Translations under genes and position numbers: made by a program
Shown: piece after piece, positions 1 through 64,000 of the stretch
Layout: each line of letters opens with the position of its first letter
Position numbering within the stretch: position 1 is the stretch's first letter
Notes under the pieces: model-generated
What the model was told of the DNA's origin: nothing
The model's database searches: none
The model's input: the letters and a program-made list of their open reading frames with translations, nothing else
Origin: Plicaturopsis crispa FD-325 SS-3
Lineage: Eukaryota > Basidiomycota > Agaricomycetes > Amylocorticiales > Amylocorticiaceae
NCBI GenBank assembly: GCA_000827205.1
Contig: KN832563.1
Coordinates: 110,008-174,007, forward strand
Length of the DNA: 64,000 bases
Direction: 5' to 3'

Positions 1-1383
1 TTTTTCCTCCGCGCTGTTCAGCGCATTTTCACCCACCCACCGTCCCTTTTTGCTTTTCAAAAACTATCTTGCAAACTAGCGTTTGCGCTTGGTGGTTTCT
101 CGTCTCCCAATGTCAGCAGGATACGAGATTTCATCTCGCGCTTTCAGCTCGAAGGTGCTTTGTTCCCAGTCGCGGATTCCCGCTGGTCGAGCGGTTCTTC
201 CCTCGACGCGTTTGGACGCGTTCGATCCCGTGCGGAGCACGGGCCGCTGGGACAAGAAAGCACTTCCCCCCAAACCACGGAAACACGGACTCAGCTTGAG
301 TAAAGTGTTTCTTTATTCAGGAAAAATATTCCTCCTCATTTCTCGGAGTGAATACCGACAATTAAGTAGTTGCAAGGGCATGCGACTCGTCGATAACGAG
401 ACCACCTGCCTGTAGACGCGACATGGACCTGCATCGCCAAAACGTCAGGGAGGGATGCTAAGAACAGAGCAGATAGATGGGCGTGCCGTATTTAACTTGG
501 TGCGCAAGGACGCGCTATCCAGTCCCTTCTGCCGCCAGCGCGGCAGTCTTCCAGGCGGCCGAGAGTATACCACGGATGCTAAAAGGAAGTGAGAAGCGGC
601 GAGCGGAACATGGCGAGAACGCACACAAATGGATTGCAGTTGGCGCGCGGATACTCGGAATGAAGTGAGCGGGCGACGGGTGAGAGGGAGCGCCTTCGAT
701 AGCATTGGCGGAATCAGCCTCCGGGCCTGGCAAACGCACAATATAGGCTTGGAGCTGCCGCGTAGAGGGCAGCGTGGAGGTCAAGGACCAATGTGGGCGC
801 GGGCCTGCGGGAAAGAGAGGGCCAGCGTGGAAAGGAGAGATGGGAGCGAGAGACAGAAAATCGTCCAAGTCCTTTTTCCGAGTCGTCGAGTATAAGAGTC
901 GGAGCCTTTGCAATCCGATCGATCTGAGATTGATGAAAGATCATCAGTGATTTGCCTAACTCGGACGCTCTCCGAGACTCACCGCCCGCGATATCCTCGA
1001 GGACGTCGACGCCGCACCGGCAGCTTCAAAGTCTCGAGTTGCAATGCCAGTGCAGCAGGCCATAGCTTGAATTAGTTATCAGTTTGGCTGATGCATCTCT
1101 GGCGAGGTTTTTTTTGCAGAATTCCAGTAGCTGTTTTTGTGCTATGAACCCAGCTGGGACAGTACTGTACGCAAAGGTAGCACTGGCTGGTGTATACATG
1201 TTGCCCAGTAGCTCCCCATTGTCCCCAGACACAGTGCTATTGTGCTATCAGCACGATAGGCAAGCTACAATTGCTACAGCGGTTCCTGTAGGTCGACCCC
1301 AAGATCCATTGTAAATTATAGGCTATATTTGGGTACAAAGCTTGGCCCGGGGCTACGGCCAAAATCCTTTTTCCTGATGGATA
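1..1383. other. No recognisable gene
   Basis: I see no convincing gene here. Open frames in the first 950 bases overlap on both strands and none shows a known motif or a credible exon pattern. A small perfect hairpin (7-bp arms CCCGTGC/GCACGGG) lies at 227-243. The stretch ends where the retroelement begins. Confidence 0.5.
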
Positions 1384-1545
1384 GAGTTGGGCGTACGCAG
1401 AGAGGAGGCACGGGGTGAATGAGTACCAGTACTCGTGCTGCGTGATGACCGAACCAAACACGGGGATACGCGACCTCAGTTCTTCTTTCCTGAGTACCAC
1501 CACCTAGCTGAATCTCTTTCCTCTTGTCATCGTGTTTTCTCTTCG
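1384..1545 (+). repeat. Split direct repeat A1 of the YR retroelement
   Basis: Left terminal repeat, 162 bp. It matches A2 (7152-7313) at 161 positions without gaps. It starts with GAGT, the tetranucleotide also found at the other element junctions. Confidence 0.9.
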
Positions 1546-1640
1546 TATTCTCTTCAACTATCGACACCGCACTTCACATTAATACTGCCTCCAGTTCTAC
1601 ATATTCCAACGGCTCTCTGTCAACTTTCCTTTTGCTCATC

Positions 1641-3877
1641 ATGGTGAAAAAGACGACCCCCGCTCCTCTCTCGACTCCGGGAACACGCAGTTCCGATCAC
1701 GCATCCAACGACGAGGTCGACATGCTCGCTGCCGCCGAGCTGGCCGGCTCACCGCGTTATGATATCGACAACGAAGATGAAGACGATGGTTTCGACTTCG
1801 AGTACGACGACCCGTCCCCCGCAAATGGCACTCGCCGCCGCGAAGCCACAGATCCTGCAGACGAGACGGATCCTAGCGCGACTGTCGTACCCAAGCCTGC
1901 CGTCAAACGCTCCCGTACAGCCAAAGTGGCGACCGCGCCTACGCGCTCGTCTGCGAGGCACCAATCGAAGGCTCCGGCGGCGATCCCTCCTGCTCAGATG
2001 TCCGCGACTGGCAGTCGCCTGGGTAAGCTCCCGGCTGCCCCAATAAATGCGACTGCCTCCTCTTCGAGTACGGCCCTGCCTGCAACGGCGCCAGCCCCGG
2101 CTGGGAGACCGACCACAGTGTTTGGTGCCCATCCCTTCCCCCCTTTTATCAGCAACCCGCCTCCATTGTCTCTGTCCCGCCCCCCTCGTCCCATCGTTTC
2201 TGGGCCAGGTAGGCCTGCTCCCAGCAGTGGCCCCGCAGCTGCGGCGGCCAATACCGGCCCCGTGACGGCTTCAACCCAACATGCACCTCCCGCTCAGCGG
2301 GCGGCCCCAGCGGTACAGGCCGCCCCTCCTGCGGCTTCTATCACCCTGACCACGGAGCAGCTAACGCTCCTCGTCAACAAGGCTTGCTCCGACACCTTAT
2401 CCCGCTGGCAAGCCGCTCAAGTCCCTGTCGCGGTCCCTGGTGCCGGTAAGTCTCTTGTCCCTTTAACGCCGTCTGCTGCGCATTACCGCGAGTGCCTACC
2501 GTGTTACCATCTTCCTACCGCACTACCGCGTTCTTTGTCTGCCGCACTACCGCGTCCCTGTCTGCCGCACTACCGCTTTGTTACCTGCCGCATTACCGCG
2601 TTGCCTCTGCACTACCGCACTCCCTACCGCATTACCGCGCTTACTACCGCACTACCGCGCATGATACCGCACTACCGCGCTGGCTACCGCGCTTAATGCT
2701 GCGCTATCGCGCTACCCCTCTGCATTACCGCGCGCACTATTTGCCGCGCCGTTTAATACCTTGCCCCTCTTATCCCGACCCTGCTTTGGCTGCAGCTTTT
2801 GTCGCGGTGCTTGTGTGACACGTCCTGATCATTTCATTTGCAGAAGGACCTCGTACTCTGATGTCGGGTGCTGTTGCAAAAGCGCCTCGCCAGCATCGCC
2901 TGGCCGTAAACCCTCAGCCCCTTGACCCAAACGCGCTAGTGTCGCCGTCACAGATTGTCGATGTTCTGGAAGCCGGTTGGCTCAAGTATTTCTCACTCAA
3001 CCTTCTTGCCAACCGGCATTGTCGCGCCAATGCTCAGATTGAGCCCCTTGGCCCTGGTTCGGGCCTCACGGTTAATTCGGCCGGGCTCGTGTCCCTATCG
3101 GCCCCCAAGTCTGTGGTATCCGATAGGGAGCTCGACATCACCCAGCAGGAGTTTCGAGAGGCATCCGACCGTATGGCAAATATGGTCGAGGCGCACCTCC
3201 CTTCCCCTGACCGCGCAGCTATCGCCGATCGCTGGCGCGCGCACTCCTCGAGGATTACCAGCAGTACCGATTTCACCTCCTTGTTTCCTGTCTGGGTTCA
3301 GTATGATATCCGCATCCGCCGTGCGTACGTCCGCAGCTCGGACACCGTAGACCCTGGTTTCTTCCACCAGGACGTCTTCAACCAAATCCGTGACGCTCAC
3401 CGTGATAGCCGACTTGAATTGGCCATGCGGAGCCTTAACTCGTCGGCTGCGGTCGCCGCCAGATCATCCTCCCAGCCGGTCGCTCGCGGGCGCCATGACT
3501 TTTCGCCCGCGCGCCATAGTTTTCGGCCCCCCTCCCCTTCCCGCGGTCGCCGTTCACGCTCACCGCCCCGCCCCTCCAGCCGCTACTCGGCCCCTCGAGC
3601 GGATTCTGGTTGGTCGGCCAAAACTGACGATGCCGCCCCCGTCCGTCCGAAATGCGTCTACTGTGGTTCAAGGGCACATATCTCCAAGAGCTGCTCTACC
3701 TCCCGCGGTCCCTTCCTGGCAAAGGGTGCAGATGGGAAGTGGGTCGGCCCTGGCAACGTCCAGGTTTGTTTCGGGTTCAACGGATCATACAGATGCGCCA
3801 AGGTGGACTGCCAATGGCGTCACATCTGCTCTCTCTGTGGCGGCCCGCACTCTGCTCAGTCCTGCGATGCGGTCTGA
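1641..3877 (+). CDS. gag-like region of the YR retroelement
   Basis: The nucleocapsid-like part of the element. The first part (about 1641-2445) is Pro/Ala/Ser-rich with an acidic patch. The second part (about 2861-3877) ends in a CX2CX4HX4C zinc knuckle (CVYCGSRAHISKSC) followed by another Cys/His cluster (CSLCGGPHSAQSC), as is common in gag-type proteins that bind RNA. Between them lies an intron-like stretch with GTAAGT at its left and TTTGCAG at its right border, filled with a TACCGC-type minisatellite. The region overlaps the start of the RT region, as is usual in this group. Fossil part; no repaired reading is proposed. Confidence 0.7.
2479..2745 (+). repeat. TACCGC-type minisatellite inside the element
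   Basis: About 265 bp of degenerate tandem units built on ACTACCGC/ATTACCGC (for example CGCACTACCGCG repeated many times). It lies in the intron-like stretch between the two gag parts. The units vary at the wobble positions, so the array is not brand new. Confidence 0.8.
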
Positions 3878-3889
3878 GGTCTTCCCTAT

Positions 3890-5611
3890 CGTCACCCCCC
3901 TCCGCTGGAGGAGGTGGGAGTACAGACTTCTGGAGGCGGGCCTCCTCGATGTCTTCCCGGATGTACCGAAAGGCATCCGGGACGGTTTCTGCATTGGTGT
4001 CTCTGATCATGTTCTTTCAACGTTTATTCCTCCGAACCATCGCTCTGCGCTTGCCAACCCGCTACCTGTCCGTGCATATATTGATAAAGAGATCCTCATG
4101 AATCGCTACTCCCCTGCATTTGATCCTGCCTTTCTCGAACAGCTCATTGGACCCTTCGTGTGCGACCCACTTGGAATCATTGTTACAGACCCTGCCGTCC
4201 CGGGCGATCCACCGAAGTACAGACTCATCCAAGACCACTCGTTCCCTCGTAATGATCCCCGCCGTCCTTCGCTTAACTCTCGCATTGATAAATCACTATT
4301 CACCTGCTTATGGGGTACCTTCGCGGACTGCTGGCTTCGCATTGCGCGCGCTCCGCTGGGGACTCAGGTATGTCCTTGCTATGCTTGCCGACCTACTGCA
4401 GGTCTTGCGAGACTGAAGTCTAACCTGCACGCGCGGCTTCAGGTTGCCGTCTTTGACGTTGAGTCTGCCTATCGCCAGATACCGATTGCACCGGAAGATC
4501 GGGCGCATGTGTGCGTGGCTTGGGACGACAAGGTCCACCTGGACGGTGCCCACTGCTTTGGGGCAACCGGTTCGAACGGTGTTTTCGGCCGAGTCGCGGA
4601 TGCGCTAGTATTCCTCCTGCTTTCTACGGCATTGACGACATCTTGAAATGGGTCGATGACTTCTTATTCTTCCGCTATCCATCCCTCTCGCCCGCGGGCA
4701 ACGTTTCTTACACCTACGACGAAAGCCGCATCCGCGCGATTACCGATGATCTGGGCTGGCCGTGGTCGCCGGCCAAGTGCTTCCCCTTCTCGACCTCATT
4801 CAAATACATCGGCTTTCAGTGGGACATCGCTGGAAAGTCCGTCTGCATCCCGCCTGGCAAGTGCGCGAAGTACCTGGCTCGTTTGCTCCCCTGGGTTGCC
4901 GGCGCAAAACGGACGAGGGCGGAGGCAGACCAGCTCATCGGCACACTCAACCACTGCTGCCTCGTATTGCGAGAAGGACGACTCCATCTTCCGCAGCTCT
5001 ATCGTTTTGCAAGCCAGTTCCGACCGCCTTCACATGCGCTCGCGGCGCACACCATAAGCAGCACTCTCTCCTCCGACCTCGAATGGTGGCGCGGCCAACT
5101 TCACCTTGAGTTCTGCGGCACCGTGATCCGGGAGCCACCTCCTGCTCTCGACGTCGAAATTTTCGTCGATGCCTCAACGTCTTGGGGCATCGGTTTCGTA
5201 CTTGATGGAGAGTGGCTGGCGTGGCGTTTCCGGGACGGATGGAGATGTGACGGCCGTGATATCGGCTGGGGTGAGATGGTAGCTGTTGAGCTCGCCCTCC
5301 GTGCAGCCGTTGCGGCTGGCTTCTCCAACTGTCACCTGCGCTTGCGCTCCGACAACATGGGGGTTGTTGGGGCCCTATCCTCATCGATGTCTCGGAACTC
5401 TCAACAAAACGCCATCCTCGCGAAGATTGTCAGCCTGTTCCAACTCTCGAATATCTGGCTCTCCGTCGAATGGGTGGCCTCCGAAGACAATCCTGCCGAT
5501 GGTCCTTCACGTGGGCGCTTTCCCCCTCGTGAAGCTCTATTCCCTTTCTGCCCTTCCCTGCCTAATCATCTTGCTCTGTGGTTGCATCCAGCTGTTTCGG
5601 TACCTGTCTGA
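3890..5611 (+). pseudogene. Reverse transcriptase-RNase H region of the YR retroelement
   Basis: The RT part shows FDVESAYRQIPI (the fingers/palm motif with the first catalytic Asp) and WVDDFLFF (a VDD version of the YxDD motif). The RNase H part shows IFVDASTSWGIGF, an acidic helix VELALRAAV and LRSDNMGVVGAL, with WVASEDNPADGPSRG near its end, which is typical of RNase H in DIRS/Ngaro-type elements. The coding potential is spread over more than one frame, so this copy is either broken at one or two places or spliced. Fossil; no single changes are listed. Confidence 0.85.
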
Positions 5612-5812
5612 TCTGCCGGGTGTTTACCCGGTCAACTTTGAAACCTGTCCGCTTTGTAACCGCTTCCCCCCTTCTGCACCTCTGTTGCTACTTGTGTGCC
5701 TCGTGTTCCGATTCTGGTTTAGACTACGGCTGGCAACACTTTCGTATAAGGCGTGTAATTTCGTGTATTGTTACTCCTCCCTCTCCCGCAATTTATACAC
5801 GCTGTGCGGATT

Positions 5813-6923
5813 ATGTCTCGTTTTGCGCCCCTCAACCGACTCGATGCAATGCATGCTAGCCTTTCCACAACGCCGCAAACTGCGACTGACGCACCTCTGG
5901 TCCCCGAGAGCTGGTTTGGGGACGGGGATGCACTTGCCGTGTTTCAGAACTGCCAGCGGTCCATCGACCTGGCAATCTCAAATGCGTGGGCCAACTCGAC
6001 GCTCAACCAGTACACACTCTCGGTAGACCGCTTCCTCGCTTACTGTGACAGCCACGGTGTTCCCCGGTCAAGATGCCTCCCGAGCTCGGAGTTCTTGCTC
6101 TGCGCCTTTGCCGCAGCTGGTGGGGGTGTACGCTCGGGGGGGTCTATCCGCAACGACATCTCCGGAATCCGTGCATGGCACATATCCCACAACAAACCGT
6201 GGCTCGGTGGCCTCCGCCTCAATTATGTGCTCAAGGGTGTCAAAAAATATGACACCCGAGTCGTCTCGTCGTGCCCCGCGTCCACCGATAACATCCTCCA
6301 TGCTCGACATACTCCACGACGACCTCGACCTCCGGGACCCTTTCGATGCCGCGGTATTTTCGGCGGCAACTTGCGTATTCTGGACGCAGCTACGGCTCGG
6401 TGAATCACTTTCAGATCGGGTGCTTTCGTTCGACGCTACGCACGTCCCTTGCCGCCGGGACCTCAAACCGGCTTCCACGCCTATGGGCTCGCGAGGCTTA
6501 CATCTGCCGTGGACAAAGACGACGGGGTCTCGCGGTGCAGATGTGTTCATCTGCCGTCAACGAGGAAAATCGGATCCTATTGCGGCCCTGGATAATCACC
6601 TCCGGATCAACGACGTCGCAGAGGGCGAACCTCTGTTTTCCTTCACCGGGCGCGGAGGCTCGCAGGCGCTCACTCGAAAGAACTTGCTGTCGCGCTGCAA
6701 CGAGATTTGGTCAACCAGAGGTTTCCCGATCCTGACGGGACATTCCTTCCGCATTGGGGGAACTACGGAACTGCTCATCCGGGGAGTGCCCGCGCTAGTG
6801 GTTCGAGCTATGGGACGCTGGTCGTCCGACGCGTTCCTGCGTTACTGGCGGTCATTAGATCTTCTCGCACCTCTCTACACCGAGCTACTTCCGTTAAAAT
6901 CACGTCGTATACTGGAAGTCTAA
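5813..6923 (+). pseudogene. Tyrosine recombinase region of the YR retroelement
   Basis: The N-terminal part resembles the helical core-binding domain (SIDLAISNAWANSTLNQYT). The C-terminal catalytic part contains the HxxR motif in GHSFRIGGTTELL and ends with GRWSSDAFLRYWRS, which supplies the nucleophile Tyr. It would resolve and integrate the circular DNA copy in place of a DDE integrase. Coding potential lies in two frames, so it counts as interrupted about once or twice. It sits directly upstream of repeat B1. Confidence 0.85.
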
Positions 6924-7014
6924 TGTATTACCCGCTTAATGCCTACCGTCTTCCTACGTCTGGGTTGTGACGAGTCGTGGCTCTCTCGCACGCGCCGGAG
7001 GCTTGCTACGCGGT

Positions 7015-7155
7015 GGGTTCTGATGCTCTCTGCACCCCTCTGCACAACCCAGCTTGCGTGGTCTGTTTCACAGCCCGCGATCTCTGCCCACAACCTAGAC
7101 AGGTTAAGTCTACCTAAATACGTGTCCACCGTTCGGGAGACTGCCCCGCACGAGT
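7015..7155 (+). repeat. Split direct repeat B1 of the YR retroelement
   Basis: Identical over 141 bp to B2 (7371-7511). Its last four bases (GAGT) overlap the start of A2. Confidence 0.9.
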
Positions 7156-7313
7156 TGGGCGTACGCAGAGAGGAGGCACGGGGTGAATGAGTACCAGTAC
7201 TCGTGCTGCGTGATGACCGAACCAAACACGGGGATACGCGACCTCAGTTCTTCTTTCCTTAGTACCACCACCTAGCTGAATCTCTTTCCTCTTGTCATCG
7301 TGTTTTCTCTTCG
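7152..7313 (+). repeat. Split direct repeat A2 of the YR retroelement
   Basis: Second copy of A1 (161 of 162 identical). It directly abuts B1, and a 57-bp spacer separates it from B2. Confidence 0.9.
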
Positions 7314-7370
7314 CCCACCCGCCCACTTCCTTTCCTTTTGTTTTCTTGTGAATTACCTGTCTGTGCTTTC

Positions 7371-7511
7371 GGGTTCTGATGCTCTCTGCACCCCTCTGCA
7401 CAACCCAGCTTGCGTGGTCTGTTTCACAGCCCGCGATCTCTGCCCACAACCTAGACAGGTTAAGTCTACCTAAATACGTGTCCACCGTTCGGGAGACTGC
7501 CCCGCACGAGT
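7371..7511 (+). repeat. Split direct repeat B2, right end of the YR retroelement
   Basis: Identical to B1 over 141 bp and ends in GAGT. The sequence after it is unrelated to the sequence after B1, so the element's right border lies here. Confidence 0.9.
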
Positions 7512-7859
7512 GGGTCCGAGTTCCGATCCGGTCTGTTGAGCTCGTCGTCGTCAGTCGTGCACGCGTGCACTTCCTCCTCGTCGATTTGTCTATCACCCTC
7601 AATACATCGTCCCGAGCTCGTCGTTGCCCTTATTTCCGTTGTGATACCCCGTCTATAAGCTGGTGACGTTGTTCTGTGCAGTCACCCGTGCGTATCCTCG
7701 TTCATCCCGCTCAGTCACCCTCGCTAATCCTCAATCGCCTCGGTCTGTGTGACCCCCACCCATCCATCTGAATCCCCATCTCTGCTCTCTCTGCGCTACT
7801 ACAATCCATCTCACTCGATCGCGTCCATGCCCCTGTCCACCGCTTCCAGTGCATTCAAT

Positions 7860-10800
7860 ACGTAGCCTCGTATGTCTGCTGCGACGCCCCCGATCTTGAT
7901 AGCGTATGCACGGGATACGGCAATCACTGCTGAACGTACGTCCACCGCTTCTCTGTCCTCGTCTTCTTCATGTCTCGCCCCATCGCTTCCCTCCCACCCC
8001 TCTCATTTACGCACCTCCATCCTTATCATTATCTGAACCATCATGCCTTGTCGCCCTGGCGCGCATACCACCGGCAGACGACCGCAACACACGTCCGGAC
8101 GTCCTCAATGCATCCAGCACCTCGCAACGGTGTCCGACCTCAGTAATTGATGGTTGGCTGGTGGTGGTTCTGTGCGCTGCGACCGCGGTGTCTTTGCCCT
8201 ATCGTGTCTGTCCTTGCCTGCGCCGTTCTATCCGACTGCGTCACCCGGCGCACTTAACGCTACTCCTCACGGCTTTTGTGGCCCCCGATTCGTGCATGCT
8301 GCAAAGGATTCGCGCACGCTGCAACGTAGCGTGCGGTGCTGTACGTTCACGCACCCCGTCCTTCCCTTGCACTCTCACCATGCACATTACTTGCTTGCCT
8401 CATCGCCCTGACGCACATTGCTTGCCTCATCGCCCCGTCGCACCTCCCACCCGCTGAATATCGCCGCATGATCGAACTCATTCCACGCAATATCCCGCAA
8501 TACCTGCAGCGATGCCCGATCTCCACTCTGCGACATTCTTGGGTGGCGCTGCGATCCGAGTCGTACGGTTGGCAGCGCACGCATTTTGCGATCCCCGACT
8601 TGCAATGTTTGTATTCAGCAAGCTGTGATGCATGCCGCTTTTCTCCTCCTCCCTCCCTCTCTCCCTTCCGTCTGCGCTCATGTTCGTGCGATTCTCCCCG
8701 CTGCAAGCCATCCAGAGCGCCGATCGGGCGCACAGCACTCGACGCGATACAATCCGTTGGCTGCTGTGGCCTCCGACACAAAGTCGGGATGCTTGTGAGC
8801 GGGTGGTGATGCTTGTGAGCGGGTGGTGATGCTTGTGAGCGGGTGGTGCTGAACGCGACGCGACCGCTGCACCACTCTCCTCTTCTGTCAACTCCGATAT
8901 CTTTGCATATCTCTCGCTATCACCTCGGCTCGCCGCCGTTCACACCTAGACTCGCCGCCGTTCACACCTCGGCTCGCCGCCTTTCTCGCTATCACCCAGG
9001 CTCGCAGCCGTTCTCGTCTACCCCTCCCGCTGGGATGGGCTTCGAGACACGATCGGCGTACACCACAGAATACTTACCTCGAAGTGACTGTGGTCCCCGA
9101 TCTTAACTTCGAGTGTGTTCTCAGTGGGTGGTGCTGAACGCGACGCGGCTGCTGCTAGTCTCTTGTTCTTTACCGCTGCAACAGTCTCCTTAACGTTGCC
9201 TGTTTCTTGTTCGTTATCTCTATCTTTGCGTGTTTCTTGTTCACGTTCCCCGTGCGCTTCGTGCACGCTCGCACAACCCTCCCCGCTGGGGCACGACCGC
9301 CGCACGATCGGGGACACTAGAGACAATTTCTCAATTGCTACGACCCCCGATCTAGATCTTCTGCCAGTTGCTGTTCAGCGGGTGGTATCGTTGTGCGTCG
9401 CACGACCGATGCCAGTCTCGTCTTCGACCGCTGCACCATTCTCCTCTTCTGTTATCTCTATCATTGCTTGTTTCTCGTTCCCGCTAGCAGTCCTACCATG
9501 TACGCGCAACCCTCCCCGCCCGCCGAGACACGTCCATCGCACGGTCGGGGACACTGCGTGCAATGCCTCGCCACTGCTGCACTCCCCGATCTTTAGTATC
9601 GCGGCCCGATGGGCGGTACTGTGCGTTCAACTGTTGCTGTTGTCCTTCCACGCTGTCTCCATTTATTCACGTTTGTGGCGCATTTCGTGCTCCCATCCCG
9701 CTGTGGTACCTCCTAGTTGCACGATCGGACAGACTTGACGCAATTGTGTCTCCCTTGCTGCGGCTCACGATCTTTGACGACGATCATGCGGAGCGGGTGG
9801 TGCTTTACGCGACGTGACCGCTGTTAGTGTCCTCTTCTGCCATTTTCATATTGCACGTTTCTCGTTCACGCTCACCGCGTTATCGCTCTTGCACGCACAT
9901 TCCGTCCCGCTAAGACACATTCGCAACACGATCGGGGACCCTGCTTGCAATACATACCTTGCAATTGCTACGATCCCCGATCTAGCTCTGCGCGCAATTG
10001 CTGTTTAGCGGGTGGCGCTGTGCGCGACGCGACCGCCGCAGTAGCCCCCTCTATCTTCGTATGTTTCTTGTTCGCACTCGATAGCGCTTGGCACGCTCAG
10101 GCTCGCTGTCATCGCTCAGGCTCGCAGCTAGCATTGCTCACGCATACACACCGCATCCCATTGCGACATATCCACCACACGATCGGGGCCATGCCTCGCC
10201 TCTGCTGCACTCCCCGATCTTGAGGATGGTGTTACAATGGGCGGTACTGTGCGTGTAAATGGTGGGTGCTGTGGGTTCGAAGGCAACTGCAGCGTTCGAA
10301 GGAAACTTTAGCGCTGCATTATTTCCCTTCTTTCCGTTTGTTCACCTTTGATTCAGCGGGTGCAACACGGCGGTTGTTTCCGCTTCATTTGTTCACGCTC
10401 GCTGTCTTGACTGTTTGCACTGGTACTCCATTCCTATCACTTCCGTACTCCACGCCTACAGCTTGCACGCCCCACGCCTACAGCCCGCAAACCCCATCCC
10501 GCCCGCTGCGCCACACGGACTCTTACCAGATTGTGTATACTCAGTGCATTGCTGCTGCTGTGCTCAATCTGTAGGTTTCGAAGTGGGTGGTGTCGTGTGC
10601 GATGCGTCAGGCGGGCGGTGTCGTGTGCGATCGGGGTGCCGCAGGCTGGCAGCTACTTTTGATCCCTCGTCATAGCTGCAGTCCGGGGACGCCTTGTTTA
10701 GCGGGTGTCAATGCGACCGCTGTGTTTGGCTCTTATTTCTGCTTGCGCCTACATCACTCAGTTTACTCCGGGCCTAGAATCACTCTGCTCGCACACACAC

Positions 10801-11260
10801 ACACACACGCCCACCCCGCTGCCAAACATGCAGACGTACATCGGGGGCACGCCGCACTCGCTAAAACAATTATCGATTGCCGTGGCCCCCGATTGACGTG
10901 CTGACATTTTTCCAGCGGGTGGTGTCGCGCGTCGTGTGTGAGCGACAAGCCCACACTTTCCCTTTCAAAATTTCGCGCACTTTCCTTTTCAATATCCTAC
11001 GCGCTGTGCCGTTAGTCTACTTGCTGCGCACATCCATATTTGGGAGCATGCAGCCTCCCCGCGGCACACGTCCTTCCCTGCTGCACAAGCCTCCTTTGCG
11101 TACAAGATCGTGTGCATCTGCAGCAGTCCTTCTCCTGTCAGTGCTAGCTCGGGCTTTGACGGCGAACTCCGGGTATTTGTGCAGCGGGTGGTGCTGTCTG
11201 TGTCCGTGTTGGTGGATGCGAGTACTTTCCTATCACTGCTACTGTTATGCTCCCTCTCGC
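7860..11260 (+). repeat. Near-palindromic satellite block 1 (forward)
   Basis: No gene is seen. About a dozen units share the order CCCGCTG-like box, GATCGGG-like box, CCCGATCT-like box, CAGCGGGTGGT box followed by a GCG-rich tail such as GCTGTGCGCGACGCGACCG. The last box occurs near 8155, 8846, 9126, 9378, 9614, 9792, 10010, 10240, 10590, 10700, 10917 and 11184, giving spacings of roughly 110-350 bp, mostly 180-280. Spacers often contain TTTCTTGTTC- or TCTCGTTC-type pyrimidine-rich text. A 20-bp piece (GCTTGTGAGCGGGTGGTGAT) is triplicated at 8791-8850. All long open frames here are by-products of the repeats. Confidence 0.75.
8791..8850 (+). repeat. Triplicated 20-bp box within satellite block 1
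   Basis: Three head-to-tail copies of GCTTGTGAGCGGGTGGTGAT, the last with one changed base (..GCT). The piece spans the right arm of a palindromic unit, so only the arm was multiplied. Confidence 0.85.
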
Positions 11261-11280
11261 AATGTGCACCCCGTATTGAC

Positions 11281-11640
11281 GCTAAGCATAATGTAGATTA
11301 GATAAATGTACACCCAATTGAATACACTCGTATTTTAAACTGATGATACAATAGACTACGACGAACGATGTGAATGAAAGCTCACGACGAGCTTGAGTGG
11401 CGGCTAAGATGCAGAATGAAATTAGCGTGTCGCTCGTTGGGAGCGTAGTAGTACGATAAAAAACGCACTGTTTGGGAGACTGGCCGCATGAAATGAGCGA
11501 CAAACAAGACGACAATCTGCAGACAGAAAGAGCCGCGCGGTGAATTCAGCGTGCCCGAGAAACATGTATGTACTCGCGCGATAACTCACAAAAATGCATA
11601 CGCCGTGCACATGAGCAGCACAATAAAACATATCGGTGAA
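11281..11640. other. Unit-free stretch at the orientation switch
   Basis: AT-richer sequence without a palindromic core and without a recognisable gene. Forward satellite units end just before it and reverse units start just after it. Confidence 0.5.
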
Positions 11641-12616
11641 CGCGCTGCAGCATCGATGTATCCACCCGCTATGCTTCACGGCAGATCAGAGGCGTTGCTG
11701 CAGGGGACCGCGCCTGATCCTCGGCACAGCGGGGAGATGGTGACCATACAGGACGGCAGGCTCTGGCATAGTACTTCCCGCTACAATGGTTTAAGGGATG
11801 GCATGAAAAATCGGGATCGTTGCTGCAGAGACAATGCAGCGGCTACCGCCGATCTCTGGTGCCCAGAGATGCGCAGCGGGGAGACACTGTGTGCGCACCA
11901 GGCGACGGGAAACGACCGAAAGAAGGCGCGCACAGCAAGGCAAGTTCATCTGCAACGTTAACACCACGCACCCACTACGAGGCTTCAAAGTGGCAATCAC
12001 AAAGATCGTGATCGTAGCAGCAGAGAGACTGCTGCATCCGATTTTGTGTGGAGGACTGAAGCTTGTGGCGGGGAGGTCATGAGGATGTAGGTGCGAGGCT
12101 GCGGGAAAGCGCACGCAAATCACAGCTAATCCACTCACCGTACTACCCGCTACGGGTATCTAGAGTACACGACAAAGAGTACACGACAAAAATCGGGATC
12201 GTCGCTGCCAGAAACATCTGCACCGACGACGCCCGACTTTGTTGGTCCCTTGACACGCGCAGCGGGGAATGAGTGTATGCATTGTGACAGTGAGGCGCGT
12301 GCACCGTGCGCATATGTAGTAGTGAAAGAAATCGGGAATCGCGCTGCGCCTATGGATCCTCCCGCTGCACCAGCTTTGCAAAAGGGGCAGATCGGGGGTA
12401 TCGCCGCAGGAGCGCTGCGGAAACTACGCCCGATCTTGTGTGCAGACTTGGGCAGCGGGGAGAACGTGTGGTGCGCAGCGGGGAGAGCGTGTGGTGCGCA
12501 GCGGGATGGGCAATGCAGGGAAATCGTGGGGGTGTGCCGAGTAGGGAGGCCGCGAATGCACCAGGCGAGAAGGCGAGAAGACACTTCATTCGACACGGCA
12601 GGTTCACCCGCAACAT

Positions 12617-12726
12617 CACCCGCTGCGATGGTTTAAAGGGTACCACAAAAATCGGGATCGCTGCTACAGAAAGACTACAGCAACGACGGTCGACTTTGTT
12701 GATGCCCGGACGCGCGCAGCGGGGAG
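12617..12726 (-). repeat. Palindromic core, 110 bp
   Basis: Outer arms CACCCGCTGC and GCAGCGGGGAG (8 bp perfectly complementary). The next core (12799-12908) has the same length and 182 bp offset, and shares GATGGTTTAAAGGGTACCAC with this one. Confidence 0.85.
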
Positions 12727-12798
12727 AACTATGTGGGCGCGTAGCTGCACGCTGAGCGGGGAAAAGTGCGCGTAGCAAGGCAGGTTCACCCGTCATAG

Positions 12799-12908
12799 CA
12801 CCCGCTGCGATGGTTTAAAGGGTACCACAAAAATCGGGATCGTCGCTGCAGGAACACTGCGTCGACTACATCCGACTTTGTTGGTCCCTCGATAAACGCA
12901 GCGGGGAG
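12799..12908 (-). repeat. Palindromic core, 110 bp
   Basis: Same length and architecture as 12617-12726. The inner arms TCGCTGCAG and CTGC-GTCGA flank the centre. It is followed by GAACTATGTGGGCGCGTGG, as is its neighbour. Confidence 0.85.
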
Positions 12909-13149
12909 AACTATGTGGGCGCGTGGCTGCACACTGACTGGAGGAAAATGCCGGTACACCCGCCGTACTACCCGTTACGGCACTTTAGCAAGGAGACCAA
13001 AAAGTTCGCGATGGCTGCTGCAGAAACACTGGAACGACTAAAGCCGATCCTGGTGGTGCCCGGACGCGCGCAGTGGGGGGACAGGCGAGGATGCGGCTAG
13101 AAAAGACGATGGGAAAGCACGTACAGCACGTCCAACTCAATCACCGTAC

Positions 13150-13258
13150 CACCCGCTGCGATAGTTCAAAGGATACTATGAAAAATCAGGATCGCCGCTG
13201 CAGAAGGACTGCAGCGACTACAGCCGACTTTGTTGGTCCCTCGACACGCAACGGGGAG
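13150..13258 (-). repeat. Palindromic core, 109 bp
   Basis: Outer arms CACCCGCTGC and GCAACGGGGAG (one mismatch). The inner arms CGCTGCAG/CTGCAGCG are perfect over 8 bp. Confidence 0.82.
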
Positions 13259-14815
13259 GACTGGGGGTATGAGATATGACCGTGAAGCGCGAGGTGAGAC
13301 CACCGTGAACACCGAGGAGGCAAGGCCATGAAGTATTAGCAAAGAAACGCAGAGCACGGCGAGGTAAGTCCATCGCGCACTCAAGAGTACGCCTGTCGCG
13401 CACGCGAAAAGCACGCCCCATCGCACCCCATCTCTGCGGCACCGCACCTTGCCTGCAACTCCTCCCTTCCCGCTTCATATTCTTCACTCATGCCGGATCA
13501 GTAAGATCACTACAGAGATCCTGCTGTGATCATGCACGATCTGGTGTAGTTGGGAGAGATGAGACAGCGGGAGGGAGACGGATGGGTAGTGAGGATGCGA
13601 CATCATAGAGCCAGGGTGCGAGGTGGACGAGAGAAGACGAGGAGACGAGACACGAAAAGAATCCAGAACAGGGTGCGAGAATAACAGGGTGCTGCCCTGC
13701 TCAACCCAAGGCGCCCGCTGGCACGAGGCTGTTGACTCGCAGATCGAGTCCATTGCTGTAGGACTGCACGGTCGAGTGTTCGCGACGTGTGCAGCGGGGA
13801 AGCGTTTTTGTGCGCGGGCGGGCCATTGAAGAGTAAAGAGGAACAGAAAGGCAGGGGGACAGTGAACGAAGACATCATGACGTACACTGGAAACATGTGT
13901 ATGAGAATGACAAGAGATATGGAGTACGCACGAAAGACGGCACCACTTCAAAGAGGCCCTCCATGGATGTGCAGGACCAGTGGGTTTCGTCCGGGAAAAC
14001 CTCAGGGCGTCGTACTTGGCGCAGTGCCCGCTGCGGCAGCTGTCGCCTCGCCACGATCGACGGGACCGTCGTGGTAGACTGCAACGATGGGACCCGATCG
14101 AGCGTCGACGGGGTGCACAGCGGGGAGGCGTTCTTGTGCGAGCATGCGGGCGGGTGAAGAACGAACGGCGGTGTGCAACGATAAGGGAAAGGAGAAAGGG
14201 TTATGTAGGAAAAGAGAGTGCAAAGTGTGTGTGTCAACGTCATGGTTCGAGCTCGTCGGGCCCATCGATGACGAGCACCCGGATCGGATATCGGAATAGA
14301 CTCTCATCGATGTGCTCACGGTCTGCTCGTTCTCTTTCATTCGTTGAGCACCACCACCCCGTCGTCGTCATCGCCGTGCACGATCTTCCTAACGAAATAG
14401 CGACCGTGCTCGCCAACTGCACGAGCTCGTCTACCCCCGCTGTGCTCGTTCCGTCATCGCTGTCCTCGTTCCGTCATCAAACCCACGTCCTCCCCGTTGC
14501 ACGTCCAACCTTCGATCGGGCAAGCTGCAGCTCCCTTAGGCCTACCGCGATGGCTCGATCTAGTAAAGGATACTGTAACGGGTGGGACCGTGCGCGATAC
14601 ATCCGGGACCGTCCTCCCACCTTCTTTTCTTCGACGCCCTCCTGCCTTTCTTTCCTCAAGGTCCGTCCGCCTGCCTTCCCTTCCCGCTCCCGCGCAGCCC
14701 ACCACCGCTGAGCACTACAGCCGAACTAGCCATGGCATCCTTTGCGCAACTTCCACTGCAATAGCTCATACCACGCACCGTCGTCGCTCCCCACACACGG
14801 CCCACCACCGTTGAT

Positions 14816-14906
14816 CACCACCATGCACTCGATCCCGTCGTCGCGCCTCTCCGGAGAAGCGCGATCATCCTGATCGACTCGGATGCACTTGTGTTGATCA
14901 ACGGTG
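14816..14906. repeat. Palindromic core with variant 12-bp arms
   Basis: Arms CACCGTTGATCA (14816-14827) and TGATCAACGGTG (14895-14906) are perfect reverse complements. Compared with the usual CACCGCTGA/TCAGCGGTG, both arms changed in step (C>T on the left, G>A on the right). The core is 91 bp. The inner palindrome TCTCCGGAGA lies near its centre. Confidence 0.88.
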
Positions 14907-15030
14907 TGCGTTATCGTCTGTGGGATGGCGCGTATCGTCTGCGGGAAGGCGTCATTTCCTCTGTCCCGCGTTGCCCCTCCTTCCCACCTTCGTTGTTTAC
15001 CTTCCCAATCGCCTCCCCGCGCAGCCCACT

Positions 15031-15134
15031 ACCGCCAAACACTACGATGGCCCTCGATCGCGTCGGCGCCGCACCTCTCTGGAGTGGCGTAGCCGTCTTG
15101 ATTGTCTTCGTTTTGTGCTGCCCTGTTTGGCGGT
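15031..15134. repeat. Palindromic core with variant 11-bp arms
   Basis: Arms ACCGCCAAACA (15031-15041) and TGTTTGGCGGT (15124-15134) are perfect reverse complements and differ from the neighbouring cores on both sides together. Core length 104 bp. Confidence 0.88.
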
Positions 15135-15378
15135 GTACGGTCTGTCTGTTGGAGGACACGTCTTGTGTGCAGAGGGACACGTCCTGCGTGAGTAATTCCG
15201 TTCCCTCATACATTCTGCTTTCTCTATCCTCCTCTTCGCCTCCTCCCCTCCTTGAACCTTCCCTCGTTGCCCGAATCCGACGTGTACAGTGAACGTAGCC
15301 GTTCCATCTATCGCACATCCTCCCCTTCCCTCTTGTGCATCTGCGCACCGCCGTCATTCCCCGCACCCTCGAACACAC

Positions 15379-15486
15379 CACCGCTGATCACCGCCGAAGC
15401 AATCGATCGCGCCGTCGTCACGCCTCCCTGGAGGAGCGCGATTGTCCGGCTCGACCGTAACTTTTTGGTGTTTGTCCTCAGCGGTG
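15379..15486. repeat. Palindromic core, 108 bp
   Basis: Arms CACCGCTGA/TCAGCGGTG are perfect over 9 bp. The inner hairpin is CGCCTCC-CTG-GAGGAGCG. Its counterpart in the second higher-order copy is 17788-17895. Confidence 0.87.
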
Positions 15487-15590
15487 TGCGTATCGTCTGC
15501 GGGATAGCGCGTCCCTTCCTCTTTTCCCGTATCACCCCTCTCGTCGTTTTCTTCGTCTTCTGTCCCGACCATTCAGTGCCCTCTCCATCG

Positions 15591-15655
15591 TGCACAAGAC
15601 ATGTTCATTGCGCACAAGACGTTCTCATTGCTGCGCACAAGACGTCCTCATTGCG
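15591..15655 (+). repeat. 22-bp minisatellite GCGCACAAGACGTCCTCATT
   Basis: Three to four imperfect head-to-tail copies of a GCACAAGACGTxCTCATT unit within a satellite spacer. Confidence 0.75.
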
Positions 15656-16023
15656 ATAGACAATGTATGCATAGTGCCCCCTTCTTTTTTACGTCCTTTG
15701 CATCCACGAGCTTCTCCCCGCAGACCCCCAAACACACCACCGCTGTACAGTACAGAAGTCCTCGATTACGTCTCCCGTCTCCCGTGCTGGACGCTCGACC
15801 TGATCGATATACTTCCGCCCCGCACATCGGTGCATGTTTCACGTCTCTGCGCGGTAGCACGTCCTCTTCACGGTCTTTACTCTCCATTGCGTTCTCATTG
15901 CGTTCTCCGTTGCTATTTCGCGCTGTCTCCTTTTTTCCGCGCCCAAATACGGCGTTCCCTTGCACCCGCACGGCGTTCCCTTGCACCTCCTACGAAGCTC
16001 TCCGCACAGTCGAACCAACCCAC

Positions 16024-16132
16024 CACCGCTGAGCCCCGCCGCTGCACTCGATCACTGTGCTACCGGCACGGCTCTCTAGAGTTGCACGGTTATCATGATC
16101 GATGTAATAGGATTGGAGGTGGTTCAGCGGGG
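16024..16132. repeat. Palindromic core, 109 bp
   Basis: Left arm CACCGCTGA, right arm TCAGCGGGG (two mismatches at the end). Its close relative 18315-18423 has an intact right arm. Confidence 0.82.
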
Positions 16133-16250
16133 TACGTTTTGGTCTGCGCGAAGCCTACGTTTTGGTCTGGGCGTAGCCGTTAGCTTTTTGTCTGGGCGTA
16201 GCCGCTAGCTTTTGGTCTGCGCGGAGCCTACGTTTGGTCTGCGCGAAGCC
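16132..16250 (+). repeat. Tandem repeat of about 30 bp (GTTTTGGTCTGCGCGAAGCC)
   Basis: About four to five imperfect copies of a unit with TTTTGGTCTGCGCG followed by AAGCC or TAGCC. It starts at the right arm of the core 16024-16132, so the repeat seems to have grown out of that core's edge. Confidence 0.75.
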
Positions 16251-16334
16251 TCGTCGTCGCCCCGTTCGTGATCTCACGCTTGGCGGTGCTCGTCTTGTCC
16301 GCGGTGGGCATCACAGCGCGTCCGCGGTGGGTCT

Positions 16335-16475
16335 CATAGCGCTCGTGTCGCAATTTCTGTGCCCGTCTCGCAAGTGCTGTGTTCGTCTCGTAATCGCTGT
16401 GCCCGTTTCGCAATCACAGCGCTCGTTTCGTAATCGCCGTGCCCGTCTCGCAATCGCTGTGCCCGTCTCGCCACC
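16335..16475 (+). repeat. 18-19-bp minisatellite (GTCTCGCAATCGCTGTGCC)
   Basis: About seven imperfect copies of a CGTYTCGYAATCGCTGTGCC-like unit, in a satellite spacer. Confidence 0.78.
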
Positions 16476-16583
16476 TCCTCTCGTCTTATCCGTGCTGCTC
16501 GTTGCCCCACCCTATTATCCCCCACTCCGCAAGTTGTGTGTCCCCGCCCTCTTCCCTCCCTACTCACAACCCCAAGCACAACC

Positions 16584-16672
16584 CTCCGTACACGCACAAC
16601 CCTCCATACACACACAAAGTACCACCTCCATACACACACAAAGTACTACCTCCATACACACACAAAGAACCA
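16584..16672 (+). repeat. 23-bp minisatellite (CCATACACACACAAAGTACTACCT)
   Basis: Three close copies and one or two decayed copies of a CCATACACACACAAAG unit. A related CACAACCCTCCAT stretch is found in the second higher-order copy near 18580. Confidence 0.8.
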
Positions 16673-17050
16673 TCGCAGCCTGCGACAGCCACATCCTCCG
16701 GCACGGTGCCCCTCTCACGCCCTTGCTGCAGACGGCCGTGATCGACGATATGGCTCGGCAGGTTGCGTGCCACTGAGTTGTGGGTGCGTGCTCAGTTGTT
16801 GGGGTATGTTGCGGTTAGTATAAGTGCTTTTTCCGTCCCCGTTCCTGCTTCCGGGTTCACGCTTCACGCTAGGTCCTGTTTCCGTCACGGTAGGTTCTGC
16901 CTACGCCCGATAGATGGCTGTACTTGTATGCGCGGACGGCTACAGTAACTGATTTTTCGCCTTGGTGCCAAGCTTGATGCATGCATTTTACAGATTCAAC
17001 GCGTGCATCGTACATACTTGACGCGCTCATAATCGCACAAAGTCAGCCCG

Positions 17051-17242
17051 CACACACTCCGAATGTCTTCCGCGATATATACCTGGTCGCGAGGAACTCC
17101 GTGTCACTGGTGCTTGTACACCAAATCTCTCGCTGCAGCTAAATTCACAGTCGCAGTACTTATGATACAGGATTCGACATCTCTCTCCTAACTAAGCCAG
17201 GAAGAAGTACCCCAACCAACCCTCCTCGCCACCATCTCCCCC
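17051..17242. other. Short stretch downstream of the broken SDR fragment
   Basis: No palindromic core. It probably derives from the 3' flank of the SDR fragment that reads on the minus strand from 17690 to 17243. Confidence 0.4.
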
Positions 17243-17690
17243 TCACCACGGCAGCGCCGCCCCCCTCCAATCCACAAACGTCCCGCCCCTCTCCTCACGC
17301 GTCGCCTTGTCCACTACGCCCAGTATCCCCGCCACGCTCTCCGCAACGCTGATCGTCGGGCGCTCCTTCGTGCCCGGGACGATGTCGTATGCGTACCGCG
17401 CTGTAAACGCACGTTAGTACACATACTACGCGAAGTAGGGGGTGGGAAGTAGAAGGAGGAAGTATAGAGAGGAATGGCGCGCACCCATGTCGGTGAGCAC
17501 CGAGCCCGGGTGGATCGCGAAGGACACTAGCAGCGGCGCACATCATCCTCATCATCAGCACTCCTTCTCAACACACGAACCTGCACACGGGGGAGAGGAC
17601 GCGCACGCACCGAGGCCCTCACTCTCAAAATGTATCTTCCTCGCCAGCCAATTCTCCGCCGCCTTGCTCGCGCCATACGTGAACTCCCCC
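17243..17690 (-). pseudogene. 3' fragment of a short-chain dehydrogenase gene
   Basis: Reading the minus strand, the fragment starts in the middle of SDR exon 4 (YGASKAAENWLARKIHFE, with the active-site Tyr and Lys), keeps exon 5 (SFAIHPGSVLTDM) and exon 6 (RYAYDIVPGTKERPTISVAE to TFVDWRGAALPW and a stop). Exons 1-3 and the first part of exon 4 are missing, so the NAD(P)-binding half is gone. Introns are still present, so it arose by DNA-level copying and not by retroposition. It is closest to the intact gene at 19674-20756. Upstream, the homology stops at about 17690 where satellite DNA begins; a shadow of the same join (CCCGAATCCGACGTGTACAG) is found at about 15270. Confidence 0.85.
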
Positions 17691-17787
17691 TCGTTTCCCG
17701 AATCCGACGTGTACAGCGGATGTAGCCGTTCCATCTATCGCACATCCACCTCTCTCGTGCCTCTACGCATCCCCGAAAGCGACCAAC

Positions 17788-17895
17788 CACCGCTGAGCGC
17801 CACCCATGTACTCGATCGCGCCGGCTTCGCGCCTCCCTGCAGGAGCGCGATCGTCCGGCTCGACCGTAGCCTTAGGCTTTGGATCATCAGCGGTG
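17788..17895. repeat. Palindromic core, 108 bp
   Basis: Arms CACCGCTGA/TCAGCGGTG are perfect over 9 bp. The inner hairpin CGCGCCTCC-CTGCA-GGAGCGCG and flanking CGATCGCG/CGCGATCG boxes make a nested palindrome. Confidence 0.88.
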
Positions 17896-18168
17896 TGCGT
17901 ATCGTTTGTGGAATGGCGCGTTCTTTCTCTATCCTGAAGCTGCCTCCCGTCCTCGCCCTTTCCGTGAGCAGTATAGCCATTGCTGCTCGCCCTGCTTGAC
18001 CAATTTTCTTTCCATCGCAGACCCCCAAACACACCACCGCTGTGCACTGCAGAGGCACTCGATCGCGTCTCCAGCGCGGCTCTGTGAAGTCGCACGGTCG
18101 ATCTGATCGTGTGGATTTCTGCAAAACCACTCAGCGGTGCACGTTTCACGTCTCTGCGCGGTAGCACG

Positions 18169-18235
18169 GTGTTTACCCGCCACCATTGCACGGTCCTTAC
18201 TCGCCACCATTGCACGGTCCTTACTCGCCACCATG
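18169..18235 (+). repeat. 23-24-bp minisatellite (CACCATTGCACGGTCCTTACTCGC)
   Basis: About three head-to-tail copies within the spacer between two cores; the last copies are nearly identical. Confidence 0.8.
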
Positions 18236-18314
18236 CCTTTTCGCGCCTTCTCTTCTCCGCGAGCTTCTCCCTTGCCCAAACACGCCAGACGTTTTCCCCG
18301 CACCCAAGCCCCAC

Positions 18315-18423
18315 CACCGCTGAGCCCCACAGCCACACTCGATCACTGTGCTACCGGCGCGGCTCTATAGAGTCGCGCGGTTATCATGATCGATGCAACA
18401 TGACTTCAGGTGGTTCAGCGGTG
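18315..18423. repeat. Palindromic core, 109 bp
   Basis: Arms CACCGCTGA/TCAGCGGTG are perfect over 9 bp. Strongly similar to 16024-16132 (CACTCGATCACTGTGCTACC shared). Confidence 0.87.
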
Positions 18424-19100
18424 TACGTTTGGTCTGCGCGGAATCCTTGTCTTAAGTATTCGTTCTCCCCTCGTCTGCTATGTCGTCGCTACAAATGGCG
18501 ATGCTTTTCGGGCACGCAAACCGTCATCGCTGCACGCTCGGTCGCCTCGTCGTCGCGTCTCCGCCCTTATTCTCACCACACACAACCCTCCATCCACAAC
18601 GAACAGCCACCGCTCTGCACGACGGGCACATCCTCCGTCACCTTGCCCCCGCACGCTCTTGCGCTGCAGACGGCCGTGACTGATTACATGTGCTTGCATG
18701 TCGGGCGGTGGGGCGTGTTATGTCTGTGGATAGTATAAGTGTCTTTTTCGTCCCCGTTCCTGTTTCCGGCTTCACGTTTCGCTGTGCTTATGTTCGATGG
18801 AGGACTATCTGCGCACGCACGGACCGCACAGCTGCCCAGGGCCTGTACACCCGGTCGCGCCGTCGCCGCTGCCGGTGACCGTGATCGATGTAGCAAAGTG
18901 ATCAATTTGTCTGCAGCAGCGGGGTGCGCTGTGTTCGCCGTACACATTCAATTGTAGGCTGCGTACTACCGGAGTCGCCTGTGCCAAGGTCGCGCGTCGT
19001 ACGGATTTTGATGCGTGCATCGTCCAGACTCAACACGCGTACTGTACGGACTGAGCGCGCTACATTCTACTATGACACTAATCCCGATCCTACTGGATGT

Positions 19101-19673
19101 ACGTCCATAGTCGGGCTCGTACGTGAGCAAGATTCAACCATTCGTCCCCTCGCCATTCATGTTATGCCAATGCTACTTGCGCTCCTGTCGTACTTACCTC
19201 CCATGGTATCCCCATAAATCGCTCGGAGTCTACCCCGCTTCGCACGGGCTGGGTTGGCGTGCCATGTACGGCACGGAACACCGGGTGCACACTTCACTAT
19301 GAGCCCTCGAAGGCTCGTCGACGGTACGCGGGACTAGTCCTACGCATAGACGCTCGGTCTCCCGTGCTGTCTGAGTTGCCGGGCTCTACTCTCCTTGGCT
19401 TCACTAGCTTCCACACGTCTACACACGTCTAATATTAGCCATCCCGATGCTAACGATTCTTCCACCACTTTATGTGCTAAGCTGCACGACGAAACACCGA
19501 GACTTTCGGTGTATACAACGCATACGTGGTCCGTCGGCAACCACTTCTCTCAGTATCCCTCCGTCTTCCTCTGAAGTCAATTGTTCATTGCAGCGTATAA
19601 GTAAGTATACAGGTGGACCTGAAGCTCATTCCAATACACACAATCTTTAGTGAAAGTGAAGTATTAACAAGCC
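19101..19673. other. Upstream region of the first SDR gene
   Basis: No palindromic core and no coding signal. It should hold the promoter of the SDR gene that starts at 19674; no clear TATA box or regulatory motif was recognised. Confidence 0.4.
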
Positions 19674-20756
19674 ATGACAACCCAACCAACCGTATACCTC
19701 GTCTCCGGCGCCTCCCGCGGCATAGGCACGTCCCCTCCCCCTTCCCTCCCCTCCTCTCTTCCCTCTCCCACATCCCCCAACTAACCTACCCCACCCAGGC
19801 CTCGGCTTCATCCGCGCCCTCGCCACGCGCCCCAACACCATCATATTCGCCGGCGCGCGCACCCCCTCCTCCTCCCCCGACCTCCAAGCGCTCGCAGCCG
19901 CGCACCCCGGGAAGGTGCACATCGTGGAGCTGACGGCGGGGGATGTGGAGGGGAATAGGCTGGCGGCGGAGAGGATTGGGGAGGTGGCGGGGAGGGTGGA
20001 TGTGGTTATTGCTAATGCTGGTGCGTGTTTTTTACTGTAATGGTTCGGTTCGGTGAATCAGAATATTGATATACGGTGGATGGGGTGTGGACGGCTGGAT
20101 GCAGGGATATGCAAATGCTACACCCCGGTGCACGAGACGCCCGCGGAGGAGCTGCGCGAGCACTTTGAGGTGCGTCCTCCTCCCTCTTCCCTCCTTCCTT
20201 CCCTCCTTCCGCTCCTCCTCATGGCCGCACAGGTAAACGTCATAGGCACGATAACCCTCTTCCAAGCCCTCCGCCCCCTCCTCCTCGCCTCCCCACACCC
20301 GAAGTTCGTAGCCATATCAACCGTGGGCGGGAGCATCGAGGCGGGCGCGGCGTTCCCGTTCCCGATCGCGGCGTATGGCGCGAGCAAGGCGGCGGAGAAC
20401 TGGCTTGCGCGGAAGATTCATTTTGAGAATGAGTCCTTCGGTGCGCCTTATTCCCCTCCCGTCCGGATGCGTTGACAGAGATCACGTCGTCCTGCAGTTT
20501 CCTTTGCGATGCACCCGGGCTCGGTGTTGACTGACATGGGTGCGCGCTATTCCCTTCTAAAGTATACTTACTTCCTGACGTGCTGACGCCGTTTGCAGCG
20601 CGGTACGCATACGACATAGTCCCGGGCACGAAGGAGCGCCCGACGATCAGCGTCGCGGAGAGCGTAACGGGGATGCTGGGTGTGGTGGACAACGCGACGC
20701 GCGAGGAGAGGGGCGGGACATTCGTGGATTGGCGGGGGGCGACGCTGCCGTGGTGA
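19674..20756 (+). CDS. Short-chain dehydrogenase/reductase 1 (SDR, NorA-like group)
   Basis: A cytosolic-type SDR of 248 residues that probably reduces or oxidises a carbonyl/alcohol with NAD(P)(H); the substrate is unknown. Exons: 19674-19725, 19799-20020, 20105-20169, 20233-20440, 20498-20539, 20599-20756. The cofactor motif is SGASRGIG (residues 11-18), then NAG (90-92), Ser142 in AISTVGGS, and Tyr161/Lys165 in YGASK; HPG follows near 188. There is no signal peptide or membrane segment. It resembles the fungal norsolorinic-acid-reductase-like/sniffer-like SDR group from memory. Intron 1 starts with GC (ATAG/GCACGT) and not GT. It is the only intact gene within the satellite region, and paralogues lie at 31093-32145 and 45672-46718. 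Exon lengths match those paralogues, which supports the model. Confidence 0.88.
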
Positions 20757-21100
20757 GGGGCTGGGAGGGGTTGGTCTGCGCGGAATTTGTACTTCGATGG
20801 CTTTGCTGTTAGTAAATGCACGATGCGCTCGTTGCGGCAAGAGATGTCGTTATTAAGGTTCTGATTAGTAACCTGGAGATGTCAGACTATGAATCGTCAC
20901 TGCAACACCGTGGAGCCGTCGCTCCTGTATTGGAATGTGATCGTCAGGAGGTGAGCAGTGTCAAGCGCGTAACACCTTAGGCCTTAGGATAGGCGAGGGC
21001 ATTACGGCCAAAGATCGTGAAAAGGACCTTCACCGAGCCAGTGTGTAGTCGTTCAAAAGTGTGCGATCTAGCACAGACACAGCGAGCAGGGAAGTCACTT
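20757..21100. other. Downstream of SDR 1, no gene seen
   Basis: Presumed 3' untranslated and intergenic DNA leading into the next satellite block. No open frame with a recognisable motif. Confidence 0.4.
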
Positions 21101-23700
21101 ACAGATAGCCGCACCCAGTGTTTTGCCCGCTGCGCATCCTACATTTCTGGGAGACCAGATCGAATATTTCGCTGCAGGGATGCTACATCGAGAACATCCG
21201 ATCTTGGCCCCAGAGCTACGCAGCGGGGAAGAACAAGTGGGCGCGGCGGAGAGCGTAGAGAAGTGCAAACACGAGCGGAGAGCAGTGCAAGCACGAGAAC
21301 AGACGCCGGGAGGCATGGCATGGAGTCCTCTAGAAACGACCGCGAGATACATAGGAGATATCGAGCGTGCCCACAGCATCGCTATACCAACGAGAGTAAA
21401 TTCCCGCCTTGACAGGATCAGCATTTAGGATCGTCGACGCGCGATGCTGCATGGGCTGCGACACCGATCCGGGGACCCGTGCACAGCGGGAAGGTGGCTC
21501 GAGTGGTATGCTATCACGACGGCGATGGTACTGTGAGCGCGACACGGTGAACCGCGAGCACAGAAGGGATGGAATTGCGAGTGCGAAAGAGAGGACACGC
21601 TGAGTGCAACAGCCACAGAACGTAGCTGGTAAAACACATAGTGAACTCCGAAGAAGATCTCATACTTCACCGGGTCTTCGTCGTCGCAGGAGACACTCGA
21701 GTCTAAGAAACGACGATGCCCAATCGCTGATCGCTGGCTGGAGTAGAGAGTGAGCATGCTCCGGTCCCTGCGCCCACAGCTCCACCCGCTGCCTTCAACT
21801 TTAACACAATGTGAAAAGACTGGGGTCGCCGCAGCAGAAAGACTGCGCAGAACCCGCGAGTCTTGTGTCGGTAGAGTGCGTGCAGCAGCGGGGAGGACGG
21901 GGCGGGCAACAGCGCACATGGAGTCAAGCCATTGCATTGCAGTGTGCACTGACAAGGAAGAGCAGCAAGAACAAATGGACGGAGGAAGCCATGGCCCCCA
22001 TCACATAGTGACACCGCACACCACACCACTCGCTGGAACACTACAAAGAGGATACCACAGATTGAAGACCGCAAACTGTCTGCAGCAGCGGCGCACCTGA
22101 CCTGGGGAGACTCTATATGCTGCAGCGAGATGGTGTGTTCAGCTGCTAGGTGATGACGGCGGCAACAATGCGAACGAAGGAAAGAAAGCGGGGACATCGC
22201 GATGTAAGATTTGTTGTACCGTTGAGTCGTTTAGACCGAGATCACAGCGACGGAGAGCCCCTGCATTGCGTACACCAATTGTTTTGTCGAGACGGGAAGA
22301 GTGGGAGTGCGAATGCAATGGCGCGGACGGAACGAGACACGCACTACACCACCCGCCACCAACACTCCCAAAGAGGATAGATCGTGGATGGCAGCAATCA
22401 AGAGATCGCGTCGAGTCCCATCAATCGTGGGGGAGTTATTGTACAGCGGGACGGAATGGGAGCACGAACGACGAGGGCAGTGAGCGCAAACAACGAGAGC
22501 GAGCGCGAAGAACGAGGGGAGTTAGCGCAAACAACGAGGACATTAAAGCGTGCGAGACAGACACACAATAGACGCGCCAAAACGAGGAGCCGCGCCGCAC
22601 ACAGCACCACCCGCCGAGAAATGGCCTAACTACCGGTTAATCGCGGAATGCAGTGATAGCTAGGTATCGTGTACAGTGCCTCGATGTTGTGCCGGGTGCG
22701 TCTCAGCGGGGAGGAGTGCGCGCGCACAAACAAAGAGGGCGGTGTGCACAAGCAGGAACGACGAGGGCGATGTGCGTGAGCGCACACGTCAACGAAGAAG
22801 TGTGCGCGGACGCGAGTGACAAAAGGACGCGAGTGACAAAAGGCTACGAGCGCGAACGAGACAGACACACACAAAGTAAACACGCCAAAATGAGGCGTCG
22901 CGCCGCGCCACGCACAGCACCACCCACTGAGGAGTACCCCAAGTATCAGATCGCGGGATGCAGCGATAACCATAACTAGGTATCGTGTACAACGCCTCGA
23001 TGATGTGCTCGGTGCGTCTCAGCGGGGAGGAGTGCGCTAGCGCGAACGACGAGGGCGGCGAGGGACAGGCGGATAGATATAGAACACCGGTATTGAGCAT
23101 GCCGAGTGAGTACTGAGTGCAGCAAACGGCAGGAAAAAAGGGGAACACATCGCAGCGGCGACAGAAACCACCCGCTGCTTTCCAAAATACCGCCGAAAGA
23201 TCGGGGACCGCAACAATCGATGAATGCCGCGTACGATGCCCCGATCGTGGTGTGCCCCGGTTGCAGCGGGATGTATAGCTTGAGTTTTAACGATGAGCCC
23301 GTGTGCGGTGAGGGATAGGTGCATGGAATATGACGGTGAGCATGCAAAGTGATTGCTGGATACTAGCGGAGGAAAGAGACATAGAAGGCGAACACACCGC
23401 GGCAGCAGCACTACCCACTGTAGCATGGGCATGACTCCCAGATCGGAGACTGCAGGGATCGAAAGAACATCGCGTGTCGTGCAGAGCCCCGATCGTGTTT
23501 TGCGTGTGCAGCAGCGGGATGAATGGCGTGGACGTGAACGACGATGGTCCGAACGCAAAAGGGGGAGACCACCGGAATGTGTGCTACGTACAGCACCACC
23601 CGCTGCTTGGGAGAGATTGAGCGTCGCAGCAATCGTGGGGCAAAGAGGGCGGGGAGGAGTGGCACAGATGGAGGCGATCGAGGATTAGCGGGCGTCAATG
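21101..23700 (-). repeat. Near-palindromic satellite block 4 (reverse)
   Basis: Reverse-oriented units: CACCACCCGCTG-like left boxes near 21785, 22022, 22350, 22608, 22919, 23163, 23409 and 23592, and CAGCGGGGAGG-like right boxes near 21220, 21483, 21887, 22443, 22703, 23018, 23262 and 23509. Spacing is about 180-330 bp. Two neighbouring units (about 22650-22770 and 22963-23060) share CTAGGTATCGTGTACA..GCCTCGATG and TCTCAGCGGGGAGGAGTGCG with an offset of about 313 bp. No gene seen. Confidence 0.75.
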
Positions 23701-24764
23701 AGAGAACAAACGAGAATGCGCACAATGACGGCTCCGAAAGACGGTACCAGCTCATCGATGAACATCACAGCGGAAAGAAAGGGCGGTGGATGCGAGACAT
23801 CGATGACGATGGACGGCGACGACAAAGGCGACAGCGAGCTCGACGCGGCTTGGCCGGATCGGAACTCGGATCCACCATCGATCTTGTCGTTTGCCTTTTG
23901 CTCGTCAATTGCTCGTCGTCTCCTTTGTGCCATCGCTGCGACCTCCCCGCTGTGCCCTACACTAGTCGTCCACATCGCCCGTCATCGTTCCCACTCTTTG
24001 ACTGCGATGCCTGCGATCTGTGCTCTCAGCAGCCTCCAGCGTGTAGCTCTCCTGGCGACCGTCCTGCGCACATGCCATCCCCGCTGTGCACGACGCCCAC
24101 AGTATTGACCGCGTTCTTCTTGCTGCTCCGTTGCCTATTGCTGTCATGATCATCGCGATTGCGTGCTCCGTCCTGATTATTGGCGCAGTGGTGAGCCACC
24201 TTTGCAGCATGTACGTTCAGCCACGGTTTCCCTGCATCCTCCCTTGACATCGTCCCGTCGCCCGCTCCCTTCTCATCGCCTACTCGACCGCACACAGGTC
24301 TCCCCGCTGCGCAGAGTGCTTGCACACTAGATCGCGTACGATCGGTACAGCGTCCCTGCATTGACAGCTCGGTCTTACCTAATGTATCGCACATCTACCA
24401 GCGGGACGGCTTCTGCATACGGCGAATAGTGTTCCCACTTCTCGTTTGTCCATCATGTTCACGGCCCCGCGCGCTCACGGCCGCTGCTGTTTCTACTCAC
24501 AGAACTCCCCGCTGCACGCGCTCTTCCGGGCCCAATATCGCACGTCATCCGCGCAGAGTCTGTCTCTGCGTTGGCTGCTGGGATTTTCAGGTCGCTGAAA
24601 GCGGTGTAACGGGAAGCGCTCTGCTGTGTGCTGCAACCGGTCTTATCATGCTATGTGCTCTACCCTCGTCCATAGCTTCTACCGTCGTCCATGGCTGCTA
24701 CCCATGCTTCTTATCCCCTTCTACTGCTAATTGCCTAACACATTTTGCGGTCATCGAACGCACT

Positions 24765-24868
24765 CCCCGCTGCGCGCTTTTGGGGACAAGATCAGGTGCG
24801 CTCGGCGCAGCGCCTCTGCGTCGACGGCCCTCATCTTTTGCAGTTGTCCCACAACTTCGCAGCGGGCG
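24765..24868 (+). repeat. Palindromic core, 104 bp
   Basis: Arms CCCGCTGCG (24766-24774) and CGCAGCGGG (24858-24866) are perfect over 9 bp. The middle holds CGCAGCGCCTCTGCGTCGAC. The next core lies 214 bp downstream and is almost the same sequence. Confidence 0.87.
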
Positions 24869-24978
24869 GTGGTGTTGGTGCCGCGACCGTTCGCCGACTA
24901 CTGATCATCCTGTCAACCACCTTGTTCTTCGCACTCAACCCAATCCTCGCACGTCTCCTCGCTCGCACCCAACACACT

Positions 24979-25082
24979 CCCCGCTGCGCGCTTTTGGGGA
25001 CAAGATCAGGTGGGCTCGGCGCAGCGCCTCTGCGTCGACTGCCCTCATCTTTTGCAATTCTCCCACAAATTCGCAGCGGGCG
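24979..25082 (+). repeat. Palindromic core, 104 bp
   Basis: Arms CCCGCTGCG (24980-24988) and CGCAGCGGG (25072-25080), perfect. It differs from 24765-24868 at only a few positions. Confidence 0.87.
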
Positions 25083-26110
25083 GTGGTGTGGGTGCTGCGA
25101 CCGCTCGTCCGCTCCCGATTGTTGTTGCCGTGCGCACCCCATGCATGTATTTATTCTTGTCAATCGGCTCCCCCTCGTACACTCAACGTCCCCGCTGCGC
25201 GTGCTTCCCCACTTGATCGGGCGCAGCTGGCGCGGTCTGTCCCAAATGCTGGCCCCCGATCTCATAAAATCCGGAAAAAGGTGCAGCGGAGGCGTCGTGT
25301 GCTCTGCATGCAGCGATTGTGCCGCACTGCCTCTCATTGGTCTGTCTTTTCCAGTCGGTGCGTTCCTCCCTATCAATCTGTGCGCCTCTCCCTAGCCAGT
25401 CGGCGCCGCCGCGTGCACAAACCTCCCCGCTGCGCATGCTTGCCGACTTGATCGGGTGCACTTGGCGTGGTCTATCCCAAACGCTGGCCCCCGATCTTAT
25501 GAAATCGGGAAAAATGGTGCAGCGGAGGTGTTGTGTGCTATGTATGCTGCGCTGCCTCTCCTTGTCCGCCGGCGCATCTCTCCTGCCCAGTCAGCGTGTA
25601 CACTCAACCTCCCCGCTGCATACACCTGTGACCTGCCACCAGATTGTGGAATCGGTGCAGCGCCTCTGCGTCGATGGCTCCGATCTGGTGGATATGGCGC
25701 GAGGGTGTAGCGGGTGGTGCTGTGCGTTTGGTGCAAATACATATATTCACCGTATTTGGGTACAATACATCACACTCTTGTCGACACTGTATACCCGGCA
25801 TTGTGTGCACAGGCGCATTTCTACGAAACGGCGAATCACCGCGCGCTTTCCTCCTGATCTTGGTAGGTGCACATTACTCGTTATTGATGTTGTATGCTCG
25901 CTCACTGTTCGGCCTTGCAGGACTTTATGCGAGGAAAGTTAGCGACTGCATCGATGTCGATATACCGTGATGTATAAATATAAACCAAACAATACATGAA
26001 CGTTCAGGTGTGTAGCAGAGTGTCCGAGCAAAATGTCCTTACTCTACCGTACGACATAGAGAAATAATGGGCGGCGATGCGTGGCGCTAGCAGTCACGAA
26101 ACACCACCTC

Positions 26111-26993
26111 CTACAGCATCTGGACAGACGCCTCGATCCACTCGACGACAACATCGGTGACATCGACGTCAGCGAGGACACGCAGCACATCCGGCGTCGC
26201 ATCGCGCACCTCCGCATCACTCGCCGTGCCCGTGCGTACCGCGATCCACACGACGACGGGCCCGAGTCCCACTTGTCCGCTCGTCGCGTACCGCGTCGTC
26301 TGCAGCGCGGAGCACTGCAGGCCGCGCGCCTTCAGCACCGCGAGGATGCGCGGCGCGACGTCGCGCCACATGGCGTTAAGCGGCGTGCCGAAGACGCCAC
26401 GCGCAGTCTTCGCGGGCAGGTCCGCGAAGCGCGTGCCAGGCGCGGGTGCGGGGAATGGGTTCGTCAAGGTGTCGGAGCGCCAGAGGAGCGTGCGGTGGGA
26501 GATGCCGTGGTACCAGAAAGCCGCCTCATACCTGGAGAGAAGTGCGGGGGGCACGACGGTGTGGGCGTCCGGGTCGCTGCTGAGCGCCGCGTAGAGCGTC
26601 TCGGCATCGGAAGGGACGGGCGGCTGTTGCGCTTGGAGGGTCGAGCGCCTGAGGTGGTCAACCGTGGAGCAAAACATACCTGAAACAGGCGGATGTGGTT
26701 GGCATGAGATGTGTAAATGGTATGGATTTTGTTTACCTCCTAGTTTATCGGGGAAGGTCTGCACCCTTTCGACAAATCGCTTGACCTCTGGAAGAGCGTC
26801 TACACGGTGGATGGGTGATAATGAGTGAGAGTTCGGTGCGTTTAATGAGAAAGGGGCCCACTTTTGCCGAGAAACTCGAGGGAAATGAGTTCGGCCTCGC
26901 TCAGGTCGAGAACCTCTGCGGGTAAAGCTCAGTATTAATGACAACAAAAGAGAACAACGAGCACTGACTCCTGTTAGAATAAGCAGGATCCAT
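26111..26993 (-). CDS. Protein of unknown function, 236 residues
   Basis: Four exons on the minus strand: 26993-26969, 26915-26862, 26799-26737 and 26679-26111, with GT-AG introns of 53, 62 and 57 bp. The product starts MDPAYSNRKVLDLSEAEL and continues into VKRFVERVQTFPDKLGG, MFCSTVDHLRRS, WYHGISHRTLLWRS, FADLPAKTARGVFGTPLNAMW, and ends VVEWIEASVQML. The last exon shows a regular alternation of hydrophobic and charged residues as in a folded alpha/beta protein (GPVVVWIAVRTGTASDAEV). No signal peptide or membrane segment. I do not recognise the family, though this type of protein seems common in mushroom genomes. The start at 26993 was preferred because all four exons join in frame from it. 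Confidence 0.72.
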
Positions 26994-27369
26994 GGCTGGA
27001 GAGCGGTGCGAGAGGTGCTACTAAGGGAGCGCAAGTCGATGAAAATCAGGGGTAGGAAAGACTCCGAGGAGGTTAACCGGTAATCGCGAGCGGTTGTTTG
27101 GTCATGTTTGCCAACACCATCTAATTCGACTGAACGCCCAAATTTTCAATCGATATCGCGGACTTTGGCTTTGCCTTCATCGTCGCCATCGATTTAGCTG
27201 TGTATCTTGCTCAGGCGATATCAGTCCTCACAATGGGCGATAAAGTTTGACGGAAATCACGTCACGGCGAAGCACGGAGCAGGCGAGACTATTCAATGCT
27301 GAGGGCCACTCGAAAGAAATACATTGATGTCGTATCGTACACCACTAGTAACAATTTGGTTTCTTTACA
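26994..27369. other. Intergenic, no gene seen
   Basis: Short intergenic stretch between the divergent-looking ends of two minus-strand genes; no motif recognised. Confidence 0.4.
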
Positions 27370-29265
27370 CTACGGGGATTGTAGAAATACCGCACTCCTA
27401 ACCAAGGCATTGGCAACGTGAATCAATTTCAGCAGCACCTGCTCATCGGCTTCGTCCTGCGGGATTATGATCCTCATCGCCATCCACTTCCCGGCGCTTT
27501 CCTCCGCACACCGCATCCTGTGTTGCCACTCCCATTCATCTTCGCTCTCGCGAGCCGGGGGGCGGTAGTCGCTTACACGCTTCACGCGAACCGCCGTCGG
27601 AACGACCGTGTAGTCTATCTCCAGATAAAGCGTGCTTATGAGGATCCCGGCATCGATGGCGCCCTTCATAACATTGGGTATGTGGCGGTAGATAATATGG
27701 CTGGCGATGTACTCGATGAAGCTCACATCGAGCTCGTCGCGCTGCATCCGAAAGCCCTCTGTTTAAGTGCAGTGTCAGACCATTGTCCCCCACAGACAGA
27801 AGAAGGGGAATGTCGGGGGCGCACCGATCAGACTCTGCTGCACCTCTTTGCAGATGTGCTTGTGCAACGGCCAATCTAGTCGCTGGCATTCCTTGGAGCA
27901 GTAGAGCGGGCCTAGACATCCCGAGCACCGCTTCATGGTGTCGTCGTCGTATTTCACGCACTGTTAAGTATGTCAGAGCTTGGGCACCACATAAAAGTTT
28001 GCGCGGCGTACCTCTGAGCGACTACAGGCCTGAAGTGCACTGCGCCCGCCCTCCTTATCCCATGCATCCAGCAGCGAGAGCCGCTCTTCAGCGAGCTCCT
28101 GAAATCCTTTCCACGCATCCCACAAAAGCCCAGCAGACGCTGCGGTCGTGAGACCCAGCCTCTTGACTTGGCGGATAGGCTTGCGTACGGCGCGCAAGAC
28201 CGAGCGAAAGACGAGATACTTGGGCAGCAACTCACACAAGAGCTTGCGGATGAACTCGACGAGGTCGGGGTGTTCTCGCAGGCTGAGCCATGCGCCGGAC
28301 TTCAGCATCGCAGTAAGTAGGCCAGAATCAAAGGCCTGCATGGCCCAAGCGGAGCCGTTGGCGGAGAAAAAGCCATTGAGAATGTTGTAGTAACATGCCA
28401 ATATTGCCTCCACTGATATTGCATCCACGGGGCGCGCATTGCACCAGTACAGCACTTTTATCACTTCGGGGATGACGCCGTGGTTGACGAACGCAAGATG
28501 GAGCGGCCGGCATGATATCCAGGAGAGTGAGCGGATGAGCAAAACGTTTACATCGACCTCCTCTACCGCCGCCGCCGCCATTGCCGCTCGCAGACGTGTC
28601 AGGGCAGTGGTCGCAACGAGTGTCGCATCGCCCTCGGCAGCATCCAGGACGTAGTGAATCAGATCAGGCGCGGGATCATCATCATCCAGTAGATGTGTGT
28701 CGTCTTCTGTTTCGAGTTGATTGCCAAAGTGAACAAGGATCTCCAATGCGAACGCACACGCCGCAGTCTGGCTCGCAAGCTCGGGAGGTCTCGCCTGAAG
28801 CCACTGCTTTGCGAGGATCACCAACAGACCGGGCGTCCTTGTAAGGGTAGCGCGCAATGCACTGGACTTGCCCAAGGCCGCCAGGGTAAATGCGATAGCA
28901 AAGACAGCCCCCTCACGGCCCTCGTCGCCGTAGGCACCCTCCACAATGCATTTATCGTACTCGAATTGCATCCACTTCCAAATGTGTGGCCAGCCGTCGG
29001 GCGCAAGGAGGCGCGCGACAAGCGCGGGGGAGGCGCTAAAGTGCGCCGGGCCGCATACGATGAGGACAGATAGTGCAGCGTTTGTGAGTTTGACCTGGCG
29101 CCGGTCAGCTGGAGACGGCCGCACAGACGTCGGTATCCTGGCGGGGCTGAGATAAGGGAAAATGGGAGCGATGGTGGCGGGCGTCACTTCCCCAGGAGGC
29201 GTTCTATCGATGCGTTGCGCGAGCTGGCCTAGGGACTTTATTCGGGTGTGGTAGTTCGTAGCCAT
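27370..29265 (-). CDS. MYND-type zinc-finger protein
   Basis: Minus strand, 592 residues, exons 29265-28012, 27960-27825, 27758-27370. The first exon (418 residues) is Leu/Ala-rich and helical, like an armadillo-type repeat scaffold. The zinc finger spans the first intron: CSRSE in exon 1 and CVKYDDDTMKRCSGC, LYCSKEC, HKHIC in exon 2. These supply the seven Cys and one His of a MYND finger. MYND fingers usually bind proline-rich partner proteins. The last exon has an acidic-hydrophobic domain of unknown role. No SET domain was seen, so this is not a SMYD methyltransferase. Large families of MYND proteins like this are typical of Agaricomycetes. Expression and partner are unknown. Confidence 0.88.
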
Positions 29266-31092
29266 ACTCGATGTGCAAGGAGTCTGGAGTCCCTGATTTC
29301 GTAGCCCTGAAGAGGGCCACGCAAGTGCGGGGAGATCGTGAGCATATATACTGCGAAGGACATTGATATTGCCAGGGTCCGGAGCAGCCAGGTGACACGT
29401 TGGACCACTTAAGGTTTTACGGTGGCGTTCTTCGAAACAGCGAGCGCTCGCGGAAGATGATGTCGAGACCCGTATCTATTGTTCCTGGGTTGATAGTCAT
29501 TACATATCTTCACCCGGTAGGAATAACGGATGCGTAGGAGAGCCGGTGGGCGTCTAGACGAACGCAGTGGTGGTGGAGACGGCAGCCATGCGATGTGGGA
29601 TGTGTCGTCGGGCGAAACGATGAAAAATTCGTTAGCCTGCGTGCGGAGCCGATATGGGGTGTTCCAAGTGGGTAGTGGGCACTCATCTCTCGTAGAGGCT
29701 TTATCTGGAGGAGTAGAGTCCACGACAATGGATACATCACTCTATATAGCGGATGCCATGCCGTACAGTGTGAAGCGATGGGCCGGCCCTTGCTTTCCCG
29801 AAATGGCTGAGCTATCGAAATTCAACGTCCTGCGGAAGCACAGTCTCTCAGGAACTCGAAGGTTCGGAAGGTTAGGGCACATACCGCGCAGATTCATTTG
29901 AGAACGTCCTCGAAGCACGGTATTATAGAGGGCGGGTGCACACACAGGGCCCGTAAAAGATTGGACGGTATGAATCAGAGCTCTCAGGTCGACGCGCATA
30001 CACGGAGGAACAGGATAAATGACAAACGAAAGCAGTGCCCGAAGGACCGTTCACGCCCGATGTCCGCCTCGATAGTCGACAATTGCTGCGTATGCCCGTT
30101 CTGAATCAATGAAACGAGGCCCAAGGTTGGGTGGAAGGCGACCAGGTTTCCATGTTGACGAGAGTCAGCACCATGTATGCGACATATGTCATATTTGTGC
30201 CCTGCGCTGAGTGACTTCGCACCTGCCACATCACGAGAAAATTAGTACATGGTACGAGGATGCGCGATCGTCGTGCAGCTTGGAGTCCAGGCGCAGAGGT
30301 AGCGATGAGCGAGGTGATATACACAACACTCAGAAAGCTACTGCACAGTCTGCACCGGCTTAAGGTCATCGACAATGTGTATTGTCGGCCAGGGACGGGC
30401 GATGGCCACCAAAGGATTTGTACGCATCGTGTGGGGCGGTAGATGCTCGACGATGTGCGGGTAGAAGTCTAATACTCCCGTGGCAATGAAAAGACGAGTC
30501 GGAGAGTTCAGGTGGGGTACACCTGGGGTACACGCTCGTGCCAAAGCCAAGGCCATGTAGCGACTTCGTTGTACGCAGAGTAGTCACACAGGAAGTAAAG
30601 ATATGAGCAAGTATCGCTGGCCAGAGGATGGCGGCCTGGTCGAGGATGAGTTTGGGCGTGACAAGGACAGTGTGATCTGAGCACCGACGACGAGAATGTA
30701 TTTTCCCCTTAAGCTTGACGTTCAGGTAAAGGTGCGCAGAGTCTGATGTTCATGTACGTAGACGGGTTGTAGCGGCGTCGTGCTGGACGTTGAGACTTGA
30801 GGTTGTCGTTCAGAGACATGGTAGTTCCGGTAGCCGACCCGTACGCTCGACATCGACGACAACGACGACGACGACTGTTTACTGTAGTTGTCCGCGTCCC
30901 ATGTAAGATCCTCACTGCAATACACTCCTTGCAGTCACCTCATCTACGGTTGTATTACAACAGGAAACGGGGCTCGATATTCGATTTGTGGCGTCAGGTT
31001 TGTTGAACTTGTGCCATCGCTCGCGAGGTCTACATGCAGTGTTCCAAGGAACAACTGTGTCCTGTGTCCTGTGTCCTGTGTCCTTCCTCCCC
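29266..31092. other. Long intergenic region, no gene recognised
   Basis: About 1.8 kb between the MYND gene and SDR 2. Short frames exist on the minus strand (for example near 29409-29740 and 30106-30587) but none has a recognisable motif or a credible splice pattern. It could hide a decayed gene. The ends should hold the MYND promoter and the SDR 2 3' end. Confidence 0.4.
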
Positions 31093-32145
31093 TCACCAAG
31101 GCAGCTTCGCGCCCAGATAATCGACGAACGTTCCGCCCGTCTCCTCGCGCGTCGCCTTGTCTACCACGTCCAGTATACCCGTCACGCTCTCCTCGACGCT
31201 GATCGTCGACCACTGGTCCGCGCCGGGCGCATTATCGAAGGCATATTGCGCTATGAACGACCGGAAGCCTTATCAGCACAGCTCGGAAGGAAATAGACAT
31301 CAACAATGCGCCTACCCATGTCAGTCCTCACCCCGCCCGGGTGCAGCGCGAACGAAACTGGCGGCCGAAAAAGGTCAGCACGACGACCGAACCAAGGGAG
31401 GGGGGGAGGGGGCTTACTGAGATGTTCGTTCTCGGAGTGGATCTTGCGCGAGAGCCAGTTCTCGGCGGCCTTGGACGCGCCGTAGGCGAGCATGCCGAAG
31501 GGGAAGGTGGCACCCGTCGCGATGCTACCGCCGATGGTCGACACGGCGACGAATTTCGGGTGCGGGGACGCGCGCAGGAGGGAGTGCACGGCCTGGAAGA
31601 GCACGACCGTGCCGACGACGTTCACCTGCGCCGCGGGTAGTTTAGTCCGTCGCTACCACACACTGGCACCCAGACTGAGACTCACTTCGTAATGGTCGCG
31701 CAGCTCCTGCGCGGGCGTCTCGTGCACCCAGCCGTAGTACTTATTGATCCCTGCATAATCGCGTCAGCTCTCCATCTATTCCTCTACACATACACCTAAG
31801 CCACACGGTACATACCAGTATTCGCAATCACCACGTCCACCCGCCCAGCAATTTCCTTGATCTGCGCCGCCGCCGCCGCGTTATCCTCCACGTCACCCGA
31901 CGTGAGCTTCACGATGTGCACCGTCTTAGGGTGCTGCGCGGCGAGCGCCTGTAGGTCCGCGGCGCCGGACGGGTTGCGCGCGCCGGCGAATACGATTGTG
32001 CCCTCACGCGCGGCGAGGGCGCGCACAATTCCGAGGCCTGTTACGGGAGCGTTGAGTTTGGTCTGGCGGTGGCGTGCAAGAAGATGGACGGACCTATGCC
32101 GCGCGATGCGCCGGAGACGAGGTATACGGTGGATGCTGTCGACAT
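31093..32145 (-). CDS. Short-chain dehydrogenase/reductase 2 (SDR, NorA-like group)
   Basis: Minus strand, 248 residues, exons 32145-32094, 32037-31816, 31750-31686, 31625-31418, 31357-31316, 31250-31093. Exon lengths are the same as in SDR 1 (52, 222, 65, 208, 42, 158 nt). It has SGASRGIG for cofactor binding, VSTIGGS with the catalytic Ser, and YGASK with Tyr and Lys; the second glycine-rich turn reads IANTG where the paralogues have IANAG. It ends TFVDYLGAKLPW. Intron 1 has an ordinary GT donor (ATAG/GTCCGT), unlike its two paralogues. The substrate is unknown. It is transcribed in the opposite direction to the other two copies. Confidence 0.88.
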
Positions 32146-33289
32146 TGTAGGTTATTGCTTCACTTTCTCTCAAGATAGTGTGTTGTAGAAAGAGCTATAA
32201 GCTCACGTATATATACGCTGGAATAATAATTTTGACTTTAAGCATCGACTTCCACGAGTACCGCGAAATGCGCTGCCGACTGACTGCGTATGCATGCATA
32301 TACCGAGAGTCCCGGTGTTTCGTCGCGAAGTTTGGCTTGGTAAGGGGGTGCACTGCGAGAAAAAAGAGTAAGTCGAGTCAGTAGTGCTAATAATATTAGA
32401 CGCGTGTAAACTTCTCGCCTGCGACTGAATCAAAGCCCAGCGGCTTGGCAGACAGCAATGCACGAGAGACCGAGCGTCCATCCGTCTAGCTAGTCCCTTC
32501 GTAGCATAGCGCGGAACAGACGCGCGTTCGAGAGCTCATGTTGAAAGGCGTACTCCATGTTCGATGCCGTATACGCGCGTCAAGCCGAGTCCGCGGGTTT
32601 GCACACTAAACGAGAGTAGTAAGTAAGAGTATGCACCGACTCGGAGCTGGAGGTCTGACTCACCTCCTGCTGAATTCTCGCCAACTAGAGTGCGTGTGAG
32701 GTGAGAAGCTCAAAGACTCCAGGGGGCAAACAACTTATGGCCCTATGGGGATACCAAGGGCTGTAAGCACGGAAAGAGTAGCAAGTGGCAATAGAAGTGG
32801 CCTCGCACACCATACCACCAGTATAGTCGGAGATCGCAGCAAAAAATCATGCTTTGAATCGAGTATGTGCATATCGTTGGCACACATACGGTAAGAAAAA
32901 TAGGAGAGGTGTTCCGGGAATGACAGCACTGAGTTACCTATGAGTGACCCTCACACAACACGATCTAAATTATCGGCGCACATACATGATCCCGATCGTC
33001 TGCGCAGCGGACTATGCAAATACCGCCACTAGAAGACAGCGAGTCTCAGCGCGTAGAACGTACCGTCCCGTTTTGACGAGGCACTTGCCATTCATCAGAA
33101 ATATCGAGCGTACGACGGTGAGATCAATGAGAAAGTCCATTCCGGAATCCGATCCGGGTGCTCGACGTCGATGGCCACAACGAGCTCGATCGACGCGACT
33201 CTGGGCCACTTTGCGTCTCAGCCTTAAGTGCAGTGCTCCCCTCCCGTCCCGTCCTCGCCTCCGTTCTCATTCGTCCGTGTGCTCGCATA
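32146..33289. other. Intergenic, no gene recognised
   Basis: About 1.1 kb upstream of SDR 2, leading into an isolated satellite block. No coding motif seen. Confidence 0.4.
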
Positions 33290-34400
33290 TCCACGCATCA
33301 CCGCCGTGCATGTTGTCGACCCTCGTTCCGAGTCGTCCAACTGATGCAGTATATCTGCCACGATGGCCCCGATTCCTCGTACTTGAGGGCTTAACCGCCC
33401 AAAGGGTGCGGTGACGGACGCCAGTCTCAGGACCGTATCCTCATCAGGCGCGGTCGACGGAAGACTCTTGCGAAAAGCAGTACTTTCGTGCGTTTTGTGG
33501 CGTCCTCGTGCGTATGTACTATGCCGTTCTGTCTTCCTTCTCGTTCACTGTTGATTCGCCCCACTCTAGCTCATGCACGTAGGGCGGCTCTCCCGCCGCA
33601 CGACCAACGACGCGTCCCCGCTGCTCGTGGGAAGACATCGACACGCGATCGAGTCCATTTCGTGCAGTGCATATGCCACGATTGCCCCGATCTGCTGCGC
33701 TCGAAGATCCACGTAACAGTGAGCACTGCGCCAGATGCGGTGGCCAACGCCCTTCGTCCGCGGACGGTCCTTTTTGTGCGCAACGTGCATCTCGTCTCCT
33801 TCGTACGCATGCGCATCTCACCTGTCCTTCTCTCGTGTTCCTTTCTCGTTCAGCTTCAGGCCATCATTCCCCCGCTCAGACACCTCCCTGATGCGTGACT
33901 GGGTTCTCTCCGTGCGGTATCCCTGTGGCGACGCGTCACCTCTATCTTACCCATTCTTTGCATCGGTATGCATATCTCACTATCTCACTATCTTGCTCTC
34001 CCTGCTGTCCCCGTCACGTCCAAGTTCTCCCCGCTGAGCGTGCACACGGCATCAACACACGACTGGCGTCATCGCTGCAGAATTCCTGCAGTGAGGCCTT
34101 AAATCTTGTGGAGTCGGTCACTACTTCAGTGGGCGGGGCTGTACGTGCCACGGACCCGCGGTCGCACGGCCTCTACTTGCATGTTCGCCCTGCTTCTGCT
34201 TGCACTCCAACATATCACGTTCTCTACTAGTATTTCACGTCCTCTGCTCGCACCTCGCGGTCTTTTCTTGCACCCACGATCCGCCCGCTGCGCGTGCTTG
34301 GGCTCACCGCACGATCGGGCTTAGTTGCTGCAAGATTTCTGCAGCGATGCCTCCGATCTCTTGAGGCTTGTCATCAAGCAGCGGGCGGGGCCGTAGGTGC
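33290..34400 (+). repeat. Isolated palindromic satellite block 6
   Basis: Four forward units about 7.5 kb away from the main block: roughly 33298-33410, 33606-33740, 34029-34146 and 34281-34389. They show the same boxes (CCCGCTG, GATCGAG or GATCGGGC, CCCCGATCT, CAGCGGGCGG). No gene seen. Confidence 0.75.
34281..34389 (+). repeat. Cleanest palindromic core, 109 bp with 11-bp arms
   Basis: Arms CCGCCCGCTGC (34281-34291) and GCAGCGGGCGG (34378-34388) are perfect reverse complements. Inner boxes GATCGGGC and CCGATC follow the general plan. No obvious target-site duplication flanks it. Confidence 0.88.
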
Positions 34401-34767
34401 CTCATAGCCGCGTTGCACGTTCACGCGGTTTACGCTTGTAATCTAGCATCCTCGCGTGTCAAATACCGATCTTTGCACCTCCCTCCAGCAAGCTAGTATA
34501 TGAAGCATCACCTTGTATTCCCAACGTTAACATCGATATGCCACACATATTGTCGCCAGTATGTGAAGTACTGAAATGCGCGCTGGAGCAGGTCATATGT
34601 GTACTCGGACGCAAACAAGCTAAGGATGTACATTGCATTGTCCACCCTCTGTACTGGCAGCCGCTTGTGAGTGGGTAGGAACATACTAAAGTACCAACTG
34701 CATGATCAACTTGTAGCTGCGATTTATCATTGGGACTCCCTTCATGCAACATCGCTTACTTGAGCTA

Positions 34768-36354
34768 CTAGGCATCTAGCACATCCATAGGATCAATAAG
34801 GGGCGGCATTGTAGCCAGCGTCGCGTCGCGCGCTGCGAGGAACGCGTCCATCAGATCTTCCCCGTCGGTACGCCCCACCATCTGTATAGACGGAACCCCC
34901 TCGAACCCGCCCTCCGTAGCGTTCCCGAAATTAAACCTAAACAACGTCGTATGCCCGTTAATGCCATTCCTTTTGAAAAAAGCAATATAACACAACACGT
35001 ACACCGCATACACATTCCGCATAAATGCGTCCCCCAGGATCATGTCGAAATCCCCAGAAAGGTCCCCACTACTCGCTTGGAATGCGTTAACACACAATGT
35101 ATGCGCGACCCCACCATCCTTTCCGGCGGTCGTTGTCGTTGTCACCGTCGTCAAGTCGAGCGGGTGGACCGCAAACTCATCCTCGCCGAACGCGAACGCG
35201 ACTTTCGCAGCGGAGAGGCACGGCACTGCCCATGTGTTACTCTTGCTAAGATACCGTGCGCCGGGGATTGCTCCGTAGATCGCATCGACTAAAGGCGCGG
35301 GCAGGCTAGCAAACGTCGTTCCGCTGTCGATAAGCGCGACACGTTTCGCGGACGGCAGTGGCACCGCACGGCCATTCACGGAGAGCCCGCTAAGGGGTAT
35401 AGTCCAGCGGGGCGGGCTGGCAAGCGGGATAGGCTGAGAGCGCGAGATAAGGGGAAAGCGTGGATCGTATGCGCCGATAGAGAGGATGCCGCCGGCGACG
35501 TTCTCCATGTTCGCGGAACGCTCGAGCGCGAGGCCGATGAAATTGTGTTTTTTTGTAGGCTGCTGGGAGAAGAGGGCCGTCAGTGGAGACTTGACTGTGG
35601 CGCTTTTGTCGGCAAACGTGCCGTGGACGACGGAGAGCGCGTCCAGGCCGAGGGGAAATATGCCGCTGAGCTGCTCGTGCTCGACTTTGTCTGCGTTAAC
35701 GAATGCTACACGCGCGCTTCAGGTCAGCGCCGCCGATAAAACAGATGGTGACTGGATATGTATTACCTTGTTCAGGGATGGTGTAGTCGCCGATAGAGAA
35801 TGCTGCATAGTCAACGGTCCCGGTGGCGGAACCGGAGCCGTAGGCGAGAGACACGGGCGTCCCCGTGCTGCGCATCGTGTTTATCCGCGTGGCGGAATGC
35901 ACCCATAGGTCGCTGCTCCCTGTGTCAAGCTGCAGGGAAAAATCTGTCACACCGCATCAGTATGCCATTACACGTCTATGACGAGTGTAGAATCTGGGGA
36001 TGACTCACTTGTTCCACCGAAATTGACTGTCGTCATATACTGTGTGAAAACAATAAATGAACACGAACCACATATTATTTTAAGGGCAAAGGGACTCACG
36101 GCGACATCCATCTCGTCAGTGACAGCAAGCATCGATCGGGCGGCGCGTGGCGTGCGTACGGCATCGAAATAGATGGGTCGAAACGGAAACTGCTGCGCGT
36201 CAGAAGAAACGGCAGGCTTAATAGCAAACTGCTCGGTGTCCTCTAGTGGCACGGTGAGCCCTGCGGACGGCAGGAGTAGATGCAATAGCACCAGTAGTGG
36301 GGTATGCAGGACGGATGCGCCAAAAGGTATTGTCATGCGAGCAAGGGCCGGCAT
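34768..36354 (-). CDS. Secreted aspartic protease (pepsin family A1)
   Basis: Minus strand, 466 residues, exons 36354-36100, 36039-36009, 35943-35767, 35705-34768. The N-terminus has a hydrophobic stretch (SVLHTPLLVLLHLLLPSAGL) that looks like a signal peptide, followed by a propeptide-like part of about 65 residues. The mature enzyme starts with YMTTVNFGGT, has the first catalytic Asp in LQLDTGSSDLWV (about Asp102) and the second in ALIDSGTTFASL (about Asp281). Both are needed for peptide hydrolysis at acid pH, so the enzyme should be active and probably acts outside the cell or in the vacuole. An exon of only 31 nt lies just before the first active site. The second in-frame Met (36336) is an alternative start and would shorten the leader. 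Confidence 0.88.
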
Positions 36355-39268
36355 AGAAGAAAGGTAGTAGCCAATAGTGACTGAATACCGAAATCAAGAA
36401 TAATGATACGCGAATGAATAATGGTGGATCGCCAGGATGGAGAATAGGCGGCACAGTCGCTGGCTGATCTTATACGTGGATAAATTCGCAAGTAGACCGT
36501 AGGGTCTACAGTCCTCAGACACAAGGGGAGCACTGTTGCGATTCAGACCGATCAGCGACAGTCGATCGTTTTCCGCGAGAGGGGGACGAGTACCACATAC
36601 CGTATCAAAAACAAGTCTCTTGCTAATGATCCTATTTGACCTGCGAAATGAGAATGAATGCGTCAGTCACCTGCGTTGGAAGAGATTGTGGGAGACTTCA
36701 CTGGATTCACTGTCACAGAGGCGATAGACATCCGCTCAGACCTGCGTGTGAGGCGTCCGCGGCATGCAAAAGTTCATGTGTGCGGATAATTGGACATTGC
36801 GCCACAGAGCGCTGAGCAACGCTCAGACAGCTGCAAAAGATTGGACATGTCGTGGCAGAAGCGCTGCAGGGATTGCACCAGATTTTGTCCTCAGGCATGT
36901 GCAGCCAAAGATGCTCAAGCTATGTGTGGACAAGGACGTCCGGGCCGCAAGATTGAGCGGGAAACGATGGGAGACCGTGGCAGAAAAAATGAAAATGGTG
37001 CGCAGGATGGATGCATGTACGGCTGTATTACGAGCGAAGCCGCCACCTTTGAAGATATCGACATGTTCATCCCCAGGCGCGTGTGCAAGGTACTTATTGC
37101 TCGGGACAACAGTGATCATATGCCCGCAGGAAGAACACCTTTACTTCGTACCGGGTAGTCGCAAGACGTAAGTACCGACAGGGTAAAGTAGCTGATGATG
37201 ATGATGATGAATTCGGTACGCGCAAGCCAACAGAGGGCTAAGATGCGGACTAAGTAAGTACTGTAGTCAAATATGAACAAATATAAGGGGATAATCTGCA
37301 AGTAATATCGAGGAATGTAAAGTTTTGCGGGGGATTTCTACAGGGTAAAGTAGCAACGGCCAAAAAATATCCACATACCGCGGAGGAGCGAGTGCGCAAT
37401 GATGTTATGAGCTCAGATGTTTATGGTGTCAATGCGCAGAGTCGCCCGGGGCATGCACGTAAAATATTCTGGTCAACTATCTTGAGCACGACAGGGCCTA
37501 TCATGACTGAAATCGGCGGATAAGGGTTTACATACTGCAGACGTGGCGGGACCTGGGCTGGACGTGGGCACGACCATCATTCGCAATCGTGGACGTTCCT
37601 GGAGATAATTTCGTACCACCGACAAAGAATGCCCGCGACGGTGCATTGGAGAGGAGGTATATCTATATGCCAGACTCGACGACGGGTGTTCCTAAGCTCC
37701 GATGAGAAGAGTCATAATTGATACTAGGCACCATTTGGGCCACAAACACGGAGTCATGGACTCTTTTGCTCTTTGAACGCCCGGCGACCGAGTACAGAGA
37801 GACGTCGGGTACCGCACGTATGTGTGGAAATCTAAACATGTATCATTTTTCTAAGTGAAGCGAACCTCTGTCAATGCGACTACGGACCTCTGTACACGGT
37901 ACCAGCAACATCCAGTTGAACTTGAGCTGCACAGCGACACCCAAGGCAGTTGGTTTGCACGTTGAACAGGTAAGAACATATCGACCGAGATTCGTTGAGA
38001 AGGAATGCTCGGTTGCGGTGCCGACAACCGAACGATACGTGATTGGCCAATTCTGCCGCCGCCAAAATCAATAATATTCCGAAATATTTCTCCGCCCCTT
38101 CCCCCACCGTCTGCGTCTCTTCTGTCTCTGTCTCCGTCTGCTGTTTTCTCCCCGTGTTCTGATTTCCTCTCCTCGTTTCCGTATCGTCTGTGGCTGTCGG
38201 CTGGCACGCATTTCCCGTTGGACCATACGAGTGGGGGACAGAAGAGAACGGACGTAAATAAGGCTTACGCCGTCGTCGCAGGACCGGGAACGGGTAACCC
38301 TCGAAGAGTCCGTTTCATTAAGCGTTACTATAGGTGAGCAATTATGATAATTTCTCATCTTTTCCGTGCCCGCATCCGTTGCTCGTGCAGCAAGAGACGA
38401 GATGTTGAAACTTTGAGGGGTAAAATGCGATGACCACTCTGGAGTCCGCGTCTGCCAGCGAGGGTTTGGTACTCGTGGAGATAGGACAGCTCCCACACCC
38501 TACGTTGCACGTCTGGCCTTGAGTCTTGCTTGGACAGCTGGCGTACGGCGCGGACGTTGCGAGGCACCATTGCCGTTCGATTCTGCCGACGGCATACTCA
38601 ATTAAAATTCAATATCGCGTTTCTTCTTCTACAACGCCTTCCCCTCTTCCGATTTGTCTCTCTCGACTATGTTCTTCGTTCGGAATCGTTCACATCCATT
38701 CTGCGCTAGCTGTACTGACCATCCTTGCTCGCAAAGTGTATCACTGCAGTTTGGCAGCTGACAACAAAACGATAACCGCGTCTTTGATTACACCTCCGCC
38801 ATCACCACGAACCGCGGTACTAATATATCCGATCGGCCTCCTTACAAGAAGACTGAACCTTCGCAGCCGTCGTTGCTCTCGAGCCTCGACGTCAAACGCC
38901 TTCCCTGTCCCCATTGTTTACGGGGCGTGTGTGCCCTTGATCTCGTCGTCAACGGCACAAGGGCTCTCACCCTCGCTCTCGGATAGATCAAGCGCTGAGC
39001 ATACTGCAGTTGGATTATGTCAGTCCTATCGCATCCTTCACTTCCTTCCGTTGGAGCATCTGCTGACGGTTACAACAACCTAATCTACCCACTCCAAACG
39101 CACACCACGCTTTGCGCTACGCAGGCTGAATTGCAACCACATACTCTCACTCACAAACACTACGCATTGAAGAAAGTCTGACTAACGTATTTCATACTGG
39201 TATGTCGCCCAATGGTCATTCTAGAGCATGTGGTTCACCGTGTTATCGTGTTCTTAGATCCGTCGTAT
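36355..39268. other. Long intergenic region, no gene recognised
   Basis: About 2.9 kb. A few short frames exist (for example 36764-37171) but no motif is recognisable. A GAT microsatellite (about 37193-37211) is present. The right end (about 38580-39268) is likely the promoter and leader of the next gene, with a leader intron at about 39199-39257 (GTATGT ... TTCTTAG). Confidence 0.45.
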
Positions 39269-42184
39269 ATGGCTCATAGTCCCTCGCAGTCGCGCACACC
39301 CTCAGCGTCCTCATCATTTCGACGACCATACCCCGACACGCCCTCCTCTGATGATTTACGCAGCCCCTCGTATCATACCCGCCAAAACCAACAGCAGACC
39401 CCCCTGTCCAAGTCGCTAAGCTCACGACTATCCACGTGGGCATCGGAAAAGCGCTCTCCCACTTCGTCCTCTCCGAAACAATCCCCTCGGTCCTCGCTGA
39501 AGACCACCTCGAGCGCAGGGAAAGACAGAAGGCCACCGTCCCCGCTCATGGAAGAGGCCCACCGCCCTCCCCGCACATCAAGTATGATCGGGAAAAAAAC
39601 TAGATCAAAATCAGGGCCCCGTGACCCCGACGACTCTTCCCATTCAGCATCGGAAGGTGGCCTCCGTCGGTCTGCTAGCCGAAACAAAATCACGAAGCGG
39701 CCATCGCATTCGCCTGCGCGAGTGAATGAGATTGAGCTAGAGCAGGAGCGGCAGATGGTTGAGGGGAGGCGCAGGACGACGCGACATACGCCCCAGAACG
39801 GCTCGACCTCATCTCCTTCCCGTTCGCCGTCACGGCCGGTGGAACTGCGGCACACCCACTCTCGCTCGAATCTATCGGAGGCTATTCGACCTGCGTTTTC
39901 GCCGTCGTCTGGCCGCGAATTCCTTCACCCACAACGTTCCGCATCGGAGTCGTCACCACGCCGCAGCCCGTTAAGCCCGCACAGTGTTGACATCAAACGC
40001 CTACTCAGCAAACCCGCCCTACCCTTCGCATCGGCGTCAAATCCGAGCGATTCTGACTCGTACGGCGACGGGAGCACGCCGCGCTCGGCCCTGCGATCTC
40101 CGAGAGAGCAAACGAGGACGCGTTCTGACGGTCCACGGGAGCGGCCACTGCCATCGCCACCGGTCGAGCTGTTTTCAAACGGTCGTCGGACCTCGGTTTC
40201 TGGCATCGTCACGGCCGGCGAACCATCTCGCCCGCGCAACGTGCTGAGACGGAAAACGAGCGGTGTGTCGAAGAAACCATCCCTCACCCTGCCCGTCACG
40301 GCGACGTTTGGGCCGCGTTCTCCTGCTCGTTCCGGAAAAAGTCCCTCCCCATCCCCTGCACTACGAGAGGACGGGCCTCTTACGCCTGCAGGTGCCGTCG
40401 CGCAGGCGTATATGCAGCAGGAGAAGAGGCGCTCTGACGTAGAGGCATTTTACAATACCAATGCGCCGAGCTCGGAGTGGGACATATCACACGAGGAAGA
40501 GGAGTCAGCGACACCGTATTATACGGTTCTAGGGAGCACTAGTGGACGGGTCGTTGCTGTGGGAAGTCCAGAAGACGATGCTTGGAATCTGGATAACTGT
40601 CGGTATACTCCTTTCGACGATCGCGCACGCAGCGGGAGCTCGAAGGACGCCGGTGGCATGAGGTCCTTGTCACGGAAGATGTCCAGCAAGTTCAGGAGAC
40701 CGTCGATGTCGGGCCATATAGTGCGGAAGGACGAGCCTTCGCCGGGAAGACGGTGTGATGGGGATAGCGGACGGTCAGTACGACCAAGCTTGCAGGAACG
40801 GCGGTCCGAGAGCAGGAGCAGGAATGGGCGGACGAGGCCAAGTCGCCACTCGTTGCATCTGTCCATAGACGGGCACGTCGATCCCCAGAGACCTGGGCTG
40901 CCCCTGCCTGCGATGACGCCCAGGGACGACGCCTTCGACAAATTTGCGAAGAAGGATGAGGACACCGGGAAAAAGCTCTGGAAATTGATGAAGCGTATCA
41001 GCACGGGTGGAATGCGTGAGCGCTATCAGTCGTCTACTTCGCATGACGCGCCGCCACCAGTGCCCGCTCTGCCCAAAGGAATCATCGCGCGCGATCCAGA
41101 GAGCCCTGGCATGATTTCCCGATTCATTCAATCTCGACCCTCTATGACATCCACGTCCGTGTCAGTACAGCCCAAGGCGAAACTGGTGTCAGGTCCTGCG
41201 AGTGCTGGTGGGAATCGACCCAGTACTACTACTCGCTCGTCCTCGCCAGGCTCCTCGGACGTCGCCTCCTCCCGCTTTTTCCATCGCTCACACTCCACCC
41301 GTTCTTCGTCCTCATCGTATGGCGAGGAATTGATACCCCCAATGCCCAGTAATGCCCACCTTGCTCAGCACATCCTCTCACCAACCGAGTTGCATCGCCT
41401 ACATCGCGACTACGACGTACCCCAGAGCAAGACATCGCCCAGTAAGTCCGCTATACGCATGCCAAAGCGCGCCACTACCGCTCCTGGCAACTGGACATCT
41501 CCATCCCCTATGGTCGAGCGTCCCTCGCTACCATTCCCCCCTCGCCGCCAAACGAGCGATAAGCGTGCCAGCATATCGTCGCAGGAGTCCTCATGCTCAC
41601 CCATCCTGCCTTCATTCTCCATTGTCGATGCAGTGAACACGTTCGAGCCCCGAAGGCCGTCCATGGGATCGAAGGAGAGGCTGCCAGGCCCCAGCGAGCC
41701 CGGACCGTCAGACAGGCGCCCGTCGCTGACCGTCATCGTGCCCAATTCGGATTTCGGGGGCGAGAACCCCTCGCCGCCACCGCGCCCCCGTAAGAGCTCC
41801 CGACGCGTCCCCCCACCAACTCTTACACCCAGCCGAACACCGCCGCAAACACCTCTGCTGAAAGTTGCGCCCGAGGGCAGCCCTCCGGACAAGCGCAAGT
41901 CCTCTGGCACGCACAGCAGCTCCTCTACGGCGCGCCAGCAGCATCGGCACACGCGCTCCAGCTCCTTCGGGCCCTCGTCGTCCCAGGCGTCCAAATCGCC
42001 GCTCACGTTTCGCGAGATGGGGAGTGCTGCTCCACGGGCGGCGCCGCTTACCGAGAAGGAAAAGTCGGAGCGGTGGGACGATTTGCTCGAGCGCAGCGCC
42101 CGCGCGGGCGGGACGATCCACATGGGCGGCCAGGAGCTTATGTCCGACAAAATTCGATTCTCGAATATCTCGGAGATGTGGTAG
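39269..42184 (+). CDS. Ser/Pro/Arg-rich disordered protein, 971 residues
   Basis: One uninterrupted exon. The product is dominated by Ser, Pro, Arg and Thr, with many SP/TP and RRxS-type sites that look like targets of proline-directed and basophilic kinases. The only parts with a folded look are KKLWKLMKRISTGGMRERY (about residues 575-593), ELIPPMPSNAHLAQHILSP and the C-terminal WDDLLERSARAGGTIHMGG to SNISEMW. No enzyme motif, signal peptide or membrane segment. The start at 39269 was preferred over an earlier in-frame ATG at 39212 because a likely leader intron (39199-39257) removes the latter. I do not recognise the family; a signalling or cell-polarity scaffold is a guess. Confidence 0.82.
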   Translation: MAHSPSQSRTPSASSSFRRPYPDTPSSDDLRSPSYHTRQNQQQTPLSKSLSSRLSTWASEKRSPTSSSPKQSPRSSLKTTSSAGKDRRPPSPLMEEAHRPPRTSSMIGKKTRSKSGPRDPDDSSHSASEGGLRRSASRNKITKRPSHSPARVNEIELEQERQMVEGRRRTTRHTPQNGSTSSPSRSPSRPVELRHTHSRSNLSEAIRPAFSPSSGREFLHPQRSASESSPRRSPLSPHSVDIKRLLSKPALPFASASNPSDSDSYGDGSTPRSALRSPREQTRTRSDGPRERPLPSPPVELFSNGRRTSVSGIVTAGEPSRPRNVLRRKTSGVSKKPSLTLPVTATFGPRSPARSGKSPSPSPALREDGPLTPAGAVAQAYMQQEKRRSDVEAFYNTNAPSSEWDISHEEEESATPYYTVLGSTSGRVVAVGSPEDDAWNLDNCRYTPFDDRARSGSSKDAGGMRSLSRKMSSKFRRPSMSGHIVRKDEPSPGRRCDGDSGRSVRPSLQERRSESRSRNGRTRPSRHSLHLSIDGHVDPQRPGLPLPAMTPRDDAFDKFAKKDEDTGKKLWKLMKRISTGGMRERYQSSTSHDAPPPVPALPKGIIARDPESPGMISRFIQSRPSMTSTSVSVQPKAKLVSGPASAGGNRPSTTTRSSSPGSSDVASSRFFHRSHSTRSSSSSYGEELIPPMPSNAHLAQHILSPTELHRLHRDYDVPQSKTSPSKSAIRMPKRATTAPGNWTSPSPMVERPSLPFPPRRQTSDKRASISSQESSCSPILPSFSIVDAVNTFEPRRPSMGSKERLPGPSEPGPSDRRPSLTVIVPNSDFGGENPSPPPRPRKSSRRVPPPTLTPSRTPPQTPLLKVAPEGSPPDKRKSSGTHSSSSTARQQHRHTRSSSFGPSSSQASKSPLTFREMGSAAPRAAPLTEKEKSERWDDLLERSARAGGTIHMGGQELMSDKIRFSNISEMW

Positions 42185-43195
42185 ATCGGCGGCCTCCCTC
42201 TTGTTGGATTCTGAGGTGCTCGCTCCGTTCTGCCGCGCGTATGCTGAGCTGTCTTGCGGTTCCGTTATCTTCCTGTGGTATATTTGTATTGACATATACT
42301 TGGTATTTATGTGTCTAGAGCCTCTTGGTATACCCTTGCCTACCTCCAACGTCGATGGTTTATACCCTATACCCGACGTGCTCCCCCCTTCCTTAACACC
42401 TCCTACCCTGCTTGCCGTTTAATCGGATTTGACTAGATGCACTCATAATTCACGATCGTAGTGCGTATAATCCACGATGTACAACTGTGACACCGTTCTC
42501 AGCCACATGGACCGTCTAACGGTAGCGAATGTTAGCCCGCCTTCTACGGCTTCGTCGTACGCGTCCGTGCCTGCATATACTGAGCGAGTGGTATGTCTTG
42601 TACATTTTTCTTATTCTACGGACGCAGCCGCCTAAGCAAGGCGGTCAAAATCAGAGTTTTCAGAGGAGGATGCCGATGACAAACACGGCCAAGCACGCTG
42701 GGTACAATCATACACCTTGCCTTTAACAAAGTTAAGGCGCCACTATTATTGGAGACATATTCTTACGACAACGTTGAACGGCATCGTCACCATCGTACTT
42801 AGTTGTGTGTACAAAGCTGGCATGAAGAGGTTTCTTCTGGTTTGCGTTTGCTCACGACCGAGATGAACGGGTCGTTGGGGTTGGGGGCCGGGATAGCTTT
42901 GCCGCCAAAAAGTCACAGGTCGGTTGTGTTGAAATTACCACTGCGACTTACAAGTCGTGTTCAATTTCTTTAGTGGCATGCAGCAGTCTGTATTGTAGGA
43001 ACACAAGAGAATAATAACATGCAGCTGAGACATCGGAGAAAGAGATCTGCTGAATTTGCGGAAAGCGGGATCAATAACGGACCCCGGTAATCGTGGTACC
43101 GTGCGGGGTAGCGGTATCACATGGACGCTCAGCTTATAAGTCGTCCGTCACCCAAATTCACAATCCCAAATACCTCTCTCTTCTATACCACCACC
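42185..43195. other. Intergenic, no gene recognised
   Basis: About 1 kb holding the 3' end of the Ser/Pro-rich gene and the promoter of the thiolase gene; no motif was identified. Confidence 0.45.
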
Positions 43196-44533
43196 ATGTC
43201 GCTCGCACTCAACCACGGAAAGGCAAAGATCCTTGAAAAGCACGACGACGACATCGTCATCGTCTCGGCTGTGCGCTCTGCTATCACAAAGGTGCGTACT
43301 GTTTCGGCGGAGGAATGTCGAACAAGAGCGCTGACAAACGGCATCGGTGCAGGGCAAGAAGGGTGGTTTCAAGGACACACGGCCAGAGGAGATCCTCTCT
43401 GCCGTTCTCCGTTCTGCATACTCTAAAGTCGGCCTCGACCCTGCTCTCATTGAGGAGATTGCAGTCGGCAACGTCCTCCCACCCGGTGGCGGCGCGTCGG
43501 CAGCACGCATGGCTGCCCTCGCCGCCGGTATTCCCAACACCTCGCCTATCTACACACTCAACAGGCAGTGCTCGAGTGGTCTCGCCGCCGTCAACCAGGT
43601 CGCGAACCAGATCGCCACTGGCCAGATCGAGCTCGGTGTGGGTGCGGGTGTGGAGAGCATGACCTTCGGGTACGGCGGTGTCTCGCTGCCCGATGGCTGG
43701 TCGGAGAAGGTTTTGGAGAACCCGGAAGCCGCAGACTGCCTCATCCCAATGGGCATCACCTCCGAGAACGTCGCCGCCCAGTTCGGCATCTCGCGTGCGG
43801 TGCAGGACGAGTTCGCAGCCAAGTCGTTCCAGAAGGCGGCGGCGGCGCAGGCGGCAGGCAAGTTCAAGGATGAGATCGTGCCCATCGAGGTGAAGTGGAC
43901 GGACCCGAAGACGGAGCAGGAGAAGACGATCGTCGTCGACCAGGACGACGGCATCCGCGCGGGCGTGACCGCGGAGAGCCTCTCGAAGCTCAAGCCCGCG
44001 TTCTCGAAGACGGGCACGACGCACGCGGGCAACGCGTCGCAGGTGTCGGACGGCGCGGCCGCGGTGGTGCTCACGAAGCGTAGCACGGCCGCACGGCTGG
44101 GGCTGCCCGTGCTCGGGAAGTTCGTCGGCGCAACGGCGGTCGGCGTGCCCCCGCGCATCATGGGCGTCGGCCCCGCGTACGCGATCCCGCAGCTGCTGAA
44201 GAAGACGGGGTTGAGCAAGGAGGAGGTTGACTTCTTCGAGATCAACGAAGCGTTCGCGAGCCAGGCGTACTACAGCGTGAAGGAGGTGGGCATTCCGTTC
44301 GAGAAGGTGAACATCAATGGCGGTGCGATCGCCATTGGGCACCCATTAGGTTGCAGTAAGTGCACAGTGTTCTATGCCAGTTGGCTTGATGCTGATTCTT
44401 TGCTGTAGCGGGTGCGCGCCAGGTTGCAACGGGTCTCAACGTTGCGAAACAAACCGGCGGAAAGATCTTCGTTACATCGATGTGCATTGGCTCCGGCATG
44501 GGAATGGCGGGCCTGTTCGTCTCGGAGCACTGA
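43196..44533 (+). CDS. 3-ketoacyl-CoA thiolase
   Basis: Cleaves 3-ketoacyl-CoA with CoA to acetyl-CoA and a shortened acyl-CoA, the last step of fatty acid beta-oxidation. 407 residues; exons 43196-43291, 43353-44355, 44409-44533. The nucleophile Cys lies in LNRQCSSGLAA (about Cys105), the thiolase signature NEAFASQAYYSV and GGAIAIGHPLGC supply the catalytic His, and SMCIGSGMGMAG gives the second catalytic Cys. Length and motifs fit the fungal peroxisomal POT1/FOX3 group. However, I see no PTS2-type signal (R/K-L/V/I-x5-H/Q-L/A) in the first 30 residues (MSLALNHGKAKILEKHDDD) and the protein ends in SEH, not SKL. Location is therefore open: an atypical PTS2, piggy-back import, or a cytosolic/mitochondrial enzyme. 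Confidence 0.93.
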
Positions 44534-45090
44534 TGAGCTCCTTGGACGCTCCGTACTTATATGTATCGGTTGTGCACTTGTATGATCACTGAAAATATTT
44601 AAACAAACATCTTTGCACGCTCTTTGTGTATTGCAGTCGGGGCAAACTTTACCCTGCCGAGGCGCGTCTTAACTTGGATAAAGGTCAGTGGTATGATTCT
44701 TCCTTCCGAGTCGATGCTTGGTCGTGTTTGTCTACAGCCTCTACAATATTTCGACTTCTCGACTTCTCGTCAACAAAGTGTTGCACTTACCATGAATCTC
44801 AAGTAGACCATTTCGTGAACATGACGACAAGGTATTACTTACTCGATGGAAATATGTCAGCCTAACAGTGACTTGAATTTACAGCATTCATCGTTTGAAT
44901 CCGTCCTGCAGTGCCATTGCGCGCCAAGATTGCCCTCGCAAGTCTGCTTACTACCGAGCAACGCTATAATCGACATTGCCAACCATCGATAGGATACAGA
45001 GGATGTAATTTGTATGCAGCAGGTAGAGATTTAACATCGCGGCACCAATTACCAGGCCAAGGTTGTCGGCCCTGGTCTGCAACTTACCCA
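44534..45090. other. Intergenic, no gene recognised
   Basis: 3' flank of the thiolase gene followed by sequence without coding signals. It may include decayed upstream parts of the SDR remnant that follows. Confidence 0.4.
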
Positions 45091-45094
45091 CGCA

Positions 45095-45275
45095 TCCAGC
45101 AATTGCTGCTGTTTGAAGGCGGGGTTCGAGTAGCTGGGGTTGCCATTTTGTCTTCTCATGGTTGGTGAAAGCGTCAGCAATGCTTTTCCGCTCGTAGAGC
45201 ATGCTACGCGCGAGGCTGACGGAGGGCCGATCGGCAAAGATAATGGCATAGCGATTCTGTGGTTAATGGTCCGTG
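45095..45275 (+). pseudogene. Decayed 3' end of an SDR gene
   Basis: Nucleotide-level match to the last exon of SDR 3 (46546-46718): GAGTAGCTGGGGTTGCCATT against GACAAGCTGGGGCTGCCATT, GAAAGCGTCAGCAATGCTTT against GAAAGCGCCAAAAGTGTCTT, and GCTACGCGCGAGGCTGACGG shared almost exactly. Small insertions and deletions put the pieces in different frames, and no upstream exons were found. It reads in the same direction as SDR 3 and ends about 400 bp upstream of it, so it is probably the left copy of an old tandem duplication. Confidence 0.7.
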
Positions 45276-45671
45276 TTCTGCTTCTCTAGGACAGTACCAG
45301 GGTGGGGTCGTGCGTTCGCAGGGCGCCGGTCATGTATACCGTCTTGTGTATACCCCTGCCTGGGTGGCGGCTCTCGGTAAGTCCTCTACACAATACACAC
45401 TTGTCCGAATATAGCATATCTAGCACGCTTATCGCAGAGCCTTCTCACAACATTAGGCGATCTTCTGTTGGCTTGAGCCTACCGGGGCCTCCAGTACTAC
45501 GCAAGCACAGAAGCGATAACATCACTGTCGGGTCCACTTTACCGAGTGGAGGTATCAGATTATTTCAAGATTACATGATCATCGATAGGATGCGGGGGAT
45601 GCAGGCTTTTGCAATCTCTATTTGCATGTCCTGGTTCCAGTCAATTCACGTCTAACATATCTCTGCCTACA

Positions 45672-46718
45672 ATGTCCTCCACACCTACCGTGTATCTTGT
45701 CTCCGGAGCCAACCGCGGCCTAGGCAAGTGATACTCTGTCCGCTCCGATATACTCATCGACGCCATTATGTTGTCCAGGACTCGGGCTGGTGACCGCTCT
45801 CGCCCGTCGCGAAAACGTCGTTGTGTTTGCCGGTGCACGCAGCCCCGACGCCGCGACGGCTCTACAGGAGCTCGTGAAGCAGTACCCTGGAAAGTTCCAC
45901 ATTGTGAAACTGACGTCTGCGGACGTGGCGGAGAATGAGGCGGCCGCCGCGTACATCAAAGAGACGGCGGGTAGACTCGATGTTGTGATTGCGAATGCTG
46001 GTGCGTGATGTGCTTCCGTATCGTTGCCTTGTATTTTGACACCGACCCATGAAGGAATTAGCAAGTCCGTTGGTCCCGCATTGACGACGTCTCCCGCAGC
46101 GTATCACGAGCACTTTAACGTCCGTGTCCACTCGACGTCGCTGCACATTCTGGATTTATGCTGACAGCTGAACCCACCTAGGTCAACGTTGTCGGCACCC
46201 TGGTCCTCTTCCAAGCGACCTACCCCCTGCTGCAGACGAGCACACCGTCGCCCAAATTTATCGCTATCTCCAGCGTGGCGGGGAGTCTCGCGGTCGCAGA
46301 CAAAATGTTCCCCGTTAGCCCATACGGTATCTCTAAAGCGGCGGAGAACTACCTGGTCCGCAGGCTGCATGCGGAGAATGAAGGCCTGAGTTAGTCGCTC
46401 ATCTTACCGCACCGTTCAAATAGCTCTCAATGTTGACTTCTCGCCCTAGTCTCTGTTGCAGTTCATCCGGGAGAGGTTGCCACCGATATGAGTAAGTGAT
46501 TTGACCTCAACACGTTGGCCCGCAGCTTACTGAATCATGCATCAGTGGCCGGCTACGAAGAGTCGATCAAAGTGGAGTTCGACAAGCTGGGGCTGCCATT
46601 CTTACTTCTGTCAGTCGAGGAAAGCGCCAAAAGTGTCTTGACGCAGGTCGACAAGGCTACGCGCGAGGCTGACGGGGGGCAGTACCGCAAATACGATGGC
46701 ACCACCATTGCGTGGTAA
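45672..46718 (+). CDS. Short-chain dehydrogenase/reductase 3 (SDR, NorA-like group)
   Basis: 253 residues; exons 45672-45723, 45779-46000, 46055-46119, 46182-46389, 46450-46491, 46546-46718. Cofactor motif SGANRGLG, then IANAG, AISSVAGS with the catalytic Ser, YGISK with Tyr and Lys, and VHPGEVATDM. The first five exons have the same lengths as in SDR 1 and SDR 2; the last is 15 nt longer. Intron 1 starts with GCAAGT, a classic GC-AG intron. The C-terminal part (ESIKVEFDKLGLPFLLLSVE) differs clearly from the other two copies, so the substrate pocket or lid may differ. No targeting signal was seen. A decayed sister copy lies just upstream. Confidence 0.88.
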
Positions 46719-47639
46719 ACGGTTTCTGTGTAGTATGGTGCCTCACCAGGACAGTACAATTAGTACTTAGACTGTAAGCCATAAATTAATTATATAGGTT
46801 GTCGAGAGTGTTTACCGCACGACCGTCGATATCTGCCGGAATGTAAGCCCCTCCACTAAGCAGAACTAAGTGCACGCCCTGGTTCACTGCGTACACGTTT
46901 TCAGCAAGGGATACGTTTCCTGGAAGAAAACTAGGACCAGGGTAGCTGCTCGGCGAACATCCAGTAAATTTGATCGAAACGCCAACATCGACTTAGTGGC
47001 GAGGCCCGTGGACTCGCTTTTGCCTTCAGGATTCGGGGTAAGATTCTCAGCAGGAAGGCGCAGGACAGCGCGCACCGGGAGTCGTTAACATTGGCAGCTT
47101 TGATTCCGCCTGCAGTCTGCTCAATGAACGCCGTCTTCTCGATATCGGCGACGTCCAATGACTTGGACACCATGACAGAGGCTGCCAGGATACTGCTTAT
47201 GGAGGTCTTGTAGAACTGGGTTGGCCTTGAGGCCGCACGCATCCGCATACTATACGACCGCATTGTCGCTAGCGGCTGGAGCTGTACCCTATCAAAGTCA
47301 TGTCTACGATGGTGCATCGTAAGTGCGAGATGAATTAGAGTAGACCAGAGCACTTGACTAAGCCGCAACTCACTGTACTGACAAGATACACGGCAGGGGT
47401 GGGGAGTCCCATGCGCGAATAGTATTGCCGTAATTGACGCAGCGGATGCCCATGCATATGCCTCATGGCATTTGACCCATGTCACAACCAGTAGAAGAAT
47501 CCGATGACTGGGTGCACATGCATGACTATGGCTTCGAAGGATCGAAAGGAATGCAGGCCGTGGGGCGATGGCAAGTCAATGACTGTCAAAGGCAGCGTCA
47601 TCCCAGGGCTCAAAGTTGACCAACCGCTTCGAAGATGTT
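46719..47639. other. Intergenic, no gene recognised
   Basis: About 0.9 kb. The longest frame (minus strand, about 46931-47485) has no motif I recognise and no clear splice structure. Confidence 0.4.
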
Positions 47640-49240
47640 GACCTGGCATCAAATCAAGCTTGTGTTCACCCGATATTGAACTTGGACACACACCTGAAGG
47701 CCCAACCGGACCGCTTTGGATTCAATGCGCAGTTGGAGATATACCGAGAGGCCATTCAAGTTGATAACACAACCTGTGCCCAAACTTGGAAGGAAGAGTT
47801 CAACCGAACATCCAAGGGAACGCGAAGCACGCTCCTCTTTCACGCCGGCGAGAGGATACCTGCGACTCGGAACGACAATAAGGGACGTTCGTGAGCGCGT
47901 GAGCACGTCATAAAAGGAAAGGTTCAAGTTAGCGAAACTACGACGCCGGTGAATAGTTGACGCACCGCTGCCTCTGGCCCATTCTCGCGAGTACTGCGGG
48001 GGGAGCAAGTCTCAACTTTCACAGACATGCTTACAATGATCATCGTTGAAATTTGATGCCACATTGAGGCAACATTGAAAATTGGAACGTGTACAGCTCT
48101 ACACAAGCCCGTGTACCACCGCGAACGGATCATCGTCCTGTGCTCTTGCGTCCATCTCGATTCCGTTACTGAGAGCAACAGCATGCTCTTTCCCTACGAG
48201 GTACTCCGCAAACGCGGATGCCAGATCCATTCCTGGCGGACAGGGTACGGTGAAAAACGATCAAATCCTTCATATGACTGATACATACCGGCAGTTATGC
48301 CAGAACTAGTCCAGATCTTTTGGTCGTCGTGCTCGTCGACGACCCAACGGGCCTTCGCTACCCACTCGACGGGTACATCCTTCGTCGCTTCCTGCTCGTT
48401 GAACGTATGAGTCACATTACGCGGACGAACAATACCAAAAAATTCACGTACCACAATGTGCTTGAACAAGGCCTTGTTAGTGGTGGCGCGTTTGCCATCC
48501 AAAAGGCCCGTTGCAGACAGGATCCAAGACCCTGTGCACACCGTGAGGACATGCTTCGCGCCAGGTGCCTGCGTCTTGAGAAACAGTAGCAGAGACGGAT
48601 CAACTTGCTGCGGAGCCAGCATGCCTGCCTCTACGTTCAGATGCGGGTACTCTTAGAAAGTAATAGATGAGGCGTACCTCCCGGTACAAGGATGAGGTCA
48701 AACTGCTCACCCGACGCCAACGCGTCACTGTACGTCCTCGATGGAATCATCTGGGCGCCAGACAGAGGCTTGACGGGATCGAGAGAGTGGGAGAAGTAGG
48801 TGTTTTCGATGGTGTACTTGGGCAAATTCTTGCCAAAAAGAGTCATGCCATATGGACCGCTCATAATGGTAGGGTCAAGAGCCCCAAGTAGTTCAACGGG
48901 GCCCTGATAATCCAGGACGGTCACACCTGGGTAGAGGCAGATGGCGAGACGGAGGGGTGTAGGCATCTTGGGATGGCGTAAGACTGTTTGAAGCGAGCAA
49001 GTTTTATACGAGGATCTCTTGCTTCACTATAATAGGGAGGAAGCTACATGTGCATTGTGCATCGCTTAGCAGTAGCAGCTGACTAGCAGGGCGATGAAGG
49101 GACTTACATAGCAGCGATGTGTGTCCTCATGTGAACTGATTAGCCGATCAGCCTGCAATTTGAATAGGCTTCGAAATCGGCTAATGAGATACTCGAGGAT
49201 ACTCGGTGGCGGCTATTGATAACAGGGGGGACAGAAATGG
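47640..49240. repeat. Left copy of a 1.6-kb tandem duplication
   Basis: Carries DJ-1/PfpI gene A and its flanks. It aligns to 49575-51165 with an offset of about 1.92-1.94 kb: for example ACGCCGGTGAATAG at 47944 and 49869, and GATTAGCCGATCAGCCTG/GATCAGCCGATCAGCCTG upstream of the genes (about 49137 and 51066). Confidence 0.8.
48099..48966 (-). CDS. DJ-1/PfpI family protein A
   Basis: Minus strand, 232 residues; exons 48966-48678, 48624-48452, 48391-48289, 48232-48099. It shows the class I glutamine-amidotransferase-like fold motifs: GVTVLDYQGPVELLGALDP at the N-terminus, DLILVPGG, and the nucleophile elbow HVLTVCTGSWILSATGLLDG with the reactive Cys, followed by KRATTNKALF and WTSSGITAGMDLA. 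This arrangement is closest to the isonitrile hydratase (InhA)-like branch of the family, which hydrates isonitriles to N-formamides; substrate here is untested. No AraC-type DNA-binding domain is attached. Gene B (50015-50886) is a tandem copy with equal exon lengths. Confidence 0.88.
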
Positions 49241-49485
49241 TTGCAGTGCTTGCCGAGCACATAAGCACGACGGAGCATTACTCGGTAGGTGCCACCATCA
49301 ATTGAAATGCGTGTGCAGCGGGCATCTGAGGAATGAAGTCGATGATAACCAGGATTGGAAGATCGAGCCGAGGACCTACTGGTGGTACAACAGACCTATG
49401 TCATCTCAGATCTCAGCCGTGACCAAGTGTGCTCTTGATCAGAGCTTTGCCAGGAGCTGTATGCCCTCGGACGCGAGGTCTCCGG
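49225..49485. repeat. Dispersed repeat, copy 1
   Basis: Shares GGGACAGA, TGCCGAGCACATA, GGTRCCACCATCA, GATCGAGCC and CAGCCGTGACCAAG/CGGCCGTAACCAAG with 52205-52470 in the same order and direction. No coding motif. Confidence 0.7.
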
Positions 49486-49574
49486 TCAGTACTTGTTGGC
49501 CGCTGAATATTGGGATGATCGACGTTGAAGCTCATCGCCCAGGTGACTGGAAAGAAACAGAAATATTCGTCAGA

Positions 49575-51165
49575 GATATACGATTCAAGCTTGTGCCTAC
49601 CCGATATTGGACCTGGACTCACACCTGAGGGCCCATCCGCACCGCTTTGGATCCAAAGCGTCGTTAGAAATATACGGAGAGGCCGTTGATGATGGAGCCT
49701 ATGCCCAAACTTGGAAGGAAGAAATCAACCAAACGCTCAATGCAAGGGGACACGAAGCGGCGAGCGCGCTCTTCTTTCACACCGGCGAGAGGATACCTGC
49801 GCCTCGGAACGACCATGAGGGACGTTCATGAGCGCGTGAGCACTTCAGAAGAGCAGGTTAGCGAGCAAACTTCGACGCCGGTGAATAGCTGACGCACCGC
49901 TCTCGCCCATCCTCTCGAGTATGGCGTAGAGGAACAGATCTCAACGTACAATGAGGATGCATGAAATCATCGTTGGAGATTGCTGTCACATTGATAATTA
50001 CAACGTTTACAGGTTTACACAAGCCCGTGTACCACCGCGAACGGATCATCGTCCTGCGCTCTTGCGTTCAACTCGATACCGTTCCTGAGAATTTCAGCAT
50101 GCTCCTTCCCGACGAGGTATTCCAAGAAAGCGTTTCCTAGATCCATTCCTATCGGCGGCCAGGGGTCAAAATCGATTAGATCTTTCATATGACTGATACA
50201 TACCCGCAGTTACGCCAGAACTAGTCCAGATCTTTTTGTCGTCGTGCTCGTCAACGACCCAACGGGCCTTCGCTACCCACTCGACGGGTACATCCTTCGT
50301 CGCCTCCTGCACGTTAGAACCTATCAGTTACACATTACGCGGAAGAACGGGAGACAATTCACGTACGACAACTTTCTTGAACCAAGCTTTGTTTGTGGTG
50401 GCGCGTCTGCCATCGAGAACGCCCGTGGCAGAGAGGATCCAAGACCCTGTGCACACGGTGAGGACGTGTTTCGCACCGGGTGCCTGCTTCTTCAGGAACA
50501 GTAGCAGAGACGGGTCAACTTGTTGCGGAGTCTGCAGGCCTGTTTTTAAAAAAAAATTCAGATGGGGCACACATATGAGATAAATCATGAAGTGTACCTC
50601 CCGGTACAAGGACGAGATCAAACTGCTCGCCCGATGCCAACGCGTCACTGTACGTCTTCGATGGAATCATCGGGGCGCCGGACAGAGGCTTGACGGGATC
50701 GAGAGAGTGGGAGAAGTAGGTGATTTCGATGGAGTACTTGGGCAAATTCTCGCCAAAAAGAAGTGTGCCATATGGGCCGCTCAAGACGGTCGGGTCAATG
50801 CCACCGAATAGCTCAACGGGGCCCTGGTAATCGAGGACGGTTACAACTGGGTAGAGGCAGACGGCGAGACGGAGGGGTGTAGGCATATTCGGATGGTGCA
50901 AGACTGTCTGAAGTGAGCGACCTTTATACGTGTGTTTTCTGTTCCGCTAGTAGCGGGTGGACTCGGAAGCTACATGTTCATCGGTGCATCACGTCGCTGA
51001 CTTGTAGGACGCTGGATTGACTTGGCAGCGATGTGTCCTCTGTAGGACCGTAGACCATGTGTACTGATCAGCCGATCAGCCTGGAGTTGGAAGGTCTTCG
51101 AAATCGGCGAAAGGATGAATACTCGGAGACAACTATTGACGGCAGAAGGGACAGAGGGAGCGTTC
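49575..51165. repeat. Right copy of the 1.6-kb tandem duplication
   Basis: Carries DJ-1/PfpI gene B and matches 47640-49240 on both sides of the gene. The stretch between the copies (about 49241-49574) is in part repeated again at 52205-52470. Confidence 0.8.
50015..50886 (-). CDS. DJ-1/PfpI family protein B
   Basis: Minus strand, 232 residues; exons 50886-50598, 50539-50367, 50306-50204, 50148-50015, the same lengths as in gene A (289, 173, 103, 134 nt). Motifs: VVTVLDYQGPVELFGGIDP, DLVLVPGG and HVLTVCTGSWILSATGVLDG with the nucleophile Cys, then RRATTNKAWF and WTSSGVTAGMDLG. The C-terminus ends DDDPFAVVHGLV as in gene A. Differences from A are scattered and mostly conservative, and no stop or frameshift is seen, so both copies look functional. 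The first Met in a good context is at 50886. Likely a hydratase or glyoxalase-type enzyme acting on a small molecule; inferred only. Confidence 0.88.
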
Positions 51166-51727
51166 GATTGGTATCCAGATCCATCGGGCCCAGCTGACAA
51201 ATATCACGATCTCATCGAACAAGTGCCGACCACGGACTCGGAGGTCTCCGAGCCCGTTTCCACGCGTCCGTGCCGTCCGTGCCATCCGATGCACATTGAT
51301 AAAATAGTAACTACGGTCCGCAGGTGGTCCGAGCGCAGGAGCGGCGCACAGTACGCGCTCGTTATTTTGAACGATGCCGCCGCCGCGAGAGGCTGCAGGG
51401 GCGCCCGCCGCGCTGCCTGCGGCAAGCCCCGAAACGATCTATATCTCACTTAGATGAATAGTGCACACACTGCACAGGGATGTAACTAGCAAAAATGAAA
51501 GAGTGTTTATTTCGCGGTGATATACTTAGCACGGCAGATGGCAGATGAGTACTCGATGAGTACTTAGTACTTAGCCGCAGCGCTTAGCAGTGGCAACGGG
51601 AGCGCTGGACGGCGCTGGACGGTGGACGGAGGTTGCGTGCCATGTGTTGGCCCCGACCGCCGTTCTCTGCTTCTTTTCTCGTGTCTTTTGGATCTTGATC
51701 CCGATGATCTGGATACCAATCGAACTA
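51166..51727. other. Intergenic, no gene recognised
   Basis: Between the duplication and the MITE. It contains AGTACTC/GAGTACT-rich text around 51546-51572 but no coding motif. Confidence 0.4.
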
Positions 51728-52202
51728 CAGTTGCGGAATCGCAAAACCGACGCGTCAAGACCCGTTTTCCAAAATCTTTATCTCCTCACTCAAATGAGGT
51801 CCTTTCTGGCTGTAAATTGTGCAATGAAGAGCTTTTTAGATGTAGATAAAACGTTGTTGAGCAGAACTCTAATTTTCTCGATATCGAAATTTTTGACCAA
51901 AAAAATTTGCACCATCCCACCTTAAAGTAGGTTTCCCACGCTCCCCTGCAGTGCTATTAGCCAGGAAACTCGTTTTTTGGGCCTATTAGGGCCCAATGAA
52001 GCTCCCCGAGACCACCACTTCAAGCAGGGATAAGGTTGAAAAAAAAAGTTTTCACCCAGAATTTGCTCCACCCCCTGCCAGGATATTCAAATTGCGAAAC
52101 AATGCACATTTTGCCCTGTTTCCCTCCTAGAAATTCATCGTGAACCGAGATCTTGCCTCAAAAAGTCTGGCCGCAGGCGCCTATTTTGTCCTTCCGCAAC
52201 TG
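51728..52202. mobile_element. Tc1/mariner-type MITE, 475 bp
   Basis: Terminal inverted repeats CAGTTGCGGAA (51728-51738) and TTCCGCAACTG (52192-52202) are perfect over 11 bp and continue imperfectly to about 28 bp. TA dinucleotides flank both ends (51726-51727 and 52203-52204), the target-site duplication used by Tc1/mariner/pogo elements, which also often begin with CAGT. No transposase frame is inside, and the interior is AT-richer than the surroundings, so it is non-autonomous. It lies beside dispersed repeat copy 2. Confidence 0.85.
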
Positions 52203-52204
52203 TA

Positions 52205-52470
52205 GTACTCAGAAGGGACAGACCTGGTTGGAGTACTTGCCGAGCACATACGCACTGCGGCGCATTGCCCAGTAGGTACCACCATCATTTGACATGTCGT
52301 ACGCAAAGGGCAACGAAGCTTGAAGATCTAATGAATGGTGACCGAGATTAAAACGTGGATCGAGCCAAGGACATACGTTGGTACTTACAACATACGTACG
52401 CCGTGTCGGCCGTAACCAAGGGTGCTCTCACAAGTAGCCTGGCCATGAGCCGTATCCCCGATTATCGATG
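52205..52470. repeat. Dispersed repeat, copy 2
   Basis: Homologous to 49225-49485 in the same direction. Its left edge coincides with the right end of the MITE, so the MITE probably landed at or in this copy. Confidence 0.7.
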
Positions 52471-53465
52471 ATAAGTCATCCGAGTCGGTCAGAGATTGTT
52501 GACGGTTGAATGACGATTTTATCGTTCGAGATTGTCGCTTCGCCCGGCGCCGTGCGCACAGGAACTTGGCGAACGTGGTTCTGTACCATCTGGTGACACA
52601 AGCTGCTCAAAGACGAAGTGAAGAAATGCAATAAACCATATGAGATTTTGGTGTATAGACGGATACAAGCAAGCGCGCACGCTGGGAGAGAATGTACCAA
52701 GTGCTGATTAGCCGCTCAACCGTATAGCTCGAAAGCGTAGAATAGAACGACATGCCCAGCCCCAGGTTGAAGATATTCGCTATTCTCTTTCTCGTTGTGT
52801 GAGACCGAGTCGTCCGTCATTCGAGCGTCAAGACGTATCGCGGTCCCAGAGATCGAGGTGACTGTAAAGAAACAGAAAAAACTTCACGCGCCGCGCTTAT
52901 GTACCCGATCGCGGGGGTGGTCAATGCGTGGGAAGCGTCCGTGGCGGGGTATAAAGGCTGGCGGAAACGCGATTTTGTTCTGCACGAAAGTTCACCTGGC
53001 GGGTTGATATTTGGGGTCGTCCTTGGTGCAGATTTATCTGTTTTACGAGGTGATCTTGAGCCCATCTAGCGCAGGGAGAGAGACGAGCTCCCACCCAAGA
53101 TCGCACCGATGTGTTAGAGGTCGGCGGCGGCCCGTATGGGAGGTATATTCACTATACTATCTGTCCTTAGCCTGTATGATACCCAGCATCCATGGAATAC
53201 CATTTTGACGATGATAAACGGAACCGTGAACGTTCCTGGTCGCAGGACAGTTGAGAGTAGAATGAAGTCAAGCACAGTGGACGTGCATGGTACAACATCC
53301 TGCGTGCGCTCGATACTGTGCACTAAGAGCGACAATGCTTAGCAATTCTTATAGATACAGGCGCAGAGCTACCTAGCTACATGGAAGGAAAACAAGCGAG
53401 AAAAACAATGGACATGCAAGTATGGAGTATCGTGAGGTCCGTGGTATGGTCGTTAAATACGTATC
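52471..53465. other. Intergenic, no gene recognised
   Basis: About 1 kb. A short match to the 49540 area (GAGGTGACTGTAAAGAAACAG near 52855 against CAGGTGACTGGAAAGAAACAG) suggests that duplicated DNA continues here in decayed form. No coding motif. Confidence 0.4.
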
Positions 53466-54971
53466 TCAGCCCGTCTGAGCACGCGGAGGCTGCTGCGGCA
53501 CGGGGTATGGGTAAGAAGGATCCATCCTGGGAGAACGCCCATTCCCAAGAGGCGAATGTACATGCTCATGCGGCGGGACCGGTTGCGGAATACCCGCGAC
53601 CATGTAAACCGGTACAGGCTGGTGGAGTTCAGGTGAGCCTCCGCCATGCAGGCTGCTCCCGGACCCACTCCCGTGGGGAGGCCCTCCAGGATATATGTAC
53701 AGCGGCTGCGGCGTGTAGCCGTACGGATAATGCGGCGAGGTCGCACGCTCCGGCGACCTGCGCCGAATGTCGTTCCCCATCGCAAGCGTCGTGCTCGAGT
53801 GCGGCATGCGGTGGCGGTGAGATGGGATTTGGTGCATGGCAGGCGACGGCGTGCCGTTGGAAAGTAGATCAAGAGACTGGTTGGGCTGTTGGTGGGTATA
53901 CCATGATATGGTCGCTGGCCGCGCCCGGCGAGCGCGGCGGTGCCTTTCAGCGGGGAAATAGTCCGCTGCGACGCGCTCGGAGACCCACGGGAGGTCGTTC
54001 AGCTCTCTGAAGAAGCGGGCGACACGCATTATCGAGCTGCTGAAGGAACGGGCGGAGGGAGGGCGGATGGGCTCAGACATCTTGTCGTAGTCAGACGCGG
54101 GGCGGGGCTCGATGAAAACGGGGCTGTTTGTGTGTGCGTGCGGTGGGACATCGTGATGGACAGCCGTCGTGTCCCCGTCGAGGCCATCGTACATATGGGA
54201 GTCGTGCGTATGATGGAGCGTGCGTGAGTCGTGAGTGTGCATGGTATGGTTATCGTGTGTGTATGAGTCGTGGGTGCGAGCGTCGTGCGTGGTAGCGGAG
54301 GACGGATGGCGCGAGTGGGATTGCTGGAGGTGCTCCTCCGACCTGATCGCTGCTGGATGCGCCATCGGCATGTCCATGCCTTGAACGTATCGGGCATTCT
54401 CCGGGAGGGTGGGAATACGTCCTGCGGACTCGTATTGGGGGAGTGGCGTCTGAATGTCCGTACCTGCCGTACCGCCTGTACCATAGGTGTCCGCTGTCCC
54501 TCTGCGAGTTGGCCGGCGCTCGGTGGGGTTGCTCAACATCATCGCCTTGGGTATCTTCTTCAGTCCGCGCACAAAGCCCCCAACAATTCCTCTCGAGCCG
54601 CTTCCACCTCTCTGCCTGCCCTTGACGTCACTGTAACCTGCCTCTACATCTCCGGGTGGGGCATCGACGGTCATGTACTCTTCGGTCGACGCGAGTTCCG
54701 CAGCACCACGCGCATTCACAGCGGGCGACGGTATCGGGATGGGACGAGGGGTGTTTGGGCCATCGTGGACGGGAAGTGGGGGGACAGGAAGGGGATGGAT
54801 GGTGTGCTGAGTGACGGCGGAGGATGCACCGTACGTCACCCAAGTCGGCGAGCGTGGGTTTGTTGGGTCTGGTGCGACCAAAAATTCGCGAGCCGGGGGA
54901 CCCAGTGCAGGATCCACCGGAGGCGCAGGAGATGGCTGCCAGCCACCTGGGTAAGCGTCGTCGTGAGACAT
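53466..54971 (-). CDS. His/Pro/Ser-rich disordered protein, 501 residues
   Basis: A single exon on the minus strand. The N-terminal third is Pro-rich; a basic patch (FVRGLKKIPKAMML) lies near residue 140. The middle holds a His/Thr/Asp-rich stretch (about residues 225-265) made of repeats like THDSYTHDNHT and MHTHDSRT, which could bind metal. The best folded-looking segment is IMRVARFFRELNDLPWVSERVAADYFP (about residues 318-345). The C-terminus is Pro/Tyr/Gly-rich. No enzyme motif, signal peptide or membrane segment. I do not recognise the family; the FFRELNDLPWV segment may be a useful family tag. The start Met at 54971 is the first ATG and has no competing splice signal. Confidence 0.78.
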   Translation of the reverse strand: MSHDDAYPGGWQPSPAPPVDPALGPPAREFLVAPDPTNPRSPTWVTYGASSAVTQHTIHPLPVPPLPVHDGPNTPRPIPIPSPAVNARGAAELASTEEYMTVDAPPGDVEAGYSDVKGRQRGGSGSRGIVGGFVRGLKKIPKAMMLSNPTERRPTRRGTADTYGTGGTAGTDIQTPLPQYESAGRIPTLPENARYVQGMDMPMAHPAAIRSEEHLQQSHSRHPSSATTHDARTHDSYTHDNHTMHTHDSRTLHHTHDSHMYDGLDGDTTAVHHDVPPHAHTNSPVFIEPRPASDYDKMSEPIRPPSARSFSSSIMRVARFFRELNDLPWVSERVAADYFPAERHRRARRARPATISWYTHQQPNQSLDLLSNGTPSPAMHQIPSHRHRMPHSSTTLAMGNDIRRRSPERATSPHYPYGYTPQPLYIYPGGPPHGSGSGSSLHGGGSPELHQPVPVYMVAGIPQPVPPHEHVHSPLGNGRSPRMDPSYPYPVPQQPPRAQTG

Positions 54972-55346
54972 TTTCTGTCTACAGCGTTAGCGAGATGGGG
55001 AGATAGTTTGCAGCTGCACGTCGCACGATGCAAGGCAGTCACAGAATAAATGGAAAGCGCTTCGTTGAGAAGGAGAACCGGGAAAGCTGCCACGAGAATG
55101 CAGCAAGGTGATCTCAGGGTATCAAAAGAGACGGAACAGGCTAGAATGCTGCGTCGACGGCCATTGCATCGAGCTCATCGGCATCGACGACGTCGACGAC
55201 AAGAGTGGTTCCGGTTTCCGATGGGAAAGTTGGTCCCGACGGCGTCGAAGGCTTTTGCTCAGGCTCCCGGCTCTAGCAAAACTATTCCCACAAAGTTCGG
55301 TTTATAACCTTCATGTAGCATCTCTGGCATATATCCAACGTCGTCT

Positions 55347-56184
55347 ATGGAACGGAATCCGTCGAACTCCCCGCCTGCACCAGACCCAGTGCACCCCTTC
55401 AAAAACTCCAGGAGCTTGCTTGTCGTTCTCCGCGACGAGGGCATTGACGTCGAGGAGGAGTCGCGGCTATATGATCAGCTTGCCAACGTGCGTTCCCATC
55501 TTATCCGTACCGTCAGCATGATCCTAATTTGTCTGCTGGAATTGGACGTACGCACTGGCAGGATGACGCGAGTAGCAGGCGGAATATACGGGTCCAGTCG
55601 CGTACCCAATCGCCAGGCCCACCCTCGATATTCTCCAACGATATATGGCTAGGTGATAACTCGGGAGAAAGCCTGGCTTTTGCGCGAGACGTGCATATCA
55701 GCGGATGGACGCATGTGGGCGATGCACTCGGTGGCGCTTATATAGGTGAATTGCCAAAGCTTCTATCGCTCGTTGCGCCTACTCTGACGCGCAACTGCCC
55801 TAGTGTATGACTGTGTTATCAAAACAAAAGAGGTGAACTCCTCATCCTTTCGTATTACCCATCCTTCACTAAACTGCTTGTGACCAGGGAACTGTAATAC
55901 ACGCTCACAAGCGGTATAGTGCATTTGTGAAGCTTCTATCCGCCCTGCGGCGCACCCTACCTGTAAGCATACATAGTTAATCTCTGCCTCGCGTTACTAA
56001 AATATTTCCGTAGCGAAATCAACAACAACTCATCCCCTCTTTACCTCCAAAATCGCCGCTTGCGCGGTTCCGGCCGACATTCCTCGACAGTCGCCGGCGA
56101 CAGCTCGAGTACTGGCTCTCCACCGTGTTGCTACACCCAGAAGTCGGCGGCTCGAAGGCTGTCAGAGAATGGGTCATGGACTGA
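55347..56184 (+). CDS. PX-domain phosphoinositide-binding protein (Ypt35-like)
   Basis: A small PX protein of 199 residues that probably binds phosphatidylinositol 3-phosphate on endosomal or vacuolar membranes. Exons: 55347-55487, 55562-55745, 55804-55832, 55888-55962, 56014-56184. The PX domain starts around VHISGWTHVGDALGGAYIVY, has the phosphate-binding HKRYSAFVKLLSAL (R-Y-S-x-F type) and the LPPKSPLARF proline loop, then FLDSRRRQLEYWLSTVLLHPE. The N-terminal 100 residues look disordered. The architecture (N-terminal tail plus a single C-terminal PX domain) is that of yeast Ypt35, which recruits partners to endosomes; orthology is inferred only. Exon 3 is only 29 nt, which explains why no single long frame covers the gene. 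Confidence 0.85.
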
Positions 56185-56850
56185 GGCGGCAAATCCGTTT
56201 GTAACCCAAGCTTGTACAAAGTGCCATTTCTATGTGTATCTATGCTAATGTGTGTATATTGTTCTAATCGTCTTGAGGTCTTGCTACTGCGGCGCTGACT
56301 GGAGGTACTGGTGCCTGCATGGGCCGCTGATGTCACGGTTTTCAGTATTCGCTCTCTCTGTGCTCAATCTTGGTTCGATGGCACGACTATGTCTGGGCAA
56401 CAAATATTGCAAGACGATAGAACACAAATTCAGCAAAGAAACCGCAATGCATAGCCCCGAGGAAGGAAGGATACTGCGCAATGCGCCCAAATTTTGTGGA
56501 TGCAGTTGGATGCATTAATGTGGGTGCAATAGACTCAGGGGCTATGTAACATACGCTCTGCAGTTTCATCTCGCGCTTCTCCGATGGTGTCGTCAGTAAG
56601 TATGTCTTTCCGCAGCCCGTGCTACGCTGTCCACGACTCCACGTTCCGTTCCGACAACGACGGCTGCAGTTTGGCTGCAATATTCCACTCCGCAGCCAGA
56701 CGAAGCCTGCACCATGATGTGCACCGCACATCCAACCGGCGATCGCGCACTCAGGAGTCAGGATGCTAACAAAAGGCGACGTTGAGATAATCTCTAGTCC
56801 GTACATTTCATTTCCCCCTCCATATCCTCTTACCACCGTCTGCTATAACA
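56185..56850. other. Intergenic, no gene recognised
   Basis: Between the PX gene and the next plus-strand gene. One minus-strand frame (56387-56836) has no recognisable motif. Confidence 0.45.
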
Positions 56851-58647
56851 ATGATCCTTGGAAAAGCAGTCAACTACACTGTAGGGCTCGCCGCAGAGCT
56901 GAAAGCCGCTCAGAAAAAGAAGCCCGCCACTCCCCCTCCGAATGAACGCGCACCGCCCGACGAGGCGGAGCTCGATGACGACGAGGATGATTGGGAGCTC
57001 GACGACGCGGAGCCCGCTGATCAGGTCGAGCCGCCGAAGAAAGAGGGCGTGACCAAATTCAGCGCGCCCCCGCCGCCCGCAGAGCGTCCGCCCATCGGGA
57101 CGCTCCCGCTGCCCGTCATTCTACCGCAGCGCCGCCCGAGAAACAAGATGCGCGGGTTCGTCCGGGCGTGGGCGCCAGACCTCGCCGCATGCGACGTGCG
57201 GGAGGAGGATTTTTTGCGGTTCGTTAGCGAGTTTCATCTTGCGATGCAGGTGAGTATTGTCAAGTCTCTTACAATGCGGCGCGAATGTTTATGTATGATG
57301 CGATGTGCAGGCCTCGAAAGCTTTCAAAGTCATGCAGCTGGGAGCATTCGTAGCAGGGTGTATACCCTCTGTGACCGCTCAAGCTGTCTCCATGGCCGTC
57401 AAGTACGCCGTCCTAAACTCTATCTATTCTCTCGTAATTAAGCCTGGATATTTAGCATCGCTGCGGGCGTCGGATCCGCCATCCAGACGCACTATCAAGG
57501 AAATGCTTTCCTGGACAACGCGAACGAGGTGTACTTCCACCCGCGCGGTCTCCACGCGACCGTGTTCACCTTCAAGCCCTCCGAAGCCTCTAATTTCGGA
57601 ATCTCCGTCGTCAATGTCGATTTGTCTTCGTACTTCGACAAAATCCTCCCTAAAAAGCTCGTGGAGAAGCGCAAGGCGACGACGAGCGCGGAGGTGCCCG
57701 AGAGCGCGCCGCTCGTCTACCCGAATGTGCAGGAGATCCCGGAGGGGGGTTTCTTCAAGCGCATGGGCGAGACCATTCTCGATTATAATGACCGTCGAGG
57801 TATGCACATCTTATTTCCATGACATGAAGATGACGCTAAATGCATTTCTTGCCCATAGCGCAACAACAATTTATCAATGAGAATCCGGGAAACAGCCTCG
57901 CGGGACCCACGCCCCAATTCGCTTCTGAATTTGGGCGTCCCAGTGAATCGAGTAGACGTGGTTTACTCGGGGGCGGTATACTTGGTAGAGGGGGCAGTCC
58001 TTTGGGTGGTGGGTCTGGTAGGGGCGGCGGCCGACTTGGTGGAGGCTTACTCGGTAGGGGAGCTGGGCTCGGCGGCGGTCTGCTCGGTACCTTGGCCAGT
58101 CGCGGCCAGCACCAACCTCCCAGTCAACAATACGGCGAGCAACAGCATGGCGGTCAGCAATACGCCGGAGACTACCAGCACAGAGATGGCCAGCATTACG
58201 GAGGCCAGCAGCACAGCGAGTACGCCGAACAACAGTATGGTGGAGGACAAGATCCTAGAGGCCGCTTGAGTGGTAGACGCAGCGCGGCTGGTCAATACGG
58301 CGACGAAGCATACAGCACTGGCGCAGCTGGACCTGGTTTCGGTGGCCTCGTCGGGCATCGCATCGGGCGTGGATTCGGCGGTAGCCGCCTCATGAGCTTG
58401 GGCGCGATCCCCCCACAGCAAGGCTACCCTCCTGAGGGCCCACAAGGCCATCAACAACAATCTGGGAGCGGGGCTGGCGTTCGTGCGCAGGCGCCACCAA
58501 TCGGAGTAAGTCATTCATTTACCGTCCGTCCCCACTAATTTTGACTAAAGATAATACCAGATCGAAGGCATAAAACGTCTCTTGCGCGAGAATACACTGT
58601 ATTTACTCGTTGCTGAACTGCCTGCTGAATCGAGGGCGCAGGTTTAG
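56851..58647 (+). CDS. Fungal protein of unknown function with Gly/Gln-rich tail
   Basis: 522 residues; exons 56851-57249, 57311-57402, 57456-57799, 57859-58505, 58561-58647. The N-terminal half has an acidic patch (DEAELDDDEDDWELDDAE), then MRGFVRAWAPDLAACDVREEDFLRFV and a hydrophobic helical part (AFKVMQLGAFVAGCIPSVTA and MAVNIAAGVGSAIQ), then NEVYFHPRGLHATVFTFKP. This half reminds me of a widespread fungal family of unknown function in which an R-x-Y/W-AP-x-L-x-x-C motif precedes two hydrophobic helices; this is from memory. The second half is low-complexity, rich in Gly, Gln, His and Arg (GLLGGG repeats, QQYGEQQH repeats). The last exon (IEGIKRLLRENTLYLLVAEL) follows a GTAAGT intron; without splicing the frame would end earlier at 58538. 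Confidence 0.78.
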
Positions 58648-58986
58648 TCGGGCTCCCAGCTTCTTCTCCCCGATCTTTTTCTCGCCGCGGTACATAGAAT
58701 TTTTTTCAGAGACACACCCTTGTATCAAACCTAAGCTATGGACTACGCTACATCCCCTCGCACTCGTGTTTCAATCCAAACCATTAATTTATCGTCAATT
58801 CCATCTCTGTTCAGTCAAACCGGACAACGGACGCGTACGCCGATATGGCCGGTCAGTACACCGCGACAACACTCTTGCTGCGCAGTACAATATTGTGTTT
58901 CTCTTCACAGACGGTCATCTCCATCCACTGCACGCACCATTGTACTTGATCTGAGCTCGTCCTGAGCTCGCTAATACTTTGCCGTG

Positions 58987-60346
58987 ATGTCTACATCGAC
59001 GCGAAATCCATTCAGAACCCCTGCCGTATCTCCTAACCCGACAGGATCCTCAATTACATCGTTACCGCCATTTCCACACAGCGTCAACGAGCCTTCTAGC
59101 TCTAACCATCCTGCACAACAAGGAAATGGACCTGGAAGTAGCAATGGCGAATCTGCACCGGCAAAGCCAACGACGTACGCTCCTCCTCCAGGCCCCCCGC
59201 CGACCGTCTCTCCTCCCCCATCCTTTACTTCCGGTAGATCGGAGTCGATAGCTCCCTCTCATGACGAGGGACTCGATCCTTCAGGCCTCACTGAAGAGAT
59301 GCCACCTGCGTATACGCCCGCACCTGATCCCTACCAAGGCGAGTCCACCGTCGAATTTGGGCCTCGCCGTCCATTCCAGCGCGCACCGCCGCCGCCCGTT
59401 GCGCCTGTCATACCACAGCCGAGTGGCTGGTCCCAGCACACTGCCCATTATGCGCCGCCGCCTCATCCGCCGCCCTCGCAAAGCAGTGGGTGGGGTGCAT
59501 ATCCCGGGCAACGGCCTCCACCGTTACCACCGCGGCGACCCTCGAGCGCTGGGTCGTCTGTACCTGCATCCGCTGCACCTGTGTCAGATTTCGCGCGCGA
59601 TTTCTACGCGGCCGGAGCTGGACCTTCTCCGGGGAGTAGCAGTACGAACCGGTACGCACCTCCACCCGGTCCACCGCCAACGGCGCGGCATCGACCGTCG
59701 GCTGAGCAATTGCGGAGTGGCAATGGAGAGGGGAGCATTCCTGACGATGGGCGGCCAACGCGAACGCCAAAGCCAGGTCATCCACTGCTCCATAACGGCA
59801 AAATGCTCGTCTACCCGGTCGGTTACGAATGCCCTAAATGTGCGTGCCTGCTTGTTCTATTCGATGTACGCTAAGCATCTACTCACAGGTCATAACACGG
59901 GGTTCAAATACTATGATCCCTCCCATCCATGTCGGAAGTGCTGGGAGAAGTACGCCCGACCATATTCTGGCGCGCTGGCATATGCGCCCGCCGCTCCGGG
60001 AACCAGTACCGCAGGGAATAATTTCCAGCGCCCGCTCCCTAGTCTCCGACCCCCGCACCTCTCCCACCCGCAATCGCAATCGTCTTCCAACGTCGGCCGC
60101 TCCCGCTCTCAACACATCCCTCTAACGGCGCCGCGGCCTACGACCTCGCTGTCGCCGCAGATGCCCGTGCACCTGCGCTCGACCTCGAACCCCAACCCGC
60201 CGCCGGGGTCGGTGGTGGTGCGCCCGGGTGATCCACGCATCGGTGGACGGCTGTGTTGGAAGTGCGGTGGGCGGGGGCAGACAAGCTTTCTAGTGTTCGA
60301 GGAGATAACGTGCGCTGTGTGTGGTGGGGTGGGCAGAGTTTTCTGA
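58987..60346 (+). CDS. HUA1: HUA1-like zinc-finger protein
   Basis: 436 residues; exons 58987-59839 and 59889-60346. The first two thirds are Pro/Ser-rich with several PPPGPPP-type stretches that can bind SH3 or WW domains. The C-terminal third carries a zinc-binding pattern: YECPKCHNTGFKYYDPSHPCRKCW with four Cys, then GDPRIGGRLCWKCGGRGQTSF and ITCAVCGGVGRVF with four more. This DnaJ-like zinc-ribbon arrangement and the order VVRPGDPRIGG - CWKCGG - CxxCGGxGRVF match yeast Hua1, a cytoplasmic protein linked to cortical actin patches and ubiquitin-related sorting. The intron splits the second Cys codon of the first CxxC. The role here is inferred from the family. Confidence 0.85.
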
Positions 60347-60600
60347 TTTTAAGATCCTCTGGGGTGGATCTACGCGAAGGAGTCGAACATGCTATTTCGT
60401 TTGTATCTTTGCTATGCAGGCTTGTCTATGCTGTATCCGCTACCACTAAGTTATCCCACCACTTCTGTAAATGTCGAGCCTTGCGGTATGTGCCATTCTC
60501 CAAAATGTTCGGTCCTCAGGGGCGTTCATTCCATTCGAACACCAAATTGCTGTTTCCTCTTGACCATTACTTTACTGGCACTCGCACCCTACTCGCACCT

Positions 60601-61467
60601 ATGCCGCAAAATGACATTGACTGCTATAAGCCTGGCTTACAGCTCTCTTTGCGACTTGATCACAGCGACCAGGCAAACAGCCAAGAACCACAGTCCTGCG
60701 ACGTTCTCCCAATGACCATAATCGAGGCCTTCACCCCTTTCACCCGAAGCCAAGTTCTCCTTGCCACTATCGACGACCATGCCCTGGCAGTGCGCTGGGC
60801 CCTCCCTTCACGGCTCATCATCAAGATCTATGACCCCCGGTTTACGGGAGACCGCGTGGCGACGTAAACGCACAGTGGGCACCCTTGGTCGCTCGAAATC
60901 GAATCCGCAGCCATGGACCAGCGCGCAAGCCGACCCCAAGGTGAGGCTACCCATGACCATGGTAGCTTCAAGGATCGGGTGCGTGCAGAGGCCGCGTACC
61001 AGAGTGCGATGGACCTTTCCTTCGACTCTGAGCGCACGGCGTACCACAACTTGCGCGATTTCCAGGGCACGTCGCTCGTGCAGTACTATCGGTCAGCGAC
61101 GCTAGTCCTACCCGCGGACTCCCGCGCCTTTACGCCGCACGTTGCTCTCTTTGAGTACGTCCCGGGCCAGAACTTGCACGACGTGGACCCGACCAGCATA
61201 TCTGGTCCTCTCGCGCAGACCCTCATCGATACTGTCAGCGCCTTCGACCGACTTGGCGTCATTCACGATGATATCCGCCCTGAAAATATACTGTTCTACA
61301 CTCCCGCTGAGGGTCCTATGCGTGCGCTGATCATCGATTTCGGGAGCGCAGGGACGCGAGAGGACGACTGTTCAGAGGAGAACTGGCGGGATTTTGTAGG
61401 GAAGTACGACGATGTTGGCTCGCTCATCAAGGTGCTTGATAGGGCAAGAATGCGGTGGAGTAGTTGA
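60601..61467 (+). CDS. Kinase-like fungal protein with an in-frame stop
   Basis: The conserved parts read MPQNDIDCYKPGLQLSLRL..IIEAFTPFTRSQVLLATI, RLIIKIYDPRF (Lys in the ATP site), HPWSLEIESAA, FEYVPGQNLHDVDP (hinge region), GVIHDDIRPENILF (catalytic loop with HxD and Asn) and ALIIDFGSAG (DFG), so all kinase-type catalytic residues are there, but the large C-lobe is short. A TAA at 60865-60867 interrupts the frame just after DPRFTGDRVAT, while the same frame continues with family-like sequence behind it. Two readings are possible: a nonsense mutation in a recently dead gene, or an intron at about 60864-60968 (GTAAAC ... GGTAG) that removes the stop together with about 33 codons. The C-terminal end after 61467 is also uncertain because a GTGAGT donor follows shortly. 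Confidence 0.6.
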
Positions 61468-61913
61468 AGAAGGTGAGTACGACCCAATAAGCCTTGTATT
61501 TGACGGAAAGCTAACGTTGTTTCTATGACTAGGCTATTCAGATATAGGAAGCTCGCCATCTACCGGAGGACGCACATCGTCATGGATGCATGATGCTTGA
61601 GCATAGGGCGTTAGCCCCGGCGCCACAGATTCGTATGGCTCGCTCCGGCAAGTCTTCTGAAGCTCGCAGCTCGTCTCACCTTTTGCGACGCATCGATATG
61701 CGAACTACAAGCTTCCAACACGGACTCTCCAATAGTTTGCTACAACGAGTTCTGGATATCTAGGTATCAGTTACACGGCTTTAGTCGGAGATGGACATAT
61801 GCGGTGAGTCCTTTTATCTCGCGACAATGAGCGTGCTTACTGGAACATTACCGGGTGTCTCTACAGAGCCACACGGATGCTATCTCGGGGCACCCGACTC
61901 ACCTTTCGTCCTG
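61468..61913. other. Convergent intergenic space
   Basis: Between the kinase-like gene (+) and the acidic protein gene (-). No gene is seen; possible 3' exon of the kinase-like gene not resolved. Confidence 0.4.
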
Positions 61914-63808
61914 TCAAAGTTGTATGCAGTGCGAGAGGGATCCGAGGGATCGCCTGCAATCGGGCTCAAGAAGTAAAAAAGAGCGAATGGATGGGCATGA
62001 ATATGCTTTTTTCACCTTGCAGTACGTAGACACTACTGAGCGACTTGAATTCAAGACCCGAAAGACTACCACTGCCCTGCTATCGTCTTCATCAGGCAGG
62101 TTGGCCTCTTGTACAAGGAAGCCGCGTTCGACCCATTCCCGCGCGTTGAATGCGAGCGGGTCCTTCGCCATGCCCACGAGCATGCGGGCAACGGGCTCAA
62201 AGGACGTCCACATTGCGTGGTCGTCGGGTATCTGGACGACCATGTCGTGACGGCGCTGGACGGCGACCAGTGCGCGAAGGGTGTCGATGTGCGGACGGTC
62301 AGGGAGGAAGCACGCCTCGACGTCGAGACGGCGGGTTAGCTCGTGCTCGAGCTCCGAGATGAGGTACTGGACTACCCCTGGGCGATTGCGTTCGGCCTTG
62401 CGAGTGGCCTTGAGTTTATGTAGCTCGTACGCAGATGTGCCCGGCGTGTTTCTCGCGGTGCGGCGTTTCGTGTTGTGATCGAGGCGCTTCCTCTCCTTCT
62501 CATCGTCCTCGAATGGCTGTGTAGAGGTCAGTAACGCTCGCCGCTAAGCGAGGGGTGGGGACTTGCCTTGTCCGGGTCTCCATCGCACTCGCTGAGCTCG
62601 CTGGACTCGCTGCCGTCATCACTGGACTCGCTGCCGTCATCGCTGGACTCGCTGCCGTACTCGCTGACCTCCTCCCATGATGTCGAAGACCTGCCCAAGG
62701 ATCCGTCAGTCAGTCACTAAGGGAGAGGCATCGGCGCGCACGTTGCAAAAAGAGCGTCCTGCAGGCATAGGTCCTCGTCGTCGCTATTGATCAGCGTCCC
62801 CTCCGCCACGGCCGACGAGCTGTAGGACCGACGGTGAGTGAGAGTATCACGGTCGTCAGCAAATGAGCTCACCCGGAAGCGCCGTTAGCATCGACCGCAC
62901 GGCGGCTGTTGCGCGTGGACGCAGCAATCGCAGCAGCGATGTCCGCGTTGTACACATCGTCCTCGTCCGTAGCGTAGTCGACGGCCTCGTCGGCAACATC
63001 CTCATCAGATGATGCGGCTGCAGATCCATTAGATGGTGAGGATATGCTTCATGGCAAAGTGCGTACCCCGTGCCTTGCCTTTGCCCTTGCTCAGGCGGGA
63101 TATACGCGGGACTTCCAGGTCGCTGTCGCTGTCGCTCACGTATCCTTGCATGCGCTTGGCACGCTTTGACGCGATGGGAGGCTGTGGGCATGTTAGTGGC
63201 GGTTGACGGCGTGACAAAAAGACTCGCCGAAGACGGGGCATCATCCTCCGAGTCGTCAAAGTCAGTCGCGGGCACGATCTCGTCGTCGAACCGTGCGCGC
63301 TTTGGCGCGTGAATCCTGGCCGGTCGCGGTGTCTCTTGTGCCAGGACATCGCGCTCTGCGCTGTCACTTGTCGGCACGATATTGTCTACAGGCCCTTCGT
63401 CCTCCGAGTCGGGGACGACGTCGTCTTCAGTGAGGGCCGCGAAACTGTTGGGTGTCCCGGGGTGCCGAGCATCTGCCCGGCGCACGTCGCCGCTATCGAA
63501 CTCGTCCACGTCGATTGCTTCGACCTCTGCGCGCGCGCGTTTACGCGACTGAAGGAAGCGGTAAGTAACACGGTCACTCGTAGACAGAAGAGGCGCACCT
63601 GGGATGTGAATGCAGTCGAGAGCGCGTGGTCCTTCGCGAAAGACTGGCCCATCGAACCCGTCCTCAGTTCCTTGTCAAGCTATAATGTGCATAAGTCGAC
63701 GCGAAAACCCGAGAGACCGCGACGCACCTTTTCCAACGCTGCCGGCTGGCCTGTAGCCTCCTCGTTACCGGGTCCGTCCCGAGGGCGTTTTTTGTTGCGC
63801 GAGAGCAT
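61914..63808 (-). CDS. Acidic disordered protein, about 519 residues
   Basis: Minus strand, eight inferred exons: 63808-63728, 63679-63599, 63548-63216, 63181-63067, 63017-62873, 62819-62742, 62690-62567, 62516-61914. All joins keep frame. The N-terminus is basic (MLSRNKKRPRD, SRKRARAEVEAI), followed by long acidic parts (VVPDSEDEGPV, FDDSEDDAPSS, SDSDSDLEVP, SSDEDVADE) and a 7-residue repeat SDDGSES. The C-terminal 200 residues look folded (YLISELEHELTRRLDVEACF and DDHAMWTSFEPVARMLVGMA). Basic clusters suggest a nuclear protein; the function is unknown to me. One inferred intron is only 34 nt (63215-63182) and one has a GC donor (62566, GCAAGT). More exons may lie upstream, beyond the window edge. 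Confidence 0.6.
62597..62662 (-). repeat. 21-bp coding tandem repeat
   Basis: Three near-identical copies of CTGGACTCGCTGCCGTCATCG on the plus strand, read on the minus strand as the 7-residue acidic repeat SDDGSES in the gene 61914-63808. The unit is a multiple of three, so the frame is kept when copies change. Confidence 0.85.
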
Positions 63809-64000
63809 GACGGCGATTGCGACGAGAGGGAAAGCAAGGGCAGGGCGCGTCAATTACTGGGGACGCGACTCGGGACACGATCGACATTTTTGCCCGATAC
63901 TTGCTAAATCATTCGCAAAGTCAGTTTAATGGGCTGGTATTGTGAAGATATGTGCTTGAATACTCGCAGTACCCCAGACCATGGCGCGCACAAGTCTCGG
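63809..64000. other. Right edge of the window
   Basis: Likely promoter or leader of the acidic-protein gene. A plus-strand ATG at 63981 could start another gene outside the window, but too little is visible to call it. Confidence 0.3.

Follow-up and report, generated by a model that had tools for sequence, protein, structure and literature searches.

Along 8.7-36.9 kb of the 64-kb window (the whole stretch of DNA analysed, to which all coordinates refer), a covariance model identified 45-52 related hairpins of 79-131 nt, a larger number than given in the preliminary description of this DNA. The hairpins are homologous, share a common orientation block by block, fold to an extreme degree, change in step between their two arms and carry fewer indels than the linkers. 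The explanation favoured here, still tentatively, is a tandemly duplicated and diverged hairpin family kept by selection on its fold. The hairpins are probably non-coding RNA, read from the pyrimidine-rich strand, and template-switch correction perhaps helps to keep them. Arms that have changed together and still pair suggest an RNA or DNA structure under selection or active correction.

Organization of the hairpin arrays

The unit consists of a hairpin of about 110 nt, for the most part unbranched, and a linker that follows it and is two-thirds pyrimidine (66% among same-orientation linkers). In each hairpin the outer stem P1 (CCCGCTGC/GCAGCGGG) leads into a variable middle, then a stem P2 (AGATCGGG/CCCGATCT) and, at the apex, a stem P3 with a small loop. 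Most copies are grouped in six arrays, each of one orientation and with linkers rich in pyrimidine; below, R2 bits are the model score of each hairpin and z compares its fold with shuffles.

Array I, 8692..11193, +: 10 hairpins read on +; linkers pyrimidine-rich on +
8692..8808, +: hairpin; R2 15.2 bits, z -4.3
9021..9133, +: hairpin; R2 28.3 bits, z -4.0
9277..9387, +: hairpin; R2 32.8 bits, z -1.3
9510..9618, +: weak hairpin; R2 12.9 bits, z -1.7
9692..9802, +: hairpin homologue, poorly folding; R2 17.1 bits, z 0.0
9901..10017, +: hairpin, co-changed arms CCCGCTAA/TTAGCGGG; R2 23.2 bits, z -3.6
10152..10246, +: hairpin, co-changed arms CCCATTG/CAATGGG; R2 16.5 bits, z -3.6
10497..10592, +: hairpin; R2 26.4 bits, z -2.8
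10810..10924, +: hairpin; R2 25.0 bits, z -6.6
11072..11193, +: hairpin; R2 29.9 bits, z -2.1
Array II, 11660..14129, -: 12 hairpins read on -
11660..11738, -: short hairpin; R2 21.6 bits, z -2.8
11772..11885, -: hairpin (training row); R2 83.7 bits, z -3.6
11966..12077, -: hairpin; R2 40.3 bits, z -4.2
12141..12271, -: hairpin (training row); R2 84.1 bits, z -6.5
12356..12464, -: hairpin (training row); R2 87.6 bits, z -5.7
12614..12728, -: hairpin (training row); R2 101.4 bits, z -6.3
12796..12910, -: hairpin (training row); R2 104.9 bits, z -5.7
12966..13082, -: hairpin homologue, poorly folding; R2 48.4 bits, z +0.6
13147..13260, -: hairpin (training row); R2 96.2 bits, z -7.1
13464..13576, -: hairpin; R2 30.2 bits, z -3.0
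13709..13803, -: short hairpin; R2 17.5 bits, z -3.0
14022..14129, -: hairpin; R2 35.9 bits, z -1.3
Array III, 14488..18925, +: 9 hairpins listed, mostly group B (ACCGCTGA...TCAGCGGT), read on +
14488..14587, +: hairpin, arms CCCGTTGC/GTAACGGG; R2 22.6 bits, z -2.5
14802..14910, +: hairpin, arms CACCGTTGATCA/TGATCAACGGTG; R2 17.2 bits, z -5.0
15026..15139, +: hairpin, arms ACCGCCAAACA/TGTTTGGCGGT; missed by R2, added via its arms, z -3.3
15375..15490, +: hairpin, group B, weak model score; R2 9.8 bits, z -2.7
16020..16136, +: hairpin, group B; R2 17.0 bits, z -4.2
17784..17899, +: hairpin, group B, weak model score; R2 10.2 bits, z -3.4
18031..18143, +: hairpin, group B; R2 17.9 bits, z -3.2
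18311..18427, +: hairpin, group B; R2 24.2 bits, z -6.6
18823..18925, +: doubtful hairpin; R2 12.1 bits, below the best match in 37-64 kb, z -0.5
Array IV, 21121..23523, -: 9 hairpins read on -
21121..21232, -: hairpin (training row); R2 74.7 bits, z -5.9
21398..21495, -: doubtful hairpin; R2 7.5 bits, z -1.3
21780..21897, -: hairpin (training row); R2 80.5 bits, z -3.6
22024..22134, -: hairpin; R2 24.0 bits, z -4.1
22347..22455, -: hairpin, weak model score; R2 9.8 bits, z -2.4
22605..22715, -: hairpin; R2 20.9 bits, z -1.6
22918..23031, -: hairpin; R2 22.7 bits, z -2.0
23166..23275, -: hairpin; R2 41.0 bits, z -3.5
23409..23523, -: hairpin; R2 22.5 bits, z -1.6
Array V, 23941..25719, +: 8 hairpins read on +
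23941..24048, +: hairpin; R2 19.9 bits, z -3.7
24298..24410, +: hairpin; R2 34.1 bits, z -1.8
24503..24618, +: hairpin; R2 34.4 bits, z -2.6
24761..24871, +: hairpin (training row); R2 103.6 bits, z -5.6
24975..25085, +: hairpin (training row); R2 101.8 bits, z -5.5
25186..25295, +: hairpin; R2 27.8 bits, z -2.7
25421..25531, +: hairpin; R2 42.9 bits, z -3.7
25607..25719, +: hairpin (training row); R2 79.1 bits, z -5.0
Array VI, 33612..34390, +: 3 hairpins read on +
33612..33728, +: hairpin homologue, poorly folding; R2 20.5 bits, z +0.6
34025..34138, +: hairpin (training row); R2 70.4 bits, z -4.4
34279..34390, +: hairpin (training row); RNA fold of 34264-34405 at -70.9 kcal/mol, z -4.4
36803..36910, -: isolated degenerate homologue lacking a good outer stem; R2 23.1 bits, z +0.5

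Gaps within the arrays measure 33-296 nt in 42 of 45 cases, with irregular spacing, and the strand switches five times along the 52 copies, against a mean of 25 and a minimum of 11 in random order. The term "satellite", used in the preliminary description, is not apt because the gaps are irregular, identity between copies is 60.5-79% (BLAST; 40 alignments listed of 44) and the copies lie in oriented blocks; satellite DNA in the sense of homogeneous head-to-tail repeats was rejected on the same identity and gaps and on the five strand switches. The TRF output holds short local arrays and one 182-bp pair, nothing else. Near 15740 lies a homologue with, by eye, a decayed 3' arm, which was left out of the 52; BLAST aligns its region (15719-16156) with 18016-18447.

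Sixteen of the 17 paralogous BLAST alignments of at least 200 nt cover hairpin and linker jointly (one covers linker alone), the homology extending through both over 200-600 nt, and the units have therefore spread by segmental duplication and not by separate insertions. A MITE or foldback element inserting independently of its flanks was rejected on this count. It is also very improbable that the arrays are copies of an old inverted-repeat transposon (MITE or foldback), duplicated in tandem, now functionless and decaying, the apparent co-change of arms being family history: their repeat nature, inverted ends and some decayed copies would fit, but the joint homology of hairpin and linker does not, and the own-arm preference within arrays (z -9.0, see below) is not expected of decay.

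Across the 17 paralogue alignments, gaps per aligned base fall from 0.171 in linkers to 0.086 in hairpin cores and 0.024 in P1. Identity reaches 0.861 in P1 and 0.719 in linkers, and in hairpin cores outside P1, at 0.737, it is hardly above the linkers. Rfam gave no matches across the 64 kb at gathering score, none up to E=1 at 8300-37000 and none up to E=5 at 14700-19000; Pfam gave no domain when 8.3-16.4 and 21.1-25.8 kb were translated in six frames.

Folding and state of the arms

Fold z against shuffles averages -3.34 over the 52 hairpins and -0.2 over linkers. Judged by the fold of a milRNA precursor (a single hairpin with an MFE of -20 kcal/mol or lower and below shuffles), all 52 hairpins have an MFE of -29.9 kcal/mol or lower and 39 have z below -2, versus 2 of 42 linkers; the poor folders among the homologues start at 12966, 33612, 36803 and 9692. 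An inverted-repeat search revealed an excess of exact arms (at least 9 bp, loop 60-110 nt) over 30 block-wise dinucleotide shuffles: 24 in the window versus 9.9 (sd 3.4), and 17 within 8-36 kb versus 4.7 (maximum 10). Twelve of these 17 pairs fall within a listed hairpin and five outside, three of the latter (12715, 23510, 25072) linking, by eye, arms of neighbouring copies.

All arms cited in the preliminary description are present in the sequence, with small corrections of position: the 5' arm of its first core begins at 14806 (given as 14816), and the CCCGCTGCG arms at 24766 and 24980 (given as 24765 and 24979). The perfect self-complementarity ascribed to them holds for some copies, the eight outer pairs being all Watson-Crick in only 15 of 52; a further 14 combine Watson-Crick pairs with G.T, one real mismatch occurs in 16, and two or more occur in seven. 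Just outside P1, position k=4 is not Watson-Crick in 39/52 copies (G.T in two of these); k=5 is Watson-Crick in 47/52 and k=3 Watson-Crick or G.T in 32/52. The P1 ends are inverted copies of a single conserved motif, and CCGCTG/CAGCGG is common to most copies; therefore many arms do match those of their neighbours, contrary to one part of the earlier claim that arms fit their own core and not the next.

The other part of that claim stands. In an alignment-free swap test, own halves fold at -45.25 kcal/mol and permuted 3' halves at -37.70, a cost of 7.5 kcal/mol (z -12.8), and permutation inside one array gives -39.75 kcal/mol (z -9.0). For 42 sites picked by the 5' arm motif alone, pairing disregarded, z is -8.0, and 48 random array positions show no own-arm preference (z +1.4). 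The own 3' half ranks first of 52 in only nine copies and among the first five in 24, and its fit is below average in eight of the 52. These tests support the proposal that pairing is kept while the sequence moves, so that either the fold is selected or the arms are corrected. Sense and antisense strands do not differ in own-arm fit (p 0.49).

Covariation and possible arm-to-arm correction

Applied to the 51-row model-fitted alignment, a tree-aware test finds covariation at E<0.05 in 5 of 27 structural pairs and in no non-structural pair; double-changed cells number 126 against a null mean of 74 (maximum 113). On a smaller structure-blind alignment (24 rows), none of 26 pairs covaries and double-changed cells, at 25 versus a null mean of 28, show no excess. 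A model-fitted 13-row alignment has 12 pairs changed on both sides, compared with 6.1 in shuffles (0/500 as high) and 1-4 in slid controls. Sixty of the 126 double-changed Watson-Crick cells are G.U-reachable, a share close to that of transitions among linker differences (469/951), and 66 are transversion pairs not passing through G.U.

This spectrum bears on the unlikely alternative that template switching in DNA synthesis copies a changed stretch onto the other arm, which would let the palindromes survive; co-change would then be mainly mutational and fold selection weak. The 66 transversion pairs resemble the neutral spectrum, against the 61.0% of instantaneous compensatory changes in rRNA reported as G.U-reachable in passages of PMC8794818, although deep divergence or misaligned cells could likewise flatten it. 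The strand-symmetric mismatch ratio, the equal sense and antisense own-arm fit, and cores 14806 and 15031, whose perfect 11-12 bp arms differ from those of their neighbours at several close pairs, also agree with correction. Against it, P1 retains sequence as well as pairing (0.861 identity, few indels), and stretch copying should erase the non-Watson-Crick k=4 that stands in 39/52 copies between the mostly paired k=5 and k=3.

A doubtful extension is a eukaryotic hairpin gene cluster of a new kind, in which dozens of diverged hairpins form directional arrays, with arms kept complementary largely by DNA-level arm-to-arm correction, compensatory change on a neutral spectrum without overall G.U bias, and selection on end motif, length and orientation only.

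RNA or DNA

G.T exceeds A.C by 29:12 in P1 over 52 copies, by 31:9 in 13 rows and by 87:38 in the 51 model-fitted rows; 14 copies depart in P1 by G.T only and three by A.C only (one-sided p 0.025 versus the linker-derived ratio). The P1 excess comes from two G-C positions (16:1); k=5,6,7,9, where the pair is C-G, give 4:7, and one count per array and position leaves 17:11. The structure-blind alignment has 61 G.T versus 35 A.C (p 0.098). Among 1x1 mismatches in G.U-free folds there are 17 G.T versus 16 A.C (24 versus 20 with the antisense folded), and 1:6 and 2:5, respectively, in linkers. A symmetric rod alignment yielded 203:192 overall and 99:76 for isolated mismatches, and in a repeat run 81-89 to 59-69, about the linker-expected ratio. 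Conserved helices thus lean to G.T over A.C, and strand-symmetric tests of the whole hairpin give the neutral ratio, with no RNA preference.

Whole hairpins favour neither strand, in pairing energy or in mismatch type, which would suit a selected DNA form, as would P1 ends that are inverted copies of one conserved motif. Extruded cruciforms, single-strand hairpins or inverted pairs of protein-binding motifs (GCAGCGGG, about 100 bp apart), for example in chromatin or replication, are conceivable, but this reading has a low probability: a pair of binding sites alone leaves the co-change in P2 and P3 (model-fitted rows) unexplained, the oriented blocks and the strand bias of the linkers suggest that the process is directional, and P1 leans to G.T.

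Under selection on an RNA fold, each block would be read as one long non-coding transcript off the pyrimidine-rich strand, whose hairpins may be repeated structural domains or may be cut out, e.g. by RNase III/Dicer, as hairpin RNAs. In that case the conserved elements that are recognised would be the P1 ends and the GATCG motif, the rest of the hairpin being free to drift while pairing persists.

Comparison with known hairpin systems

A milRNA search in Coprinopsis cinerea extended reads to precursors of 51-150 bp, and some putative milRNAs lie close together on one contig (passages of PMC6145500). Those precursors resemble the present hairpins in being imperfect, of similar size and stably folded; unlike them, as described in these passages, about fifty homologous hairpins form oriented arrays here and are known from DNA alone. 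Template-switch hairpins of rRNA genes also have compensatory changes in both arms, more than one in some stems (passages of PMC8794818), but there the RNA is known and the ancestral history reconstructed, whereas the arrays here are known from paralogues alone. Drosophila hpRNA loci, which give endo-siRNAs, produce hairpin transcripts from a genomic locus (passages of PMC10317233), one conceivable role here, although they belong to another kingdom and the present arrays are known only as sequence. Seventeen conserved structural RNAs in fungi likewise have covariation-supported structure, but that screen covers Ascomycota only, and the words "tandem" and "repeat" are absent from its main text (PMC8216456).

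Significance

If the hairpins are RNA, they constitute a multi-copy structured RNA family without an Rfam match, visible from one genome because some fifty paralogues give the comparative signal that usually comes from many species. If template switching corrects the arms, covariation can arise without RNA selection, which bears on the reading of covariation tests; a hairpin gene cluster with arm correction, if true, would offer a natural system in which to ask whether RNA selection lies behind every case of covariation. In both cases the question of RNA versus correction can be put directly to the test on these arrays, in sister genomes and small RNAs.

Hairpin anatomy and arrangement

A covariance model trained on 6 cores and then on 13 was searched unfiltered, and 51 sense rows were picked by hand from its 106 matches. 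Hairpin 15026 (hairpins are named by start coordinate) was added by its arms, giving 52 loci. Antisense mirror matches and short or isolated matches (e.g., 23594-, 20279+, 8310+) were left out, and 36803 is the sole locus kept from outside the arrays. The top model score in 37-64 kb was 12.8 bits; 45 picked rows scored clearly higher, hairpin 9510 reached 12.9 bits, and hairpins 18823, 17784, 15375, 22347, and 21398 fell under 12.8 bits. The arrays carry 42 C[AC]CGCTG sites on the sense strand, picked irrespective of pairing, and 34 of these are in the 52-hairpin set.

The hairpins are 79-131 nt long and mostly unbranched. The outer stem P1 (CCCGCTGC/GCAGCGGG) is followed by a variable middle, the second stem P2 (AGATCGGG/CCCGATCT), and the apical stem P3 with a small apical loop. 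The 14.8-18.4 kb group mostly ends in ACCGCTGA/TCAGCGGT and has the apex CTC-loop-GAG. Folding energy relative to shuffled sequence (fold z) averaged -3.34 in the 52 hairpins (39 below -2), -0.16 in the linkers between them (2 of 42 below -2), and -0.15 in 49 windows from 37-64 kb (5 below -2). A longer outer stem, P0, beyond P1 appeared likely by eye and was rejected, being weakly above flank-swapped controls (12.6 vs 10.7 mean pairs, p 0.019).

The strand switches 5 times along the copies, whereas 20000 random permutations gave 25 switches on average and never fewer than 11; the hairpins thus form oriented blocks. Gaps within blocks measure 33-296 nt in 42 of 45 cases, and the sense strand of same-orientation linkers contains 35% C and 31% T. 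Homology between copies covers hairpin and linker jointly, indicating that the arrays grew by segmental duplication. The gaps separating divergent arrays, 14130-14487 and 23524-23940, are candidate bidirectional promoters. The long linker 3' of hairpin 16020 contains several short tandem arrays with units of 18-40 bp (16133-16672), and the segment just past them, 16649-16865, is repeated at 18587-18780.

Coordinated change of the arms

The arms named in the preliminary description are all present, at slightly different coordinates. An inverted-repeat search of 8-36 kb (exact arms of at least 9 bp, loop 60-110 nt) returned 17 pairs, 12 of them within listed hairpins, against a mean of 4.7 and a maximum of 10 in 30 shuffles. 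The perfect self-complementarity ascribed to the arms applies to part of the set: all 8 outer pairs are Watson-Crick in 15 of 52 copies and complete with G.T in 14 more, while one mismatch occurs in 16 and two or more in 7. Nor are many of the arms distinct from those of their neighbours, as had been claimed, CCGCTG being common to most.

The arms do change in step. Copies with their own halves averaged -45.25 kcal/mol; swapping 3' halves among copies weakened this to -37.70 kcal/mol (z -12.8), and swaps confined to the same array gave -39.75 kcal/mol (z -9.0). In 8 copies the own 3' half was a worse fit than the average half. To rule out model-driven selection, the swap was repeated on 42 sites defined solely by the 5' arm motif. 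The result was z -8.0 overall, -6.9 for swaps inside single arrays, and -8.2 on the antisense strand, against +1.4 at 48 random positions of the same arrays.

Covariation was found in one alignment and not in another. A tree-aware, R-scape-like simulation applied to the 51-row model-fitted alignment placed 5 of 27 structural pairs, and no non-structural column pairs, at E<0.05, and counted 126 double-changed cells where the null averaged 74. In a structure-blind alignment of 24 of the 52 hairpins, those judged to carry the group A inner stem, the result was 0 of 26, and double-changed cells showed no excess (25 vs 28). The Watson-Crick fraction there was 0.71 vs 0.43 under a null that is generous for this measure, as per-site rates are not kept. 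Since these outcomes are split, the alignment-free arm swap carries the main weight. In a 13-row alignment both sides had changed in 12 pairs (shuffles 6.1, slid controls 1-4). From 22 cores aligned with plain MAFFT, RNAalifold recovered the outer stem alone; the inner parts of that alignment were judged misaligned. Pairwise co-change over 2617 ordered pairs was dropped as evidence because identity is inflated where alignments are gappy and because the pairs overlap one another. Double changes to Watson-Crick pairs numbered 2458 vs 1693 in the null, but other double changes were also raised (2417 vs 2138).

Known families and neighbouring sequences

Rfam gave no match at gathering score in the window, none at E up to 1 in 8.3-37 kb, and none at E up to 5 in 14.7-19 kb, and ARAGORN (bacterial code setting) found no tRNA. 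Coding repeats were rejected on two grounds: two close pairs are spaced 182 and 214 nt, not multiples of three, and a six-frame Pfam scan of 8.3-33.6 kb found no domain inside hairpins and gene pieces outside them only. Among viral and prokaryote contigs, the first of three patterns had 0 matches; 27 and 56 stretches from the other two reached at best 14.6 and 20.9 bits with the covariance model and were read as chance.

Genes and gene pieces in the window
20230-20430 (approximate), + strand: short-chain dehydrogenase piece, below Pfam's cut-off (six-frame scan)
27850-27960 (approximate), - strand: MYND finger (six-frame scan)
31718-32038 (approximate), - strand: short-chain dehydrogenase piece, below Pfam's cut-off (six-frame scan)
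34999-35688 (approximate), - strand: aspartyl protease
43335-44408: ORF whose closest solved relatives are peroxisomal thiolases

These genes mark the window as eukaryotic, and probably as basidiomycete. Inside array III, 17603-17686 (-) encodes the peptide EFTYGASKAAENWLARKIHFESEGLGAC, without Pfam match and presumably short-chain-dehydrogenase-like. It overlaps a segment shared by 15227-15545 and 17655-17951 and has the look of a gene fragment that was captured. At 2514-2713 there are local CCTACCGCACTACCGCGCTG-like repeats, 20-32 bp long and in tandem. A 21-bp tandem repeat, TCGCTGGACTCGCTGCCGTCA, at 62598-62666 has a period that is a multiple of three and is possibly coding.

The element is undescribed among the literature matches listed, judged by title and abstract opening, in a search with most subscription papers and preprints outside its scope. 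A published fungal structural-RNA screen was restricted to Ascomycota (PMC8216456). The nearest functional analogy would be the milRNAs of C. cinerea, which are defined by small-RNA evidence (PMC6145500), whereas the present hairpins are known from sequence.

Selection and the selected form

Hairpins have fewer indels than linkers, and identity is raised in P1 and elsewhere in the hairpin is hardly above that of linkers. The position adjoining P1 remains mismatched in most copies. We argue from the fewer indels, the P1 identity, this persistent mismatch, and the constant orientation that the element is under selection. Template switching, a published maker and keeper of hairpins (PMC8794818), is a live rival, by which correction would keep the arms matched.

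Selection at the DNA level is likewise a live rival. Selection for a sense-strand RNA should spare G.T and not A.C, for which the linkers give a neutral expectation of about 1.3 to 1 (0.149 vs 0.115 differences per site). G.T:A.C was 29:12 in P1, where two G-C positions supply 16:1 and four C-G positions 4:7, and 17:11 when counted per array and position. Model-fitted alignments gave 87:38 and 31:9, and the structure-blind alignment 61:35 (p 0.098). Strand-symmetric whole-hairpin counts stayed near the neutral ratio, at 17:16 and 24:20, at 99 G.T and 76 A.C for isolated mismatches, and at 81-89 G.T and 59-69 A.C with shorter flanks; in the last count the firmest helices had 11 G.T to 3-4 A.C, not significant. 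Own-arm fit did not differ between sense and antisense (p 0.49). Double-changed Watson-Crick cells comprised 60 of transition type and 66 of transversion type, resembling linker differences (469 of 951 transitions). Because the G.T excess of P1 and the model-fitted alignments is unmatched in the strand-symmetric counts, the own-arm fit, and the double-change spectrum, RNA as the selected form is a lean and not a finding.

Array IV (21121-23523, -) has a strong G.T excess over A.C (23:5 in the symmetric count) that the other arrays do not have; on this post hoc observation, it is possibly the array likeliest to act as RNA. For the hairpins as a whole, the favoured reading is that they would be RNA domains within long directional transcripts.
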